A stretch of DNA of 64,000 nt from Climacium dendroides (lineage: Eukaryota; Streptophyta; Bryopsida; Hypnales; Climaciaceae), in the NCBI GenBank assembly GCA_950106755.1, contig CATNNA010000004.1, forward strand, positions 1,178,001 to 1,242,000, written 5' to 3'. The notes under the pieces were generated by a model. It saw only the letters and a program-made list of their open reading frames with translations. It had not been told where the DNA came from and did no database searches. This document shows, one piece after another, positions 1 to 64,000 of the stretch (the stretch's first letter is position 1; every line of letters starts with the position of its first letter). Position numbers and translations under genes: made by a program.

Positions 1-763
1 TAGTCATTCATAGGGTTGTGCAAACTTTATGTTTTTTCATCCAAATCATTCTAACTTTTAAAAAAAATTTAACAAAATTATATACTATACTAAACAATTA
101 TAATTCTTTCAAATTTATTCAACAATTTAACTAGAACAATATTTTGTTGATCTCCTAGAGTTATCTTCTTTAAAATTTCAAAGCTTATGTGATTCTAATA
201 CTATAAAAACAACATAATTACCTTCATTTTCTTTGGTTGCCAATGTGCTGTACAAGTCGAATAGCAAGAACTTAATGTGCTATTATGTAAATGAAAATTC
301 CTTAGATTGTGTTAAAACATTCATGGAAAATAAAATATAACAATTACCGCATTTTATACAATTGAATGTTAAAAATTCAAAATCGTACATTGTTTTTTGT
401 TTTCAAAATTGAAGCTGAAAGTTCTGTATACTTTTTATGAAATTAAATTGGAGATTCAAAAGTACCATGTAAGATTCTGGGTAATTTTGAACATGTACAA
501 TCATTTAGAAGTACACAAAATGTAAATCATTATGTTTTATCGTCACGCTTTAATTTCAAAAATTTTAAGAAAAAAATTAATTTTAAATCAGAAACATCCT
601 TCAATTTCTAGATATCAGAATTCCAAGTAAAAATATGAATTGTCAATATGATTTGTAAAATCAAAATTAATTCGTGAACATATTCGTGAACAAATTCAAT
701 AAACATTGAATTCGTGAACACATAATTTACATTTGTTAAAGACTTTGTTGTTGTTGCTGAACC
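1..763. other. AT-rich non-coding sequence
   Basis: Very AT-rich stretch with frequent stops in all frames. I see no gene, no convincing repeat unit and no RNA gene in it. Confidence 0.6.
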
Positions 764-804
764 TTAAACCCTAAACCCTAAACCCTAAACCCTAAACCCT
801 AAAA
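764..804. repeat. Interstitial plant-type telomere repeats
   Basis: About five tandem copies of the heptamer CCCTAAA, the complement of the land-plant telomere unit TTTAGGG. The block is short and lies between ordinary AT-rich DNA, so it is an interstitial telomeric sequence and not a chromosome end. It is one of the main reasons for calling the DNA plant nuclear. A shorter block lies near 15389-15407. Confidence 0.85.
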
Positions 805-1723
805 ACCATGATCCCAAAATCCTAAAGTCCGAACCTCATGTCCTATTCAAAGCTTACATTAGGTACATTTCTGTTTATAGCCAATGCACATTGGACCCAG
901 CATGTGCCAAATTGGTGTCATTACCTCCCGTAAACATTCATCTAAAGCAGACATTAGAATAAACTATTTAAACAAAAAGGTTGGTTGGTGGGTGCTGTAG
1001 AATTGCCAAATTTGCCAAATCCGAAATTCTTTTGTAATTTCAAAGAATATTTCCACATTTTATGAGAAAAGGGGACTGCCAAAAATTCCCCAAACTCCAA
1101 ATCCCCCTATTAAAATCTTCATAACATCGGCTATGTGAGATTCCATTTCTATTCTTGAAAATCTCCTTCACATTCCACATGATTGTCATTATTTGCGGGA
1201 TGAGAATGTCAACGCCCCCCTAATCCGAGGAGGTACTTCTCCCCTACGTCCTGAAAACCATGAAGAATTCAAATGCCGTTGTATTTCCCACTCATATTCT
1301 CCCGCTAGTGTGTGGTGTGCATCGTCCCTCTTCCTCCAGCACCTCATTTCCTCTCTCGTGTTTTCCAGTTTCCCCTCCTCCGCATCTTCTTGCAGACATT
1401 GCTACCGCACTGCCTTTGAACTTATGTTTTTGCATTTCATTTGCAAGTTTATGTGACTAGGTGGCTTAGTTTCGCACTGGTTGTCGTAAATTCCTCTATT
1501 TCCCTTCTTTCGTTCTCACTGAATGCTAGATTTCTGCTCTTGCTCCTCAGTATTAAGCGAAGGTACATGGAGTCTTACGTAGTCCTCCGAGTCTTGGAGT
1601 ATTCAAAATTTCGGTGTCCCATCGCAAATGTTGTCCTCTGTATGTTATGTTCGAGAGTGAACAACCGACTTTCGCGCCGTAAATAACGGAACCATAAATT
1701 TGTCTATCACATACATGCATGGA
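805..1723. other. Non-coding; short open frames only
   Basis: Several overlapping open frames of 60-90 codons occur at 1193-1690. None shows a recognisable domain, intron signals or similarity to other parts of the window. I treat the stretch as non-coding. Confidence 0.45.
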
Positions 1724-1883
1724 GGTTATCCTCAGCTCGAGGATAATCACGACCATGCAAATATAATCACAATCATGCATAGAACATGATTGTTGGATCG
1801 ATGGCCTCCATGCATGTAGGTTATCCTCGAGCCGAGTATAACCTCCAACATACATGGAGGTTATCCTCGGCTCGAGGATAATC
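1724..1883. repeat. Three type III palindromes (TATCCTC..GAGGATA)
   Basis: Three imperfect palindromes at about 1724-1748, 1819-1843 and 1859-1883 share arms TTATCCTCG / CGAGGATAA around a short GC-rich centre. They are separated by stretches containing CTCCATNATGCATGGAG-like motifs. The same pair of alternating palindromes forms the array at 21061-21295, and the TATCCTC palindrome recurs in the introns of ParB-MTase copy 3. They probably mark a piece of a type III element here, although no gene of it is visible nearby. Confidence 0.7.
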
Positions 1884-2418
1884 TCCATCATGCATGGAGG
1901 AACATCATATTCATTAAAATGAGAGTTTTCCAGTGAAATGGGAGTTGCGGAAGAGACTTTCAACCATGAATTTAATATACTTGTAGATCAATGACTACCA
2001 GGAAAGCATTGCAATGACACAGAAAGCGCATACGGAAGGTACAAATTCCAAAATCGAAGGTCAAAATTGTGACTTCTTCATAATTTATAGGAAGTCATCA
2101 AATATACATGTATTGTATGTATGCACTATAAACATAGAGCAATCCATGTACTAAACTACTACTTCCATCGTAGACTACACTTGTATAAGATACATATGAT
2201 GTAAAACGTAGGGTTCAGGAAGCACTACGACTGAGCACTAGGACTTTCGTAAAATTGACAATTGCGTCCACAAAATGAAGGCTTTGTGACCAGAAGGCTA
2301 TGAGCCAGCCTTTATCAACAGTAGAGACAAACGTAGGGATTGTCAAAGCCCGGAAATTGAAGAGTTGAATACCAACTCTTACCCGACCTAATATTCTCAG
2401 ACATTGCACCGGAGAAAG
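1884..2418. other. Non-coding with diverged repeat fragments
   Basis: No gene recognised. The words GATTGTCAAAGCCCGGAAATTG at about 2338 and a close relative at about 2518 show that the repeat material of the following foldback cluster extends into this stretch. Confidence 0.45.
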
Positions 2419-3040
2419 TGCAATGCAAAAGATTATTTGGTGAGGGAACAGTTGTTATTCAACTCTACAACTTCCGAGCTACGACAATGTATTGTCTATA
2501 TGACTATGAGGTCCACGATTGTCAAAGCCCCGGAAATTGTAGAATCGAATATCAGCTGTTCCCCTAGTTGAGCCAATTCATGGTAAAAGAAAGCAAACAT
2601 TATATAACCTTAACTCTCAGCTACTCTTCGAATGTACTCTCACACATCACAATGTCCAAAAAGCAATGTATGAGTGTACATTAGAAGAATAGCTGAGAGT
2701 AAAGGTTATATAATGTTTCCTTTCTCTTCTACCACGAATTGGCTCAACTATGCACATAGTCGGGTCTAAGACATCTTAAAAGTGGAAAGGGAGAAAGCAA
2801 ACATCATATAACCCGACTCACACCCCTACTCATTAAGTACTCTCACACACCACAATGTCTAAAGAGTAGTGTATGAGTGTACTTGATGAGCATGGCGTGA
2901 GTTGAGCTATATAATTTCTGCTTTGTCCATTTCCACTTTCAAGCTCAGTTGTGCACTCAGTCGGTTCCATGTGCAATGCAAATGATTATTTGCTAAGGGA
3001 ACAGTTGATATTCGACTCTACAACTTCCGAGTTTCGACAA
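2419..3040. repeat. Cluster of foldbacks flanked by direct repeats
   Basis: Three adjacent inverted repeats can be folded by eye. One is at about 2442-2564, with arms starting GGGAACAGTTG. One is at 2567-2748, with arms of about 80 bases starting GTTGAGCCAATTC. One is at about 2775-2943, with arms starting CTTAAAAGTGGAAA. The second and third are diverged tandem copies of each other: both loops contain AATGTCNAAAnAG, and both are followed by TATGCACATAGTCGG-like sequence. A 60-base direct repeat beginning TGCAATGCAAA brackets the cluster (2419-2482 and 2971-3040). The structure fits foldback or MITE elements. Processing into small RNAs is possible but not shown. Confidence 0.7.
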
Positions 3041-3360
3041 CCCCTACATTATTCTCTGCTATTGATAAAATTGGGCTCAAGACCTTACTAAGGTTTAGGG
3101 TTTATTATTTCTGTACTCTCTATGCAAACTTAGGGATTGTTGAGCCTTTTTGTACATAATTAGGACCTCTTCTACATACAATTGTACATGAGGTACAAGA
3201 TGCAGTCTTCAGAAGCATTTCCTAGTTCGTTTCCCATGTGGAATGCTACTTAGTTATCCTACATATACAAAGATATCTACAATACGGAAATAACACTACT
3301 ATTGAACAATCTTCAGGATTGGAGGTCCACCCCAGGTCGATGAGTTCATTCAATTTCTTC
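3041..3360. other. Spacer with no gene
   Basis: I see no gene or clear repeat here. It lies 3' of the minus-strand gene 3 and may hold its 3' untranslated region. Confidence 0.4.
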
Positions 3361-3362
3361 AT

Positions 3363-4012
3363 TCAGCTATACGATGCACTCTTCATCTTTTCCCGAGCCC
3401 TTCGAATTTCTGGTCCCCGATTGTATCCCCCCTTGTTAATATGTCCAAAGTCTCGAATGTGCTGCCCCCTTTGTGCTTGCAACGACCTTCTTTCCCATGC
3501 GTCCCAACTTGGAGTTGAGACATCAGTACAGAATGATCCACTGCGTTTTGGTTTCTTCAATCTCCCCCGTTCAGACAGAATGTGTGGCCGTGGTATGAAT
3601 GGTCCAACAGCAGGGATCGGAAGCGTTTCCGAAAGCGGATGAATTGGGGCCTTGGACTTCTCTTGTGCTACGGAGGTTGGATAATTGGCGTCCCCGTAAA
3701 GCTTCCTCTGAGTCCCCTTGTCCGAGGCAGTTGGTGACATTGATGACGCTCGGAGATCTTTGGAGCGCAGAGGAGACGACGAGCATGAAACTAACAAGCG
3801 CGGTTTCTTCTCCGGCGGACTGTCCACCACTCCTCATCGATTGGTCTCCTTGAGAAGTCCATAGTGGAATTGACGGTCGGAGCTGAGCAGAGGAAGTTCC
3901 CAGTATTGAGTATAACGTACTGTCCATAATCGAAGATGGAGTCCGCAGATGCCTGACAGGGGAGTCCATCCGTTGCAGGGTACTCCGATGTGCTGTCCAT
4001 CTGCAACAAACG
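3363..4012 (-). pseudogene. Element gene 3, copy 1 (function unknown)
   Basis: The minus-strand reading matches the plus-strand gene at 37427-37972, so it is a repeated element gene and not a chance frame. Shared landmarks include SIFDYGQYVIL versus SILDYGQYVIL, FLCSA, VNSTMDF, SMSPTAS(D/E)KGTQRKLY and a C-terminal WERRSL(Q/E)AQ. The first part is read at 3800-4012 after the acceptor GTTTGTTGCAG. It then shifts frame near 3840-3860, with a stop, into the frame that ends at 3363. The protein is hydrophilic, without visible membrane segments or catalytic motifs. It lies directly downstream of the phosphatase-like gene in both copies, which suggests one cargo unit. No family was recognised. Confidence 0.55.
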
Positions 4013-4127
4013 TACCTTGAATTAGAATAGCAATCGAGGGAATTTCAACATTGGACATCATTTTGGGGTCTCCGTAGTCAAGATTGGTAGGAGAGTCCAC
4101 AACCGTGATTGCCCACGAAGTTGCAAA

Positions 4128-4147
4128 TTAGCGCGACTCGAGCTGAA
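4128..4147. repeat. Type I palindrome upstream of gene 3 copy 1
   Basis: TTAGCGCGACTCGAGCTGAA is a slightly decayed type I palindrome. It lies in the non-coding stretch between the phosphatase gene and gene 3, the same relative place as the type II palindrome at 37277-37299 in copy 2. Confidence 0.7.
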
Positions 4148-4234
4148 ATGTACGAGACTCCAAAAGTACTGAACGAGGCTTCAAAACACTACACATCAGC
4201 TCCACTCGCGCTGAATCGCATACCTCCAGTGGGT

Positions 4235-5344
4235 CAGCTATCTAGTGCCACTAGGCGACCCCCGAACCACCTTGATGAGCTCGTCGTACTCTCGACGATT
4301 CCTTTCCTCGCACAACATTTTTTGCCCGATTTTCCACTTCTTCGCTTTCCTGAACGCTTTGAGTCCCATGTCCTGGCTTCGGTGCAACTGTTGAAACCAA
4401 GGAAGTAGAACCCCGAGCAGGAACGTGTCCTTGTCTCCATTGCCCTTGTTACTCTAGGACTCCGAGACTACAACATTTTCCGATTTGTTCATGATGTGCT
4501 TTCGGCGGCTGTCGTCGACTACGACTGTATTGTCAGGAGTGAAGTTTGTTCGGCAGTCGGCGAAAAGCACGTCCAAGTTCTTGAGGAATAATGCTTTGTC
4601 GGTTCCCGGTTCCTTATAGGGGATCCACGTGCCGGCTCCATCCCAGCGCTTCAACGTTTTGCATGCATCTTGCCCGAGAACTTGGAAGGGCAACCCTCCA
4701 TCTCGGAACAGATAAGCGTAGATCTCATCAGTGGTGGACTTCTTCATGGAACTCCACACTGAGACGAATGCTATCCTGCCTAACTCCTTCAAGAACGCGG
4801 AGCAGTTGGGCCTGACGTAGACAGCCTTGGGTCCTACAATGGCCCCGATTGTGGCCGAGTGTGGCTCCGACTTCTGGTTGTACGCATTCCCTGACCCCTT
4901 GGACTTCCAATCTTCTGTGACACATAGAATGCCATTGAGGTCCAAGATGACGTTCAACCACTTCCCTGCCATCCCGGATCTCAATGACCTATGGACTCCC
5001 TCCGAGGATCCTTTATCAGAGCCCTACAGATCGGACCCCTGGTAACAAACGGCAGCAATCGTGTCCAGTCACGCCAAATGACACGAATTCTAGGAGGCAT
5101 CATTGCTCAAAATGAAGGCAGAAGAGTAATGAGTCCATCAGAACAAGAGGGCGCATTTTACCTTCCTCCGTATAGAACCTGAAGGTTCATCTTCGTTTTC
5201 CATTGCCAATAGTGCAAGACTAGGAAGTACCGATTGCTCATCCATTGGTTGTGCCTCATCTACGTTCGGGTGTGGTGAAGGCATTGGTGGAAGAGAATGT
5301 GCGACAACAGAAGGGCCTTTCTCAGGCAAGCAATCGACATTCAA
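4235..5344 (-). pseudogene. FCP1-like HAD phosphatase, copy 1
   Basis: Two exons on the minus strand. The first ends SIRRK before a GTAAAATGC donor near 5164. The second begins after TTTGTTACCAG near 5043. The protein shows the FCP1/SCP-type HAD pattern: motif I LDLNGILC, motif II SVWSSMKK and motif III VVVDDS. The second acid of the usual DxDx(T/V) motif is Asn. The DLNG form is, from memory, common in plant relatives, so activity is not excluded. An in-frame TAG interrupts exon 2 near its start and another at 4454-4456 follows the core. Coding similarity to copy 2 continues past it (NG.KDTFL, LPWFQQLH, MLCxExNR, YDEL). FCP1-type enzymes dephosphorylate Ser/Thr, classically on the RNA polymerase II tail; the substrate here is unknown. 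It sits between ParB-MTase and gene 3. Confidence 0.7.
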
Positions 5345-5523
5345 GTGGCCTGCGATTCATGAATCAGGAAAAATAGTTTTCGTGAGAAATCCATTTATTA
5401 CAATTTCATGAAATGAGTTTTAATTTACAAAACTAGTCCTACATTTTCTGTACCACCTGAATTGCTTCTAGTCGGCATGTTGTATCTACAATTGAATCTC
5501 TAGCCCAAAGACTACAATACAAT

Positions 5524-5542
5524 TCAACGCGAGTCGCGTTGA
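5524..5542. repeat. Type I palindrome 3' of ParB-MTase copy 1
   Basis: TCAACGCGAGTCGCGTTGA is a perfect palindrome around one central base. It lies just beyond the stop codon of the ParB-MTase-like gene, between it and the phosphatase gene. Copy 2 has a type II palindrome at the equivalent place (35841-35863). Confidence 0.8.
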
Positions 5543-6568
5543 GACTACACACAGGACACTGAATGGTCATTGGGCACAACCTGCAGGTGGTTCCTCGGTG
5601 GATTGGTCAGAACTTGCTTGCGTAGGCCCGGAATCTTCCACTGGCAGGATGCGCGCAATGCCAACGTCCTCCATTGCGGTGTCTCCCTCGCTGACGTCGA
5701 CACCACTCCGTTCAATGGCCTCTGGAGCTTCCTCTACCGGTGGGAGTGGCATCGAGACAGGATCCGCACTAGGAAGAGGTGGAGGCGCATTGTCCGAGTG
5801 CACCGGGCTTGAGGCATTGCTGATGTTGGAACTCGAGGGTTGGCCTTGCAGCAGCAGCGGAGGCGACTGCGTCGCAGGCTGTAGCTCAGCAAGAGGTTGG
5901 ATTCCGACCCTCGACATTAACAACTGTATGATCTCCCTGTTCCTCCGGGACTCTTCCTTCATCCAGTCCGTGTTCCGCTAGTGCATCTCCATATTCAACA
6001 GCCTCTCATTTGCATTGTCAGCTCTCATTTGAGCCAACGCTAGCTCCGTCTGCTTCTGTGAATTCTCCGTCTGCTTCTGCAGAGCCGCTAGAGATTCTGC
6101 GGTCGACCTCTGAATTTCAGCCAGTTGCTGGACGACACTGGTGATGGGATCTGCCTTCCTCTTCTTCTATGGCCGTCCAGAAGGAGTGGGCGTCCGCGGC
6201 GTCTGCGATAAGGGCGGAAGCATGGATGAAGCAGACGACCCTGGCACGTCGGTATGTCGTCTTGTTGGTGTAGGCATCTCTTCAATGCCTACATTATGAT
6301 CATCCATCTCCATAATGTCGTCTTCCTCCTCATCGGTGGAAATGTCTTCTACATCATCGTAGACTGGAGCCGCCTTCTTTCTGGCTGGAGACTCCTGACT
6401 TGATCTCAATTTCCGCTTGGAGGAGGAACTGGGACCTTCACCACTCTGGATGGGATACCCAGTGTCGAGAAAATCTGCCTTATCCAATGTGTAGGCCTTC
6501 GAACAGATTTTCTCCCAGTCAGGGGATTCCACTACGAATCCAACAGCGTACACGTTTACAAATGACAT

Positions 6569-6723
6569 CTGCAAGGGAGAGAAGCAGAGGGTAAGAATAC
6601 AATTGTAGACAGTGACAATTCAGCGCGACTCGCGCTGAATTGACGAGTGCGTGAAACCATGAAATTGAAGAGGAAGGAATCGAATCAGCGCTAGTCGCGC
6701 TGATCGGTAGTTAAGGGACATAC
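6569..6723 (-). repeat. Intron with two type I palindromes
   Basis: A 155-base intron with donor ATG/GTATGTCC and acceptor CTCCCTTGCAG/ATG. It contains the perfect 25-base palindrome at 6617-6641 (core TCAGCGCGACTCGCGCTGA) and a second at 6684-6704 (ATCAGCGCTAGTCGCGCTGA). The equivalent introns of copy 2 (34564-34757) and copy 3 (44487-44707) also contain two palindromes each, but of type II and type III. Confidence 0.85.
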
Positions 6724-8162
6724 CATTGCAGCGCATGTAAGTTTGCCTCCCGCAAAACAGGAGAAGATGCAACCCCCTAGAGCGCAAAAACTCTTCACGA
6801 GCCACAAATAGAACTCCATGCGCAACTCCAAGCTGTGGAGCCGGTATTTGAGCTCGCTGTAGGCACGTGCCTTCACGTACCGATTGGAGTCCGGGCATTC
6901 GTATTGCTCTGGAATACCCACTCCAATTGCGTTGCTGGGATGCTGAAGAAACACCAGAAACACCTTCGGCGGCTTATTCGACGCCGAAATATCTCCGAGG
7001 CGGTCATTCTTTTCCACATTGTACGTGGAGTAGTCCAATAAGAAGGAAGATAGAATCTCGTTCGACTCCACGAAGTGCAGGACCTATGCCTGTTCCTTCT
7101 CATCGCCGCAAATAAAGAGCCAGGAGGGAACATTCTAAAGTACCAGGTCGTGCATCTTGCGGAGTGACATCATTACTTCCTTGAAGTAAGGGTTGTCCAC
7201 AGTGGAGCTCCCTTTATTCTCGACTCCAGGTAATGTCTTCAAGTCGATCACGCCCAACGCCATTCTCTTCGACGTGTCTAGATCCCATGCTCTCGTTGGC
7301 CACTCCATAAAACTATTAGTGTTTTCAACGTATGGGCGGTAATAACCCTTGGCCGTAGATTTCTCGAATTTATTCTTGTGATGAAGAAATACGTTGAAAA
7401 ATTCGAATGCTTGTGGGGAGAGCTCCGCACAAGTCTTATTCTTTTGGCTGACGGATTTTGCTCTCCCGAAGTAGGCCTCTCCAGGTCGGTCGAGGAGCAC
7501 GTCCATCGTGGCTCTGGAAAACATTCACGACGTCTTGAATGCCTTCCAATTGTCCTTGATGATTTCGTTCTTGGCATTCATAAGTCCAAGCTCAAGATCG
7601 ATTTGGTGAAGCTCTTTCTTCACCAAGTGCTTGCGCTTCCGCCTCTCCGACCACTCCCTAGCGGTATAGCAACTCTGCAACATAGACGACACGGCCTTCA
7701 CCGTCACCTTCGGATAAGGCAAGGTGCGTTTCTCTCCCGTCTAGTTCAGCATATGCTTGGCGAGTGTCGCCAATTCGTCGTAGCTCAGGTTTCCCAGATG
7801 CTTGAAGAATTCTCGGTTGAGAAGGCAGTTATCTGGGTTCCATCCTTCCCTTGCATTAAACGTTCCCCGCGTGTCTGGGTTGATGAGCTCTCCGAATGCG
7901 GCCGCAGTGATAACCTCGCTCCAGAGCTTGTACACTTCCTCTGGGGCCGTGATTAGCTTGAGCTCATTCGTGAGCTTCAGCTTCTCCTCCTTGGACTTTG
8001 TCTTTGCAATTCGGAGGTTCTTGTTCACGTCAATCATCGAGAACCGCAAGAAGACGGCTTTCTTGAAGTCCTGAGGATCGTGCACAACACTTTCATTAGA
8101 CAAGGTGGTTTAATGATATTTGAATTGGCATTGCTAGTTGACTTGAGCCAAACTTGACACAT

Positions 8163-8181
8163 CAACGCAAACCGCGCTGAA
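8163..8181. repeat. Decayed type I palindrome in intron 1
   Basis: CAACGCAAACCGCGCTGAA keeps the outer arms but has a changed centre. It lies in the intron that begins with donor CAG/GTATGTATG at 8193, between the ParB-like exon and the linker exon. Copy 2 has a palindrome in the same intron (29641-29661). Confidence 0.6.
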
Positions 8182-9701
8182 ATGCATACATACCTGAAAG
8201 GACTCTCTGTTTCTTCTTGCTTCAACCGTGCGTCTTGTAGCCGTGCTGGTCCCAATGGACGCTGCTTGCGTAGGATTTCTTAGCTTCCCCATAGCCTCCC
8301 ACACTGACCGCGCTCCAAGGATATTCGTTGCCCATGATGGCTGCGCAACCTGGAAATGGTTTGTCCTATTGTAGAACGCGGAGATGAGCCTGAGCTTCTC
8401 TGCGTCATTTGACCAGACCACGAAGCACTTCCATTTCCGGAAGTGTTCCCTCTCCGTGCGGTCTACCTTGTTGGCGTCATCCATCATCCACTTACTGGTG
8501 GCGACGCTGTGCTGCCCATTGATGATGTAGAAATCGCCTTTCTCAATCTCTGCCCACTCCTTCGGTTTTTCATTGTATCCAACCAGCATGACGCAGAGCG
8601 TTTGTCTCGTGCTCTTGTCGGGCATATTTAGTAGCCAGTTCACTAAATCCTCGACAATTCGGTCCTCCTTCGAGCGGATGTTGAATGTTGCCGGAGGTGG
8701 GACTAGTTGAGAGATGTCAATTTCTTTCTTGTCATCAGTCTTGAAGATGTAGGCATCCTCACAAGTGGTCCAGAACTTCTTGTACACTTTGCTTACTTCT
8801 TCATAGTCTGGCTTTCTTTCCGTTGCTCGAGAATGAGGGACATGTGCCATCTCGTCGACGTAACTTGCCTCCGCAACTTCAGATACCTCAAAGGACCTTG
8901 CCAGAGGTGCCTGCACGGACGGGGATGCCTTACTTTTCTTCCCTTTCTTATTTTCCGGGGTTTTCTCTACCGGCTTTCTCGAATTTCTGGTTCCCCGAGC
9001 GCCTCCGGATTCCTGCGTGCTGTTGAGTCTGGAGCCCTGACTCACACCCTGTCTGAAGGTGTCCACTGAGACGGATCTCGGCTTGCTTAACTCGGTCTGC
9101 ATTACTAGCTTCCCTTTGAGTTGATCGAAGTCCTTGAACAAGGCACGAATCTTGCTGCAGAGCTTCTTGTGGTTCAAGGGCGTGCCATCTGAATTCTGCC
9201 ACTCATTGTTATCGATTTTTTTCTCCAACTCCTTTATTTCGTCCCGGAACGACGTGGGTTCTAGGCTTGCGAGGAGGGGTGTCATCACATACGGAATGAG
9301 GATGGAGTTTAGGCAGATTGTGAAGTGGTACTGGTCTTGAGGGGCAACGTTGGGAAACGTTGTCACACACTTCACTCTAACCATGGGGAAGGTGTCTGTT
9401 TCTAGATCTTTTACCATCTCCTCGTAGGAGAGGTTTAGAAACACCTGCGCGTTCTTGAACTTGTACGCGAAGCAGAAATTGTTTCTGAAAGGGATCATGT
9501 GGAATCCCCACGCTTCAACCCTCTCCAGATGTTTGAACTCCCAGTACTCGCCCTCGATGAGGGATCCATCTGTCTCGTTGGGGTCTTCAGGGTACTGAAT
9601 ATCACATCTGTCGAAGTACATTTCCAGTGCTTCTCTGTATTGATCCATTCTACGAGGAGAATAATAATATGTCAGGTGGCTTGTTATGAATGCACTTATC
9701 G

Positions 9702-10357
9702 GATCAGCGCGAGTCGTGCTGATCTGCGTTCGGTTCGTAGATTGTTGTTTTCGGCCTTGTTACATTGCTTGTCTGTTGTAGATGTTGAGGTATTTTCTAC
9801 TTATGAAGGTGAGGTTAGTTTCTATTGGGTTTGGTTCTCTATTCCGATGACATCAGTCATCTGGCTTCCTTATCTTTTACGGCAAGACTTAACGAATCAG
9901 CGCGGGTCGCGCTGATGTGTACCGTTGTTATATATTTGCGTTGTGGAATTCATGTATTTGGGTTCGTTTTATTTTCTCTTAGGTTGTCTGTTTTTACAGG
10001 AGAGACATTGCAGATCAGCGCGTCTCGCGTCGATCAGCGGTGCAGGGTTCTTAAATACTATGGAGTTGTGCTACTACAATTGAGAGTGGGTTGCTCTGAT
10101 TCGCTTGTCGGGAGATATTAGCGTAGCGGAATTCCTAGATTTTAGTTCAATTATATGAACTTAGTCAGTTTATGTTTTGAGGGCGACATTGCAGATCAGC
10201 GCAGCTCGCGCTGATATGCAGTTCTTTGTTTCAGGTGACGGACTCCAGCTAATCACTGTGATCCTTGAGCTACTTATCCTGTAGTCTACCTAGCCATGTC
10301 AAATTTTTCTGGCTTCCATGATAGTATATTGTCAAATCAACGCGGCTCACGCTGATT
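9702..10357. repeat. Five type I palindromes in the 5' leader of copy 1
   Basis: Sites at 9702-9724, 9896-9916, 10013-10035, 10195-10215 and 10335-10357 all have arms ATCAGCGC / GCGCTGAT with variable centres (GAGTC, GGGTC, GTCTC, AGCTC, GGCTC). Spacing is irregular, about 120-195 bases. They lie upstream of the splice acceptor that precedes the start codon at 9648, so they are probably in a 5' untranslated intron or promoter. The equivalent region of copy 2 (27403-28121) is laid out the same way with type II palindromes. Confidence 0.85.
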
Positions 10358-10399
10358 TACATTCTGTCATATTTTAGGGTTTTAAGGGCAAGTTTGCTT

Positions 10400-11440
10400 C
10401 TGAACTTTTCCAGGATTTCTCACACAAATTCCAAAACACATACAAACCCTAAGCAAACCTAAGCTCAGATAGACCTGGAAGTGAATTGGTTAAGGATATA
10501 TCTATGATTAAAATCAAGGGAAGGCAGGAATTGGATCTGGACTGAAAACAAGAAAAAATCAAATTCCGAAGCTAGCTGAATGCTGAAATTGCAATTCACC
10601 TCCTCATTAATTGATTCCTGAATAAAATAACAAACATAGTCTTTGAGACGTCAATGCTCTGCCAATGAATATAATCCATCCTTCAAAATGGCAGCTTACA
10701 CAACAAGTTTGAAAAGCAATGAAATACAGAAATGAAACATGAAACTTGGAACAACAAATGTCCAGTCCCTTTAGTTTTGACACTATAGCCAAAAACAGTG
10801 CAACATCACACGCTCCGCTCCTCTCCGCTCCAGGACAACTCAAAAACCAGGATGCTGGCTTCATTTCTTTCGAGAAAAAACATGCACTGCACGTAGCCGA
10901 GTCCCTCAAAGCAAAAGACATCGACCTCTACAAAGCTCGCACACTGAATTCATTCACGCTGCAATCCAATCTCTTTCATCTTATGCACGGGTTCAATCTG
11001 CGACTGTCTGGCACATTCTATGGCAACTCAGTCTAGAATCTCACACATTCCATCAGGAGATGGCAAGAGCGTCGGGGATTCGGTGCACAGGCAAAGCACT
11101 AGCATCAATGAAAATGCCTGCATGGCCTGGGGGGCAACCGAAGAATTGCCTCAGCAACGTAGCGACAGATGCATTACGAAACCTTGGCGTACAATGAAAT
11201 TCCCTCGTCAGTCATGGACTACAAATTGCACGAGCTCTGCGAGAGAAGTTGCGCATGTTGACCTAATCATCAGAAAAGAAAACCCGAAGTGCTCACCTGC
11301 CACGATTAGAAGACCTTGCAGATTTGAACCCGGACGTCTTCTTCAGCAGCTTCAACCTCGACCGTGAGCTCCTTCAAAACACAGCTCCTCCACCGTAACT
11401 GATTGAAGCAATTAGGCCGGGAAATTGCTTCAAAACACAG
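10400..11440. other. Spacer with no recognised gene
   Basis: Open frames of about 100 codons occur at 10746-11036 and 11020-11367, but neither shows a domain, similarity to the rest of the window or splice signals. The last part grades into the tandem repeats that follow. Confidence 0.4.
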
Positions 11441-11445
11441 GTCCT

Positions 11446-12040
11446 CGTGTGTGTCCGACAGTACAGAAGAAAAGCAGCCACCTCCGTGAAGAGCAAGCCT
11501 CAGAACTGAATGACAACCCTAAACCCTCAGAACGTGCTCCGCCTTGAATCACAACCCACACTCTCACAAACAAAAAGCGCCACTGAAGAACTCGTGTACA
11601 TCCGACAGTACAGAAGAAAAGCAAGCCACCTCCGTGAAGAGCAAGCCTTGGAACTGAATGACAACCCTAAACCCTCAGAACATGCTCCGCCTTGAATCAC
11701 AACCCAAACTCTCACAAACAAAAAGCGCCACTAAAGAACTCGTGTGTGTCCGACAATACAGAAGAAAAGCAAGCCACCTCCGTGAAGAGAAGCCTCGGAA
11801 CTGAATGACAACCCTAAACCCTCAGAATGTGCTCCACCCTGAATTGCAACCCAAACTCTCACAAACAAAAAGTGCCACTGAAGAACTCATGTGTGTCCGA
11901 CAGTACAGAGAAAAAGCAAGCCACTTCCAACAGCACAGAAGAAAAGCAAGCCACGTTCGACAGCACAGAAGAAAAGCAAGCCACCTCCGACAGCACAGAA
12001 GAAAATTACGGTAGTAGAGAAGAAAAGCAAGCCACCTCTG
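11446..12040. repeat. Tandem repeats of 147-148 bp and 30 bp
   Basis: Four units with period 147-148 bases can be anchored on the word TCCGACAGTACAG at about 11454, 11601, 11749 and 11896. Each contains CCGTGAAGAG, AACCCTAAACCCTCAGAA and CACTCTCACAAACAAAAAG. The last unit ends in three copies of a 30-base repeat, AGCAAGCCAC..CAGCACAGAAGAAA (11914-12005). The open frames across it are products of the repetition. Confidence 0.8.
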
Positions 12041-12194
12041 GGCGACCAGCCAGCAGCCGACCCTCTTCGGACGAAAGAGACGACGACTGGGATGGAAACC
12101 CGACGACCGACGGTTGAACTCCGTCCATCGTCACTTCGTCGTTCATTGAATCGTGGCCCCTGATCAAATTGATACCTGCCCCTGATCTGTTTGA

Positions 12195-12310
12195 TACCCT
12201 GGGCCTATACTCAGATCCGAGTTTGAGAGGGGGTCTCACAAATGATACTTGCACAACGTATACCCAGGGCCTATACTCGGAACCGAGATTGAAAGGGTGT
12301 CTCACAAGGA
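12195..12310. repeat. Short direct duplication
   Basis: Two copies of a roughly 45-base segment, beginning GGGCCTATACTCNGANCCGA and ending GTCTCACAA, lie at about 12200-12241 and 12266-12307 in direct orientation. Confidence 0.6.
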
Positions 12311-12885
12311 TCTCTGAATGGAAGATAAGTGGACATGGTGTGTGCATAGATGGATATCAATATCAATTAGAATCGACGGAGATACAAAGGCTAAGGCCTA
12401 TTTTGAGTAACTTGGAAATTTTTTGAAATTGAACAAAATGCCAACATTTCCATAAGTTGTTTCAATTTTTGTTAAATTTTAACCATACTAATTCAAACTT
12501 CACATATTAGAGATCTTATAAGAAAAGAAAAGACAACAATATCACTTATACAGTGAAAGATTATAATGTTTGACCATGAAGGTGTTCAAACTGCAAAAAA
12601 ATTTCAACCCTCTTTTCAGAAGTCAAATCTAAAAAATTGGTGACCAAAAAGATTTGAGGTTACAAAGCCTAACATGTATAACCCCAATGAACATATGGCT
12701 TCTTAAAATCTACTCTATAGTTGTTTGAAATGTACTCTATAGATGTTTGATGCTAAAACTAGACTTTACAAAGTTTTTTTGGAAATATTAAACTACTGAA
12801 AATAGCAACTTCGTTAAGTTTTGCTTGACTTCAAAGTCCTGCAAACACCACATTCTAGTGCCTAGAGCATTTACACACATTACTA
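12311..12885. other. AT-rich spacer with no gene
   Basis: I see no gene or RNA here. The sequence leads into diverged satellite copies. Confidence 0.45.
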
Positions 12886-14625
12886 ATATAAATTGGTAAC
12901 CTGCATGTTTTATTAAAACAAAACTCTTAGAATTGACTTCACTTTTTGGTAGGTACAATGTCATGGAATTCAATCAAGGCCAATTTAAATGGGCCCAACA
13001 AATTTGTCCACAAGTTTCAAATTTTTTTTGGTTGTGGGTTTGGTCAATGCATGTGTGGAAAAAATTAAATTAGTGACCCACATGTTTTTTTAAATGTAAA
13101 CTCTTAAAATTGACTGTACTTTGTAGTACTAATGTCATGAAATTCAATCAAGGCCAATTTAAATGGGCCCAACAAATTTCTCCACAAGTTTCAAATTTTT
13201 TTTGGATGTGGATTTGGTCAATGCATTTGGAAAAAACATTACATACTACTAACCATGATCATTAAGTAGATTTACTTTGACCTCAACAATATTTAGTAAA
13301 CATTTGTTTGGTACAATGCCACTATATTCATAGTACACTATGAATATCATCACTAGTACCTTGAATTTCAATGCTTGATTGTGAAGTGTGTTAAGATATT
13401 TATTGTGAAGCGTTATTCGCTTAATGGGAGTTTGTAGTGACCTTAAATTGTAATTATGGGTACCAACAGCATAATGACTGAGGCTAGTAAATTGAATTCA
13501 TGATGAAGCGTTATTTATTTTAAGCGATTTGTGGTGAAACTACATCATAATTATGACTCTCAACATCACAATTATTAATAAGGCTACTACTAAGTACATT
13601 CATTATACTCTGGTTGAAACAATTTCAATCTATTATAATGAATGTCACATGAAACTAGAAATTGTTAAATATGATGATGTATAGTTCAAGTGATTTAGAA
13701 CTTGTGGACAAATTTTCTGAGCCCATCTAATTTGGCCTTGATTGAATTTCATGATGTTGGTACTACAAAGTACAGTCAATTTTAAGAGTTTAGTTTTAAA
13801 AAAACATGTGGGTCACTAATTTAATTTTTTTCACACATGCATTGACCAAACCCACAATCAAAAAAAAATTTGAAACTTGTGGACAAATTTGTAGGGCCCA
13901 TTTAAATTGGCCTTGATTGAATTTCATGACATTAGTACTACAAAGTACAGTCAATTTTAAGAGTTTACGTTTAAAAAAACATGTGGGTCACTAATTTAAT
14001 TTTTTCCACACATGCATTGACCAACCCACAACCAAAAAATATTTAGAACTTGTGGACAAATTTGTTGGGCCCATTTAAATTGGCCTTGATTGAATTTCAT
14101 GACATTAGTACTACAAAGTACAGTCAATTTTAAGAGTTTACGTTTAAAAAAACATGTGGGTCACTAATTTAATTTTTTTCACACATGCATTGACCAAACC
14201 CACAACCAAAAAAAATTTAGAACTTGTGGACAAATTTGTTGGGCCCATTTAAATTGGCCTTGATTGAATTTCATGACATTAGTACTACAAAGTACAGTCA
14301 ATTTTAAGAGTTTACGTTTAAAAAAACATGTGGGTCACTAATTTAATTTTTTCCACACATGCATTGACCAAACCCACAACCAAAAAAAAATTTGAAACTT
14401 GTGGACAAATTTGTTGGACCCATTTAAATTGGCCTTGATTAAATTTCATGACATTGGTACTACAAAGTACAGTCAATTTTAAGAGTTTAGCTTTAAAAAA
14501 ACATGTGGGTCACTAATTTAATTTTTTCCACACATGCATTGACCAAAACCACAACCAAAAAAAATTTGAAACTTGTGGACAAATTTGTTGGGCCCATTTA
14601 AATTGGCCTTGATTGAGAAATATGT
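12886..14625. repeat. 174-bp satellite in inverted arms
   Basis: A unit containing GCCCATTTAAATTGGCCTTG, ACTTGTGGACAAATTTGTTG and ACATGTGGGTCACTAATTTA recurs about every 174 bases. In one orientation it has six copies from about 13690 to 14625, anchored at 13721, 13896, 14069, 14243, 14417 and 14592. In the opposite orientation there are two good copies and one decayed copy from about 12886 to 13230. About 460 bases of unrelated AT-rich sequence separate the arms, so a transcript could form a long hairpin. Confidence 0.85.
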
Positions 14626-16480
14626 GCGTCACTTATTTATTTTTTTAAGCATGGACTGTCCGAGAAAGTTGAAAAAACCCGGCAATGGAAGTGCAAATGG
14701 AAAAAGAAATTAACATAGAAGTTGGAAACGCCCTCTTTGATGATAACCCATGGGCACCTCTTTAAAAGAATAATGTAACTGAATTTTTCCACGTGGACCA
14801 AGTTCATGCAAAAATGGCCGGGGTTGTACTTTGTTTGAGAAAGTCAGAAAAAACATGCAAGGGAAGTACAAATGAGGAAGGACAAATAGGTAGAAATTAG
14901 AATCATGCTCTTCAATGATAATCCAATAATCTATGATTGGGCACCTAACAAAGAAAATAATTTAATTTAATTTTTCTATGAGCCCTTCAGTTCATGCAGA
15001 TATGGCTGAGCCTTGAATTTTGAAGTTCTTGTATGCATTACTCTTTTCACTTGACATTTTTTCTACTGTTTTGAATTAGCACTTAATGAACCTTAGAATG
15101 AAAGTAAAACCGTGATGGCTATTTTGATTTTTGTTCATTTTCAAACAAAAAAATTCTTTTTTCTAAGAAATGGCCATAGATTGTACATTTCGAATCTATT
15201 TAGAGCTTGTATTTTGTTGTTCGTTTTGAATTCCATATTTTCCGCTTTGGTTTGCATGGGTAAAAATTAGAACCTCTTCAAAGGCAAGGTTAAAAGAATT
15301 TAGGAATGGTAAATGTAATTTCCTTTCAAATTTTTTTGATGACTTGCTGGAGACAATTTATTTGAATTTAGGGCGTAGATTCCAAGCCCTAAACCCTAAA
15401 CCCTGAGACTGTGAACCCTTGAAATTGAAGGCAAAATGTTCCCATCCTAAACCCTCAAATCTGCTGCAAAAAAAGGGACATTCTTTAAACATTCCAACAT
15501 TATTAGGAATTTTTTAAAATCATACTTTTCATTCACTTTAGAAGAAGAACAATATTTCCGTTGACTAAAGGTGGGGAAGTTTGCAGTAAAGGCACTTTCT
15601 AGCCAAAATTAACATTATTCTAGTGTGTGCTATATATATGGCAAGCCGCGTTAGGTGCCACATGGTTAGTATAAGTAACGGAACCTTCATTTCCTAATAA
15701 TGAACTTAGGTGCATTGTAAGGTCCACAATTGGGCTCAAAATTTTGAAGTCAAAGTAGAAAAGGGTTCGGATAGTAGCTTCTGCTGTCCGCATTTGAAGA
15801 CTGCCAAAGGGGATATGCCACTACGGACTTTAAAAGTCAACACAAACTTAATGAAAAGTGTAGTGACCCCATTATTTTCGTGGGGCCAGCCACTAAATTC
15901 AGGATTGCATGTGGATATCGAAAGGTTTACGTGGCAAGGCCGTCGTGATTCTGGGGACACTTGATATTAGAATGTACGCCTTTCAAAAATGAGAACTGAC
16001 TTCGCGCTCTTTCCTTCCCGCCGAGGAGTTGAGTGGACGTCGGCAGTTTAGTTGCATTCCAGTCATTCCACCTTTCTCTTCAACTGCATCAACTTTGAGC
16101 TTTGCTGTTGTTCTCTGTGCTTTCAACTTGTTCTATTATGTCTTTAGAAGAGTTTGATTAGTATTGTTCCGCAATTGTATTGGTACAACGCCGGTTGTTG
16201 CCCGTTGTATTGCTCAAGCAGGAGATCCATCGCATAGGAATTATAGTAAGCCACTCCCACCCCTTTGAAAACATGAGAATTCTCCATTTAGCTGCTTCTA
16301 GGATCTGTCATTCCAGCCTCTAGGTTTGCATAAGATCTTTCATTCCATGATTGGCAGTTGTTTTGCGTAGGTGCTCAATGATCTCCAGCACAGTTCACGT
16401 TGTGATTAGTCAGTCCGACTATTATCCATGAAATGTTCAAGTCCTCAATCATTCGACGAGCGCAGTCTGGAGAATGCGCA
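14626..16480. other. Spacer without recognised gene
   Basis: AT-rich sequence with a short telomere-like block (about 15389-15407) and scattered short frames such as 15710-15964, none with a recognisable product. The last 500 bases are less AT-rich and lead to the TATA box of the downstream transposase gene. Confidence 0.45.
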
Positions 16481-16484
16481 GAAC

Positions 16485-16496
16485 TCTATATAAACT
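16485..16496 (+). promoter_or_regulatory. Likely TATA box of the type I transposase gene
   Basis: TCTATATAAACT is a near-ideal plant TATA box. It lies about 65 bases upstream of the first palindrome of the 16558-17351 array and about 980 bases upstream of the start codon. The array is then downstream of the transcription start, in the leader or a leader intron. Confidence 0.55.
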
Positions 16497-16557
16497 CCTC
16501 CGCGAAAGACGGACTTACTATAAATAGAAATTCCTTGACTACAATGAAAATGAAATG

Positions 16558-17351
16558 CACTTCAGCGCGACTCGCGCTGAAGTGCTTCTACTAGAGTTTC
16601 CATTGTCTTTGTGCAGACGGATCACCTAGACTCGCGTTTAATTGATATTCATCCCTGGTCGGGCTGAAGTGTATTCACAAAGGTAAAGGAATATGTAGTG
16701 TCGACACTTCAGCGCGACTCGCGCTGATGTGCACTGAAGTAAGCTGGTCTAGATCTGTATTCTATAAAATCGTGATGGAATATACTCTAGAGATACTCCA
16801 GATCTATCAGAGCTGAATTGCAATTCAGCACGACTCGCGCTGAAGTGTAGATACGCGTAGTGAAATGTATTTTGACGATATCACACCACGACTAATGCCT
16901 AATTACAATTTAGAGAGACTCGCGTTGAAGTGTCAGACTTATTGGATCTGAATTACAATTCAGCGCGAGTTGCGCTGAAGTGTAGATACGCGTAGTGAAA
17001 TGTATTTTGACAATATTCCACCACGACCAATGACTAATTGCAATTCAACGCGACTCGCGCTGAAGTGTCGTCACGGAGGGAATGAAATATATTGTGACGG
17101 TATTCCAGTGCGAGTAATTCCGAATTGCAATTCAGCACACAGAGAATGATGCTATTTTAGCTCAATTGGCGCTGAATTCTCATCACGCAGGGAGTGGAAT
17201 TAGTAACGACGTATGTCTACATCGTGGGTGCTAAATTGCAATTCAGAGTTGGTCGCGCTAAAGTGCAATCACCTATTGCATGAAATTGGTTGCGACAATA
17301 TGTTCGCGTCCTGGGAGCTGAAATACAATTCAGCGCCGGTCGCGCTGAATT
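16558..17351. repeat. Array of about ten type I palindromes
   Basis: The clearest sites are 16558-16584 (27-base perfect palindrome), 16705-16731, 16822-16846, 16957-16981, 17042-17066 and 17327-17351. Decayed ones lie near 16625, 16910, 17130 and 17240. Most have the core CAGCGCGACTCGCGCTG and flanks AATT or CACTT. Part of the array is a tandem unit of about 140 bases containing GTAGATACGCGTAGTGAAAT. The array lies between the TATA box and the splice acceptor just before the transposase start. The palindrome is the same as in ParB-MTase copy 1, tying the two genes to one element family. Confidence 0.85.
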
Positions 17352-17477
17352 GCCATTCGGATATTACTGCCGCTCAGAAATACCAACACCATTTACTCCG
17401 TCAATCAGGTCGATTGGTGTATGATGCCAGACATTGACTTCAATACTGCTTTTCATTTGGTTTTCCAGATACGTGAC

Positions 17478-20335
17478 ATGACTTCATCTGCGACTTTTGA
17501 CGACTTCATGGAATCCTCGGATGATGAATTTCCAGTTTTGGAAGGGATGAATGTAGGCATTTCTGAATGCGAAGGACTTCCGTGTCATCTTTGGAATACA
17601 AGATGTGTCACTCTTTACAATGAGGAGGGTCTACTTGTTGGCGAAGGGACTTGCCATAGTGTCAACTCAGACCTCGTGCTTGGAGCTAATGGTCCTCTTG
17701 GAGATACCCATGTAGCAGTTCACATCACCAAGACATTCTCAGAAGCGGATATCCCTCAGGAGCAGATTTACTATTTGGTAGCTTGGCCGATTAAACGAGT
17801 CCACTGTGCGAGAGCAAGTCTTCACGACCATGAGGCGCGAGACAGATTCAATCAGCTACAAGCCCGCCTCTTGAATCCACAACCTCTAGCATCTGTACGG
17901 CCATATTTAAGTATCCTTAGGAATCCACCTCGTGTGACCTCCCGTAGATCTAAGGAACTCCTCACTCCAGAGTGCATCAACTTGGTGTCTAGCAAAGTCT
18001 GTTGTTCCCAGAATTGCGTTCAACCGTTTCCAAGGGAGAAGATTCGGGCCTTCCGCGAGAGAATGTACTCCAATACATCATTCAAGTTCAGGTCACACAT
18101 GAAGACTGATGTACATAGGTCAGTGCATCTTGGTGCACGTGGGAGGAAGACAGTGACCGTTGAAGGCATCAACGTGTGCATGCGAGCATGGATGCATATT
18201 TCTGGGGTCTCGGAGGCTACATTCTATCGATACCTCAAATATTGGAAGGACGAACGAGAGGCAAGAGACCATGGAAATGTAGGATTGGAGAAGCCGAGAA
18301 AGCACACTCAACAAGCAACTGCCACACTAAAGTGCATCCTTGAAAAGGAGGCAGATCACATGCCACATCGTACTCGGACTTTGAAGTCAGGGGACAAGGT
18401 CGTATCCATGTGTCTTCCCTCTACTTTTCAGTGGAAGGGTAAGATGAAAGAAATTAATGATGTCAATGTAGCCTTCGGATTACCCGAAGTTTCTACTTCA
18501 AACCTGAGCAAGATCAGGTCCTCGAAGTTTTCAGAGTACGAGGTGAAAAAACCTGGTGATAATTTTGCTCGGTGTTCAGTGTGTGACAAACTACAAGAGC
18601 TACGAAGGAGTTGTATTGCTGGATCTCAAAGTGCTTTGATATGGTCAAGGAGGCTTGACAAACATTTGGTTATTGCTCGGGCACATAGGGAGCTGTACTA
18701 CGCAAATCGTTACCGCTCGCATGAGTTTCTACATGAATGTTTGACGATCATGCATGACAAGATGGACCATGCCAAGACCGCTTCTCCGGTTTTTTCCCAC
18801 AAAACTAAAGAACTTGATGGGCTCATGAAGTTGCCCGTCTCGGTCACTGGCATGATTGCGCATGGTCATGCTGATGTTCGATATGCGCACTATGGCTTGG
18901 ATATGTTTCCCCACGACTCAAACTACACTATTGGCTCCATGGCGAAGTTGCTTCGAGATTTGGAATTGCCACCAAAATCGTCTTCTCGGCAATTGTTTAT
19001 GGGGTCTGGATCCACAAATTTATCCAGGGCAATACTAAAGGGTGCCGAAGTTTGCGAAGCATCGCTACCTCCGCTACTGGAAACGTTATGTCTAGGGATG
19101 CCGTTGCCTCCTATTTTGAATGTGCAGATGGATAATGCCACCGGAGATAACAAGAATAGATTTGTTTTCTGTTATTGGTCTCTACTTGTTGCAAACAAGA
19201 TCTTTCGTGAAGTGTACGTGAACTTCATGATTGTGGGTCATACTCATGACGACATTGATGCGCTCTTTGGAAGATGGAGTATGCTTTTGAAGAAGGAAAA
19301 CTTCCTTACAATTCCTGCACTTATGAAGTCGTTTATGGATGTGGAATCCATTCCAACAATCCCTCACCTCATCGAAGAAGTGCCAGATTTCAAGGGTTTC
19401 ATAGCAGGCAAAGTTTTGGACGGCAATGACATCATGGTTGGACACACAAAGCCACAACAAGTGAAGTTCTACCTTGACTCGACTGGGTGTCCAGTCATGA
19501 AGTACAAAATGTTGTGCACTGATGTGGAGTGGTTGCCGAAGGGGACTGGTCGCCGAAGGGGACTGGTCATGGAATGAAATTGTGGAAGGAGGACTCTGAA
19601 GGGCAAAGTTTGTGGCCATGTAGAGTACCAGAAGCAATTCTGCCGAGTCCAATGAAAGGTGCAGAGGACATCTTGAAGGGCATATCCGGATTCGTGAGGT
19701 ATTGGGAGAATTTGTGCAATCAAGATCGCACTGGAGAGTACCGAAGACGCTATGAGCACGTAGTGCACTACTGGCAAGGTGTCAAGGTAGCATTGCTAGA
19801 ACCACTACCTTCATCTTCTATTTTGAAGGATGGTTTTTGGCCTACGAGCCGTATTCAAGCAACTCAAGTGGATGAATTAGACGAAGACGGCGAGGATCGT
19901 GAAGAGTTTGGGGAAGATGACGCGTACGTAGGCCCTTTGAGAGGTCGCCCACAACCATCCTTTAGGGTGGGTTGAGATCTCTTTGAAGGATATTTTGTTG
20001 CAGTTCGACCCGCAGATGGTGACAGTCATTCGGTTTGGATTGCAAGGGCGTTGTCTGATCCAAATTGTAATCCGGAGAAACCTAATTGTATACGCATTCA
20101 GTACTTCCGTCCAACATCGAGAGATGAAGATGTTCAAGACTTCTACACTGGATGGGACAGTGAAAGAGGTCTACGTTGGAAAGTGGATGAAATTGAACCG
20201 CCACTTTGGGAGCATACAAATGCTGTTATGACAGCGTGGAAGTCTAGCATTCGAAAAGATACTCGTCAATGCATGATCAAGATTCCTGCTGCTCAAATTG
20301 ACATTATCAACCAAAGTCTCGCATCCTACACTTGA
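17478..20335 (+). pseudogene. DUF7869-like DDE transposase, type I element
   Basis: The start ATG is ten bases after the acceptor TTTGGTTTTCCAG and aligns with the start of the second copy at 21670. About 945 residues are read with two lesions. N-terminal: a conserved block and the cysteine cluster CCSQNCVQPFP (about 175), and a helical ATFYRYLKYWK. Middle: CSVCDK (about 366). RNase-H-like core: HDKMDHAK, HGHADVRYAHYGLDMFP, MDNATGDNKNRF (about 550) and GHTHDDIDALFGRW (about 588), giving candidate catalytic Asp residues. C-terminal: YFVAVRPADGD and WIARALSDPN, a small beta-rich domain. A 17-base tandem duplication (CGCCGAAGGGGACTGGT) near 19535-19560 shifts the frame. A TGA at 19973-19975 replaces an Arg codon of the sister copy. 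The family name is from motif memory. Confidence 0.7.
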
Positions 20336-20700
20336 TATCTGTAGCTATGTAATATGTATGCATATGATTAGATGGTATAGTTTTGAGTGGATTGATTTTA
20401 TTTTATTGCTCGGCATTGCATTATTGATTTCAACTGTATATTTTGTGTTTACAGAACATTGGAATTTAAGTATAGTCTCAATATACTTCTTTTTATATTC
20501 TTCAGCACTCTTTTCTTTATTTTTTACTTCATTATCTTATTTTTTTATCATTGAGTATGTTTTATTTCAAATTACATTGTTATTGGGAAAAAAAGTAGTA
20601 GATATATCTACTATTTATTTGGTTAACAGATAAAGCACTTGTCACATTTTGGGTAGGGGGGCGGTTGGTTGTTACAACTTTCCTGCCTGCAAAGCTCATT
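20336..20700. other. AT-rich 3' flank
   Basis: This is the probable 3' untranslated region and flank of the preceding transposase gene. I see no coding potential. Confidence 0.4.
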
Positions 20701-20706
20701 TAGCAG

Positions 20707-20822
20707 CACCAAGTCATGTTGTTCTCTCATGCACTCATACAAGTCCAACGGGAATCGAACCCGGACCGCTTCAATGAGATGAACAACCCCTCACAACCAA
20801 CCGCGGAGTTCATGACTTGGTG
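20707..20822. repeat. Foldback with tRNA-like B box
   Basis: Perfect 12-base terminal inverted repeats CACCAAGTCATG / CATGACTTGGTG bound a 116-base segment. Its minus strand reads CCGGGTTCGATTCCCGTTGG, a good RNA polymerase III B box with a T-arm-like hairpin. An intact cloverleaf with acceptor stem could not be drawn. The best reading is a SINE- or MITE-like element, or a tRNA relic. Confidence 0.55.
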
Positions 20823-21060
20823 TTTAGAAGATGACGTAATCTTTATTTATATTAATTATAACATTTACTCTAAACCGAATTACATGTGTTTGAACAGACT
20901 ATCACTCAAAAGACTCTCATTTTAATGGAAATTGCGCATTACAACTAGCAAATTCAATGTTTGCCCACCTAAATTGCCTAAAATTATAATTCATTTGTTA
21001 GGGTCTAAATGGACAATATTATTATGAGAGACCCCAAACCTCTCAAAATATTGAATATTG

Positions 21061-21295
21061 TGTTGAGGTTATCCTCGGCTCGAGGATAATCTCCATCATG
21101 CATGGAGGTTATCCTCAAGCCGAGGATTATCTCCAACATGCATGGAGATTATCCTCGGGCCGAGGATAAGCTCCAACATGTCCGGCATTGTCTTCGGCCC
21201 GAGGATAACCTCCATGCATGATGGAGATTATCCTCGAGCCGAGGATAACCTCCATGCATGTTGGAGATTATCCTCGAGCCGAAGATAATGTCCAC
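21061..21295. repeat. Alternating type III palindrome array
   Basis: Six TTATCCTCG..CGAGGATAA palindromes with a period of about 40 bases alternate with a second palindrome, CTCCATCATGCATGGAG or its complement. The spacer orientation flips in the middle (near 21180), so the whole array is also one large inverted repeat. It lies about 400 bases upstream of the second transposase gene. A further single palindrome at 21607-21630 is closer to the start. Confidence 0.85.
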
Positions 21296-21669
21296 CACAT
21301 ACATACATGGAATGTCAATTATAACCATAGACATTCATTGACATTTGTGATGATATATAGAGTTCATATACATAATCAGTGTATCACTGTAATGTCGTGT
21401 GTGGGAATGCATAATATCTCTCAAGAGTGTTTGTAAGATGAAGTAATTAAAATCTGTTTTCTGGTTCTGTTTTTTAAATTCTTTACATTATCACTACTTT
21501 AGTCTTCGTGGATGGATTGTTATACATGATCACAAAATTGTTTACAATTTTACCCTCCAGTGGAGTTCGCTTTGCTCCTGGATTTGTCAATGAGTCCTAC
21601 TTTTTTATTATCCTCGACTCAAGGATATTCACAATAGTATTACTTAATTGGTGTTCTCTCACGCGCAGA

Positions 21670-24520
21670 ATGGATATTTCAGATGCCAACGAGTTTACAG
21701 TTCCAGTGCCAACTTTGCCACTGGGTGTCGCAGCCTGCGAGGGATTTCCTCGAGCTTCTTGGTATACCAAATGCGTCACACTCAGAAATGAAGAGGGGAT
21801 AGAGGTGGCAAAAGGAATTTGTCATAGTGTTGATGCTGATCTCGTCATTGACATGGACGGAGAGCCACTCGGTGATGACCGCGTTGCAATACAAATTGCA
21901 GAGTCTCTGTGCGAGGAAGATGTTCCGTCGGAGTGGATGTGGTCCATGCACTCCTGGCACATTTCACGAGTCTTCCTTAATGGTGCCAGCTTATATGATC
22001 ACGAGCAAACGCATCTCTTCAATACTGCAGTCTCTTCAAGCGGTTCAAGGCGTCGTGTTCGGACTGGAGTTCGTTCATATGAAAGCTCACGTGAGAGGAT
22101 TGAGCCTACCAATCTCCCGAAGAAAGAAGCTCTCCTCACTGAGCAAGCAATTGCTGATGTTTCTAGTATGAAGTGTTGCCAGAAGAATTGCTTGCAACCA
22201 TTTCCACGTGGACAGATTCAAGCCGTTCAGTCTCTACTTCATATTGACGGTGGAGTGTTCTGGCGCAAGTCACGTCTCCTTGACGTGCACAAGCAAACCC
22301 ACAGTGATTCCAATGGAAGGGACATGATCACCTTGGCAAACCATGAAATTTGTTCGATGGCTTGGTGCGCCATCCATGGAGTATCAAAGGCTACCTTTTA
22401 TAGATACAAGAAGATGGCAAAAGATGACCAAAAACCGGAGCATCATGGCAACCTTGGAATGAAAAAGCCTCGGACACACACTTTGCAAGCCACAGCAACT
22501 CTTCGATTATTAGTGGAGAATGAAGCGGATTCAATGCCCCACAAATCGAGGACCCTTTGAGTCCGGGGAGAAAGTCCCCTCCATGGTTCTACCGTCTGCA
22601 TTTCGATGGAAGGACAAGTTGCCACAGATCAACAATGTCAATTCTTCACTTCAATTGCATCGTATTTCGGCTAGTGAATTGAGTAACATACGTCGTCAAT
22701 CTTTTCCAGAGTATGCTCCCAAGGCTAGAGGAGATAGTTTTGCTCGTTGTGGAACTTGCGATAGATATAGGCAACTCAAGAGTGCTTGCACTCCACGTTC
22801 ACGAGCGCAAGATGTGTGGTCAAACAAATTGAGAGTGCATCTATCAGGACAGAAGGCGCATAGGGACTTGTATTATGGAAACCGCTCAATGTCTGAGATG
22901 TATCCTGACAAGGTTCTCACTATAATCCATGACAAGATGGATCACTCCAAGATTGCTTCCCCTCATTACTCTCACAAGAGTAAGGGGAATGATTCTTTCA
23001 TGAAGATGCCTGTCGCTTTTACAAGCATGATTGCTCATGGTCATGGAGATGTGCGATATGCGCACTATGGATTGGACATCTTCCCAACAGACTCCAACCA
23101 TACTATTGGGTCCATTGCAAAATTATTGCGAGATCTAGAGTCACAACCGAAGCATTCATCTCGTCAATTGTTTGTAGGAAGAGAGCGTTCTGAACTGACA
23201 GAGGCTTTGTTAATAGGCTTAGAGATTTGTATGGACTCCCTCGGGTCCCCCCCTGAAGTGTTGGTGGAAGCTCAACCTCTTTCTCCAACATTCACTCTTC
23301 AGCTTGACAATGCTTCTGGCGACAACAAGAATCGGTGGGTTTTTGCATTTTGTTCTCTCCTTGTCTATAGAGCTATTTTTCGAGAAATATACATCAATTT
23401 CCTCATTGTTGGACACACTCATGAAGACATTGATGCTCTATTTGGTTGTTGGAGCACCAAATTGAAGACGAATGACTACCCTACACTTCCAAGGTTGATG
23501 AAGTCTTTCATGGATTGCGAAACACAACCTGTGATTCCTCATCTCATCGAGGAGGTTCCTGATTTTAAGCGATTTGTGGACAGGTATTTACATACAGGCG
23601 ATGATTCTCTACAGGGTCATTCTCAAGCACAACAGTTCAAGTTCTATAAAGATTCCAATGGGTGGCCATTGATGTAGTACAAAATACTATGTACCGATGT
23701 TGATTGGTTGCCGAGAGAAGGTGGGGGAATTCGCTTGTGGAAGGAGACAATAGAGGGGCACCCTAAAGTCCCAAGGGGTAGTCCTTTACCTTTGGCACCC
23801 CAACAAATGCGTTGCTTTGATGAGATTTGCAAGGGTTTAGATGGATACATTGCATTGTGGGGGGCAATGGGAAATCAAGACTTATCTGGTGAGTTTAGGA
23901 GGAAGAATGAGCCGGTGCGGAAATATTGGGAGGGTGTGAGAAGTGCTCTCAATGCTCCACTTGTGGTGCATGAGACATTGCGGGATGGATTTTGGCCAAA
24001 TTCTCGAATTACCGATGAGGTGGAAGACCAATACCTAGATGATGGCACAATGCGTGAGGAGTTTGCAGAAGATGAACCTTTTGTTGGTCGCAGGCGTGAT
24101 CGTCCACCTCCTTCATTTCGTGTTGGCCGCGATGTATATGCAGGTTACTTAGTTGCTGTGCAACCCGCTGACGGTGACCTCCGTCCATTTTGGCTTACTC
24201 GGGCTCTATCAAATCCTAATCCAGATCCAGGGCATGTTAATTCTATTCAACTTCAATATTGGACACCTACGTCTTTTCATCACACCAATGAAGAAACATA
24301 TGCTGGATGGGACACAAAACAAGGGAATTCTTGGTGCGAAGATAAGGCTATCTCTCCGAGTTGGACGCATACAGACTGCATTATGATTGCTTGGAAGCCT
24401 CGTTTCAAAGAAGGCACTTCTGATCCAAGAGTTAGAATTCCCAAAACACAAATTGCTATCATCCAGTCATCAGTGGATGCATACGTATCTGGCGAAAGCA
24501 ATAATGTATCTTCAGAGTGA
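21670..24520 (+). pseudogene. DUF7869-like DDE transposase, type III element
   Basis: The ATG follows the acceptor TTCTCTCACGCGCAG directly and aligns with the type I copy. The same domains occur in order: CCQKNCLQPFP, ATFYRYKKMAK, CGTCDRYRQL, HDKMDHSKIASPHYSHK, HGHGDVRYAHYGLDIFP, LDNASGDNKNRWVF, GHTHEDIDALFGCW, and a C-terminal YLVAVQPADGDLRPFW. A frameshift lies near 22553-22560 (RTL then ESGEKV in the next frame) and a TAG at 23675-23677 stands where the type I copy has Lys. The rest is open to 24520, so decay is mild. Overall similarity to the type I copy is clear but far from identity. The palindromes upstream are type III instead of type I. Confidence 0.7.
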
Positions 24521-25312
24521 AGATGAATAGTTTGTAGGCATAGAAAGTCATTAGGAGTTCTGTGAGTTTGTAGGTTATTTTCTTAACTTTAGGAAGGATG
24601 AAAAAAAAATGGAAAAAAAGATTATAAAGAGTTGTAGAAGTTGATAGTTATTTTTAGATATGTCTCAAAAAAAAAAAAAATAATTGTTAGAAAAAATTAG
24701 ATGTAGAAGATGAAATAGATTTACTTTTTTTATTCTTTTAGTTCATTGTTTTGATCTTTTTTATATTATTTTAGAATTTGATGTTATAGATGTTCTACAA
24801 TATAATATATTTTTATTTTTATTTCTTGTATTGTATTGTGTATTTTGTAAATTCTTCATTGTAATTTCATTGTCTATGACATTTGTTTTGGAACACTAGG
24901 AGTACTAATGTTTTCTATACAAAGTTCTCTATCTAAGCATATGTTTAATTCTTTACTTTGACGATGTAGTTTTTGGTAAGGCTAGGTGTACAAATGTATT
25001 CTATCATGGATTATTTTAAAATTCTCTACCTCACCATATGTCAAACTATTTACTTAGATATTTTAGTTTAGTACTTATTATAAATGGTTCAAGTTCAAGT
25101 CCAAAATCCCTTTTTTCAACGTCCTTCACTACTATATTTTTCCCCCAATTTCATAAACTTGTAGAAATTCTTTATACTTCCAGCATTTTATAGTCTCGAT
25201 TTATTGAATTGTCTCAATATAATGAACTCTTCTATTCACTAAATTTAGGAAGATGATTAAAATGAGAATCCACATTGTCTCAATTTAATGAATATGGCCT
25301 TGTAAGGATATA
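24521..25312. other. AT-rich 3' flank, no gene
   Basis: A 3' flank with A-rich runs near 24605 and 24668. I see no coding potential. Confidence 0.45.
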
Positions 25313-25518
25313 AGCTTCACAGCCAAATAAGGGTATAAGTTTTACAACCAAGTAAGGGTATCAGCTTCACAGCCAAGTAAGGATATCAGCTTCACAGCCA
25401 AGTAAGGGTATCAACTTCACAACCAAGTAAGGGTTTCAGCTTCACAGCCAAGTAAGGATATCAACTTCACAACTAAGTAAGGGTATCAACTTCACAGCTA
25501 AATAAGGGTATCAGCTTC
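25313..25518. repeat. 25-bp tandem repeat
   Basis: About eight copies of a 25-base unit whose core is CACAGCCAAGTAAGG, with a few substitutions per copy. Confidence 0.85.
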
Positions 25519-25669
25519 CACGACGTGGCATTACGAACATGGGTTTAGGGTTTGGTGGGGTTTGCATGTTCAACTCAGTTTGAGGACGTCATTTCATTTC
25601 CGTGTTTAGGGTTTAGACTCTCGTGAAAACTTCTGCTTCTGTCTCTACAGTTGATTGCGGTTTAGGGTG

Positions 25670-26125
25670 TAGGCGTCAGTGCAGGTGGAGACGATTGAGT
25701 GCAGCTGCAATTCAAGTGCGAGTGCGGGTGAGATTGAAGCGCGAGTGCAGTTTAAGGTGAAGCGCAAATGCGGGTGAGATTGAAGCGCCAGTGTGGGTGG
25801 AGAGGATTCAGTGTGGGTGAGATTCAAGCGCGAGTGCGAGTGGAGAGGATTCAATGCAGGTGAGATTTAAGCGCGAGTGTGGGTGGAGAAGATTTAGTGC
25901 AGGTGAGATTCAAGCACTCGTGCGGGTGACATTCAAGCGCGAGTGCGGGTGGAGAGGATTTAGTGTGGGTGAGATTCAAGTGCCCGTGCGGGTGACATTC
26001 AAGCGCAAGTGCGGGTGGAGAGGATTCAGTGCGACTACAATTGAAGTGTCAGTTTGGGTGGAGAGGATTTAGTGTGGCTGCAATTGAAGTGTGAGTTCGG
26101 GTGGAGAGGATTTAGTACGCCGGCT
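25670..26125. repeat. GC-richer minisatellite
   Basis: Irregular repeats built from GTGGAGAGGATT(C/T)AGTG, GAGATTCAAGCGC and GAGTGCGGGTG, with units of about 20-40 bases. Open frames on both strands here are products of the repetition. Confidence 0.75.
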
Positions 26126-27402
26126 GCAATTGAAACGCGAGTGCAGGAAGAGGTGTCAGTCCTAATTCGTGGACTTTGAACTCTTCTTTCAGCATGTTCT
26201 CTTCTTTCTGCTCGAGGATGCTTTTCGATTTTTGAAGCAACTGCATTGTGGAACATAGTTGCTGCAATTGCGCAGTCAATCTTTTGAGCGTGAACTTGTT
26301 TCTTAAAAGAAAGTGCAAGTGAGAGGTGAGAGTTCAAACAGTGTCCACAATTTTTGTTTCCTTTCTGCATAAGTCAAGCGTGGTCTTCGGAATCAGTGGT
26401 TGCTTGAATTTTCTGGAAAAGTTCTCTAGTGTTTGAAATTTTCTACACGAATTGTAGCTGCTTGCTGTAGACTTGCGTGGGAGCGAAAGAGGTCCAGCAA
26501 TTTGTGGACGAGCAGCAAGATAGGGGGTGCAAAGTTTTTTGAAGCACAACTTCTAGAGTACCTTCACGGGATAAGTCAGGTGTGTTTGTCCATGTTTAGC
26601 CTCGTTTTTGATGGTGAAGATATTGTCAATTACAGTCCACACAGAATAAACGATTTTATAACCCGGAGAAACAGTCTGGAGTTTGTGCTTCTGTCCTACA
26701 GGTTTAGAGTTAAAACTTAAATCAAATGGTTGATTCAAAACTTCATAAGGTGGTTGATTCTGAAATAAGGTTATAGGAATGCAGCTCAAATAGACCTTGA
26801 GACCTCTTAGAAATTAGAAACCGCAAAAAATTTCGCCTTTGCGAGAGTGACTCCCCTCTCCCCTCTCCTCTCTTTCCTCTCTCCTTTCACCTCTCATAGG
26901 TTGGGTAGTTTTTTACCTGTCCATGAATCAACAAGTCTACGCAGAATTGTTTCATGTTGAAGTGACGACCTTGCACAAATCTAGAAGTTAGTTTTGCATA
27001 CCTCTGAGTGCTATATTCAGAGCGTTTGTTTGTTACATGAAACAGGTGTTGAGGAGCTTAAGGGTATTAGACGGATTTCAAAAATTTGGAAAGGCGAGCG
27101 AAGGATACATCTTTGCTTGAGTATCAGGTATTTTTTATCGATTGATATCCATCTTTAGCTCTGTTTGTAAACACTGTAGCAACTGTTGGTCTAGGTAATG
27201 CAGAAGTATGTTTCTAGTTTCTTGTACCATTTCCTAGATCCCCAGTCTTTTATTTCTCGTGCCTGCATCTTTATCTAACTTGCACTAAACATTTCTTTTG
27301 GAACAATGGTGCTGAAATCAAACCCTAAAATTTAAATGCGCAAAATAACGCTATAAGATTCCCAAATCCCTAAAAATTTGCAGGTCACAACGCTCAACCA
27401 GT
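26126..27402. other. No recognised gene; CT-rich tract
   Basis: This region precedes the type II element. A pyrimidine tract lies at about 26850-26900. Short open frames at 26334-26720 have no recognisable product. It may contain the promoter of the downstream gene, but no clear TATA box was chosen. Confidence 0.4.
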
Positions 27403-28121
27403 CATTTTAGCGTGGTTCGCGCTAAAATGCCAGATTCATTCCTTCTACAAAAGTCAGAAATACACTAATACACTAATACACTAGATTCCTAGTACACAAA
27501 GCTCTTATTCATGTGCGTAATTGAAACTTTAGCGCAAGTTGCGCTAAAGTGTCTAAGACAATATTCATAGTTAAGAAGTCACTACAACATTAAAATCGGA
27601 GTTCGATGAAAAATCCTAAATAATAGTTTAGCGCGACTCGCGCTAATAAACGTGGAGACCCTAAGCCTGCAACCAATATACTCCACAATATTCTTAGTGC
27701 GAGCCGTGCTAAAGCAAGAAAATCTACAATATCTAATTAACAAACAAGTCAAAAATAGATAAACTCACGAAGCCAAATTTTAAAGGACCTCACTAGCAAT
27801 AGGCCTTAAACACAACATTGTACAAAAACATACAATATAGTCACGTTAATTACATCTTTAGCGTGACTCGCATTAACATTTCAGCAAGAAAAATTAAAAA
27901 CCACAAAAACGCTCAGCGCAAGTTGTGCTAATGTAAACCAGTAACATCCAACTATTGGAAAGACAAGACCAAATCGAATCAAGCTAAAGCTCACAGCTAC
28001 TCAACTTAAGCTAGAATGATAAGTGATACTAAAAGCAGTCTTACATATTAGTCAATGTCCAAGAACTTCAAACCAGAAAGTAATTCATGAGATTCCTAGT
28101 TTAGCGTGAGTCGCACTAAAC
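27403..28121. repeat. Seven type II palindromes in the 5' leader of copy 2
   Basis: Sites at 27403-27429, 27526-27550, 27627-27646, 27693-27714, 27857-27877, 27912-27931 and 28099-28121 have arms TTTAGCGC / GCGCTAAA in various states of decay. Centres are GACTC, GAGTC, AAGTT, GAGCC and similar. The array occupies the same place relative to the start codon as the type I array of copy 1 at 9702-10357, but the outer arm base has changed from C to T (CAGCG to TAGCG), with the matching change in the other arm. Confidence 0.85.
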
Positions 28122-28176
28122 AACATAAAGCAATTATAATGCTCTTACATGAACTAACCTTCCTCTACAATCTAGG

Positions 28177-30839
28177 ATGGAAAATCAAATTGAGGCTCTT
28201 AAAATGTACTTCAAGAGATGTGAAGTGCAAGTTGGAGAGGACAACAGAAACGTTGACGACAATCTCATCGAAGGCTAGTACTGGGAGTTCCTAGAACTAG
28301 AGAGAGTCAAGAACTGGAACTTCTTCATGATCCCGTTCATCAACCAGATCTGCTTCTCATACAAGTTCAAGAATGTTCAATGCCATCTTCAGCTCTCCTT
28401 TCACAAAAAAGTCAAATACGTAGAAATGGACGGGCATCCGATGATAAAAATCAATGCATGACGACTGAAGTTGGTACACATCAGAAGGACCGATACCATT
28501 ATGCAATTTGCCTCAACTCAGTTCTGATACCGCTCAATCTAAGCCCATTCCTTTCCAGCCTTGAACCTACTCTTTACCATGATGAGATCAAAGAGTTGGA
28601 GAAGAAACTCGACAATAATGAGTGGCACAATGCAAATGGAACCCCCTTGGCCTAGAAAAAGATGTGCACTAAAATCCAGATGCTATTCAATGATTTCCAT
28701 ACATTGAAGGATAAGCTGGAGATGTAGCATGAAGGTAACAGATCCCGATCAGTCTCCAAGGAGGCTGTGCAAAGGGGCTTCAGTGAGGCTTCCAAGCAGA
28801 ACATCAAGCAGGAGCCAGATGCCAACTGCGGAAAGAAAAGTACGCAAAAAATGCCTTCAAAGATAAAGACGCAGAAGACAAAGAAGATTGGTATGCCTTC
28901 AACAAAGAAGGCAGCAGTAGAAAAAGAGTCTGAAATTGTCAAAATTTCAGAAGCATGTTACGTGAACGAGATGGCAAACGTGCCACACTCGTGAGCAACG
29001 GAGAGGAAACCTGACTACAAGCATGTAAGTCAGTTTTACAAGAAGTTTTGGAGTACCTATGAAGACACTTACATCTTACCAGTTGGTGACAAGAAAGAGA
29101 TTGATATCTCTCAATTGATCGATCCTCCAGCCACATTTAACATCCGCTCCAAGGAGACAAGAATCATGGAGGACATGGTGAACTACCTCCTCAATATCCC
29201 AGACAAGAGCACCAAAGAGACGCTTTGTGTCATGCTCATCGGTTGTACTGCGAAGTCTGAAAAATGGGCGGATATCAAGACCGACAACTTCTACATAATA
29301 AACGGGCAGCATAGTGTTGAGGCCAGCCACTACATGTTCGATGACAATAACAACATAGACAAAGACGAGCGAGAGCATTTTCGGAAATGGAACTGCTTTG
29401 TTGTGTGGTCCGAAGACAGTGAAAAGTTGTGATGCATCTTTGCGTACTATAATCAAACAAACCATTTTGTGGCAGTTCAACCATCCTGGGCGACTAATAT
29501 ACTAGGAGGTCGTCAAATCTGGGAAGATATAGGCAGACCAGAGAATCCAACGCCCACGAAAATAAATCAGGCAAAAGCTTGGTCATTGCGAAAAATATAT
29601 TGGAGAATAAGGTAAAGAAGGAGAACTTCCTGGTAAGAACTTTAGCGCGAGTCGCGCTAAACTATTTTCCTAGTAATCAAAAAGTCCGATTCTTTATTAC
29701 TTCTTCACCCAGCCTCTTAGAATCAAAGTAAATTATACAAAATTTTTAAATCGTTGCTAACTCCTTCATGTACTACTTTGCCGGGCGTTTGAAAGAGCGA
29801 TGTTTGTGAGATTCTCAATGATCGACGTTGTAAAGAATCTCAAGATCGCGAAAACAAAAGCCAAAGATGTAAAGCTGAAGCTGACGAATGAATTCTGACT
29901 AATCATGATGCCCGATCATGTTTACAAGCTCTGGAGCAAGGTCATTACTGAAGCCGTGTATGGAGAGCTTATCAATCCTGACATGGACTTTAAGTTCAAT
30001 GAGAAGCCGGATTGGAACCCCGAAAATTGCCTATTGAATCGGGAGATCTTCAAACATCTGGGGAACTTGAGCTATAATGAACTAGCGAAACTAACTAAAC
30101 ATCTGCTCAACATGTCTAATGGGAAACGGACTCATTCGTATCCGAAGGTGACAGTAAAAGGTATCTCCACTATCAAGGAAGACTACTTCAGCACAAAGGA
30201 TTGGTGTGAGCGGCGAAAGAGGAAAAACCTGGTCATCAAGGAGCTGCACAACATCAAACCTCAACTTGGTCTCATGAACGCGCGTAATGAGATCATCAGC
30301 GACAATTGGAAGGCATTTAAACAAGAACGGCACTTCTCAAGCGCAACCATCAACGTCTTGGTGGACAGGTCGGGCGAAGCATATTTTGGGAGGGCAAAGA
30401 ACAAGTCGGCCACTAACAAGACGGTCACTGACCTGTCTCAGGACGCCTTCAACTTCTTCAAGGTGTTTCTCGATCACAAAGAAAAATTCGAGAAGCCGAC
30501 AGTTCATGCCCACTATCGGCCTTACGAGTGGAACGAGAATCGGACTATGGAGTGGCCAAAGAAGGTCTGGACTGAGGAGGCACAAAGCAGTATTGCGGTT
30601 GGGATCATTGACTTCAAAGTTTTGCCGGGGATTGAAAAGAAGGACAAATCTACTATCGAGACCCCCTACTTCGTTGAAGTGTTGATGTCCATGGACGCTA
30701 CAAAGAAACCGGCATTTGTAGATGTTCCATCTTGGCTTTTCATCTGTGGAGACGAGAAGGAGCAAGCTGAAGCGCTAAAGTTTGTGGAATCAAATAAGGT
30801 CTTAAAAACCTATCTTATTTCCTACTCTGTCTACACCGC
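28177..30839 (+). pseudogene. ParB-like / MTase-like protein, copy 2, 5' part
   Basis: This is the collinear counterpart of copy 1. The ATG follows TACAATCTAG and is followed by a matching start (EALKMYFKRC versus EALEMYFDRC). ParB-like segment: IDISQLIDPPATFNIR and YIINGQHSVEASHYM. An intron starting near 29630 (CTG/GTAAGAAC) carries a type II palindrome at 29641-29661. The linker exon then runs on, including NWNPENCLLNRE-like and YPKVTVKG blocks. The methyltransferase-like part starts with GIIDFKVLPG in place of DPPY and PSWLFICGDEKEQ. Lesions are a frameshift near 28465, TAG at 28276, 28653 and 28725, and TGA at 28992, 29430 and 29896. At 30839 the gene is cut by a 3.4-kb insertion and resumes at 34272. 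Confidence 0.66.
29641..29661. repeat. Type II palindrome in intron 1 of copy 2
   Basis: Perfect TTTAGCGCGAGTCGCGCTAA lies a few bases after the donor GTAAGAAC. It is in the same intron as the decayed type I site of copy 1 at 8163-8181. Confidence 0.85.
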
Positions 30840-31120
30840 TGTGACAACTCAAATTTTTGATTTTTCTTTGTTTACCTTTTTGAGTGGAACAGACATTAGA
30901 AATAGGTACCCGGATTCATCTATAGGGAGAAAGATAAATCAAAAATAGTCACAAGAGGACCTTACGGAACTAATCCGGTCTTAGGTAGAAGCGGACCGGA
31001 TTAGATTTCCAACCGGATTGTATTTCCAACCGGATTCTCCTTAACCGGATTGGAAAGAACCGGATGTCAAGAACCGGACTGGATATCCGACCGGTCATAA
31101 AGACAGTCCAGGGCGTCAGG

Positions 31121-31130
31121 ACTATATAAA
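31121..31130 (+). promoter_or_regulatory. Likely TATA box of the CCGG-rich element
   Basis: ACTATATAAA lies about 310 bases upstream of the element's ATG and about 280 bases inside its left end. Confidence 0.55.
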
Positions 31131-31442
31131 GCCTGACCCTGCCCATTTTCAGGTCTCTGGTTTTTCACGTGTTGTCGTTTCCTGTCTTAGCGACTGACTT
31201 TTTCCGTTTACCGCGGCAAGGAGGGAAAGTACAAGAGGGCCCGGTAGTGAGTGAGGGGTGTGAGACGGAGAGATCGCCTCCGGGCACGAGTGGGTGAAAC
31301 ATTGAGTGCGAGCAGATACGAAACCGTGAGAGATTGAGAGTGTGAGCGCACCAGGAGGTTGGTTTGCAAGTGGAGCAGAATATTAGAGAGTGAGCGCTCT
31401 CTTGTAGGACCGTAGAGAGCGAAACCGAGTAGAGCTACCCTC

Positions 31443-33119
31443 ATGCCGCGGCTGAACCGGAAGAGGCCAGGCTCTAGCACCTCGCCCCCGAGTGAAGTAA
31501 AGCTGAGAAAAGTGGTTCCGGTCATGCCGACCAAGGAACCGGAACAGGGAGAGCTCAGGGAGGATTTATCGTCAATGGGTTGTCAGGGATTAGCCTTGAA
31601 ACCTTGGGGTTTCAAAGACGAGAGGATGGTTAAAGAACTCCTGAGTGGCATATCGAATCAATCCGATAACACCTTGAGAGGGAATCCGGTCCAATGGACC
31701 GAGGCTTTGTGGCAGGATGTATACGGATTCCGGCCGGGAGGACTCGGGCTTGCCAACCGGAAGGACGATTTTGTCCAGGGCAAGTTCGGAAGTGTTGTAA
31801 ATCCGAAGGATGGCTACGCGGTAGAGGACTGCCTCGATGACCGGGAGCGACGCCTGCTCCAGTTCCTGGTTCCGGTTTTGCATCCGGAAAAGCCCACTAG
31901 GGTGACCATCACCCTGGCTAACACGATCTTCGAAGCGCTGAGCGGAACCCGGAAAGTAGACTGGGGCCGGATTTTCTTTGATCCGGTGTCCTAGCTTACT
32001 ACAAGAGTGGGGAGAAGTAGGGCTACCCCACTGTGCCCTTATGTGTACCACCTCTACTAGCAACAGAAACTGCTGACGGAAGTGGAGCTGAAGGTGTGGA
32101 AGGCCCAAGAGCGGACTATGAAGTACGGTGAATCCGAGTCCGACCAAGAAGCGGATTCCGAAAACGAAACCGAGGAGGAGGAAGAAGAAGAAGAGGAAGA
32201 GGAGGAACCGTATGTCCCCTCCAAAAGGCAGAAGACCACGCCGATCCGGAATCGAAGGACGTCTCCGGTTCAACCCCATCCGCACAGAGGGGAGACTCTA
32301 GCCGGACCGGATGTGGCATCCGGATCGGGAATTGGAGATCCGTTCGACGAGTTGATTGGAATACTCTGCGGAATCCGGGCGGATTGGGAAGTTAAGAAGC
32401 GGACGCTCGGGGAGATCGCGCAATTAATTGGAGCGGAACCGGACAGTCAGTTGCCGCAGCGGGTAGCTGAGAGTATCATCAATCCGGATGAGCTCCGGAA
32501 GATGGAGGAAAGCAAGCGGTAGCATGATGAGGTGGATACCCTCAAGGCCGAACTTTTCGCCTTGCTCGAGAACGCCACCGCGACAAAGGAGATGGCGGAG
32601 GAAATGAAGAGGCTGGCTGCAGAGGTGAAGGACGTGCTCGGAGGACCCGGAGCCGCGGTCACCAAGGCGCGCTTGTTCGAAGAGGAGGTGCACAAGGACA
32701 AGAAGATATCCGGAACCAGGGTGGTGCACATCCTCACCGATTTTGAGGAGCAGATGGAGAAGCTCCTATCCAAGGCACGAGAGTTAGCGGACCGGATCGT
32801 GGAGAGCAGCCAGAAGTTGACAGAGGTTCCGATCTGGCTCTCTGAAATTTCTCTTCCAGACTTGTTTCCAGAAGACGTAGTTCACGAACCGGGAAAGGAT
32901 AAAACGCCCCAGTCCAGTAGGGCACAGAAGAAGACGCCCTCGACCGGACCGCAGCCGATCAATTTAGACTCCCCGGAAACTGAGGAAGATCACCCGGTTC
33001 CACCTACGAATGGGGAACGGAACCGGAATCTAAGTGAGGTGTTTGACCAGTTGGAGAGGCCTGACGAGAGTCCTACCATTGGATCCCGAGTGTATGAGAT
33101 GGAACAGGAAGGGTTGTAA
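31443..33119 (+). pseudogene. CCGG-rich element protein, copy A
   Basis: A single frame runs from the ATG at 31443 to the stop at 33119 and is broken only by three TAG codons (31992-31994, 32058-32060 and 32520-32522), with no frameshift. The N-terminal half has LRGNPVQWTEALWQDVYGF, NPKDGYAVEDC, FLVPVLHPEKPTRVTITL, KVDWG and CPYVYHLY. It resembles the domain usually annotated 'putative plant transposon protein' (recognised by pattern, not by search). Next come an acidic stretch rich in Glu and a coiled coil (EVDTLKAELFALLENATATK). No transposase or protease motif is visible, so the element is probably non-autonomous or uses its proteins structurally. Two further copies are at 38488-39523 (minus) and 47021-48766. 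Confidence 0.6.
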
Positions 33120-34266
33120 AAATAGGAATTATAGAATAGGAACCGGAATAGAATCCGGTTAGGATTTATAGGTAGAACCGGATTGTCAGCGCCTTCAGAG
33201 GCAGAAATCATGTATTCACTTTTTGCTTTTTGCTTTTTGTATATAAAACAGTCTCTGAGCTAGAGACTGGGAGAGTTCTTTTGGCATTTCCTTGTGTACT
33301 TTCCATTGACTTGATTTTGTGTAATATTCCCGAGTGTTGGCAGGAGTGCACAGAGTTGGAGTAAGAAGGTAGGTACGGAGGTGTTGGTAGAGGTCTCCCT
33401 TTGATGCGTGTTTCCGGTTCTAAGTATATGTGAGTAGGTTATGAAAAGTTAGAAGTGGATTCCAGTGCCTCAGCAGTTGCAGAAGTTTAGTATTCCGGGT
33501 AAGAAATCCGTTGATTAGGCTAGGCGGATAGGGAAGGATTCCTTAGCTGCGCTAGAACTCCTGGGTGGGAAATCCAGTCGAATATCTTGACTCCTGTGAG
33601 GTCTTGCCACGTTGTGGGTGAACGGAAGAACTTTTGTAGGTGTTGGAACGGACGGGTGCACTTGTAGCCACCTAACTTAGTACGGAACGGATCAGAGTCA
33701 AGGTCGTTGTAGTATGAGAGGATCGTACGGGGGGTCTTTGTGTGACCTGTGATCCGGATTGCTATCCGGATTGCTGTGAAGGGCCAAACCGGATCCGTGT
33801 TAGTTAGGGGATCAGTGGATAGGAGAGTGGGTCTTCAGCCACTATAAGTCACGGAAGGAGTGGTGGGCCTACCACTTTCAAAAGCAAGCGGTGAACCCTC
33901 TGATGGTAAAACAGAGGCAAAACTAAACCGGTTACGGAAGGGTGGACCGGACCGGATCCGCCCAGAAGGGTACTTAGGACTGGAAGTTGCAGAGTCCAGA
34001 ATTGAGAAGTTAGTCCAGAGACCGTGGAACTAGTAAAACCGGAAGTAGGATACAGTCCGGTCATAGTTTTCCAGTTGGTTTTGGGATGTTCCGGTTTTCA
34101 GAGGTAGAACCGGAAAGTAGAATTGAAGGGTTTAATTGGGTTTATCTCCTTGTTAGAGTTAGCTACTTCACAGGATCTCGTGGGTTCGATCTTTAGGGTC
34201 ATTTTGTTATGCTCTAGGGTGATTTTTGTGAGTATAATAGGGAAATTGCTACTCTGTGTTGCGACA
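33120..34266 (+). other. 3' non-coding part of the CCGG-rich element
   Basis: Dense in CCGGAT and CCGGTT words, with a TATA-like GTATATAAAA at about 33238. No long open frame was judged real, and no similarity to the left end was seen that would make it a terminal repeat. Confidence 0.5.
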
Positions 34267-34271
34267 ACCGC

Positions 34272-35723
34272 CAGGAAGAATGACCACTTAGGAGATCTTC
34301 TTGTAGCGAAGACTCCTAAGAAAGTATTCCTTATCTTCCTGCAGAACCGTAAGAACAAGAACATCATCCGCATTCCAGCGATGTTTGATTGTCCGGAAAC
34401 AACCCGGTACATGAAGGCACACACATATAGCAAGTTGGAATACCGCATTCACAACGAAGAGCTAAGGATGGAGTTTTATCTTTGGATTGTGAAGACGTTC
34501 TGCAAGTCCGGCATGGCCATTTTCTTAGCTTACACTGGAGGAAAGCTGACATGCACAGTAGTGGTAAGCACATCAACCTAAGTTTAGCGCGACTTGCGCA
34601 AAACTGTACTTACTGTAATCAGTCCTTGTCAAGATTTTTGAATTCCTTGTCTCCTTAGTTTGTACATTGTAGGAAAATGCCTGTTTAGCACGAGTTGTGC
34701 TAAATGTTTTGTTTCTCGTAGACGTTGGTTGACTGAATTCTCTAATCTGTATTTTAGATGAGCAACGTCAACGTCTACGCTACAAGACTAGCTCAACAGT
34801 CGACAGATTGGAAAAGTGTCTGTAGGAAGGCTATGACATTGGACATAGCAGACTTCTATGAAAGTGGCTACTCCATGGCAGGCGATGCAAGACCAAGCTC
34901 AGCACCCTCATCATCCAAGAAAAAGCTGAGATCAAGCACAACCATACAAATAAGTGAGCAACCTATCAAGGAGGTTCCGATGCTTCAAACATTTGAAGAT
35001 CTGGAGGATGAGGAGGACGAAGAATGTGGAGACGAGGGAGAGGAGGAATATGAAGACAAGGGGGCTCAAGGACTCAACGACATGCTGACACCGACGAGCC
35101 GCCCGTCTGCAGATGTCTCAAGGTCGTCAGCGAGTTCCATATTACCTCCTTTGGCTAGAACGTTGAAGACTCCTACTCCCACCGGGCGGCCACACAAGAT
35201 GAAGAAGCGCGAGACGATTACCAGTATCGCAAAGCAATTGGCGGAAATTTCAACATAGACTACCATGTCGCTAGTCAACATGGAAGTGCAGGCGGCGAAG
35301 CAGCAGCAGCAAACGGAGTTGGCACTGAGAGAGATGAGGGAGGCCAACGCCAAAGAGAGGACTGAAAATCAGCAACTATATAGAGATAATCAAGAGTGGA
35401 TGCGGTCGGAGGCCCAAACCAACCGTGAGCTAGCCCAACAAAACAAGGAGATGCTCCAACTCTTGATGCTGAAAGTTGATATCGAGCCTATCGCAACGCT
35501 ACTTCCTCTTGTGGGAACCAAGATGCTACAGATTCAAGGCCAACCTTTTGGCTCCAACATCAGCAACGCATCAAGTCCGACGCAGTCAGTGCCTCCACTG
35601 CCTCCGAATGCTCTAGCAAAACCGCCAACTTCTCCAATGACTGAAGATGTTGCTGGTGAACCCTCTCTTCCCAAAGTTCAACACGAAGTTGGCTTCGAAG
35701 TGGGAGACACTAATACGGTGTAG
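34272..35723 (+). pseudogene. ParB-like / MTase-like protein, copy 2, 3' part
   Basis: This continues the interrupted gene. It reads RKNDHLGDLL, KKVFLIFLQN, then MEFYLWIVKTFC and the motif-I-like AYTGGKLTC. After the intron 34564-34757, the last exon starts MSNVNVYATRL (MSFVNVYAVGF in copy 1). It is acidic, then TPTPTGRP, a coiled coil rich in Gln, and a Pro-rich tail. A TAG at 35256-35258 lies in the coiled-coil region and another at 35721-35723. A few more codons stay open to a TAG near 35813. Exon order and intron phase are identical to copy 1. Confidence 0.65.
34564..34757 (+). repeat. Intron with two type II palindromes
   Basis: Donor GTG/GTAAGCAC and acceptor CTGTATTTTAG/ATG. It contains decayed type II palindromes at 34582-34604 and 34683-34705 (TTTAGCACGAGTTGTGCTAA). 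The position and number of palindromes match the intron at 6569-6723 of copy 1. Confidence 0.8.
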
Positions 35724-35840
35724 TTGGACGTTGGGCAGAACTTGTCCAGGGATGCTTCCGAGGTGGAGCCTATAAGTGATGCCTTGCCCACCGTAGTAGG
35801 TTCTATCCAATAGACACCTAGCTTACATTGTCTCTTGTCG

Positions 35841-35863
35841 GTTTCGTGCGACTCGCGCTAAAA
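35841..35863. repeat. Type II palindrome 3' of copy 2
   Basis: CGTGCGACTCGCGCTAAAA keeps one good arm and lies just after the end of the coding region, like the type I site at 5524-5542 in copy 1. Confidence 0.6.
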
Positions 35864-36101
35864 ATGTGTAATAGAGTTTGAGTCTAGTTTTGTATATAGA
35901 TGCAATACACAAAATTTACCAAATCGTCTATAGCCGCCTTAGTCTTAGTTTCGGCTTTGCTGGATTGATTTTAGTGTTGTAAAAGACAATCATCTCTGAA
36001 AATGTAATATATCTCTAGCAGAGAGTCTTTTGCACAGTCTTCAGTTCTAGGCCTTGTGAATATGGAAGTTTTTCCTAAGTTTTGTATTTTTCTTTCCACA
36101 G

Positions 36102-37260
36102 AATATGAATTGTTCAAGAGCGCACATTTGCGGAATGAGCATAGAGATTCAGTAGGTGTTCTTGAATTCTTAGAAGTGGATGAAGATACTTCAGTGCCTG
36201 ATTCTATAGCAATTGGTGCTGAACTTCATGATCAACCTTCGAGTTCAGTTTCCAAGAAGGTAATTAATCATATGATTGTTTGTGACATGATTGAACTTCT
36301 TTTGTTTTTGTTCTTCAGTGATGGCTTTATTCTTCATGACATCCGAATTTAACCCATTTGCCGATAGTAACTACTTTCCTATTCCCACGTTTGTTAGTAC
36401 GGGTTGGATCTTACAGTAGTGGGTGAGGGAACTTCGGAGAGCGTGCCTCGGTCATTGAGGTTTGGGGTGCCGCAGAAGTGGTTGAACGTCGTCCTAGACC
36501 TCAATGGCGTTTTATGTCGCTGCGAGGACGCAAAATCCAACACTTCAATCAAGCACTATCAGAAGGCTTCAGATCCACACTCTGCTTTAGTCCCTGCAAT
36601 TGTCGGACCAAAAGCAGTATATGTTCGTCCAAATTGCTCAGAGTTCTTGATTGAGAAGATTGCTAAAATTACTGTATGGAGCTCCATGAAAAAAGTTACG
36701 GCCGATGGAATTTGTATTCACCTCTTTCGAGATGGAAAATGGCCCTCCCTTGATCTCGGATAGAACTCATGCAAGACAATTAAGAGGAGGGATAAATTTG
36801 GTAGGCTTGTTGCTTACAAGGAACTCGGAACAAATAAGGAATTGTTTCTTAAAAACCTAGAAATCATTTTCTCTGGTTTTCATGGGACTTTTACTCCGAA
36901 AAACACAATCATAGTCGACGATAGCCCAAGCAAACACATCAAAAACAAGCCTGAGAATGTATTGTTATTGGACTCCTAGACTAACAAAGTAAATGGTCAC
37001 AAGGACACATTTCTTATGAAGGTCATACTTCCTTGGTTCCAACAACTACACGTCAATTGCCGCTTTGGTCTCCAGTCCTTTAGAGAGGATAGGAATATGA
37101 GGATTAGAAGAAAAATGTTGTGCAAAGAATGAAATCGTTGGAAATATGACGAGCTTATAGAGCTCTTGCTTGGGCCAGTTGTAGTTAGTTAGGCTTGTTT
37201 TTTGAAGGTGTGCGGCTTCTACAAGGCGAGCGTGTACTCTACTCGAATCGCTCATTTTAT
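36102..37260 (+). pseudogene. FCP1-like HAD phosphatase, copy 2
   Basis: The first exon starts after CTTTCCACAG at about 36102 and ends VSKK before GTAATTAATC. The second starts near 36415 after CTTACAG. Motifs: VVLDLNGVLC, VWSSMKK and IIVDDS. A TAG at 36761-36763 replaces the Gln of copy 1 (VLGQDACKT). A TAG at 36977-36979 occurs at exactly the same codon as the TAG 4454-4456 of copy 1, with similar coding on the far side (NG.KDTFL, LPWFQQLH). The gene lies between ParB-MTase copy 2 and gene 3, as in copy 1. It is probably inactive as it stands. Confidence 0.66.
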
Positions 37261-37276
37261 CGTATTCTATATTTCA

Positions 37277-37299
37277 TTTTAACGCGACTCGTGCTAAAA
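37277..37299. repeat. Type II palindrome upstream of gene 3 copy 2
   Basis: TTAACGCGACTCGTGCTAA lies between the phosphatase gene and gene 3, matching the type I site at 4128-4147. Confidence 0.7.
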
Positions 37300-37426
37300 G
37301 GTAATTGGGAACAAGTGTATTTTTTTATACGAAGAATGTCCTACTCCTGCTAGAATTTCTATTGACCCTTATATATTTATGATGTTTGAATTTCCTGTAA
37401 CTAATTTTATTTTTGTTTCTTTATAG

Positions 37427-37972
37427 ATGAAAATTGTTTCATGGCTAAATGGAGTCCTTTCTTGCCATGCATCCGAGGACTCCATTCTCGACTATGGACA
37501 ATACGTAATACTAAGCACTGAGAACTTCCTTTGTTCAGCTTCGATAGTTAATTCCACCATGGACTTCTTTGTCAAGCATGTTGAGGATGGAGTAGTAAAT
37601 AGTCCTCCAGACAAGAATCCGCGCTTGCCTGTTTCTTACTCGCCATCTCCTTTGCGCTTGAGGGTAGTTCTTGGTTTGTCCATGTCACCAACTGCTTCTG
37701 AGAAAGGAACGCAAAGAAAACTTTACAATGATGCAAATGATCCAATGCCTACATCGGAAGTGAAAACCAAAATGGCAGATGCCGTAGATGCTGTAATTCA
37801 TGAACCTACGGGTGTTCAACTTCTAATTCCACATTGTCATACTTTGTCTAAACCAAAAACATTAAAGAAAAAAGTTGCGACGTCATCGTGCACTGAATTA
37901 TCGTTGACTCCAATTTGGGACACATGGGAGCGGAGGTCACTCGAAGCGCAGCAGAGAGAACACATGCATTAG
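37427..37972 (+). CDS. Element gene 3, copy 2 (function unknown)
   Basis: An open frame of 181 codons begins at an ATG right after the acceptor TTTCTTTATAG. It is undamaged, unlike copy 1 at 3363-4012. Shared segments with copy 1 show it is a genuine repeated gene: SILDYGQYVIL, VNSTMDFF, SMSPTASEKGTQRKLY and WERRSLEAQQ. It is hydrophilic and Ser/Pro-rich with a basic C-terminal third. No catalytic motif or known domain was recognised. It may be the last exon of a longer gene, because the acceptor precedes the ATG. Confidence 0.55.
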   Translation: MKIVSWLNGVLSCHASEDSILDYGQYVILSTENFLCSASIVNSTMDFFVKHVEDGVVNSPPDKNPRLPVSYSPSPLRLRVVLGLSMSPTASEKGTQRKLYNDANDPMPTSEVKTKMADAVDAVIHEPTGVQLLIPHCHTLSKPKTLKKKVATSSCTELSLTPIWDTWERRSLEAQQREHMH

Positions 37973-38487
37973 GTAGGTGCATGTGTGAAGCTGGAATGCA
38001 GTCGAGGCCTTGAAATTTTGAAGGCATTCGAGAAGCTCAAGAATACATCACGTAGTTGACAGTTGTTCATAATACATGTACATTTTTTTTATATGATCTA
38101 AGTGGGTCCAAGGTTAGTAACATGTTAGCGTATAGAGGGGTACATGTTAGTATTTGGCCATTGCTATGTGATATATTTTTACACAACAAGTAGTGAAATT
38201 ACCACATCTTTTGTTTAGATTGTGCATTTATCTGACAAAATGTGTGTAAATGATTAACTGAATTTTGGTAATACAGTTGCAGTGTGCAAATTTGAGCATA
38301 TTCTCTCTCAATTTCCCTACATGCGTGCCTGTTTTACTATCATTTAATGTTTTTATGTGTATGTTGACATTTAACTCTTCCATTTTTGTTCTTATTTGAT
38401 TCCTAAAATTTTGAAGTCGTCAGTTATGAACTCTCAATTCTATGGAAAACTCCCAAAATTTTGAATATAGTGTTGATTGTTTCTTCT
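37973..38487. other. Spacer with no gene
   Basis: AT-rich flank between the type II element and an inverted relic of the CCGG-rich family. I see nothing coding. Confidence 0.45.
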
Positions 38488-39523
38488 CTTTCTGCACCTC
38501 CTCATTGAATAGCTTAGCCTTGGTAGCGGCCATCCCAGATATTCCTAGGGTGTCCTTCACCTACTCAGCTACCTTCCAAGTCTCCTCCGCCATTTCCCTA
38601 GTGGTGGTTGCATTCTCCTTCAAGACGAAGATTTCTGCCTTTAAGGTATCCACCTCCTTCTGCAGCCGGATTACCTCCTCTTCTTGCTTCCGGAACTCGA
38701 CCGGATCAGTGATGCAGTCTGCTACCTTCTCCGGCAACGTGTTGTCTGGTGGTGCGCCCACCAACTTTTCGATTGTTTCCAGGGTCCGATGCTTGACTTC
38801 CCAATCTGCTCGGACACTACAGAGGATGGCTATTAAAATGTTGAATGGATCCCATGGATCCATTCCTTCCTCAGCGACAGCCTTCCGTTTTCCTTCCGGA
38901 GTTGAGTTGTCGTGACTTGATGGCGTCTTGTGTCGCTTTATAGGCGGCAACAGACCCTCTTCTTCTATTTATGGATCCAATCCAAGAACAGATTTCACTT
39001 TGTCGTCTGTCTCCGACTCTCCATATTTCAGGAGGACTTCTTTGATCTTCCACTCCTTCTCCTCCAAACTAGTCAGGAGCTGGTGGTTATGGTACAGGTG
39101 GAAGAGGTAAGGTCATATTGGAGTAGCCTTACTCTTCCCCGTTCTCCCAATGAGTTGGGCAACCAAATCGAAAACAATCCAAGCCTAGTCGACATTCCGG
39201 ATCCCGCATAAGGATCCAAAAATCATGTTCCCAAGGGTGATTGTTATCCTTATAGGCTTTTTCGGATGGAGGACCAAAATCAAGAACTGAAGAAGGCAAC
39301 GGTGCCGGTCGTCTATGCAATCTTCGACTGCATATCCGTCCTTTGGATTGGGGGCACCTTGGAATTTGCCTTGGATGAATTCGTCCTTACGGCTTGCCAT
39401 CTCTAGACCCCCGACCCGGAAGTCATACACTCCCCTCCATACCTCTTCAGTCCAGAGGGACGGATTCCCTTGTAAGGTGTGGTTGAACTCATTGGACAAC
39501 TTGTCCAAGAACTCCTTCACCAT
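38488..39523 (-). pseudogene. CCGG-rich element protein, copy B (relic)
   Basis: Minus-strand relic of the protein encoded at 31443-33119. It has LQGNPSLWTEEVWRGVYDF, NPKDGYAVEDC, LILVLHPKKPIRITITL and a VDW in which Trp is TAG (39185-39187). A YLFHLYH segment (about 39088) and the coiled coil EEVIRLQKEVDTLKAEIF follow, then TAG at 38561-38563. Further stops (TGA near 39114, TAA near 38968) are present. The 3' end is truncated near 38488, where AT-rich DNA begins. Confidence 0.6.
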
Positions 39524-40216
39524 CCGTTCCTCTCGGAATCCCTAGGATTTCTTCACAAATCCTTGGCAACCCATGAAAGTTAAATCTTCCATGAGTTGAG
39601 CCTTTTCCTGTTCGTCAGAGGGAATAACCGGAACTACCTTCTGGAGCTTCACCTCAACTGGAACGAAGCTAGCCGATTCCACTCTCTTCCTACACATGGA
39701 CGTAGGTTGTCTCTCATGGATTCCTTATTGATTCTACCTTACCCTCTCATAGCCGCACACACTGTTCTTCACTTTCCCTCTCCGATCTCAACCGGAAACA
39801 ATGTCACGCACTATCAAATTCTACAAGTACGCTCTCATACATCACAACTACTACAGGAAAGCACGAGGTGCTGGAAACAACACCAAGAGCGCCTAAACTG
39901 CCAGAGAATGAAAAAGGGGTAAAACTGGCGAGGTCAGTCTTTAAGTAGTCCCAGGACTTCGTAGTGGCCATTATGACCTTTTTCGGTTTTGAAAGCTTGA
40001 CATATGGTCTAACCCTAATCCGATTTGTAGGTCAATATCGGATGGATTTTCGATTTGAACTTGGAACAAGATTAGATCCGGTTTATCTACTATTTCGTTC
40101 CCATATCTAATTTTGTTTTTTCCTACAACTATTAATCAGATCCAGTTCCTTTCCACTAGTTTTTGTTCCAACTTCTAGGTAAGCTAAGCAAAACCAAAAA
40201 CTCACGTTGCGACACA
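39524..40216 (-). mobile_element. 5' end of CCGG-rich copy B
   Basis: The leader region of the inverted copy. It ends in ACTCACGTTGCGACA at about 40216, which matches the complement of the left terminus of copy A (TGTGACAACTC) and fixes this end of the element. CCGG words are fewer than in copy A, as expected for an older, decayed copy. Confidence 0.5.
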
Positions 40217-41501
40217 TTTGTGACCTTAATTAGCAAAAACTTCTGTGTATTTCTGGAATTTGGTTTAACTAAGTCCAATGACTGATTTTACCATTCTTTT
40301 TTGAACTTCCAATTTTGGCCACCCCAAAAAATAATGGAAATTATATTGTCATGGAGGCTCCCTATTGAAATGTTTTGAACTTTGTCAATGAAATGGTGAT
40401 TATAATAAGACTTCATTGTTACATTTAGACAAGTAGAGGTCGTATTTTGATACTACTCATGTGGTATATTTTGAAGCACTCACTTGCAAATTTGGATTGA
40501 ATTCTTTACCTTAACCCCTATAGGACTTGATCCATTGTGAAATGGTCAAACATCATTTCCAAGCTAAATTCCATCTTTTAAATTGTTTTCAAAATAAAAT
40601 AATAAATTTTTATTACTAAAAACTATAAATGGTATAATTATCACTATGAGAAATCTCAATTTATTTCGTGAGAAATTGTTATTATTATCATTTTTTATCC
40701 AAAAATTGAACATGAATAAATAAAAATAGAAAACACAAACCAAATTATTTTAAATTTTCTGAAGACATACAAGTAGTAATGGAGATTAGTGAGAAAAAAT
40801 TTCAATTGGTTATTTTATTTTTTACACCAAAAACAACCATATTAAAGACCTTGAAGTCAATTTCGACTATTAAATCCAATTTATTCTTTTATTTATTTGA
40901 TATCCAAAATTTTGATATTTTTACTAGCAAAAAATACGTTTTCTATTAATTTTGTTTTTTCCAGTAATTTTGATGGAAAAATCAAATTATTGTGATTTTT
41001 TAAAGCTAAAAGAGGAAATAAAATTATATCGAGTACAAAATATATTGTAATTTTTACTATAAATGAAGGATATAATGAGAATACAAATTTATCATCAAAT
41101 CGAGGATACCCCCACTACTATAAAATCTCTTTGACTAACATTCAAAAATATTCTTAAGGACAGAAATAAAAACAATTCGCAATCCACCAACTACTTGAAT
41201 ACAAGATAAATTTGCATGAAGAGATAAAATAAACTAATTTTTTCAAACTAGTTAGGAAGAGAAATTGGAAAATACATATTCTTGACTAGTAGATATTCAC
41301 TAATCTAAAGTTCTGAAATAAGAAGTGAAATTCATGAAATCAAGCAACTGGTTTGATACTATCTATTGTTGATTCAATGATAAGCAATGAAACTGATATT
41401 CATTACATCAAGAACATCAGAGTAATGTGTAATAATAACTCTCATCGATAGTACAATAAATCTAAATAAACATGCAAATATGATCTTCTAGGACATAAAA
41501 A
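40217..41501. other. AT-rich spacer with no gene
   Basis: Strongly AT-rich, with stops in all frames and no clear repeat. It leads to the start of ParB-MTase copy 3. Confidence 0.5.
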
Positions 41502-44500
41502 ATGGCATAGGTAGAAGACTACAATTACTCTCTGACACAACCTCATCTTCAACTATTTGTAAACTCTATACATGACAAACCCTTCATTGGTGAAATGGTA
41601 GTTACATTTGGCACCTTGTGGGAGTTCAAGGAACACATTAGCACTTACAGTTTTGGTGTTAGTCATTGGAAAAATTACGTATATCTTTGCTACTGAGTCC
41701 AGGGAAAGACAAACTACCTTCTATGGATCCTCAAAGAAAAGGTGACTCTTATTGAGGATCACCAGAAAAATTATGTCGTCATCAGTCTTCGTAAAGTTGA
41801 TGACAATGGAAAGTATAAGGAACACTACCACTCCATAATTATAAATGTGCATTCAGCCTACAGAAAGTTTGATCTTGAAAACTTGATGACTTTCTTGGAG
41901 GGGTCGCAAATGGAGTTCCTGAACGAGGAATTTGAAAAAAATAAATACTCTCTTTAGGTTAATAGTACGGCAAAGTCAAATGCCTCCAAGTTGCAGCTAA
42001 TTTTCCAAACACTAAATCGATATGCTTTGGAAAACATTGAACCACAACCTTCAGTAGGGCGCAATCTTGCCCTAGAGAGAAGACAAGTTTTGGACACTCC
42101 ACAAAAGTTACCTTCTCTTGTTGGTGGATCGGGAACTAGAAGAGTACGTCCTGGACGAGCGAGATTGGAGCCCAAGAAACGCTGCAAAATCCGCAGGAAA
42201 CGAATCAAGCCGAAAGCGGAAGAAGAGTCATCCTAGTGGATTTGTAGGGGCTAGAAGTTTAGCCTCAATGTTGACAACAATTTTTGCGGGAATATTGCCC
42301 CAAACAAAACCGCAACCAGATTACAAGAAGTTTGCTGTAATCTAAAAGAAATTTTGGGATGAGCACAAAGATTGTTTTTTGAATGGCATGGGCACAGTCT
42401 CTGTCCCTATCACACAATGCATCATTGCAAGTGACCAATATGTCATTTGAACATTGCAAAGAGACATCACTAAGACGGTAAAAAAAGAACTCATTCAGCT
42501 CATCGACGTCAAGTAGCAGCAAAAGGTTTGCCTCACCCTAGTGGATGCTAATAAACAATTGTTGAAAAAGAAGCCCCAAAAGTGGGAAGACATCAAAGAC
42601 GGCCTCTTCATGATAAAAAAACGGCCAATATAGTATAATTGCATTCCAGGAGCTTCAAATTGAAGGTTGTGAGGAGGAGAGAAAAGTGAAGTTGCAGACG
42701 TAGGATGCTTTTATTGTCTGGTCCTTGGATCATACAAAGTTACGAAACATCTCCAATTTCTATAAGATTATGAATCATTTGGATCACGCTCAACTAACTT
42801 GGGGGAACCAAATCATTGCTTGTTGGAACATTTGGATCACGTACAAACGTGCCACCGATGAGGTGAATGACAATGTCACACGGAAGAATAACTCAATCTA
42901 CAATGTAAATAATTATAAGGTAAAAATTTGTCTTCCAGTGTTATCATTGAGTTGATGATAAGTTTCTTTTGCTAAATTATTGAGTAGTTTCTTTCCCTGA
43001 TTAATCATTATTGAATGCAATGCAGCTTTTCTTGTTTGTTTGTTTTTTGGTATAATTTTTCATTGATTTTGTATTCTTGCTTGTATCATTGAGTCGAGGA
43101 TAGTCTAAATATGAATAATTTATTTCCCTTGTTTTTTAAAGTTGTGATTCAATGAGCATGCAAAAATTTACGGACGCAATTATCGAGAGGTACCAAAATA
43201 TAAATCCAGATAGGGATGGAGCTTTGATATCTAGAACTGCGGATCTGAAAAATGAAATTCAGATCATTACGTTGCTCAACGAGCTATTTATACATTGGCA
43301 AAAATTCCCAACAAAACACACGAATGGTGAGTTGATTGATCCTATTTCCTTGACACAGTTCAAGGAAATTAAAGGATTTAAAATAAAAGCCATGTCACTG
43401 AAAAGAAAATTTTCTAAACACTGTGCTCATTTCACAGACAAGGATTACGGAGAATTTGCGCAACATTTGTTGGATGAAATGCCTAGAAGAAAAGCAATAT
43501 ATCCAAAAGTCTCTTGTCTTGAACTAAGATTCTTGTGCCCGACAACATTTCATCTGGAGATTGGGTGGAGAGAAGGAAGAGGAAGAAAGTTGTGCTTCAA
43601 GATTTGTTGGAGTTGAAGCCCTCTTTACAACTCATAGGTGCTGCAGAGGACGTTGTGCATGATGCTTGGAAGGCATGGAAGTCTAGGCACAAGTTTAGCT
43701 CGGCAATGTGGAACTTTCTTATCATACACTCCAAATCCAAGTACTTCAAGAAGCAGCTCCGAAACGATGCATGGACCAGACGGGCTAAGGACCTTGAAAA
43801 GGACTTACCAAAGGTTCTATATATGTTTACAAGGTTTATGAAGTTGAAGTATCAACTTCCTAAACCTTCAGGGGGGTTTAGATAAACGACATCGATATGA
43901 GTACAAAGGCAATGGTGACAAGCATGCGTTACTAATATGACCCTCGAGTGGTCAACCTCATAGTCATTGACATCAGAGAGGTGCTAAGAGCGACCACCAC
44001 TTATATTGCAAGTGACATTGATCCATTTCTAAACATCCTACTTCAAAAGATGACCTCCAAAATGACTAAGCCAAATGTCTGGCTCTTCATTCTGGAAGAT
44101 AAGGAGGATATGAAAGATGTAACTTGTTTTGCATCTTTGAGACTTGGGCAGTACAAGTCTATGCTTAGTACCTACGTCCCAAGCAAAGTAGAGATGTTGA
44201 ACAATGTCACAAATCATGGGACTGCTCATGATGTGCCATTGCTCTTCTTGTTTAAGAAGGACAACGAATTTGCAAATGCTTTGTGAGTGTTATTGAGGTC
44301 AAAATATGACATTCCCGCAAATTGCTTGTATTATATAAACGCCTCAAAGAACACAGAGGCAAAGTGGAGGATTAAGGCCAGTGAACTTTGCATGGAGTTC
44401 TACCTAGACATCCTCCGCAATTTTGTGAAGCCGGATGAAAATGTTCTTGGCACTACATGGGTGCAAAATTCATGCTTGCCACAAAGGTACAAATAATTTT

Positions 44501-45715
44501 GCTAACTGTCTCTACTTATCGTAGACTCGAGGATAGGTATTTGTTAGTTTTCTTTAGGTGCAATTCTTGTTTGTTATTGTTTTTTGTTTCCACTTCATTG
44601 TCGACTATAGGTATCATCGACTTGAGGATATCCTCAAGTCAATGATTGCCTTTTCTGAAAAAGAGCATTTTTAGTATGTCAACTAATCTTTTTATTCTCC
44701 TTTCCAGATGTTCAGAGCGTGTTTCTATGGTTTCATTGACAAAAATGAAGTGAAGTCATTCATCAAAATTTCTTATTTAGCAAATAAGATGGATAAAAAT
44801 GATTTCATGTTTTGAAATTCACCTTATTCGCTCTTATACAAACAACCGTCAAGTCGTAAACTAGTAATTGTTTATTCAAGCCCGTCGCCATTGCCTCCCA
44901 TGACATTGGATTTTCCAATTGCAGTGCTTGTACCAATATCCCGATCTAGGGAGGCGGTTGGACCACATATGTGCAATGATCCTAGTGTCGAGGGCATCAA
45001 TGAGTTCAAAACAAATATGTTCCAAATTCATATGTGGACAACATTTGTGGTTGTGCCATCGACTACAACTACACCTACCACTCTTGTTGTGCCAACGTCG
45101 CCTTCATGTCCTCAAGCTATGCAAACGGAGGAAGATTATGAAACGGATACAGAGTTCAAGAGCCAGTGGGAGAAAGAAATTGAGCAAGCGTTGAGGGAAC
45201 AAGAGTCCAGAGACAGAGAAGATTTGGTCATGAACGATGTTTTTGGATTGGATGATCTAGTTTTGGAGAAATCCCAACCTACACAAGAGTCTAATTTTCC
45301 AAAGTCTGCGGAAGAGGGCCTCATCCTCATCAATGACGATGAGGACATTGATCATCCCCATTCCTCGGATGACAACAAGGAGGACGAGGACAGCATCCCT
45401 CAAGTGAAAGAGATGAAGCCTCTAGTTCTGCCATCCGGTACTGTTGTCAAAATTGAGAAGGACTACTGGAAGAAGGATGAGGAAAGAAGGCTCAAGAGAA
45501 TTGCTCAAAAGAAGGAGAAGGAGGCCTTAGAGAAAGAATTGAAAGATGCGATTGCGAACACTACAAAGACAAAAGCACAAATGCAGAAACTCCAAGAAGA
45601 GTCAAAGGCGGAGATCCAAAGAATGCAGGACAAATCTCAAGCTCAGTTTGCTACACTACAGACTCAATTTGAGCAACTTTTGCAACAAATGAACTTCCAG
45701 TTGACCCAACCGTAG
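41502..45715 (+). pseudogene. ParB-like / MTase-like protein, copy 3 (type III)
   Basis: The most decayed copy. The start at 41502 is followed by an in-frame TAG (41508), then TLWEFKEHIS in place of EYWEFKHLERV. ParB-like signature: in the frame recovered after a one-base excess in an A run near 42615, it reads IKNGQYSIIAFQEL. The linker exon after the intron at about 42919-43140 has GELIDPISLTQFKE and WVERRKRKKVVLQDL. Methyltransferase-like part: LIVIDIREVL at the DPPY position, NVWLFILEDKED, then MEFYLDILRNF and a weak motif I. After the intron 44487-44707 the last exon is acidic and ends in a long coiled coil rich in Lys and Glu (about 45470-45700), which is well preserved. There are several stops and at least two frameshifts. 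No phosphatase gene follows. Confidence 0.6.
44487..44707 (+). repeat. Intron with two type III palindromes
   Basis: Donor ACAAAG/GTACAAAT and acceptor CTCCTTTCCAG/ATG. It contains a type III site at 44516-44536 (TATCGTAGACTCGAGGATA) and a compound one at 44613-44647 with the perfect core ACTTGAGGATATCCTCAAGT. It is the positional equivalent of the palindrome-bearing introns of copies 1 and 2. A weaker type III half-site lies at 43088-43104 in the preceding intron. Confidence 0.75.
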
Positions 45716-45793
45716 AACCATGCAGTTGGTTCCTCTCAATTTCTAGATTTCTAGCTCCTTGTGCTCTCTACCACAGTTCCAATTGTCTAACAG

Positions 45794-46282
45794 GTGCAAC
45801 ACCTAGTGTCTGGGCTGCCCTATGCTCAAGTCGACGATAGGGAGGAGGCAGTTTTGCTAGCCCATAACGATGTGGTGGCCTCCACTCCGACATCCCAATT
45901 GATGAAAGTTCCTTTTCCACAAAGAGAGCCCTTCGAAGTGAAGGGCCTAGAAGCAATGGACATCTTGGAGGAGAGACAAAACTTAGATGGAGTAGAGCCT
46001 TATCCTCGAGTCGAGGATAAGTCTTAGAAAAGAGCAGCAATTGGGGCAGTGGCTACCACAGAGGACGTGCTAACGTGTAGGATGTCGTTCAAATCCTTGG
46101 CTTTGCTAATGTTCGTGGAGGAAGAAAGGGTGGACTATGAGGCCAGCGTTGATGAAATCCGTGACAATGTCGCGGAGGAGCTGGAAGTCGGTCCTTCGAC
46201 GTTGACAGCAATGGCGGGGGAAAATCCTCCAGCACATGAATCGATAAACGTACAACCCTCTGATCTATATAGCTTTGATTGA
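45794..46282 (+). other. Downstream open frames with a perfect type III palindrome
   Basis: Two in-line open frames (45794-46027 and 46049-46282) follow copy 3. They have no recognisable domain and may be an extra exon or decayed cargo. The perfect palindrome at 45999-46021 (core TATCCTCGAGTCGAGGATA) lies at the end of the first frame. The phosphatase expected here from copies 1 and 2 is absent. Confidence 0.4.
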
Positions 46283-46700
46283 GTCCAAAGATTTTGGGTG
46301 ATTGCAATATTCTTTTTAGCTTCCTATAGCTAGTCCTTCAGTAGGTGTTGTATCTCATTCAATATATGTTGCTTGATAGGATGGTATGGCCATTCCCTGA
46401 TGTCTTGGCGGGGACGACGAAAATCGTCTGTGGCATCTCTTGTATAGTCTAGTGTAGCATAGTCTTTACATTTGAGTGTATAGTTTTGTCAGTCGTAGTT
46501 CGAAGAAAATTGTGGGAATGTGATCCCACATGCTAGACCCAGAACACTAGCATTTGACGGAAAATTTCAAAAATTGTTCTTTTAAAAAGGAAAGTTTTTG
46601 AGTTCTCATAGGAGATTAGAAAAATTTAGAAATACCAAATCTCCGGATTCGGAAAAATTCCATTAGGTATAAAAACCTAATTCTGGAGCCCTATAAAGTT
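46283..46700. other. Flank and leader of CCGG-rich copy C
   Basis: No gene. A hairpin TGTGGGA..TCCCACA lies at about 46514-46533, and a TATA-like GGTATAAAAACC at about 46668-46679. The exact left end of the CCGG-rich element was not found. Confidence 0.4.
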
Positions 46701-47020
46701 CCGGAGATCGGATAATGGCGCCGGCCCTAAAAGCCGGAAACCGGATCCATACTAGGGTTAGGATTTTGCCGCCAAAACCTATCCCGTACTCTCGTTTGAC
46801 CGTCCATCCGTCTAGCCAGTATAAGAAGAGAACTGTAGCCGGCGGAAGGCACGATTGCCTTTTTATTTTCTTGCATCTGCGTTTTCCGCCTTTCCAGCTC
46901 TTAGAAATTTCCGGTAGATTGAGGGACTGTGTGAGTTGTGATCGTGCAGGGGGGTCCGGAGTGATTCTTTGTGAGCAAGAGGGGTAGGGAGAGATTGTAC
47001 GAGGTTTTCTTGTGAGCGTG

Positions 47021-48766
47021 ATGTCTTCCAGGGCGAGCCGGCGTAAACTGAGGGAGGAGCCAAAGGACTCAGACGATGTAATGCCAGCACCATCGCCCCG
47101 ACCGAGGGCAATTTTGGTAATGCGGGTGGTGCCAAAAATTCCAACCGATGAGGTTTGGCTGGAGCGCCTGCAATAGAACCTCACCAACATGGGGTGTAAG
47201 GGTTTGATGGATGTCTCTGGGGCATCCGTGAGGAGAGTTTGGTGGCGGATTTGCTTTGTCCGGAAAGCGGTATCTTGGATACCACCCTCTGGACGAAACT
47301 AGAACTGTGGACGGTCAACGAGTGGAGAGCTGTCTACGGGTTCCGGATGGTGCCGGACAAGGTTATGGAAAAGAACCAGGAATGCATAGAGGGCAAATTC
47401 CGGGCGCTGGCCAATCCGAAGGATGGTCACCAGGTTTCAAACCTAGTGAAGCCGGAATATCGGGATGTGGTAGTGTTTCTCAACCCTATCCTTCACCCGA
47501 CCAAGCCAAGGCGAGTGGTGGCCAAGGTGGCTTCCACCATCCTAGAGAGTCTTCAAGGAAAGATGATGATGGATTGGGCCTTCGTCATCCACGAATTGGT
47601 ATTGGATCTTGTGCGTTCCTTCTGGTAGGGGAAGAAGGATGGGAGCCCTCTTCCGACTTATGTCTCCCACCTGTATTCCCACCACTCCCTACTCAAGACG
47701 AACGAGGAGGACGCTTATCAGGAGTTGGTTCAGCTCCAGAAGTACGGAGGAGAAGAACCTTCTCCCCGGGAAGGACCAGATGACGAGGAGACAAAGGATG
47801 AGGAGCCGACCACTCCTCTAGTGAAGAAGCCCCGGCGGCAGAGGACTCCACCAACAAGGCCAACAAAGGATCCTCTCGCGCCAGAGCCACTAGAGGAGGA
47901 AGTTCTGGATTGGAAAGAAGAAGCCGGACCTTCTCTGCAAGAAGTCAGATCTTCTCCACAAGAAGTCAGACCTGTGCAGCCAGAAGTTGGTCCCGCTCAG
48001 ACCAAGGCCAAACCCTCTCGGACCAGACTTACGGAGGCAAAGGAGGAAGAGAGGACCGAGCTCCGATTAGGGGGGTCACCCTTAGAGGACATTTCGGAGC
48101 TAGCCCAATACATCGTGTATCAAATAGAAGACATCATGAAAGTTCTCCAAAACTATGAGGAAACTCTCAAGCGAGTGTGCCGGAAGATGGCACTGACCGA
48201 CCGGAATGCCATTTTCCGGAGGACGAACGCGTTGGTGGCGGCGGAGAAACAAAACGCTCTCTTGATAGAGGAGCAAAAGAGGTTGGTGACAGAGGCGGGC
48301 GTTTTACGAGTGGAAAAACGGACTTTGTTGGGACGAGTCGAAGAGTCGGAGTCTAATTGTGTCAGGTTGGAGAGTGAGCTGCGAACAACCCATTCAAGAG
48401 ATGGCCAGAGTCATGGGGGAAGAGCACTGCCGGCAGATAGAGGCACTGTGCTAGGGTGTGACCCGACTCCGGAGTTCCTTGGATATTCCGGCGGACTACA
48501 TCAACAAGGCCCAATTGTTTGAGGCCAACATCGACGTAGCCGCCAACTCGAGCCGAGTGCCCATTGTCAAGTGTTTATTGGAGCAGGCAAGACGGATGGA
48601 CGCCTCTCGAGCTGAGATGCGGGACATGATGGAGTATTTGGCCCCTGTAGAGTCAAATCCGGTAACTCCTCCTTCCTCTCCCATACAGACCTTGACGGTT
48701 CCAGAAGGTAATGTTCCGGAACCTATTGTTATAGAAGTATTATTAGTGGTATTGTTTGTTCCGTAA
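47021..48766 (+). pseudogene. CCGG-rich element protein, copy C
   Basis: Third copy of the family, longer than copy A. The ATG at 47021 is followed by a basic start and MRVVPKIPTDE. A TAG (47174-47176) precedes LTNMGCKGL (LSSMGCQGL in copy A). After a frameshift near 47200, the second frame reads WTVNEWRAVYGFR, NPKDGHQVSN, LNPILHPTKPRRV and MMMDWAFVIHEL. It crosses a TAG at 47626-47628 without changing frame, then has TYVSHLYSHHSLL, an acidic and Pro-rich stretch and a coiled coil (about 48150-48400). A second frameshift near 48400-48460 leads to INKAQLFEANID, which aligns with TKARLFEEEVH of copy A. The coding sequence is rich in CCGGA words like copy A. Confidence 0.58.
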
Positions 48767-50302
48767 CTTTCACCACCTTTGGGGAGACCAGAAGGAGTGG
48801 ATTAGGGTGCAGTGGTACCTAAAGGCAGTGAAGACCTTCTCCCAGTAACCTCGATCATTGACCTTACGGATACTCCTCTGGAGACTCAAGGGATTCGGTC
48901 AGTACAATCTTCTTCCCGCCACAAACAGACTCGGAAGGATTCTCGAGGAAGTCCGGAAGTTCCGGTAGTCGGAACCCAGAGTTTAGACAGAGGCACCAAT
49001 ATTGTGGAAGGTCCAAGTTGGGAAGCAAGAGGCCTTGATTTGTTTTTTCCAGGAAGTAGCCGGAAGCAGATAAACCTTGACTCGTTAAAGGACCTTATTC
49101 CTCCCACGGATAAGGATGCAGAGGAATAGAGGGCAGTGTTGTATATACTTGTGACAATACCGGAGTCCGGCCGTCAAAGCCGGAAAAATAGGATCTAGTA
49201 GATTACCAAAAATCTAGCGGACCAGTAGGAATGTTTTGTGGGATTTTTAGGATGATGTTAGTTTTAGTATAAGTCGGTTTTGATGGACCTTTGTGGTCAT
49301 TCACATCCGTCCTATTATTTTCAGCTTGCACCTTTTGAGCTTAATTCAAGTGTTTGGAGGCTTTCCATTCTCTTATTTATTATATTCAGTGCATGCTTGT
49401 AGGGGTGTGGGTCCATTCGTGCCTTTTTCGGATGCTGAGAATTTACCTTGGTTAACAAGAGTCGACTTTGTGAGTGGTTTCCGGAAGTCACTGGATTGAT
49501 GGGGAGATCGGCCAGATTGTTCCGACAGTAGTGTTAGTGTACTACCTGCTTGGATGCCGGTATAGCCTGACGGTAGGATACGACCTTAGGTGTGAGGGTA
49601 TCTGAGAGGCTGCTAGCAGCTTCCGTGGACGGGAGTTTGCAAGACGTGCCGGAATTCCCCATAGACGGAGTCAAAGCCCCGGCGCAACGCCCAAGAGAGT
49701 GCGAGGATATTCACCCGGTCGATGGGAGGCTCAGTGTCGGGTTGATGCTAGAATGTCGTTGTAGTCCTTGACCATCCCTGTGTGACCAGGGTTGCTATTG
49801 TGCGAGCTTGGAGCAAGAGCCTGTGAGCTTGTGAGCGGGAAGTTTTTTTGATGAGAAAACTTGTGGAAAAATTTGTATATGATAGGAGGAAGTTGTGATT
49901 AACCCATGACCGTGGACTTGGAGTCAACCGAGGTTCTATGACCGTAGATGTCATTCATAATTATATGTATGTAAGTTAAGGGTCATTTGTGGACTCTTAG
50001 AGGCACTACCACTATTGTGGAGAACAATTTTCACATAAATAAGAATTAATTTGTTGTCACACATGAAGTGGTCTAAGAATGGGAAGGAAAATGAATGAGC
50101 CCAAGATCTAGCATCTTTTTTTTATCAACTATTGATTGTTTACCATTGAAGATCATTTTTCTTTACTTCATTTCTCATGTACATTGAATATCAAACGAGA
50201 AGCACAATGCTTGCAGCTTGTAGCCATAAAACACACAAAATCAAATCAACATAGAAATCAATACACATAATTCAACTCATAAGATATGTCAATCTTATGA
50301 GT
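48767..50302. other. 3' part of CCGG-rich copy C and flank
   Basis: A 105-codon frame at 48812-49129 may be a C-terminal extension of the element protein (it ends in a Ser/Asp-rich tail). Beyond it I see scattered CCGGA words and no gene. The right end of the element is uncertain; GTTGTCACA near 50061 is one candidate, but no target duplication was found. Confidence 0.35.
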
Positions 50303-53300
50303 CTAAGTGGCGGTGGAGTTGGCCATAGAAACCTCACTGGAGGATGACTCTGGAGTCTCCTCACCTTCAGAAGCTGAAACGTCTAAAAAATGAACTACGT
50401 TTGCAGCATACTTGGGTTTGGAAGGCTTAGGCTCTCTACAACCATGTCGTTCATACTGTGATGCCATCTTCTCGGCATACACTAGAAGATCGTAAGACTT
50501 CTCGGGACTCAAAATAAGTCTTCTGATCTTCTTTACACAATGTTCATCCATCACTCCTTTGTTCCTTCAAAAACAAACAATGCAACGTTAGTCATATTGA
50601 TTTATGAAATGCAATACTTGTTGAATACAAAAATCTACATGTCTTCCAAAAGTGAAACTTACTTACTAGGTCTAATGTTGCGTGTAAACACCATTGGTTC
50701 CACGTGCACGGCATCCAGATCAAGAGCGGCAAAAACTTCTGCCGGAGCTTCTGTCATTTCTTGCACTGGAGCGGCTTTTTTCATTGGCAAGAGAACCCCC
50801 TTGAAGATATTCTCATCCTCCTCCAAAGCCACAATATGCCGTCCAGTGCCACGACATGCAAGAATCGATGCACCTATAGTACAACCATGCGAGCATTAGA
50901 AGTTCACAGATTTTACATACACACAAACATTTTAATTTAGGACTCTCATTTCAAAGTATTAAATCACTTGTAGTAGTGGTGCAGTCCAAAACTACATCTT
51001 CTTCATCCGAGCAACCTTCGATGAAAAATTGTAGGAACCTTGCATCTTTCTCTCGCGGCCCGCGCCAAGGCTTTTTTGATTCCTTGTTGACTAACATTGT
51101 CTCCTCGGTGATATAATTGATGACCATGTCCTTCCTCTGAAGATTCCACTTTGCTTTCGTCATGGCCTCAGTCTGCTTGAATGTGAAGGCTGATTTTTTT
51201 TTCTCACCCAAATTCTTCACAAAAAGGGTGACTCTGAACTTCACAGTCTGCAAAAAGGCAAAAAATGGTTTAGTGCAAGGGAGAATGCCGCTAAACCAAA
51301 TGACATGCGCGCTATACATTTAGAAAAACTTACCGTCTGACCAGGTGTAATACCCGACGCTAGGTCCAATTGGTTGAATGCCAACCACTCTTTCTTCAGC
51401 ACCAACTTCTTGAAGACGTTCTTCAGTCCCACAAACATACGCCGCGATTGAAGGCTGTATGAGTGAAATACAAGAACGCAGCCGTTGTCTTGTAAGCTCT
51501 CCTCGGCGAAGTGAAATGCATTTTGCATTCCTACACACGTTGGGTCTGAGTTCCATGCCGGAACATGCTTTTCAGAGATGAGTGGTACAGGCAGGTTCTC
51601 TTGGCAATCAAAAATAATAAGATCCACCAAAGGCTCTTGGCTCACCCTGCCGTTCAATGAACGAGGTTTTCCTACATTTGCCTACAGTCTAGTGATTGTA
51701 CATGTTATTAGAAGATAAAAAATGAAACTATTTGTTCATCAAGAAATCCTATGAAGTTACAAACTGAACTTCATGTTGCCACACACCTTTCGAATGAAGT
51801 CCATGACCTCAATATAAGAATTAGGTGGTGAACTCTCCAAATTGTCCATGATGTCAACAATGGATACATTCAAGATTAGTTCCTCCGACTTGACGTCGTC
51901 ATCATCTAATATAACCACTTGCGTGCCTTGTGTCACCATATCCTCTGTCCACTCGGCAAGCACAGCCTTCCTCTTCATCCCACTCTGACTTCCCTGCACC
52001 AACTGCGAGCTCTGATCGACCGCTGATGATGTAGGAACGACGATATCACCATCATCTTTTTTCTTCCCCTTTGCCTTTGCTTTCTCCTCCTTCTCCTTCT
52101 GCTTTTCCTTCTCCTTCTCTTCTATCTTTGCCAAACGCTCTGCCTCCTTTTTTTGCTTGTTATCCAAAGCAATTTGTAGACGATCCGTTTTCTTCTTGTC
52201 AGCGTTGTTCCTCCTTTCAATTGCCTTGCTCCTTTGATCTTCGATGAGGCCCGCAAACTCATCGACATCCATGTCCACCACTCCAATGTCCTTCAAGGAA
52301 TCGCGGAGTTGTACCTCCGATGGATGCGTGTACGATATAGGGCAATCAATATACCATCCACCGCCATTTAGATGAGCCGTGGTAAATGTTTTGAGCTGAT
52401 TTGCCGTGTACATGCAACTTGCGGAATTGCGATCTAGGAAGACCGAAAGGAATGGAGGAAGGTCTGCCCTCTGGATGGCTCCTTTTCCTTCCAGTTCAAA
52501 CTTGAAGTAGCTGCATCATGATAAACAAAGAATGGTAAGCACGAATTGTAAAAATCAAATTAGACAGAAGAAGAATTTCAATCTCGTGTACATGTGCTTC
52601 AAAGCAACATTTCTTATGTCTCAAGAAATAGAAGATCCAAAAATTAAATTGTAGACCTTTCAAAGGATAGAAATGGGGGTCCCCCAACTACTTCTAGAGC
52701 ATGCCTCGGATCCGAGGCATGTTCTACAGGTAGCCTAAGGACCCCCTATTTTTTTCCCTTCGTTCATCTCTAATAGGTTTCCTGCTTCAACAATGTATTT
52801 TTAGCCAAATGACAAGAGATTTTTAATTCAAATAGTCACTTCCAAATGAATATTTTTTTATCCAGTTAAAGACATACCAATAAAGGACCCTCTTCACTGC
52901 CTGTTGGGACCCCTCATAAGTGTTGAAGTTGTCGCTTTTCTTGAAGTACTTAGCTCCTCTAAGATGAGCCAAGAACCCGTGATCCCAAATTTTCCTCCTC
53001 CACCCTTCCAAGTATTCCGGTAAGGTTTCTGGTTGAAGCGGAACGTTCATATTGATGATGATGTTGTCTTGCTTGACAACTTCCTCGAAGTATTGTACAA
53101 CTGCATCTTCAATCTGTAGAAAGAGATGCCAAAACCAAAATCATATGATATGCACTGCCTTCCAAGAATTCTTATTTCTCAATATCCTAGTGAATATGAA
53201 CTATGATGGCTTTCAAGTTGAATTACATGAATAGGTAATCACTTACCCCTGCGTACCAAACACAACGGTTCAAGAAAGGACCAAGTAGTGTCTCTGACAC

Positions 53301-56035
53301 TGGCCTAGGCGGAAAACGTCTAGCATCATGTGATGGTGTAGAGGAGTTCCACCACTTCAGGAATTTGATCTTGTGATTTGCCGTGGTATTGCAAGTGGCC
53401 ACCATTTGGAGCTTCTCTAGAGTCATCTCCGGAACCTCATTGGAACTCCAATGTTTCTCAATCTGGTCAACAAAAGGAAAGCAGAGGATGTTAGATTCTG
53501 AGGTTTGCATGACATCAATAGATTCAGTTTATGATGTAGGTCATGAAATCACCTCATCTAGAAAACCTTGCTTGTTAGCTGGATTCGCCACCGCAACCAA
53601 CTTAGACATTTTGACGTTGAGTTTACTGGTCTTCTCATGAGCTCCGGATCTCATGGCATGCGCCAGTTCCTCAGGAGTTCTGTCGTCCTCCGGTGTCATC
53701 TCATTGTACCTCCGCCCTGTTGCATCTACTGATTAGGCAATTTCTTGCTGCAAAGGTGTGACAGAAAAGAATTACACATATATGATTGTATAATAAAATG
53801 GTATAGACAAATACAATAGAAACGAAGGGAGAAGCATTCACAAAGATTCTTACCCTGAAAACAAACGACGTGAAGACTTATAGTGGCATAGAATACCAAG
53901 TCTTTTTAGCTTTGTGTGCCCCACACAGTCGGACCTCCGATGGCCTGAGCATCTCTTTGAACCGCTCAATAGTAAGGAGACCATATTTTTGAACCCTGTA
54001 TAACGTGTGCACCAAATTGGTCTTCACGTGCAAGTCTTCCGTGGACCTGATATGCACAGAAGCGATTTCAGTTATTGTTGTATCCAGAAACTGCAACATA
54101 TCACAAACTATAAGAACAACCTAACTTGGGGGCTGAAGTGAGCGGCAACAGTCAAATACTACATGCAATCAACTGATAGGGTGCCTAAAAAACATTTGAG
54201 ATAAGCAGTATAATTTGTCCTTTAATGCTCCAGGGTCCTAAAATACCATTCTATGTCTTCTAACAACTATAGGGTATGTAATAATAGCGTTGTATTAAGT
54301 GTGTCTATTTTTAAAAAGAAAATGTAGACCTTTGAGAAGGTAAATCCATAAAACATAAACAATTTGAATATGAAGAAATGCATGTTATAGAGTTGACAAA
54401 GAAAATGTTCACTTAGTGTTACACAACATACAAATAAATTTTCCAAGAAAGGATGTGAAGAAAATAAATGATATGTTGAGTTAACAACAATGGATAACAT
54501 ATGGAATTTGAACATAAATAAATGGATGTCACAGAGTGTCCCCCCCTGAGAAATCAACTGAGGCATTAGAATTCCAAAGAGGGAGATTACACACTTACTT
54601 GTTAATGTCATGCATGACATGCATGACTAGCTCGGTCTTGCCCTTGGTATCTAGTACAATGGAATCCACTGCGTAATGCCACTCCTCGTCTTTCGAGTGT
54701 TTTTTGGTAATGTAACTCATCCACGAGATGAGTCTGTGATTACCATCACAAACATAGAATTTAATGTTCTTCAAAAACCTCAACTCGGGTTTGGATTCGA
54801 CACTAGCATTGAAGGCGTCATTTTTTGACTTCCACAATGGATCCCACTTCGCTATCTCCTCTTCTGTGAACTGTGAGCTTTCTCCAGCCTCATCTGTAGT
54901 AGTGACGTAGAAAACTGCCGCTCCTTCTCTGTAACCCTTGCTGAACTCATGCTCCAAGAAATCAAGATCACACGAGAGGGTAGGTCTCACCATGGGCATG
55001 GGAACCATTCGGCAAAGCGGGATTTGGAGTCAAAAGAGGTGAGGTGGCTTCATCCTCAATGAAGCAATGGTATTCACGGAGTCCACCTTGTGATATTGTC
55101 GGAGATCGTCTTCCAACAAGTCCTTATCATCGGCCAGCAATAGGTCATCCAGAACGTCCTCCTCCATTGCGTCTCCCTCTTCTTCACCATCACCTTCACT
55201 TGCAATGGGCGGTTGCGTTGAATCATCGGTGTTTGGCGTTTCCAGAATAGTCTCCTCATGCCACAGGTTTGTAGGAGTCGCATCCATCTGCAAGGCTCAA
55301 ACATAAAACTAAGCAGCATGCTTGGACTTTTATCAATGGATCCAAATTCCCCTACAAACAAAAACATACTGGTATTCTAAAAACAAATGATTGCAAGAGA
55401 AATGACGCAGCTCAGGCAAAAGATTTAGTAACAAAGAACATGCATTGTATAAGACACGCTCACAAGCGATGTGTCTTTGAAGGAAATCCAATACAATGGG
55501 ATCACTCTATCTCTACATCATCCTCTGAGTCAGAGCTGAGATGGATGATGACGACTTCTTCTAAACCTTGGAGCGAACTACGTGCACAATCGTGGGTCTC
55601 CTCCATCGGTGGCCCATCAATGGTGATGGACCCCTACGTCTTTGAGGAATACTCAGTGTCCGAACTCTCGGGAGATATACACTGCAGTGGGCGGTTTCTA
55701 GCCATCTCAAGTATAACTTGAAGACGTCTACGATTCTGTGCGGGCGTAAAGTGGCGTGCATGTCTCGGCGCTCGGATGTCACTCACCCGACTGAGTTTAG
55801 AACTCTCAAAGGCATCGACAGCGTGATTAGCTGCGTCCATAACATCATCAAAACTTACCAACTGCTCTTCATCAACTTGATCTTCCTCAGTGTCTTTGTC
55901 TTCATCAGAATCGTGAAGAACCTCTAGAGTCTCCTTCACTGGTGTGAGAGCCTGAGATGGTCCTGCCTCATGGGTGCCCATAACATGAGGAGGTGCCGAG
56001 GTCGATGAAGAGACATTTTGGCCACGTCGAACCTT
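50303..56035 (-). pseudogene. ParB-like / MTase-like protein, copy 4 (type IV)
   Basis: A multi-exon minus-strand gene, more split than copies 1-3. Exons lie at about 55634-56035 (acidic), 54600-55287 (ParB-like), 53878-54090, 53545-53735, 53240-53462, 52870-53115, 51790-52510, 51335-51690, 50990-51250, 50650-50878 and 50303-50560. The ParB part is clearest here: IPLCRMVPMPMVRP, then FYVCDGNHRLISWMSYI. A Lys/Glu-rich coiled coil (about 52060-52240) precedes the methyltransferase-like fold, which has VDLIIFDCQENLP at the DPPY position. It continues with KPWRGPREKDARFLQFF, VVLDCTTTTS and, across an intron, GASILACRGTGRHIVALEED. These are motif I and the acidic strand after it, with a well-formed motif I region. 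A TGA at 55030-55032 and a TAA near 53722 may be real lesions or mis-set exon edges. Confidence 0.62.
52675..52757. repeat. Type IV compound palindrome in an intron of copy 4
   Basis: The core TGCCTCGGATCCGAGGCA (52700-52721 with its flanks) is a perfect palindrome with GGATCC at the centre. It is enclosed by a GGGGGTCC on the left (about 52675) and GGACCCCC on the right (about 52740), making a nested inverted repeat of about 80 bases. It lies in the intron between the exons at 51790-52510 and 52870-53115. Confidence 0.85.
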
Positions 56036-56272
56036 CTTTACATTGCAACATTATTGAAGTTAGAAGTGCCTCATCAGAATCAGATAGAGCCACATAGAGC
56101 TTGAGAAATGAGGAGTTTTGTACAATGAAAGTAAAGTTTCAAAGTACAAAAGAAATAAAAGAGTTCCACCAATGCTGGTGAAGATGTACATGGTTTTAGA
56201 CATAGAAGGTACAATGTAATCGATCGTATCCATTTTTTTATGCTTTCTAGACAATCATAAGGATCATAAATC

Positions 56273-56999
56273 AGTTGGATTCCTCACGTGGAACGGGAAG
56301 CACCCTTCTTGAATTAGTGGGATTCAAGAGAATTCCACGTCTGGAGGGGGTCGACATCCATCACTGAGGGCAACCAGTTCCAAGAAATTATCAAACAAAA
56401 ACGAATTTTCCAAAAAAGAGGGGGTCCCAATGCCTCACCGGCAACATGCCTCGGATCCGAGGCTGCACCTGGAGCTCTCGGTGGGACCCCCTCAGCTTTG
56501 AGATTACAGGCCGCTTAGATTACCCTGTGGGCATTTCAGTTAGCAAAAACAAGACCACCGAATTCCTGAAATTGGGGACATCAAGGCAGATTGGCCTCAA
56601 CCGTCCAGCTGTGGAAGCAGGTAAGGATGCCAACATTATCTCGGAGGTGGACTTGAATTACCAACAAGGAGTCCAGAATTGAAGGAATCGAGACGGGGGA
56701 CATGCAATCAAATTCTGACTCCTACAAGGTGAACATGCAGTTGTACAGCCTCACAAGAGCAATTCCCAAGTCGGGAGCAGTTGGATTCCTCACGTGGAAC
56801 GGGAAGCGCCCTTCTTGAATCAGTGGGATTCAAGAGAATTCCACGTCTGGAGGGGGTCGACATCCATCATCGAGGGCAACCAGTCCCAAGAAATTATCAA
56901 ACAAAAACGAATTTTCCAAAAAAGTGGGGGTCCCAGTGCCTCACCGGCAACATGCCTCGGATCCGAGGTTGAACCTGGAGCTCTCGGCGAGACCCCCTT
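56273..56999. repeat. Direct repeat of about 200 bp, each with a type IV palindrome unit
   Basis: A segment starting GTTGGATTCCTCACGTGGAA occurs at about 56273 and again at about 56779, nearly identical for about 195 bases. It runs into compound palindromes at 56419-56493 and 56924-56999. Each unit reads GGGGGTCCC, then CATGCCTCGGATCCGAGG, then GAGCTCTCGG and GACCCCC. The repeat lies upstream of ParB-MTase copy 4 and between it and the divergent transposase gene. This is the same kind of place as the type I arrays. Confidence 0.85.
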
Positions 57000-59900
57000 C
57001 AGCTCTGAGCATCATGGAAACCAGTGGAGAATCTCGAATCTAGAAACAATTCTTTGGGACCCCGTGTGGCGGATAGGTCAAGCACGATGAGGATTACGGG
57101 AAGACTGTTGTGGCAATCTTGCTTAAGAAATTTCGGAATGGAAGTTTACAGAACCCATTTTGGATTTGAGCTTCTGTAAGTGGCATCGAGGTTTTCAAAT
57201 TCCATTCTGAACAGCGCCCCAAAGTCGTGATGGAAACAGGACGAATGCAACAAAGTGGTTCCAACTCAGAAGCCAAAAATGGTGGAGAACCAAGGGAAAT
57301 CAACAGTTCATGAGGTCACCGATTGAATGAAAGAGAGAATTTGAAGAATACCTTGGCGATTCTCCTGTCCAGCGGAAGAACGACACCTTCATCTTGAACT
57401 CCGCCCGCGCGGCTCCGTGTAGTCCTCGTCATCTCGTGCTGCTACCAAGAACGTGCAAAAGGAACTCAAATGAAGAAAACCAAGCATTCACAGAGGGAAT
57501 GGTAGTGCCAGTGGCCGGTGCAGTCGCAAGGGCAAGGCCAGAGCGCGCCATGCTGCCCCGGAAACCGCAATTTTGGAATCTCAATTCTAATTTTAGGAAT
57601 CATGCACCTTCGGAAATCCAATGCACCTTCCTGCCATCAATATAGGATTCCTCGCGACCTCGCACGGTTGAAGAATGAGCACGTCCGAGTGTATTTGAAA
57701 TTTCCAGAAAATGATTCGGCGAGATGACGCAGTCAGTCCTCCCAAATCTCGGAATTTCGGAAGTGCACAACATCAGAGGAAAATAGAAATTGCTAAAAAT
57801 TAATCTACCTGAGATGCCCTCTCTGATGAAGGTCACGGGAAATTTAGAAAAGGAATGCACATACCACATTCCGGATTGCATCGCAGGAAGAATCTACAGA
57901 ATAACGAGGAGATCCATTTCCTCGAGTTTTTTTGGATATGGTAGAAATCTGGAGCCGTGGATGACTCGTCAGAATCAACGGTCCATTTTGAATTTGGATT
58001 GTCGGGAGCTGGAATAGCTACTGATGTTGACACGTGGCCTCAGATGACACGTTCAAGTCAAAATAAGTCACCAGAAGATGTTTTGAAAATCCTAACGAAG
58101 TTGACAATCGCAATCTAATGTAAGCAATAGGAATGCTAAATTGCCCCTTCGGTCTATTGAAAGGAGAGATTTATATTATTTTCTCCTAAATGCCTAAGGC
58201 ACTCTACAGATGCATTTCCTAGAGAAACAATGTAAGGGGTTATCATTGTCTTCAATAAAACAAAGTTATTTCTTTTAAAAGTCTGGCAATGAAGGTGTTG
58301 AGAGAGCTTCCATACTTTTACCAATGTTGAGTCTGTAATTCTAAAGGAGCATTGTCATGGTAAGAAATGAAGTGATTATTTTTTTTTTTTAAATCCTATC
58401 ATTCACCACAATGTCTTCGAAATTTGGAAATCAATGTTCTTTAGAATCGGAGGTGACATGAACATCTAGATATCGCCTAAACACACCGAAGTGCGCATTC
58501 ACAAAAGTTATTGTAACATGAGAAGCTATCAAATTCATTGTACTTCACACCTTGGCATTGATGGAATGCAACTGATTGTATAAAAGGATAGGGAATTTGA
58601 CCAAATTGACACTTCTATATTGATTTCAACACTTTCACTGAAGTGCTAAGGGACTAACTAAGATTTTGAAAGCAAATCTCTATTCTTGAAGGAAAACTTC
58701 TTTTACAATCAAACTGAGCGGGTCTGAATGAATAGAAGGTTTTTAGCTACCCATGTCTTGCAATCCGCTTATTCCTACTACTTATACAGTTAGACCATTA
58801 CAATGACGCACTGGAGTTTGCCAGAAAATTGTCTATACTCTTGCGTTCCTGCTAAACCACGAAAAGGAAAGAAGGAATACAAAATGAGCAGTTTCAAAGC
58901 TTCTTACCATGGCGTCTGCTGCCCGTCTACCGCGTTGGGAACTTGGATTTAACAAGGACACCTCTAGCGCTGCATCAACATCGGCAGCATGCACATCCTC
59001 CTCACGAGTAGTACTCCCACCTTCATATCAAAGAACTCTCCGCAAATCGACTGGTACTGGTTCGGTAGTCTTTTGTGCCGCTCTCCCTCCTCTCGTCATT
59101 CTAGATCGCCGTAATGCCTTGGACAATGAGAAATATATGGAACCTCGTCTCTTCCCTCTCTTTCTAGGTCTCAGACTAATGAACTCCTTAATTGAGTTGT
59201 CTACAAGCATGAAGGGGGAGCTCAGATAGCCTATACATCAACGCTCTCAACTACGACACAAACAATGAAAGCCAAACCAGTTGAATGAGGAAAAATAATA
59301 CAAGTGGTGGTTCTTATATTCTACACAGTACTATGCTTGCATGGGCCGCCACATCCTCATTTAGTAATTCTGACATACGTGACAAGAGGATGTAGAAGTC
59401 GGCGCGTGGCAGGTTCCTTAATGTGCCCACGAATTCAAATCTAGAGGTTCATTGACAGTGCAGGCGGAGCCTACATTAAAGATGATGCTGCCAATCCAAA
59501 CTGACGGCGATGCAATTAAAGAGGGGTCTAATTCTGTACGCACAAGCTTCAATACTCGTACATGCTGGAGCTTGACGACAATCCTGTGCATTAAGAAACA
59601 AAATTCTGTACATTGTCAAAGACCTAATTCTCAATTTTTGTATTGAGAATAGGCCCTGCAGACTTGGTATGTTTTTCTTTGTGCATGAAATCATTTCAAG
59701 GAATGTATAGCAGTATAACAGTATTATGATATTTGCCCCATATTTTAGACCTTTAGCAGGTAAGTTACTTGTAGGTAATTTTACATATTTATACTCCAAT
59801 TTATACTCCAATATTTATACATTTTTCATTTTGATCTATGTTGGAGGTGTTGAAAGAAATTAGATTAGAGGAGTGCTAATGTGTGATTACATGGAATAGA

Positions 59901-60343
59901 CTTTTCTGAAATTGTTTTTACCTATGTATGACAAGGACATTTTACGTGTGCATTTGTAATGAGCATTCACATTAATTGAGAAGAGAAAACCTTTAAATAT
60001 TTTATTTTTAATGGCATTGAAATCCTAGGGATTCGTTAGGATGTAATTAATTGATTCCTAGGGGAGCTTCACTAGGTTTAACAGTGAAGTAGTTTTTTGA
60101 ATTCAATGTACATGGAAGACATTATTGTTTAATGGCAATTGCCATGTCATGGAAGTAAATGTCTGAGGAAGAAGAATACGGCACAATTATTTGGTTCAAC
60201 CCTGAGTCTGTAAGACTACCCTAGACTAAAGGATTTCCGGAATCTTAATCATTCAAAAGCCAAAGCTTTGTTGTTGTTTACCTCTTCTCCTTGCTTGCAT
60301 TTAGATTTCCGGCATTCTTTGAGTGCCTCCTCCAGTTGCAACA
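57000..60343. other. Region between the divergent type IV genes
   Basis: A mostly unassigned stretch. A minus-strand exon-like frame at about 58911-59210 starts at an ATG and is basic (RPRKRGKRRG). It crosses one TGA and ends at an ATG/GTAAGAAG donor, so it could be the first coding exon of copy 4. Short frames at 57394-58017 are unconvincing. The last 700 bases before 60344 are AT-rich and probably hold the promoter and leader of the transposase gene, but no clear TATA box was chosen. Confidence 0.35.
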
Positions 60344-62503
60344 ATGGCATCGATGAGAGTTGATGGTTATGACGTTCCTCTTGTATTCCCGGTTGGTGAT
60401 GATGGACGCGCTAGAGTCCCTTGTCACCTCCTACACGTCCGATTCAAATTTGTAGAGTCCTCCATCTATGTCGAGGAAGAAAAAAGGTCGGAATCAGGTG
60501 AAGTGCTTCAGTCTATTCCGCTAGTGAAGTCGGAGGAGGATGGAACGTGTTGTTGGTATCTTACTCCTGGGAACTACAGAGCGTATGGACTTCCACTCTC
60601 CATGCTAGGTGCGTCTACAAAAATCCAGAGTCGCCAGTCAGATAATTCTACAGTGGATATGCCATGTAGTCCTTCTGCCCTATCACCTACTCCAACTAGA
60701 AAAGCTCTACGAGTCCCACTCATGCCTCCAGTACTTCTTGATGTGAAAGTGGAGAGGTTAGATCCAATTATAGAGTTGTCCACCGAATCTGAAGGAGAGT
60801 CTCCCAATGTCCATGCTCCAAATCAAAGTTGTTCTGTCCAGATTGCATCTGGAGAGACAGGCATTGGGAAATCACTATCTAGTACCCCGTCAAGAAGTCT
60901 CTCTAATTCGTCAATGTCACTACCTCCAATACAAACACAGGTACAAGCAAAAGCAAGCATCATGGAGTGTTTGAGAAGACTTGCCACTATGCATCGCTCT
61001 CGAAATGAATTGTCAACAATGGATTTGAGCACTGTGAAGCACCAAAGGGTTCCGTTTCTCCCACCTGTATACGACGGGGATGTCATCTTCGAATTGCCTC
61101 CTTGTGGAACATCTTCATCTTCAACGGGGGCCAAGCACTTGGAAGGAATGGACAAGCGCTACGATGGACATCCGTAGTGCAAGCTCGTGACCACAAACAT
61201 CCACAACTCCGACAATCTCAAATTCCGTAAGTCCTACTGCGCTGGCCATCTCGTTTGTGAGAGTGCCAACTGTCAATATTTGAAAAGAGCCTCACGGCAA
61301 AATGAAACTGAGTGGAGTGGCTACACTGTGTTTCCTTTCACTGTTGGCGGGTGTCCCCCAAAAGAATCCACCCTAGTTTGCAAGGTTTGCAGGATGCCAC
61401 CGACGTGTTTTAGTACATGCAAGGCTAGGATATACTTTGCATATACTGATAATCCAGAAATGACTAGGGCTGCTATTCACCTTGGAGAGCATGGCCACCC
61501 TGTTGCTAGAGGTATGTATAGAGATTCTACTAAAGTGATTTGCGGACTCATCGCGGAGCAAGTGGCCAAAACACCCACAGCCACAAACTCCGCAATTACT
61601 CTCTCTGCTAGTAAAGACTTTCTCGGGAACTATCTATTTCACAATGGAGAGGGAGAGAAGAAGATGTTGAAAGCAGAGGAAATGGAGGAGGTCATGGATC
61701 GCTTCCAATATTTGAGTAGTCCAAGTATTCGCAACGTTATCTCTTCTTTCCGTTCTAACAACCATGGAGGGATAATCGACAACATTATGACCATGAAGAG
61801 AGAATCGAAGTTTGAGTTCATACATGACAGCGTCTTCCGAGGTCAAGGCAAGGAAAAGGTATACATTTTCAAGATGCTTACAAAAGGACCCGGAAGTGGA
61901 GTGGACCTCGTCAGGCGGATGCAGCCAATAGGGGACTTGGAAAATGCGTGGTTGATGTTTGACCATGTGAAGTGCGTGAAGGACTGGACCACAATGGCTT
62001 GCCACGTGTATGATACGGAGTATAAAAAGGTGATGACTATTGCAATGTGCAATATGCAATCTGAAGATACAGAAGTTCAAGTACAATTTTGGCGGAGCCT
62101 GAACGCTGTCATGCATCACCATGGAGTGGCAAATCCTAACTTTAAGGGATTCATGGCAGATAGCGCCATGGCCAACTGGAATGCGGTTCGCATTGTGTAT
62201 GGCAGTGGCTCTGCCAATGATGAAATGGAGAATCGCGAGAGGACATGTTTGTTACATTGGAGTACCTCTCTTCACAAGCATACGCAGAAGTACATCAAGG
62301 AAGCATTCCAACAGCAACATATTACTTTGTGTAAACAATACAAAGATTCGGAAAACATGGTCCAAGCTAAGGTCTGCTATCTCGCAATACGGTCTTGGTG
62401 GTTGTCCTCTGGAGCTGCTGGCGAAGAAGGTCTATATCACCTAGACCATTGGCTAGCGTTTTGGCATTTCCAATACCGTCAATGGGGAGGCTTCATGGAC
62501 ATG
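60344..62503 (+). pseudogene. WRKY-GCM1-like zinc finger plus MULE-like transposase, first exon
   Basis: A single frame of about 720 codons broken only by TAG at 61175-61177. N-terminal: about 240 residues of low-complexity Ser/Pro-rich sequence after a conserved start. DNA-binding part: KRYDGHP-stop-CKLV, FRKSYCAGHLVC, NCQYL and a late HLGEHGHPVARG. The spacing of Cys and His fits a WRKY-GCM1 type zinc finger, and the stop sits where Trp is expected. Transposase core: AWLMFDHVKCVKDW, FMADSAMANWNAV (second Asp) and TCLLHW (the Cys-His pair of MULE-type proteins), then WHFQYRQWGG. The exon ends ATG/GTGAGTG at 62503. Expected role: DDE strand transfer of the type IV element in the nucleus. Confidence 0.66.
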
Positions 62504-62795
62504 GTGAGTGAATTGTGAATTTTAATGTGTACTATGACTAAAGGTTTTGAAGCTCATTTTGTTATAGGAAACTCTACATTCTAGACAGCATTTTAATTTT
62601 GTCTTTTATTTTTATTGGGATTTTGGAATATTTTCCTCCACACTACCAAAATGGGGGGGTCCTACAAACACCATAGAAACATGCCTCGGATCCGACTGAC
62701 GTTTTGGAGGTGTCATCATGACCCCCTCATTTTCGTTAAATGTAAAGGATAATTGAGTGCTGGTAATAGCAAATGCTAAATATTTTTCTTTACAG
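62504..62795 (+). repeat. Transposase intron with a type IV compound palindrome
   Basis: The intron runs from GTGAGTG to TTTTCTTTACAG. At 62651-62729 it contains GGGGGGGTCC, the half-decayed core ATGCCTCGGATCCGA and ACCCCCTCA. This is the same nested palindrome as in the intron of ParB-MTase copy 4, so both genes of the type IV element carry it in introns. Confidence 0.85.
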
Positions 62796-62834
62796 GAAAA
62801 GAAGTTGGAAGAAATGACTTCATTATGTCTACAG
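62796..62834 (+). other. Possible short exon of the transposase gene
   Basis: After the acceptor at 62795 the frame EKKLEEMTSLCLQ is open for 13 codons and then meets TAA. The exon must end before that, but a standard GT donor was not found, so its 3' edge is uncertain. Confidence 0.3.
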
Positions 62835-62987
62835 GCATAATTATATTCCTACCAATAGGAGTGATTACAAGGGTGTCACCTTCTGGAATTACACAAGGAA
62901 CCAAGATACACGGTCAGGAATTTGGAAGTTCACACAATTGTACATATGAATTACTAACTCTATTATTCTCTTGCGTGGAATTTGTAG

Positions 62988-64000
62988 AAATTAAACTTGG
63001 AGGAGATGTTGGACTTGCCATCATGCAATTTATCCGAAACGGTGCATAACAAGTGGCTACAAATGTCTGGAAAACGAGGAAACAACTTGTTTGACGCCAC
63101 ATGTGATGATAGTATCCGGGCTTGGATGCAAATGACCAACTACCGTGCATACTTGAAGGGATATGCATCAGGATCAGGGCCATCAAAGGGGGAGCTGAGG
63201 TTGAGAGCTGCTAGGAGAAGTGGAGATCCCAAAAAAATCGCAGAGGCATTGAACACATTGCTTGGAGCAGAGGGTGTGGGAACTAGAGTGCCACACTTGG
63301 AAGGAGAAGAGATTTTTGGGAGCACTAAGAGGAAATTGGACGTGCCCATTGGTGATGCAGGAGACTCCCATAGACCGGACAAGATCAACTTTTCTCAACC
63401 CCGTATGAGAAGGAGGTCCACCACAAGTGCCTCTCAATCTTCTGAAGACAAGGGTAAACAACTTCAGCCAAATACTTCTCGTCATGTTGCGGTAGCATTT
63501 GAAAGCGATTGCGACACATCAAAATGGCACATTGCTAGAATCAGCCACAAATCCAACGCAAGATGCCAAGCCCAACAACATAGATCGAACATCAAGTGCA
63601 CCAGCAAAATTGCAAAAGGGAAGAAGGGTACTCCAGCTCCTACTTACCGTGGTCGAAAAGAAGAGTACGGGAGTAAGCGAGAGGTGGTGGCTGATTTCTG
63701 GTTTTGTTGGGATGACATTGAACGATGCGTGAAAGGAACAAAGCGGAAGTGGGTTCTTGATTGGCCGGAGGTGCTGGAGGTTTGGCCAGTCTTGTCCGGA
63801 ACTAACTTAAACCGAGAGGAGACATTGTTGCTACAGTACGCAGGATTTCGACTCCAAGAACAACCAATTTTGCCACCACGTCGGTTGTTCAACATGTCGA
63901 AGGTTTTTAATCCTATTTTGTATGAGCAGCCGTTACCGAAGAACTCAGATGTGTATCCAACAGTGAGGAACAGCAGAGCCATTCGAAGGATTGCAAATGC
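62988..64000 (+). CDS. MULE-like transposase, C-terminal exon, runs off the window
   Basis: After the acceptor GTGGAATTTGTAG a frame is open without a stop to the end of the window (about 337 codons). It begins KLNLEEMLDLPSCN and continues NKWLQMSGKRG, FGSTKRKLDVP, SHRPDKINFSQPRMRRR, WHIARI, APTYRGRKEE and FCWDDIERCVKG. It has basic and Ser-rich stretches and a Cys/Trp-containing C-terminal part. It is the likely continuation of the transposase gene by strand, spacing and splice acceptor. The true end lies beyond 64000. This exon shows no lesion. Confidence 0.6.

Follow-up and report, generated by a model that had tools for sequence, protein, structure and literature searches.

ParB and methyltransferase domains in moss transposons

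In a 64,000-nucleotide stretch of the Climacium dendroides genome (contig CATNNA010000004.1; here termed the window), genes coupling ParB-like and methyltransferase-like domains lie among transposase-like genes and conspicuous palindromes. This raises the question of what such a fusion protein does for the element that carries it. The window holds three mutually homologous fusion loci (loci 1 to 3), each matching moss proteins from the ParB to the methyltransferase region, and a separate gene (locus 4):

9648-4256, minus strand: locus 1 as a whole, homologous to loci 2 and 3
8194..9648, minus: locus 1 exon 1, encoding an N-terminal domain and the ParB-like one (INGQHS), after the ParB fold predicted for relative P0001
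6724..8070, minus: locus 1 exon 2, encoding a helical region plus the methyltransferase-like domain, after the fold of relative P0001; four in-frame stops
5568..6568, minus: locus 1 exon 3, methyltransferase-like end and coiled-coil part; two in-frame stops
4256..5023, minus: locus 1 FCP1/NIF phosphatase-like exon (DLNG), PF03031 over 4457-5023
3363..4020, minus: extra ORF after the locus 1 FCP1 part, with a counterpart after locus 2
28177-37174, plus strand: locus 2 as a whole, homologous to loci 1 and 3
28177-29612 and 29779-30945, plus: locus 2 ParB and helical/methyltransferase exons
34261-34580, plus: locus 2 methyltransferase end
34758-35723, plus: locus 2 coil
36398-37174, plus: locus 2 FCP1/NIF part
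37427..37972, plus: locus 2 trailing ORF, homologue of 4020-3363; best Pfam E 0.21
about 42169-45715, plus: locus 3, diverged ParB-methyltransferase-coil remnant (GQYS)
50303..55283, minus: locus 4, with a GNHR motif, a coil, and then a methyltransferase-like domain
about 51684-50657, minus: locus 4 methyltransferase-like domain, from profile matches
60323..62518, plus: two ORFs of a putative transposase that is not of the DUF7869 type and looks MULE-like only by eye

In-frame stops or breaks of the frame interrupt the gene copies within the window. The phosphatase-like part of locus 1 matches PF03031 at 42.4 bits (E = 7.6e-11; Pfam cut-off, 21.8). This domain is C-terminal in moss relatives as well and recurs among the matches from Physcomitrium (4 of 7) and Ceratodon (7 of 13), with 50.2 and 46.4 bits in relatives P0002 and P0008, besides two window loci; it was not found in locus 3, and phmmer related no solved structure to the FCP1 exon at E 0.01. 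The ORFs trailing loci 1 and 2 are homologous to each other (identity, about 51%), and Pfam gave no match for 3366-3833 within the first of them.

An earlier sequence-only reading had assigned a single domain order, ending in an acidic coiled-coil tail, to all four loci. The homology of loci 1 to 3 bears out the ParB and methyltransferase order for those loci, but hhalign found no homology between them and locus 4, whose coil precedes the methyltransferase-like domain and whose ParB-like part has the GNHR motif as its sole basis. In loci 1 and 2, moreover, the coil is internal and the FCP1/NIF part, overlooked in that reading, comes after it. The methyltransferase-like domain of locus 4 matches Pfam N6_N4_Mtase at 21.4 bits, below the cut-off of 26.7 (E = 2.7e-4; profile positions 34-217 of 221), phrog_18293 (4.7e-7), and a CcrM model (1.4e-4), with DCQE and TTTTS where methyltransferase motifs would stand; a database search with this locus gave no match at E 0.001 among 7995 candidates scored. 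The two ORFs at 60323..62518 had no Pfam match and no similarity to the DUF7869 protein described below.

Palindromes and DUF7869 genes in the window

Near-perfect palindromes number 29 in the window, against 3, 3, 4, 6, and 3 in five Markov shuffles. Those carried by the elements are 19-21 bases long, several classes being centered on CGASTCG. Classes I and II have 29 sites at up to three mismatches and class III has 12 sites, where 0.01 would be expected in either case. Their positions, with those of two genes encoding the transposase-like DUF7869, are as follows:

4128..10355, strandless: class I, TCAGCGCGASTCGCGCTGA, locus 1 side, 10 sites (4128, 4196, 5524, 6620, 6685, 9704, 9897, 10015, 10196, 10337)
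16562..17348, strandless: class I, seven sites before the DUF7869 gene (16562, 16709, 16825, 16910, 16960, 17045, 17330)
17349..20336, plus strand: DUF7869 (transposase-like) gene of element I, PF25273 6.4e-43
27407..37297, strandless: class II, TTAGCGCGASTCGCGCTAA, locus 2, 12 sites (27407, 27529, 27628, 27694, 27858, 27913, 28101, 29642, 34584, 34685, 35843, 37279)
1706..1900, strandless: class III, left end of the window (1726, 1821, 1861)
21062..21295, strandless: class III array of six sites spaced by about 40 bases, with one more at 21608
21671..24520, plus: second DUF7869 (transposase-like) gene, next to palindromes of class III, PF25273 1.3e-41
44516..46020, strandless: class III-like sites in locus 3 (44516, with three mismatches; 44621, CTTGAGGATATCCTCAAG; 46000)
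52700..52721, strandless: class IV, CATGCCTCGGATCCGAGGCATG, between locus 4 exons

No class I site of locus 1 and no class II site of locus 2 lies in a coding exon, and almost every intron of the ParB gene carries a site; the exon limits of locus 3 are too imprecise to place site 46000 as coding or noncoding. Locus 1 shares class I with the region preceding the DUF7869 gene at 17.3-20.3 kb, and locus 3 shares class III with the region preceding the one at 21.5-24.5 kb, while no transposase-like gene of class II accompanies locus 2 in the window. Class IV comprises one perfect site, one with three mismatches, and half sites (related sites at 56445, 56951, and 62680). Class II differs from class I by a single base pair and is unlikely to be merely deaminated class I, because both arms are altered at that pair and most sites keep the CG-rich core. 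Covariation within the palindromes comes mostly from pair 2/18, and two of five measures did not exceed shuffles (82 and 110 of 500). Back-translating the tails failed to discriminate when any palindrome was accepted, and a test against the class I/II pattern of the window was used instead.

The Pfam entry for DUF7869 gives no function; from its copy number and inspection by eye, we infer a DDE transposase. The gene of element I continues in other frames and shows homology, in pieces reaching 20332, to the second copy, which is itself split across several frames. With its two genes taken as the limits, element I would measure about 17 kb; terminal inverted repeats, ends, and target-site duplications were looked for in it and not found, and a 15-base terminal-repeat candidate was discarded as belonging to class III.

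Association elsewhere in the genome

Among 20 regions of the same genome with DUF7869 copies, 15 contain a recognized ParB gene, although six of these calls (L018, L021, L023, L026, L030, and L031) concern the gene edge only (E 3e-6 to 3e-4). In 14 of the 20 the ParB gene stands head to head with the high-copy DUF7869 gene, and in element I the two are likewise on opposite strands; in L025 they share a strand, and no palindromes precede the DUF7869 gene. Palindromes lie just before the gene in 19 of the 20 copies, with one of three being of a recognizable class in L027. As a thin control, two 4-kb stretches preceding genes of the other DUF7869 type had one and three palindromes, none of these classes. 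The regions are not independent, because 14 of the 20 (10 of the 15 with a ParB gene) form one family by palindrome class.

The two sides of an element mostly carry the same class, and in the large family a single base pair distinguishes the ParB-side sites from the DUF7869-side sites. Specificity is loose among TATC-type families: the comparison of five representatives has five off-diagonal cells with distance 0, so that the permutation test owes its outcome mainly to window class I and to L017, a region without a recognized ParB gene. The ParB-side sites of the large family, for example, equal the DUF7869-side sites of L032. The sequence-only reading had placed a DDE transposase of matching palindrome class beside three of the four fusion loci and had seen in the fusion an element-specific reader. 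Fusion gene, DUF7869 gene, and palindromes do occur together in further copies, and classes I and III do lie upstream of DUF7869 genes; the DDE identity is inferred, and the reader, still the best interpretation, must accommodate palindrome variants shared by some families.

The palindromes might instead be binding sites of the DUF7869 transposase, the ParB-methyltransferase protein being a passenger or having another task. Subterminal repeats serve as transposase binding sites in En/Spm, and the 19 copies preceded by palindromes include all five without a recognized ParB gene (L014, L017, L019, L024, and L029). Sites are present in ParB-gene introns too, however; the 12 class II sites of locus 2 are matched by no DUF7869 gene of that class within the window, and class IV accompanies a protein unlike DUF7869. 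We regard this alternative as unlikely, though a real contender.

Folds without catalytic signatures

Both folds proposed in the sequence-only reading, ParB and beta-class methyltransferase, were predicted in an AlphaFold model of the Physcomitrium relative P0001, which represents the family of loci 1 to 3. An alignment of 71 sequences gave a mean pLDDT of 62.7, and one of 20 relatives from two moss groups gave 31.3. Candidate helices for the central DNA-binding domain come after the ParB fold, but pLDDT is below 50 over most of 367-448. Because the PF02195 profile matched no ParB by sequence in the C. dendroides genome, it is the fold that supports the ParB assignment. The canonical ParB nucleotide-binding box bears an arginine; its putative counterpart here reads NGQHS in 52 of 53 matched sequences and NGQYS in the other.

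By sequence, the methyltransferase and phosphatase folds appear devoid of catalytic signatures, a loss that the sequence-only reading had missed. DPPY and FxGxG are methyltransferase motifs, and DxDx is the catalytic motif of FCP1/NIF phosphatases. [DNS]PP[YFW] occurs in 0 of 37 relatives and in 0 of 7 own-genome ORF pieces from six regions, some of which may miss the motif position. The last glycine of FxGxG is Lys in 21 of 23 cases and Asn in 2 of 23; one own-genome ORF (L016) contains an FxGxG string, which may lie elsewhere in the protein. The FCP1 part resembles FCP1/NIF phosphatases in matching PF03031 over the cut-off but differs in the replacement of the second Asp of DxDx by Asn, as DLNG stands in all 10 relatives for which the motif could be located and likewise in loci 1 and 2 and L025. 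The fusion protein is nonetheless under purifying selection, and the absence of catalytic signatures while such selection persists suggests that it is probably a reader and scaffold.

That selection, the beta-class fold, and the matches of locus 4 to the CcrM and N6_N4_Mtase models would also suit an active N6-adenine or N4-cytosine methyltransferase marking its own transposon, as suggested for algal proteins (PMC12477816), but the motif counts above and the DCQE and TTTTS of locus 4 make this improbable. It is still less probable that the palindromes are RNA hairpins or splicing/transcription signals. Sites in almost every intron, arms of 8 with a 3-base loop that could form an RNA fold, and departures in locus 2 that are more often G-U than A-C (12 versus 5) point that way, but arrays also lie upstream of genes, the G-U and A-C counts are 20 versus 13 over loci 1 and 2 and the class I upstream sites, and an Rfam search gave no match. 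A family of domesticated host genes unconnected with transposition, its gene models falsely fusing neighbors, would account for the long open frames of relatives but is very improbable given a Ceratodon protein cluster of 139 members, the head-to-head arrangement in 14 of 20 regions, and the recurrence of PF03031 among the mosses.

Comparison with known systems

The nearest architecture by description is Ectocarpus Sola1-1_Ec32, a 21.5-kb giant DNA transposon whose 1104-aa protein unites ParB-like and N6/N4 methyltransferase domains and is encoded opposite the transposase strand (PMC12477816). The moss element shares this union of folds and a putative opposite-strand transposase but differs in its DUF7869 gene, FCP1-like C terminus, lack of catalytic motifs, and described palindromes. 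On algal accessory proteins of this type, PMC12477816 cites Iyer, Abhiman and Aravind 2011 and Petroll et al. 2025.

In Arabidopsis VANDAL elements, PMC5735166 describes VANC binding and loss of methylation, with a family motif (YAGTATTAY, nine bases, not palindromic) in introns, upstream regions, and tandem repeats that evolves with the protein. The moss elements likewise have an element-specific motif in noncoding parts, of loose specificity among TATC-type families; it is a palindrome, binding and demethylation are putative, and the proteins are likened by description. ParB fused to an adenine methylase is described for Bacillus cereus in PMC5512222; the moss gene likewise encodes a ParB fold in a fusion of this kind but is eukaryotic and intron-bearing, with GQHS in the ParB box. 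The retrotransposons of Symbiodinium and charophytes (PMC5890265) also carry a DNA methyltransferase (DNMT), but an active C5 enzyme. Viral contigs searched yielded no confirmed relative of the ParB protein, no DUF7869 relative, and no class I palindrome.

A putative self-marking transposon

The analysis shows the two predicted folds, the association of the genes, the avoidance of coding exons, and the class match between the two sides of an element. At about even chances, and taken as a whole, the best explanation is that the window loci are decayed copies of large moss DNA transposons whose ParB-methyltransferase-fold protein putatively binds palindromes and thereby marks the element as self. 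Such an element would comprise two head-to-head genes, a DUF7869 gene taken as the transposase and a gene for a ParB/methyltransferase-fold/coiled-coil/FCP1-like protein, with palindromes upstream of both and in the introns of the latter, where the protein may bind as a dimer. Its most likely task would be to counter host silencing and thereby maintain transcription of the element, in the manner of VANC proteins; alternatively, it may assemble the transposase on the element. More tentatively, and with the odds somewhat against it, this may be a self/non-self system in which one protein of three folds (ParB, N6-adenine methyltransferase, and CTD phosphatase) without catalytic signatures reads a palindrome code in promoters and introns, the code diverges in step with its reader, and each family protects or mobilizes chiefly itself.

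If this is true, sequence-specific self-recognition by transposons would have a second case in land plants alongside VANC, and the many natural protein/site pairs in one genome would make recognition swappable and directly readable. The elements may also offer a test case for how new specificity arises in ParB-like sites, and they raise the question of why one element retains three enzyme folds without catalytic residues.

Moss ParB-methyltransferase-FCP1 protein family

Searching a protein database (E up to 0.001) with locus 1 as one spliced protein, X marking its in-frame stops, recovered 20 proteins, 7 from Physcomitrium patens and 13 from Ceratodon purpureus, with a best E of 8e-267. Relatives of the ParB proteins that carry an organism name come from these two mosses; one Ceratodon cluster of relatives holds 139 sequences. 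Among 7994 candidates scored with a five-row profile, 76 relatives were found at E <= 0.01, the majority from ENA contigs and with up to 83% identity to locus 1 over the aligned part. A phosphatase-like FCP1/NIF part (PF03031) is present in 11 of the 20 proteins (Physcomitrium, 4 of 7; Ceratodon, 7 of 13) and is common to loci 1 and 2, whereas it is not visible in locus 3, a more distant family member. Behind this part, loci 1 and 2 carry an extra open reading frame (ORF) (3363-4020 and 37427-37972); the two copies show protein-level constraint, and a Pfam scan of them returned no significant match.

The sequence-only reading had placed four loci in one family. Loci 1 to 3 do belong together, but profile comparison of locus 4 (50303..55283, minus strand) with their ParB family gave no match, and this gene may at best form a second, similarly built lineage. 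In its methyltransferase-like exons there are matches to phrog_18293 (E 4.7e-7), the CcrM model (E 1.4e-4) and, below its cut-off, Pfam N6_N4_Mtase (E 2.7e-4); DCQE and TTTTS occupy the expected positions of the catalytic motif and the cofactor motif. The interval from locus 4 to the putative transposase contains a 221-base duplication (95%; 56272-56492 and 56778-56998), each copy with a class IV half site.

The canonical methyltransferase motifs are [DNS]PP[YFW] (motif IV) and FxGxG (motif I). The former is absent anywhere in all 37 relatives having the motif IV strand, where mostly D[FL]RxLPG stands in its place, and the last Gly of the latter is replaced by Lys in 21 of 23 relatives and by Asn in the other 2. 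The ParB box reads NGQHS in 52 of 53 cases and NGQYS in one, and all 10 relatives with an identifiable FCP1 motif have DLNG there. Across six stretches compared, loci 1 and 2 differ at the third codon position 1.6-2.2 times as often as at the first, a bias that indicates purifying selection acting on the protein. Because the catalytic motifs are missing and yet the protein appears to be under purifying selection, we infer that its role is not enzymatic but that of a reader or scaffold. In locus 1 exon 2 (8070-6724), three of four in-frame stops occupy positions with Gln or Arg codons in relatives, the pattern expected if methylated cytosines had decayed while the copy was silenced.

Palindromes in the window

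Class I palindromes (element I) and class II palindromes (locus 2) differ by one base pair and together account for 29 sites in the window versus 0.01 expected, element I holding 17 of them and locus 2 the other 12. Base pair 2/18 separates the classes, with 15 pure and 2 mixed sites in element I and 11 pure and 1 mixed in locus 2. All 22 sites of loci 1 and 2 lie outside the coding exons of their own gene models. Each of the two loci has five noncoding compartments (the 5' flank, three introns, and the region following the FCP1 part); of these ten, nine hold a palindrome and the last has one at 4 mismatches. Arm complementarity is 91.4%, versus 24.7-42.1% when partners are slid. Of five measures compared with shuffled partners, three are well separated from the shuffles (1, 0, and 0 of 500) and the other two do not exceed them (82 and 110 of 500). 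In relatives, open frames running past splice donors encode the same palindrome shortly after the donor: 13 of 29 tails match at <= 3 mismatches (control mean, 2.09; maximum, 5; 100 draws), or 12 of 28 without P0004, which is a long protein rather than a tail.

In class III, palindromes recur in tandem every 40 bases, giving one array at 1.7-1.9 kb and another at 21.06-21.3 kb. A sequence that may be the terminal repeat of this element, ACTCTCATTTTAATG, is found at the following positions:

1912-1926, minus strand
20913-20927, plus strand
25255-25269, minus strand

Two exact copies, inverted, adjoin the two arrays, and one with 2 mismatches lies behind the DUF7869 gene of 21.5-24.5 kb. At <= 3 mismatches there are 9 matches versus 3.5 expected; no target-site duplication was seen by eye. 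Other repeats in the window are as follows:

760-803, inside the contig, some six copies of AACCCTA, a heptamer resembling the plant telomere repeat
12946-14616, inverted arrays of 175-base repeats (the longest arms 269 bases, 94%), in the interval that separates locus 1 from the DUF7869 gene of element I
30946-34260, first of three groups of related ORFs, gag-like by eye; this one interrupts locus 2 between methyltransferase exons
38423-39724, second group of these ORFs
47200-48522, third group of these ORFs

Two of the gag-like ORFs were scanned against Pfam, with no significant match.

DUF7869 genes and palindromes elsewhere in the genome

The assembly (412.6 Mb, 123 contigs) has at least 150 matches to PF25273 (DUF7869), 150 being the number scored among 1819 candidates. 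Pfam assigns no function to this domain; the abundance of its copies and residues noted on visual inspection suggest a transposase. By profile start the matches are of two kinds, at about 6 and at about 31-54, the latter being the window's type; the 4 kb upstream of two copies of the former (L043 and L044) contain none of these palindromes.

An association of the fusion gene with transposases and palindromes had been predicted, and it was recovered in the same genome with DUF7869 as the putative transposase. Twenty copies of the window's type, the first in list order, were examined with 10 kb of upstream sequence each (14 kb for ten copies). ParB-protein profiles (E 0.001) matched upstream of 15, on the strand opposite to DUF7869 in 14 and on the same strand in one (L025); in 6 of these 15 regions the gene edge alone lay within the sequence read, and in the other 5 regions the profiles found no ParB gene over the 10-14 kb. 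In 19 of 20 regions the 2.4 kb before the DUF7869 gene contain two or more near-perfect palindromes, whatever their kind, and all regions together hold 193 palindromes versus 15 in one shuffle per region. By their DUF7869-side sites, 14 regions fall into one large family, TTATCGTCGAGTCGATGATAA with TTATCCTCGASTCGAGGATAA. The kinds in single regions are TATCGTCGACTCGACGATA (L016), GTATCGTCGAGGCGACGATAC (L020), TATCTTCGACTCGAAGATA (L027), GTTCAGAGCGGTCGCTCTGAAC (L017), and TTATCCTCGAGCCGAGGATAA (L032), which is the window's class III.

That one palindrome is common to both genes of an element was upheld in part. With seven representatives (six regions plus the window's element I, the large family entered once), the two sides of one element are close, with a summed distance of 3, which 16 of 5040 permutations attain. 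However, there is overlap within the TATC type, which has five representatives (distances 0-3, five off-diagonal zeros), and clear separation is limited to three groups: the TATC type, the L017 type, and class I of the window. One base pair distinguishes the ParB and DUF7869 sides of the large family; no left-side gene was recognized in L017.

Comparison with known systems

Element I (about 3.4-20.3 kb), with locus 1 on the minus strand and a DUF7869 gene on the plus strand (17349..20336), has the same layout as the giant DNA transposon Sola1-1_Ec32 of Ectocarpus, in which a ParB-methyltransferase gene and a transposase lie on opposite strands (PMC12477816). The authors of that paper had already put forward a class of accessory proteins binding and modifying the transposon that encodes them. 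The placement of the moss palindromes in introns, upstream regions, and tandem arrays, together with their class changes, resembles that of the VANC motifs of VANDAL elements (PMC5735166). Searches of open-access literature turned up neither a moss ParB-methyltransferase transposon nor palindromes of such a kind.

The main rival explanation is that the DUF7869 protein, not the ParB protein, binds the palindromes. We favor self-recognition, because the layout is like that of Sola1-1_Ec32 and the palindrome distribution like that of VANC motifs: the palindromes and the ParB-methyltransferase gene would together serve recognition of the element by itself, with an anti-silencing or transposition role. 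The sequence-only reading knew of no described system of exactly this kind; the layout is in fact published for Ectocarpus, and to what PMC12477816 describes, the present elements add a moss family with an FCP1 fusion and lost catalytic motifs, as well as the palindromes.
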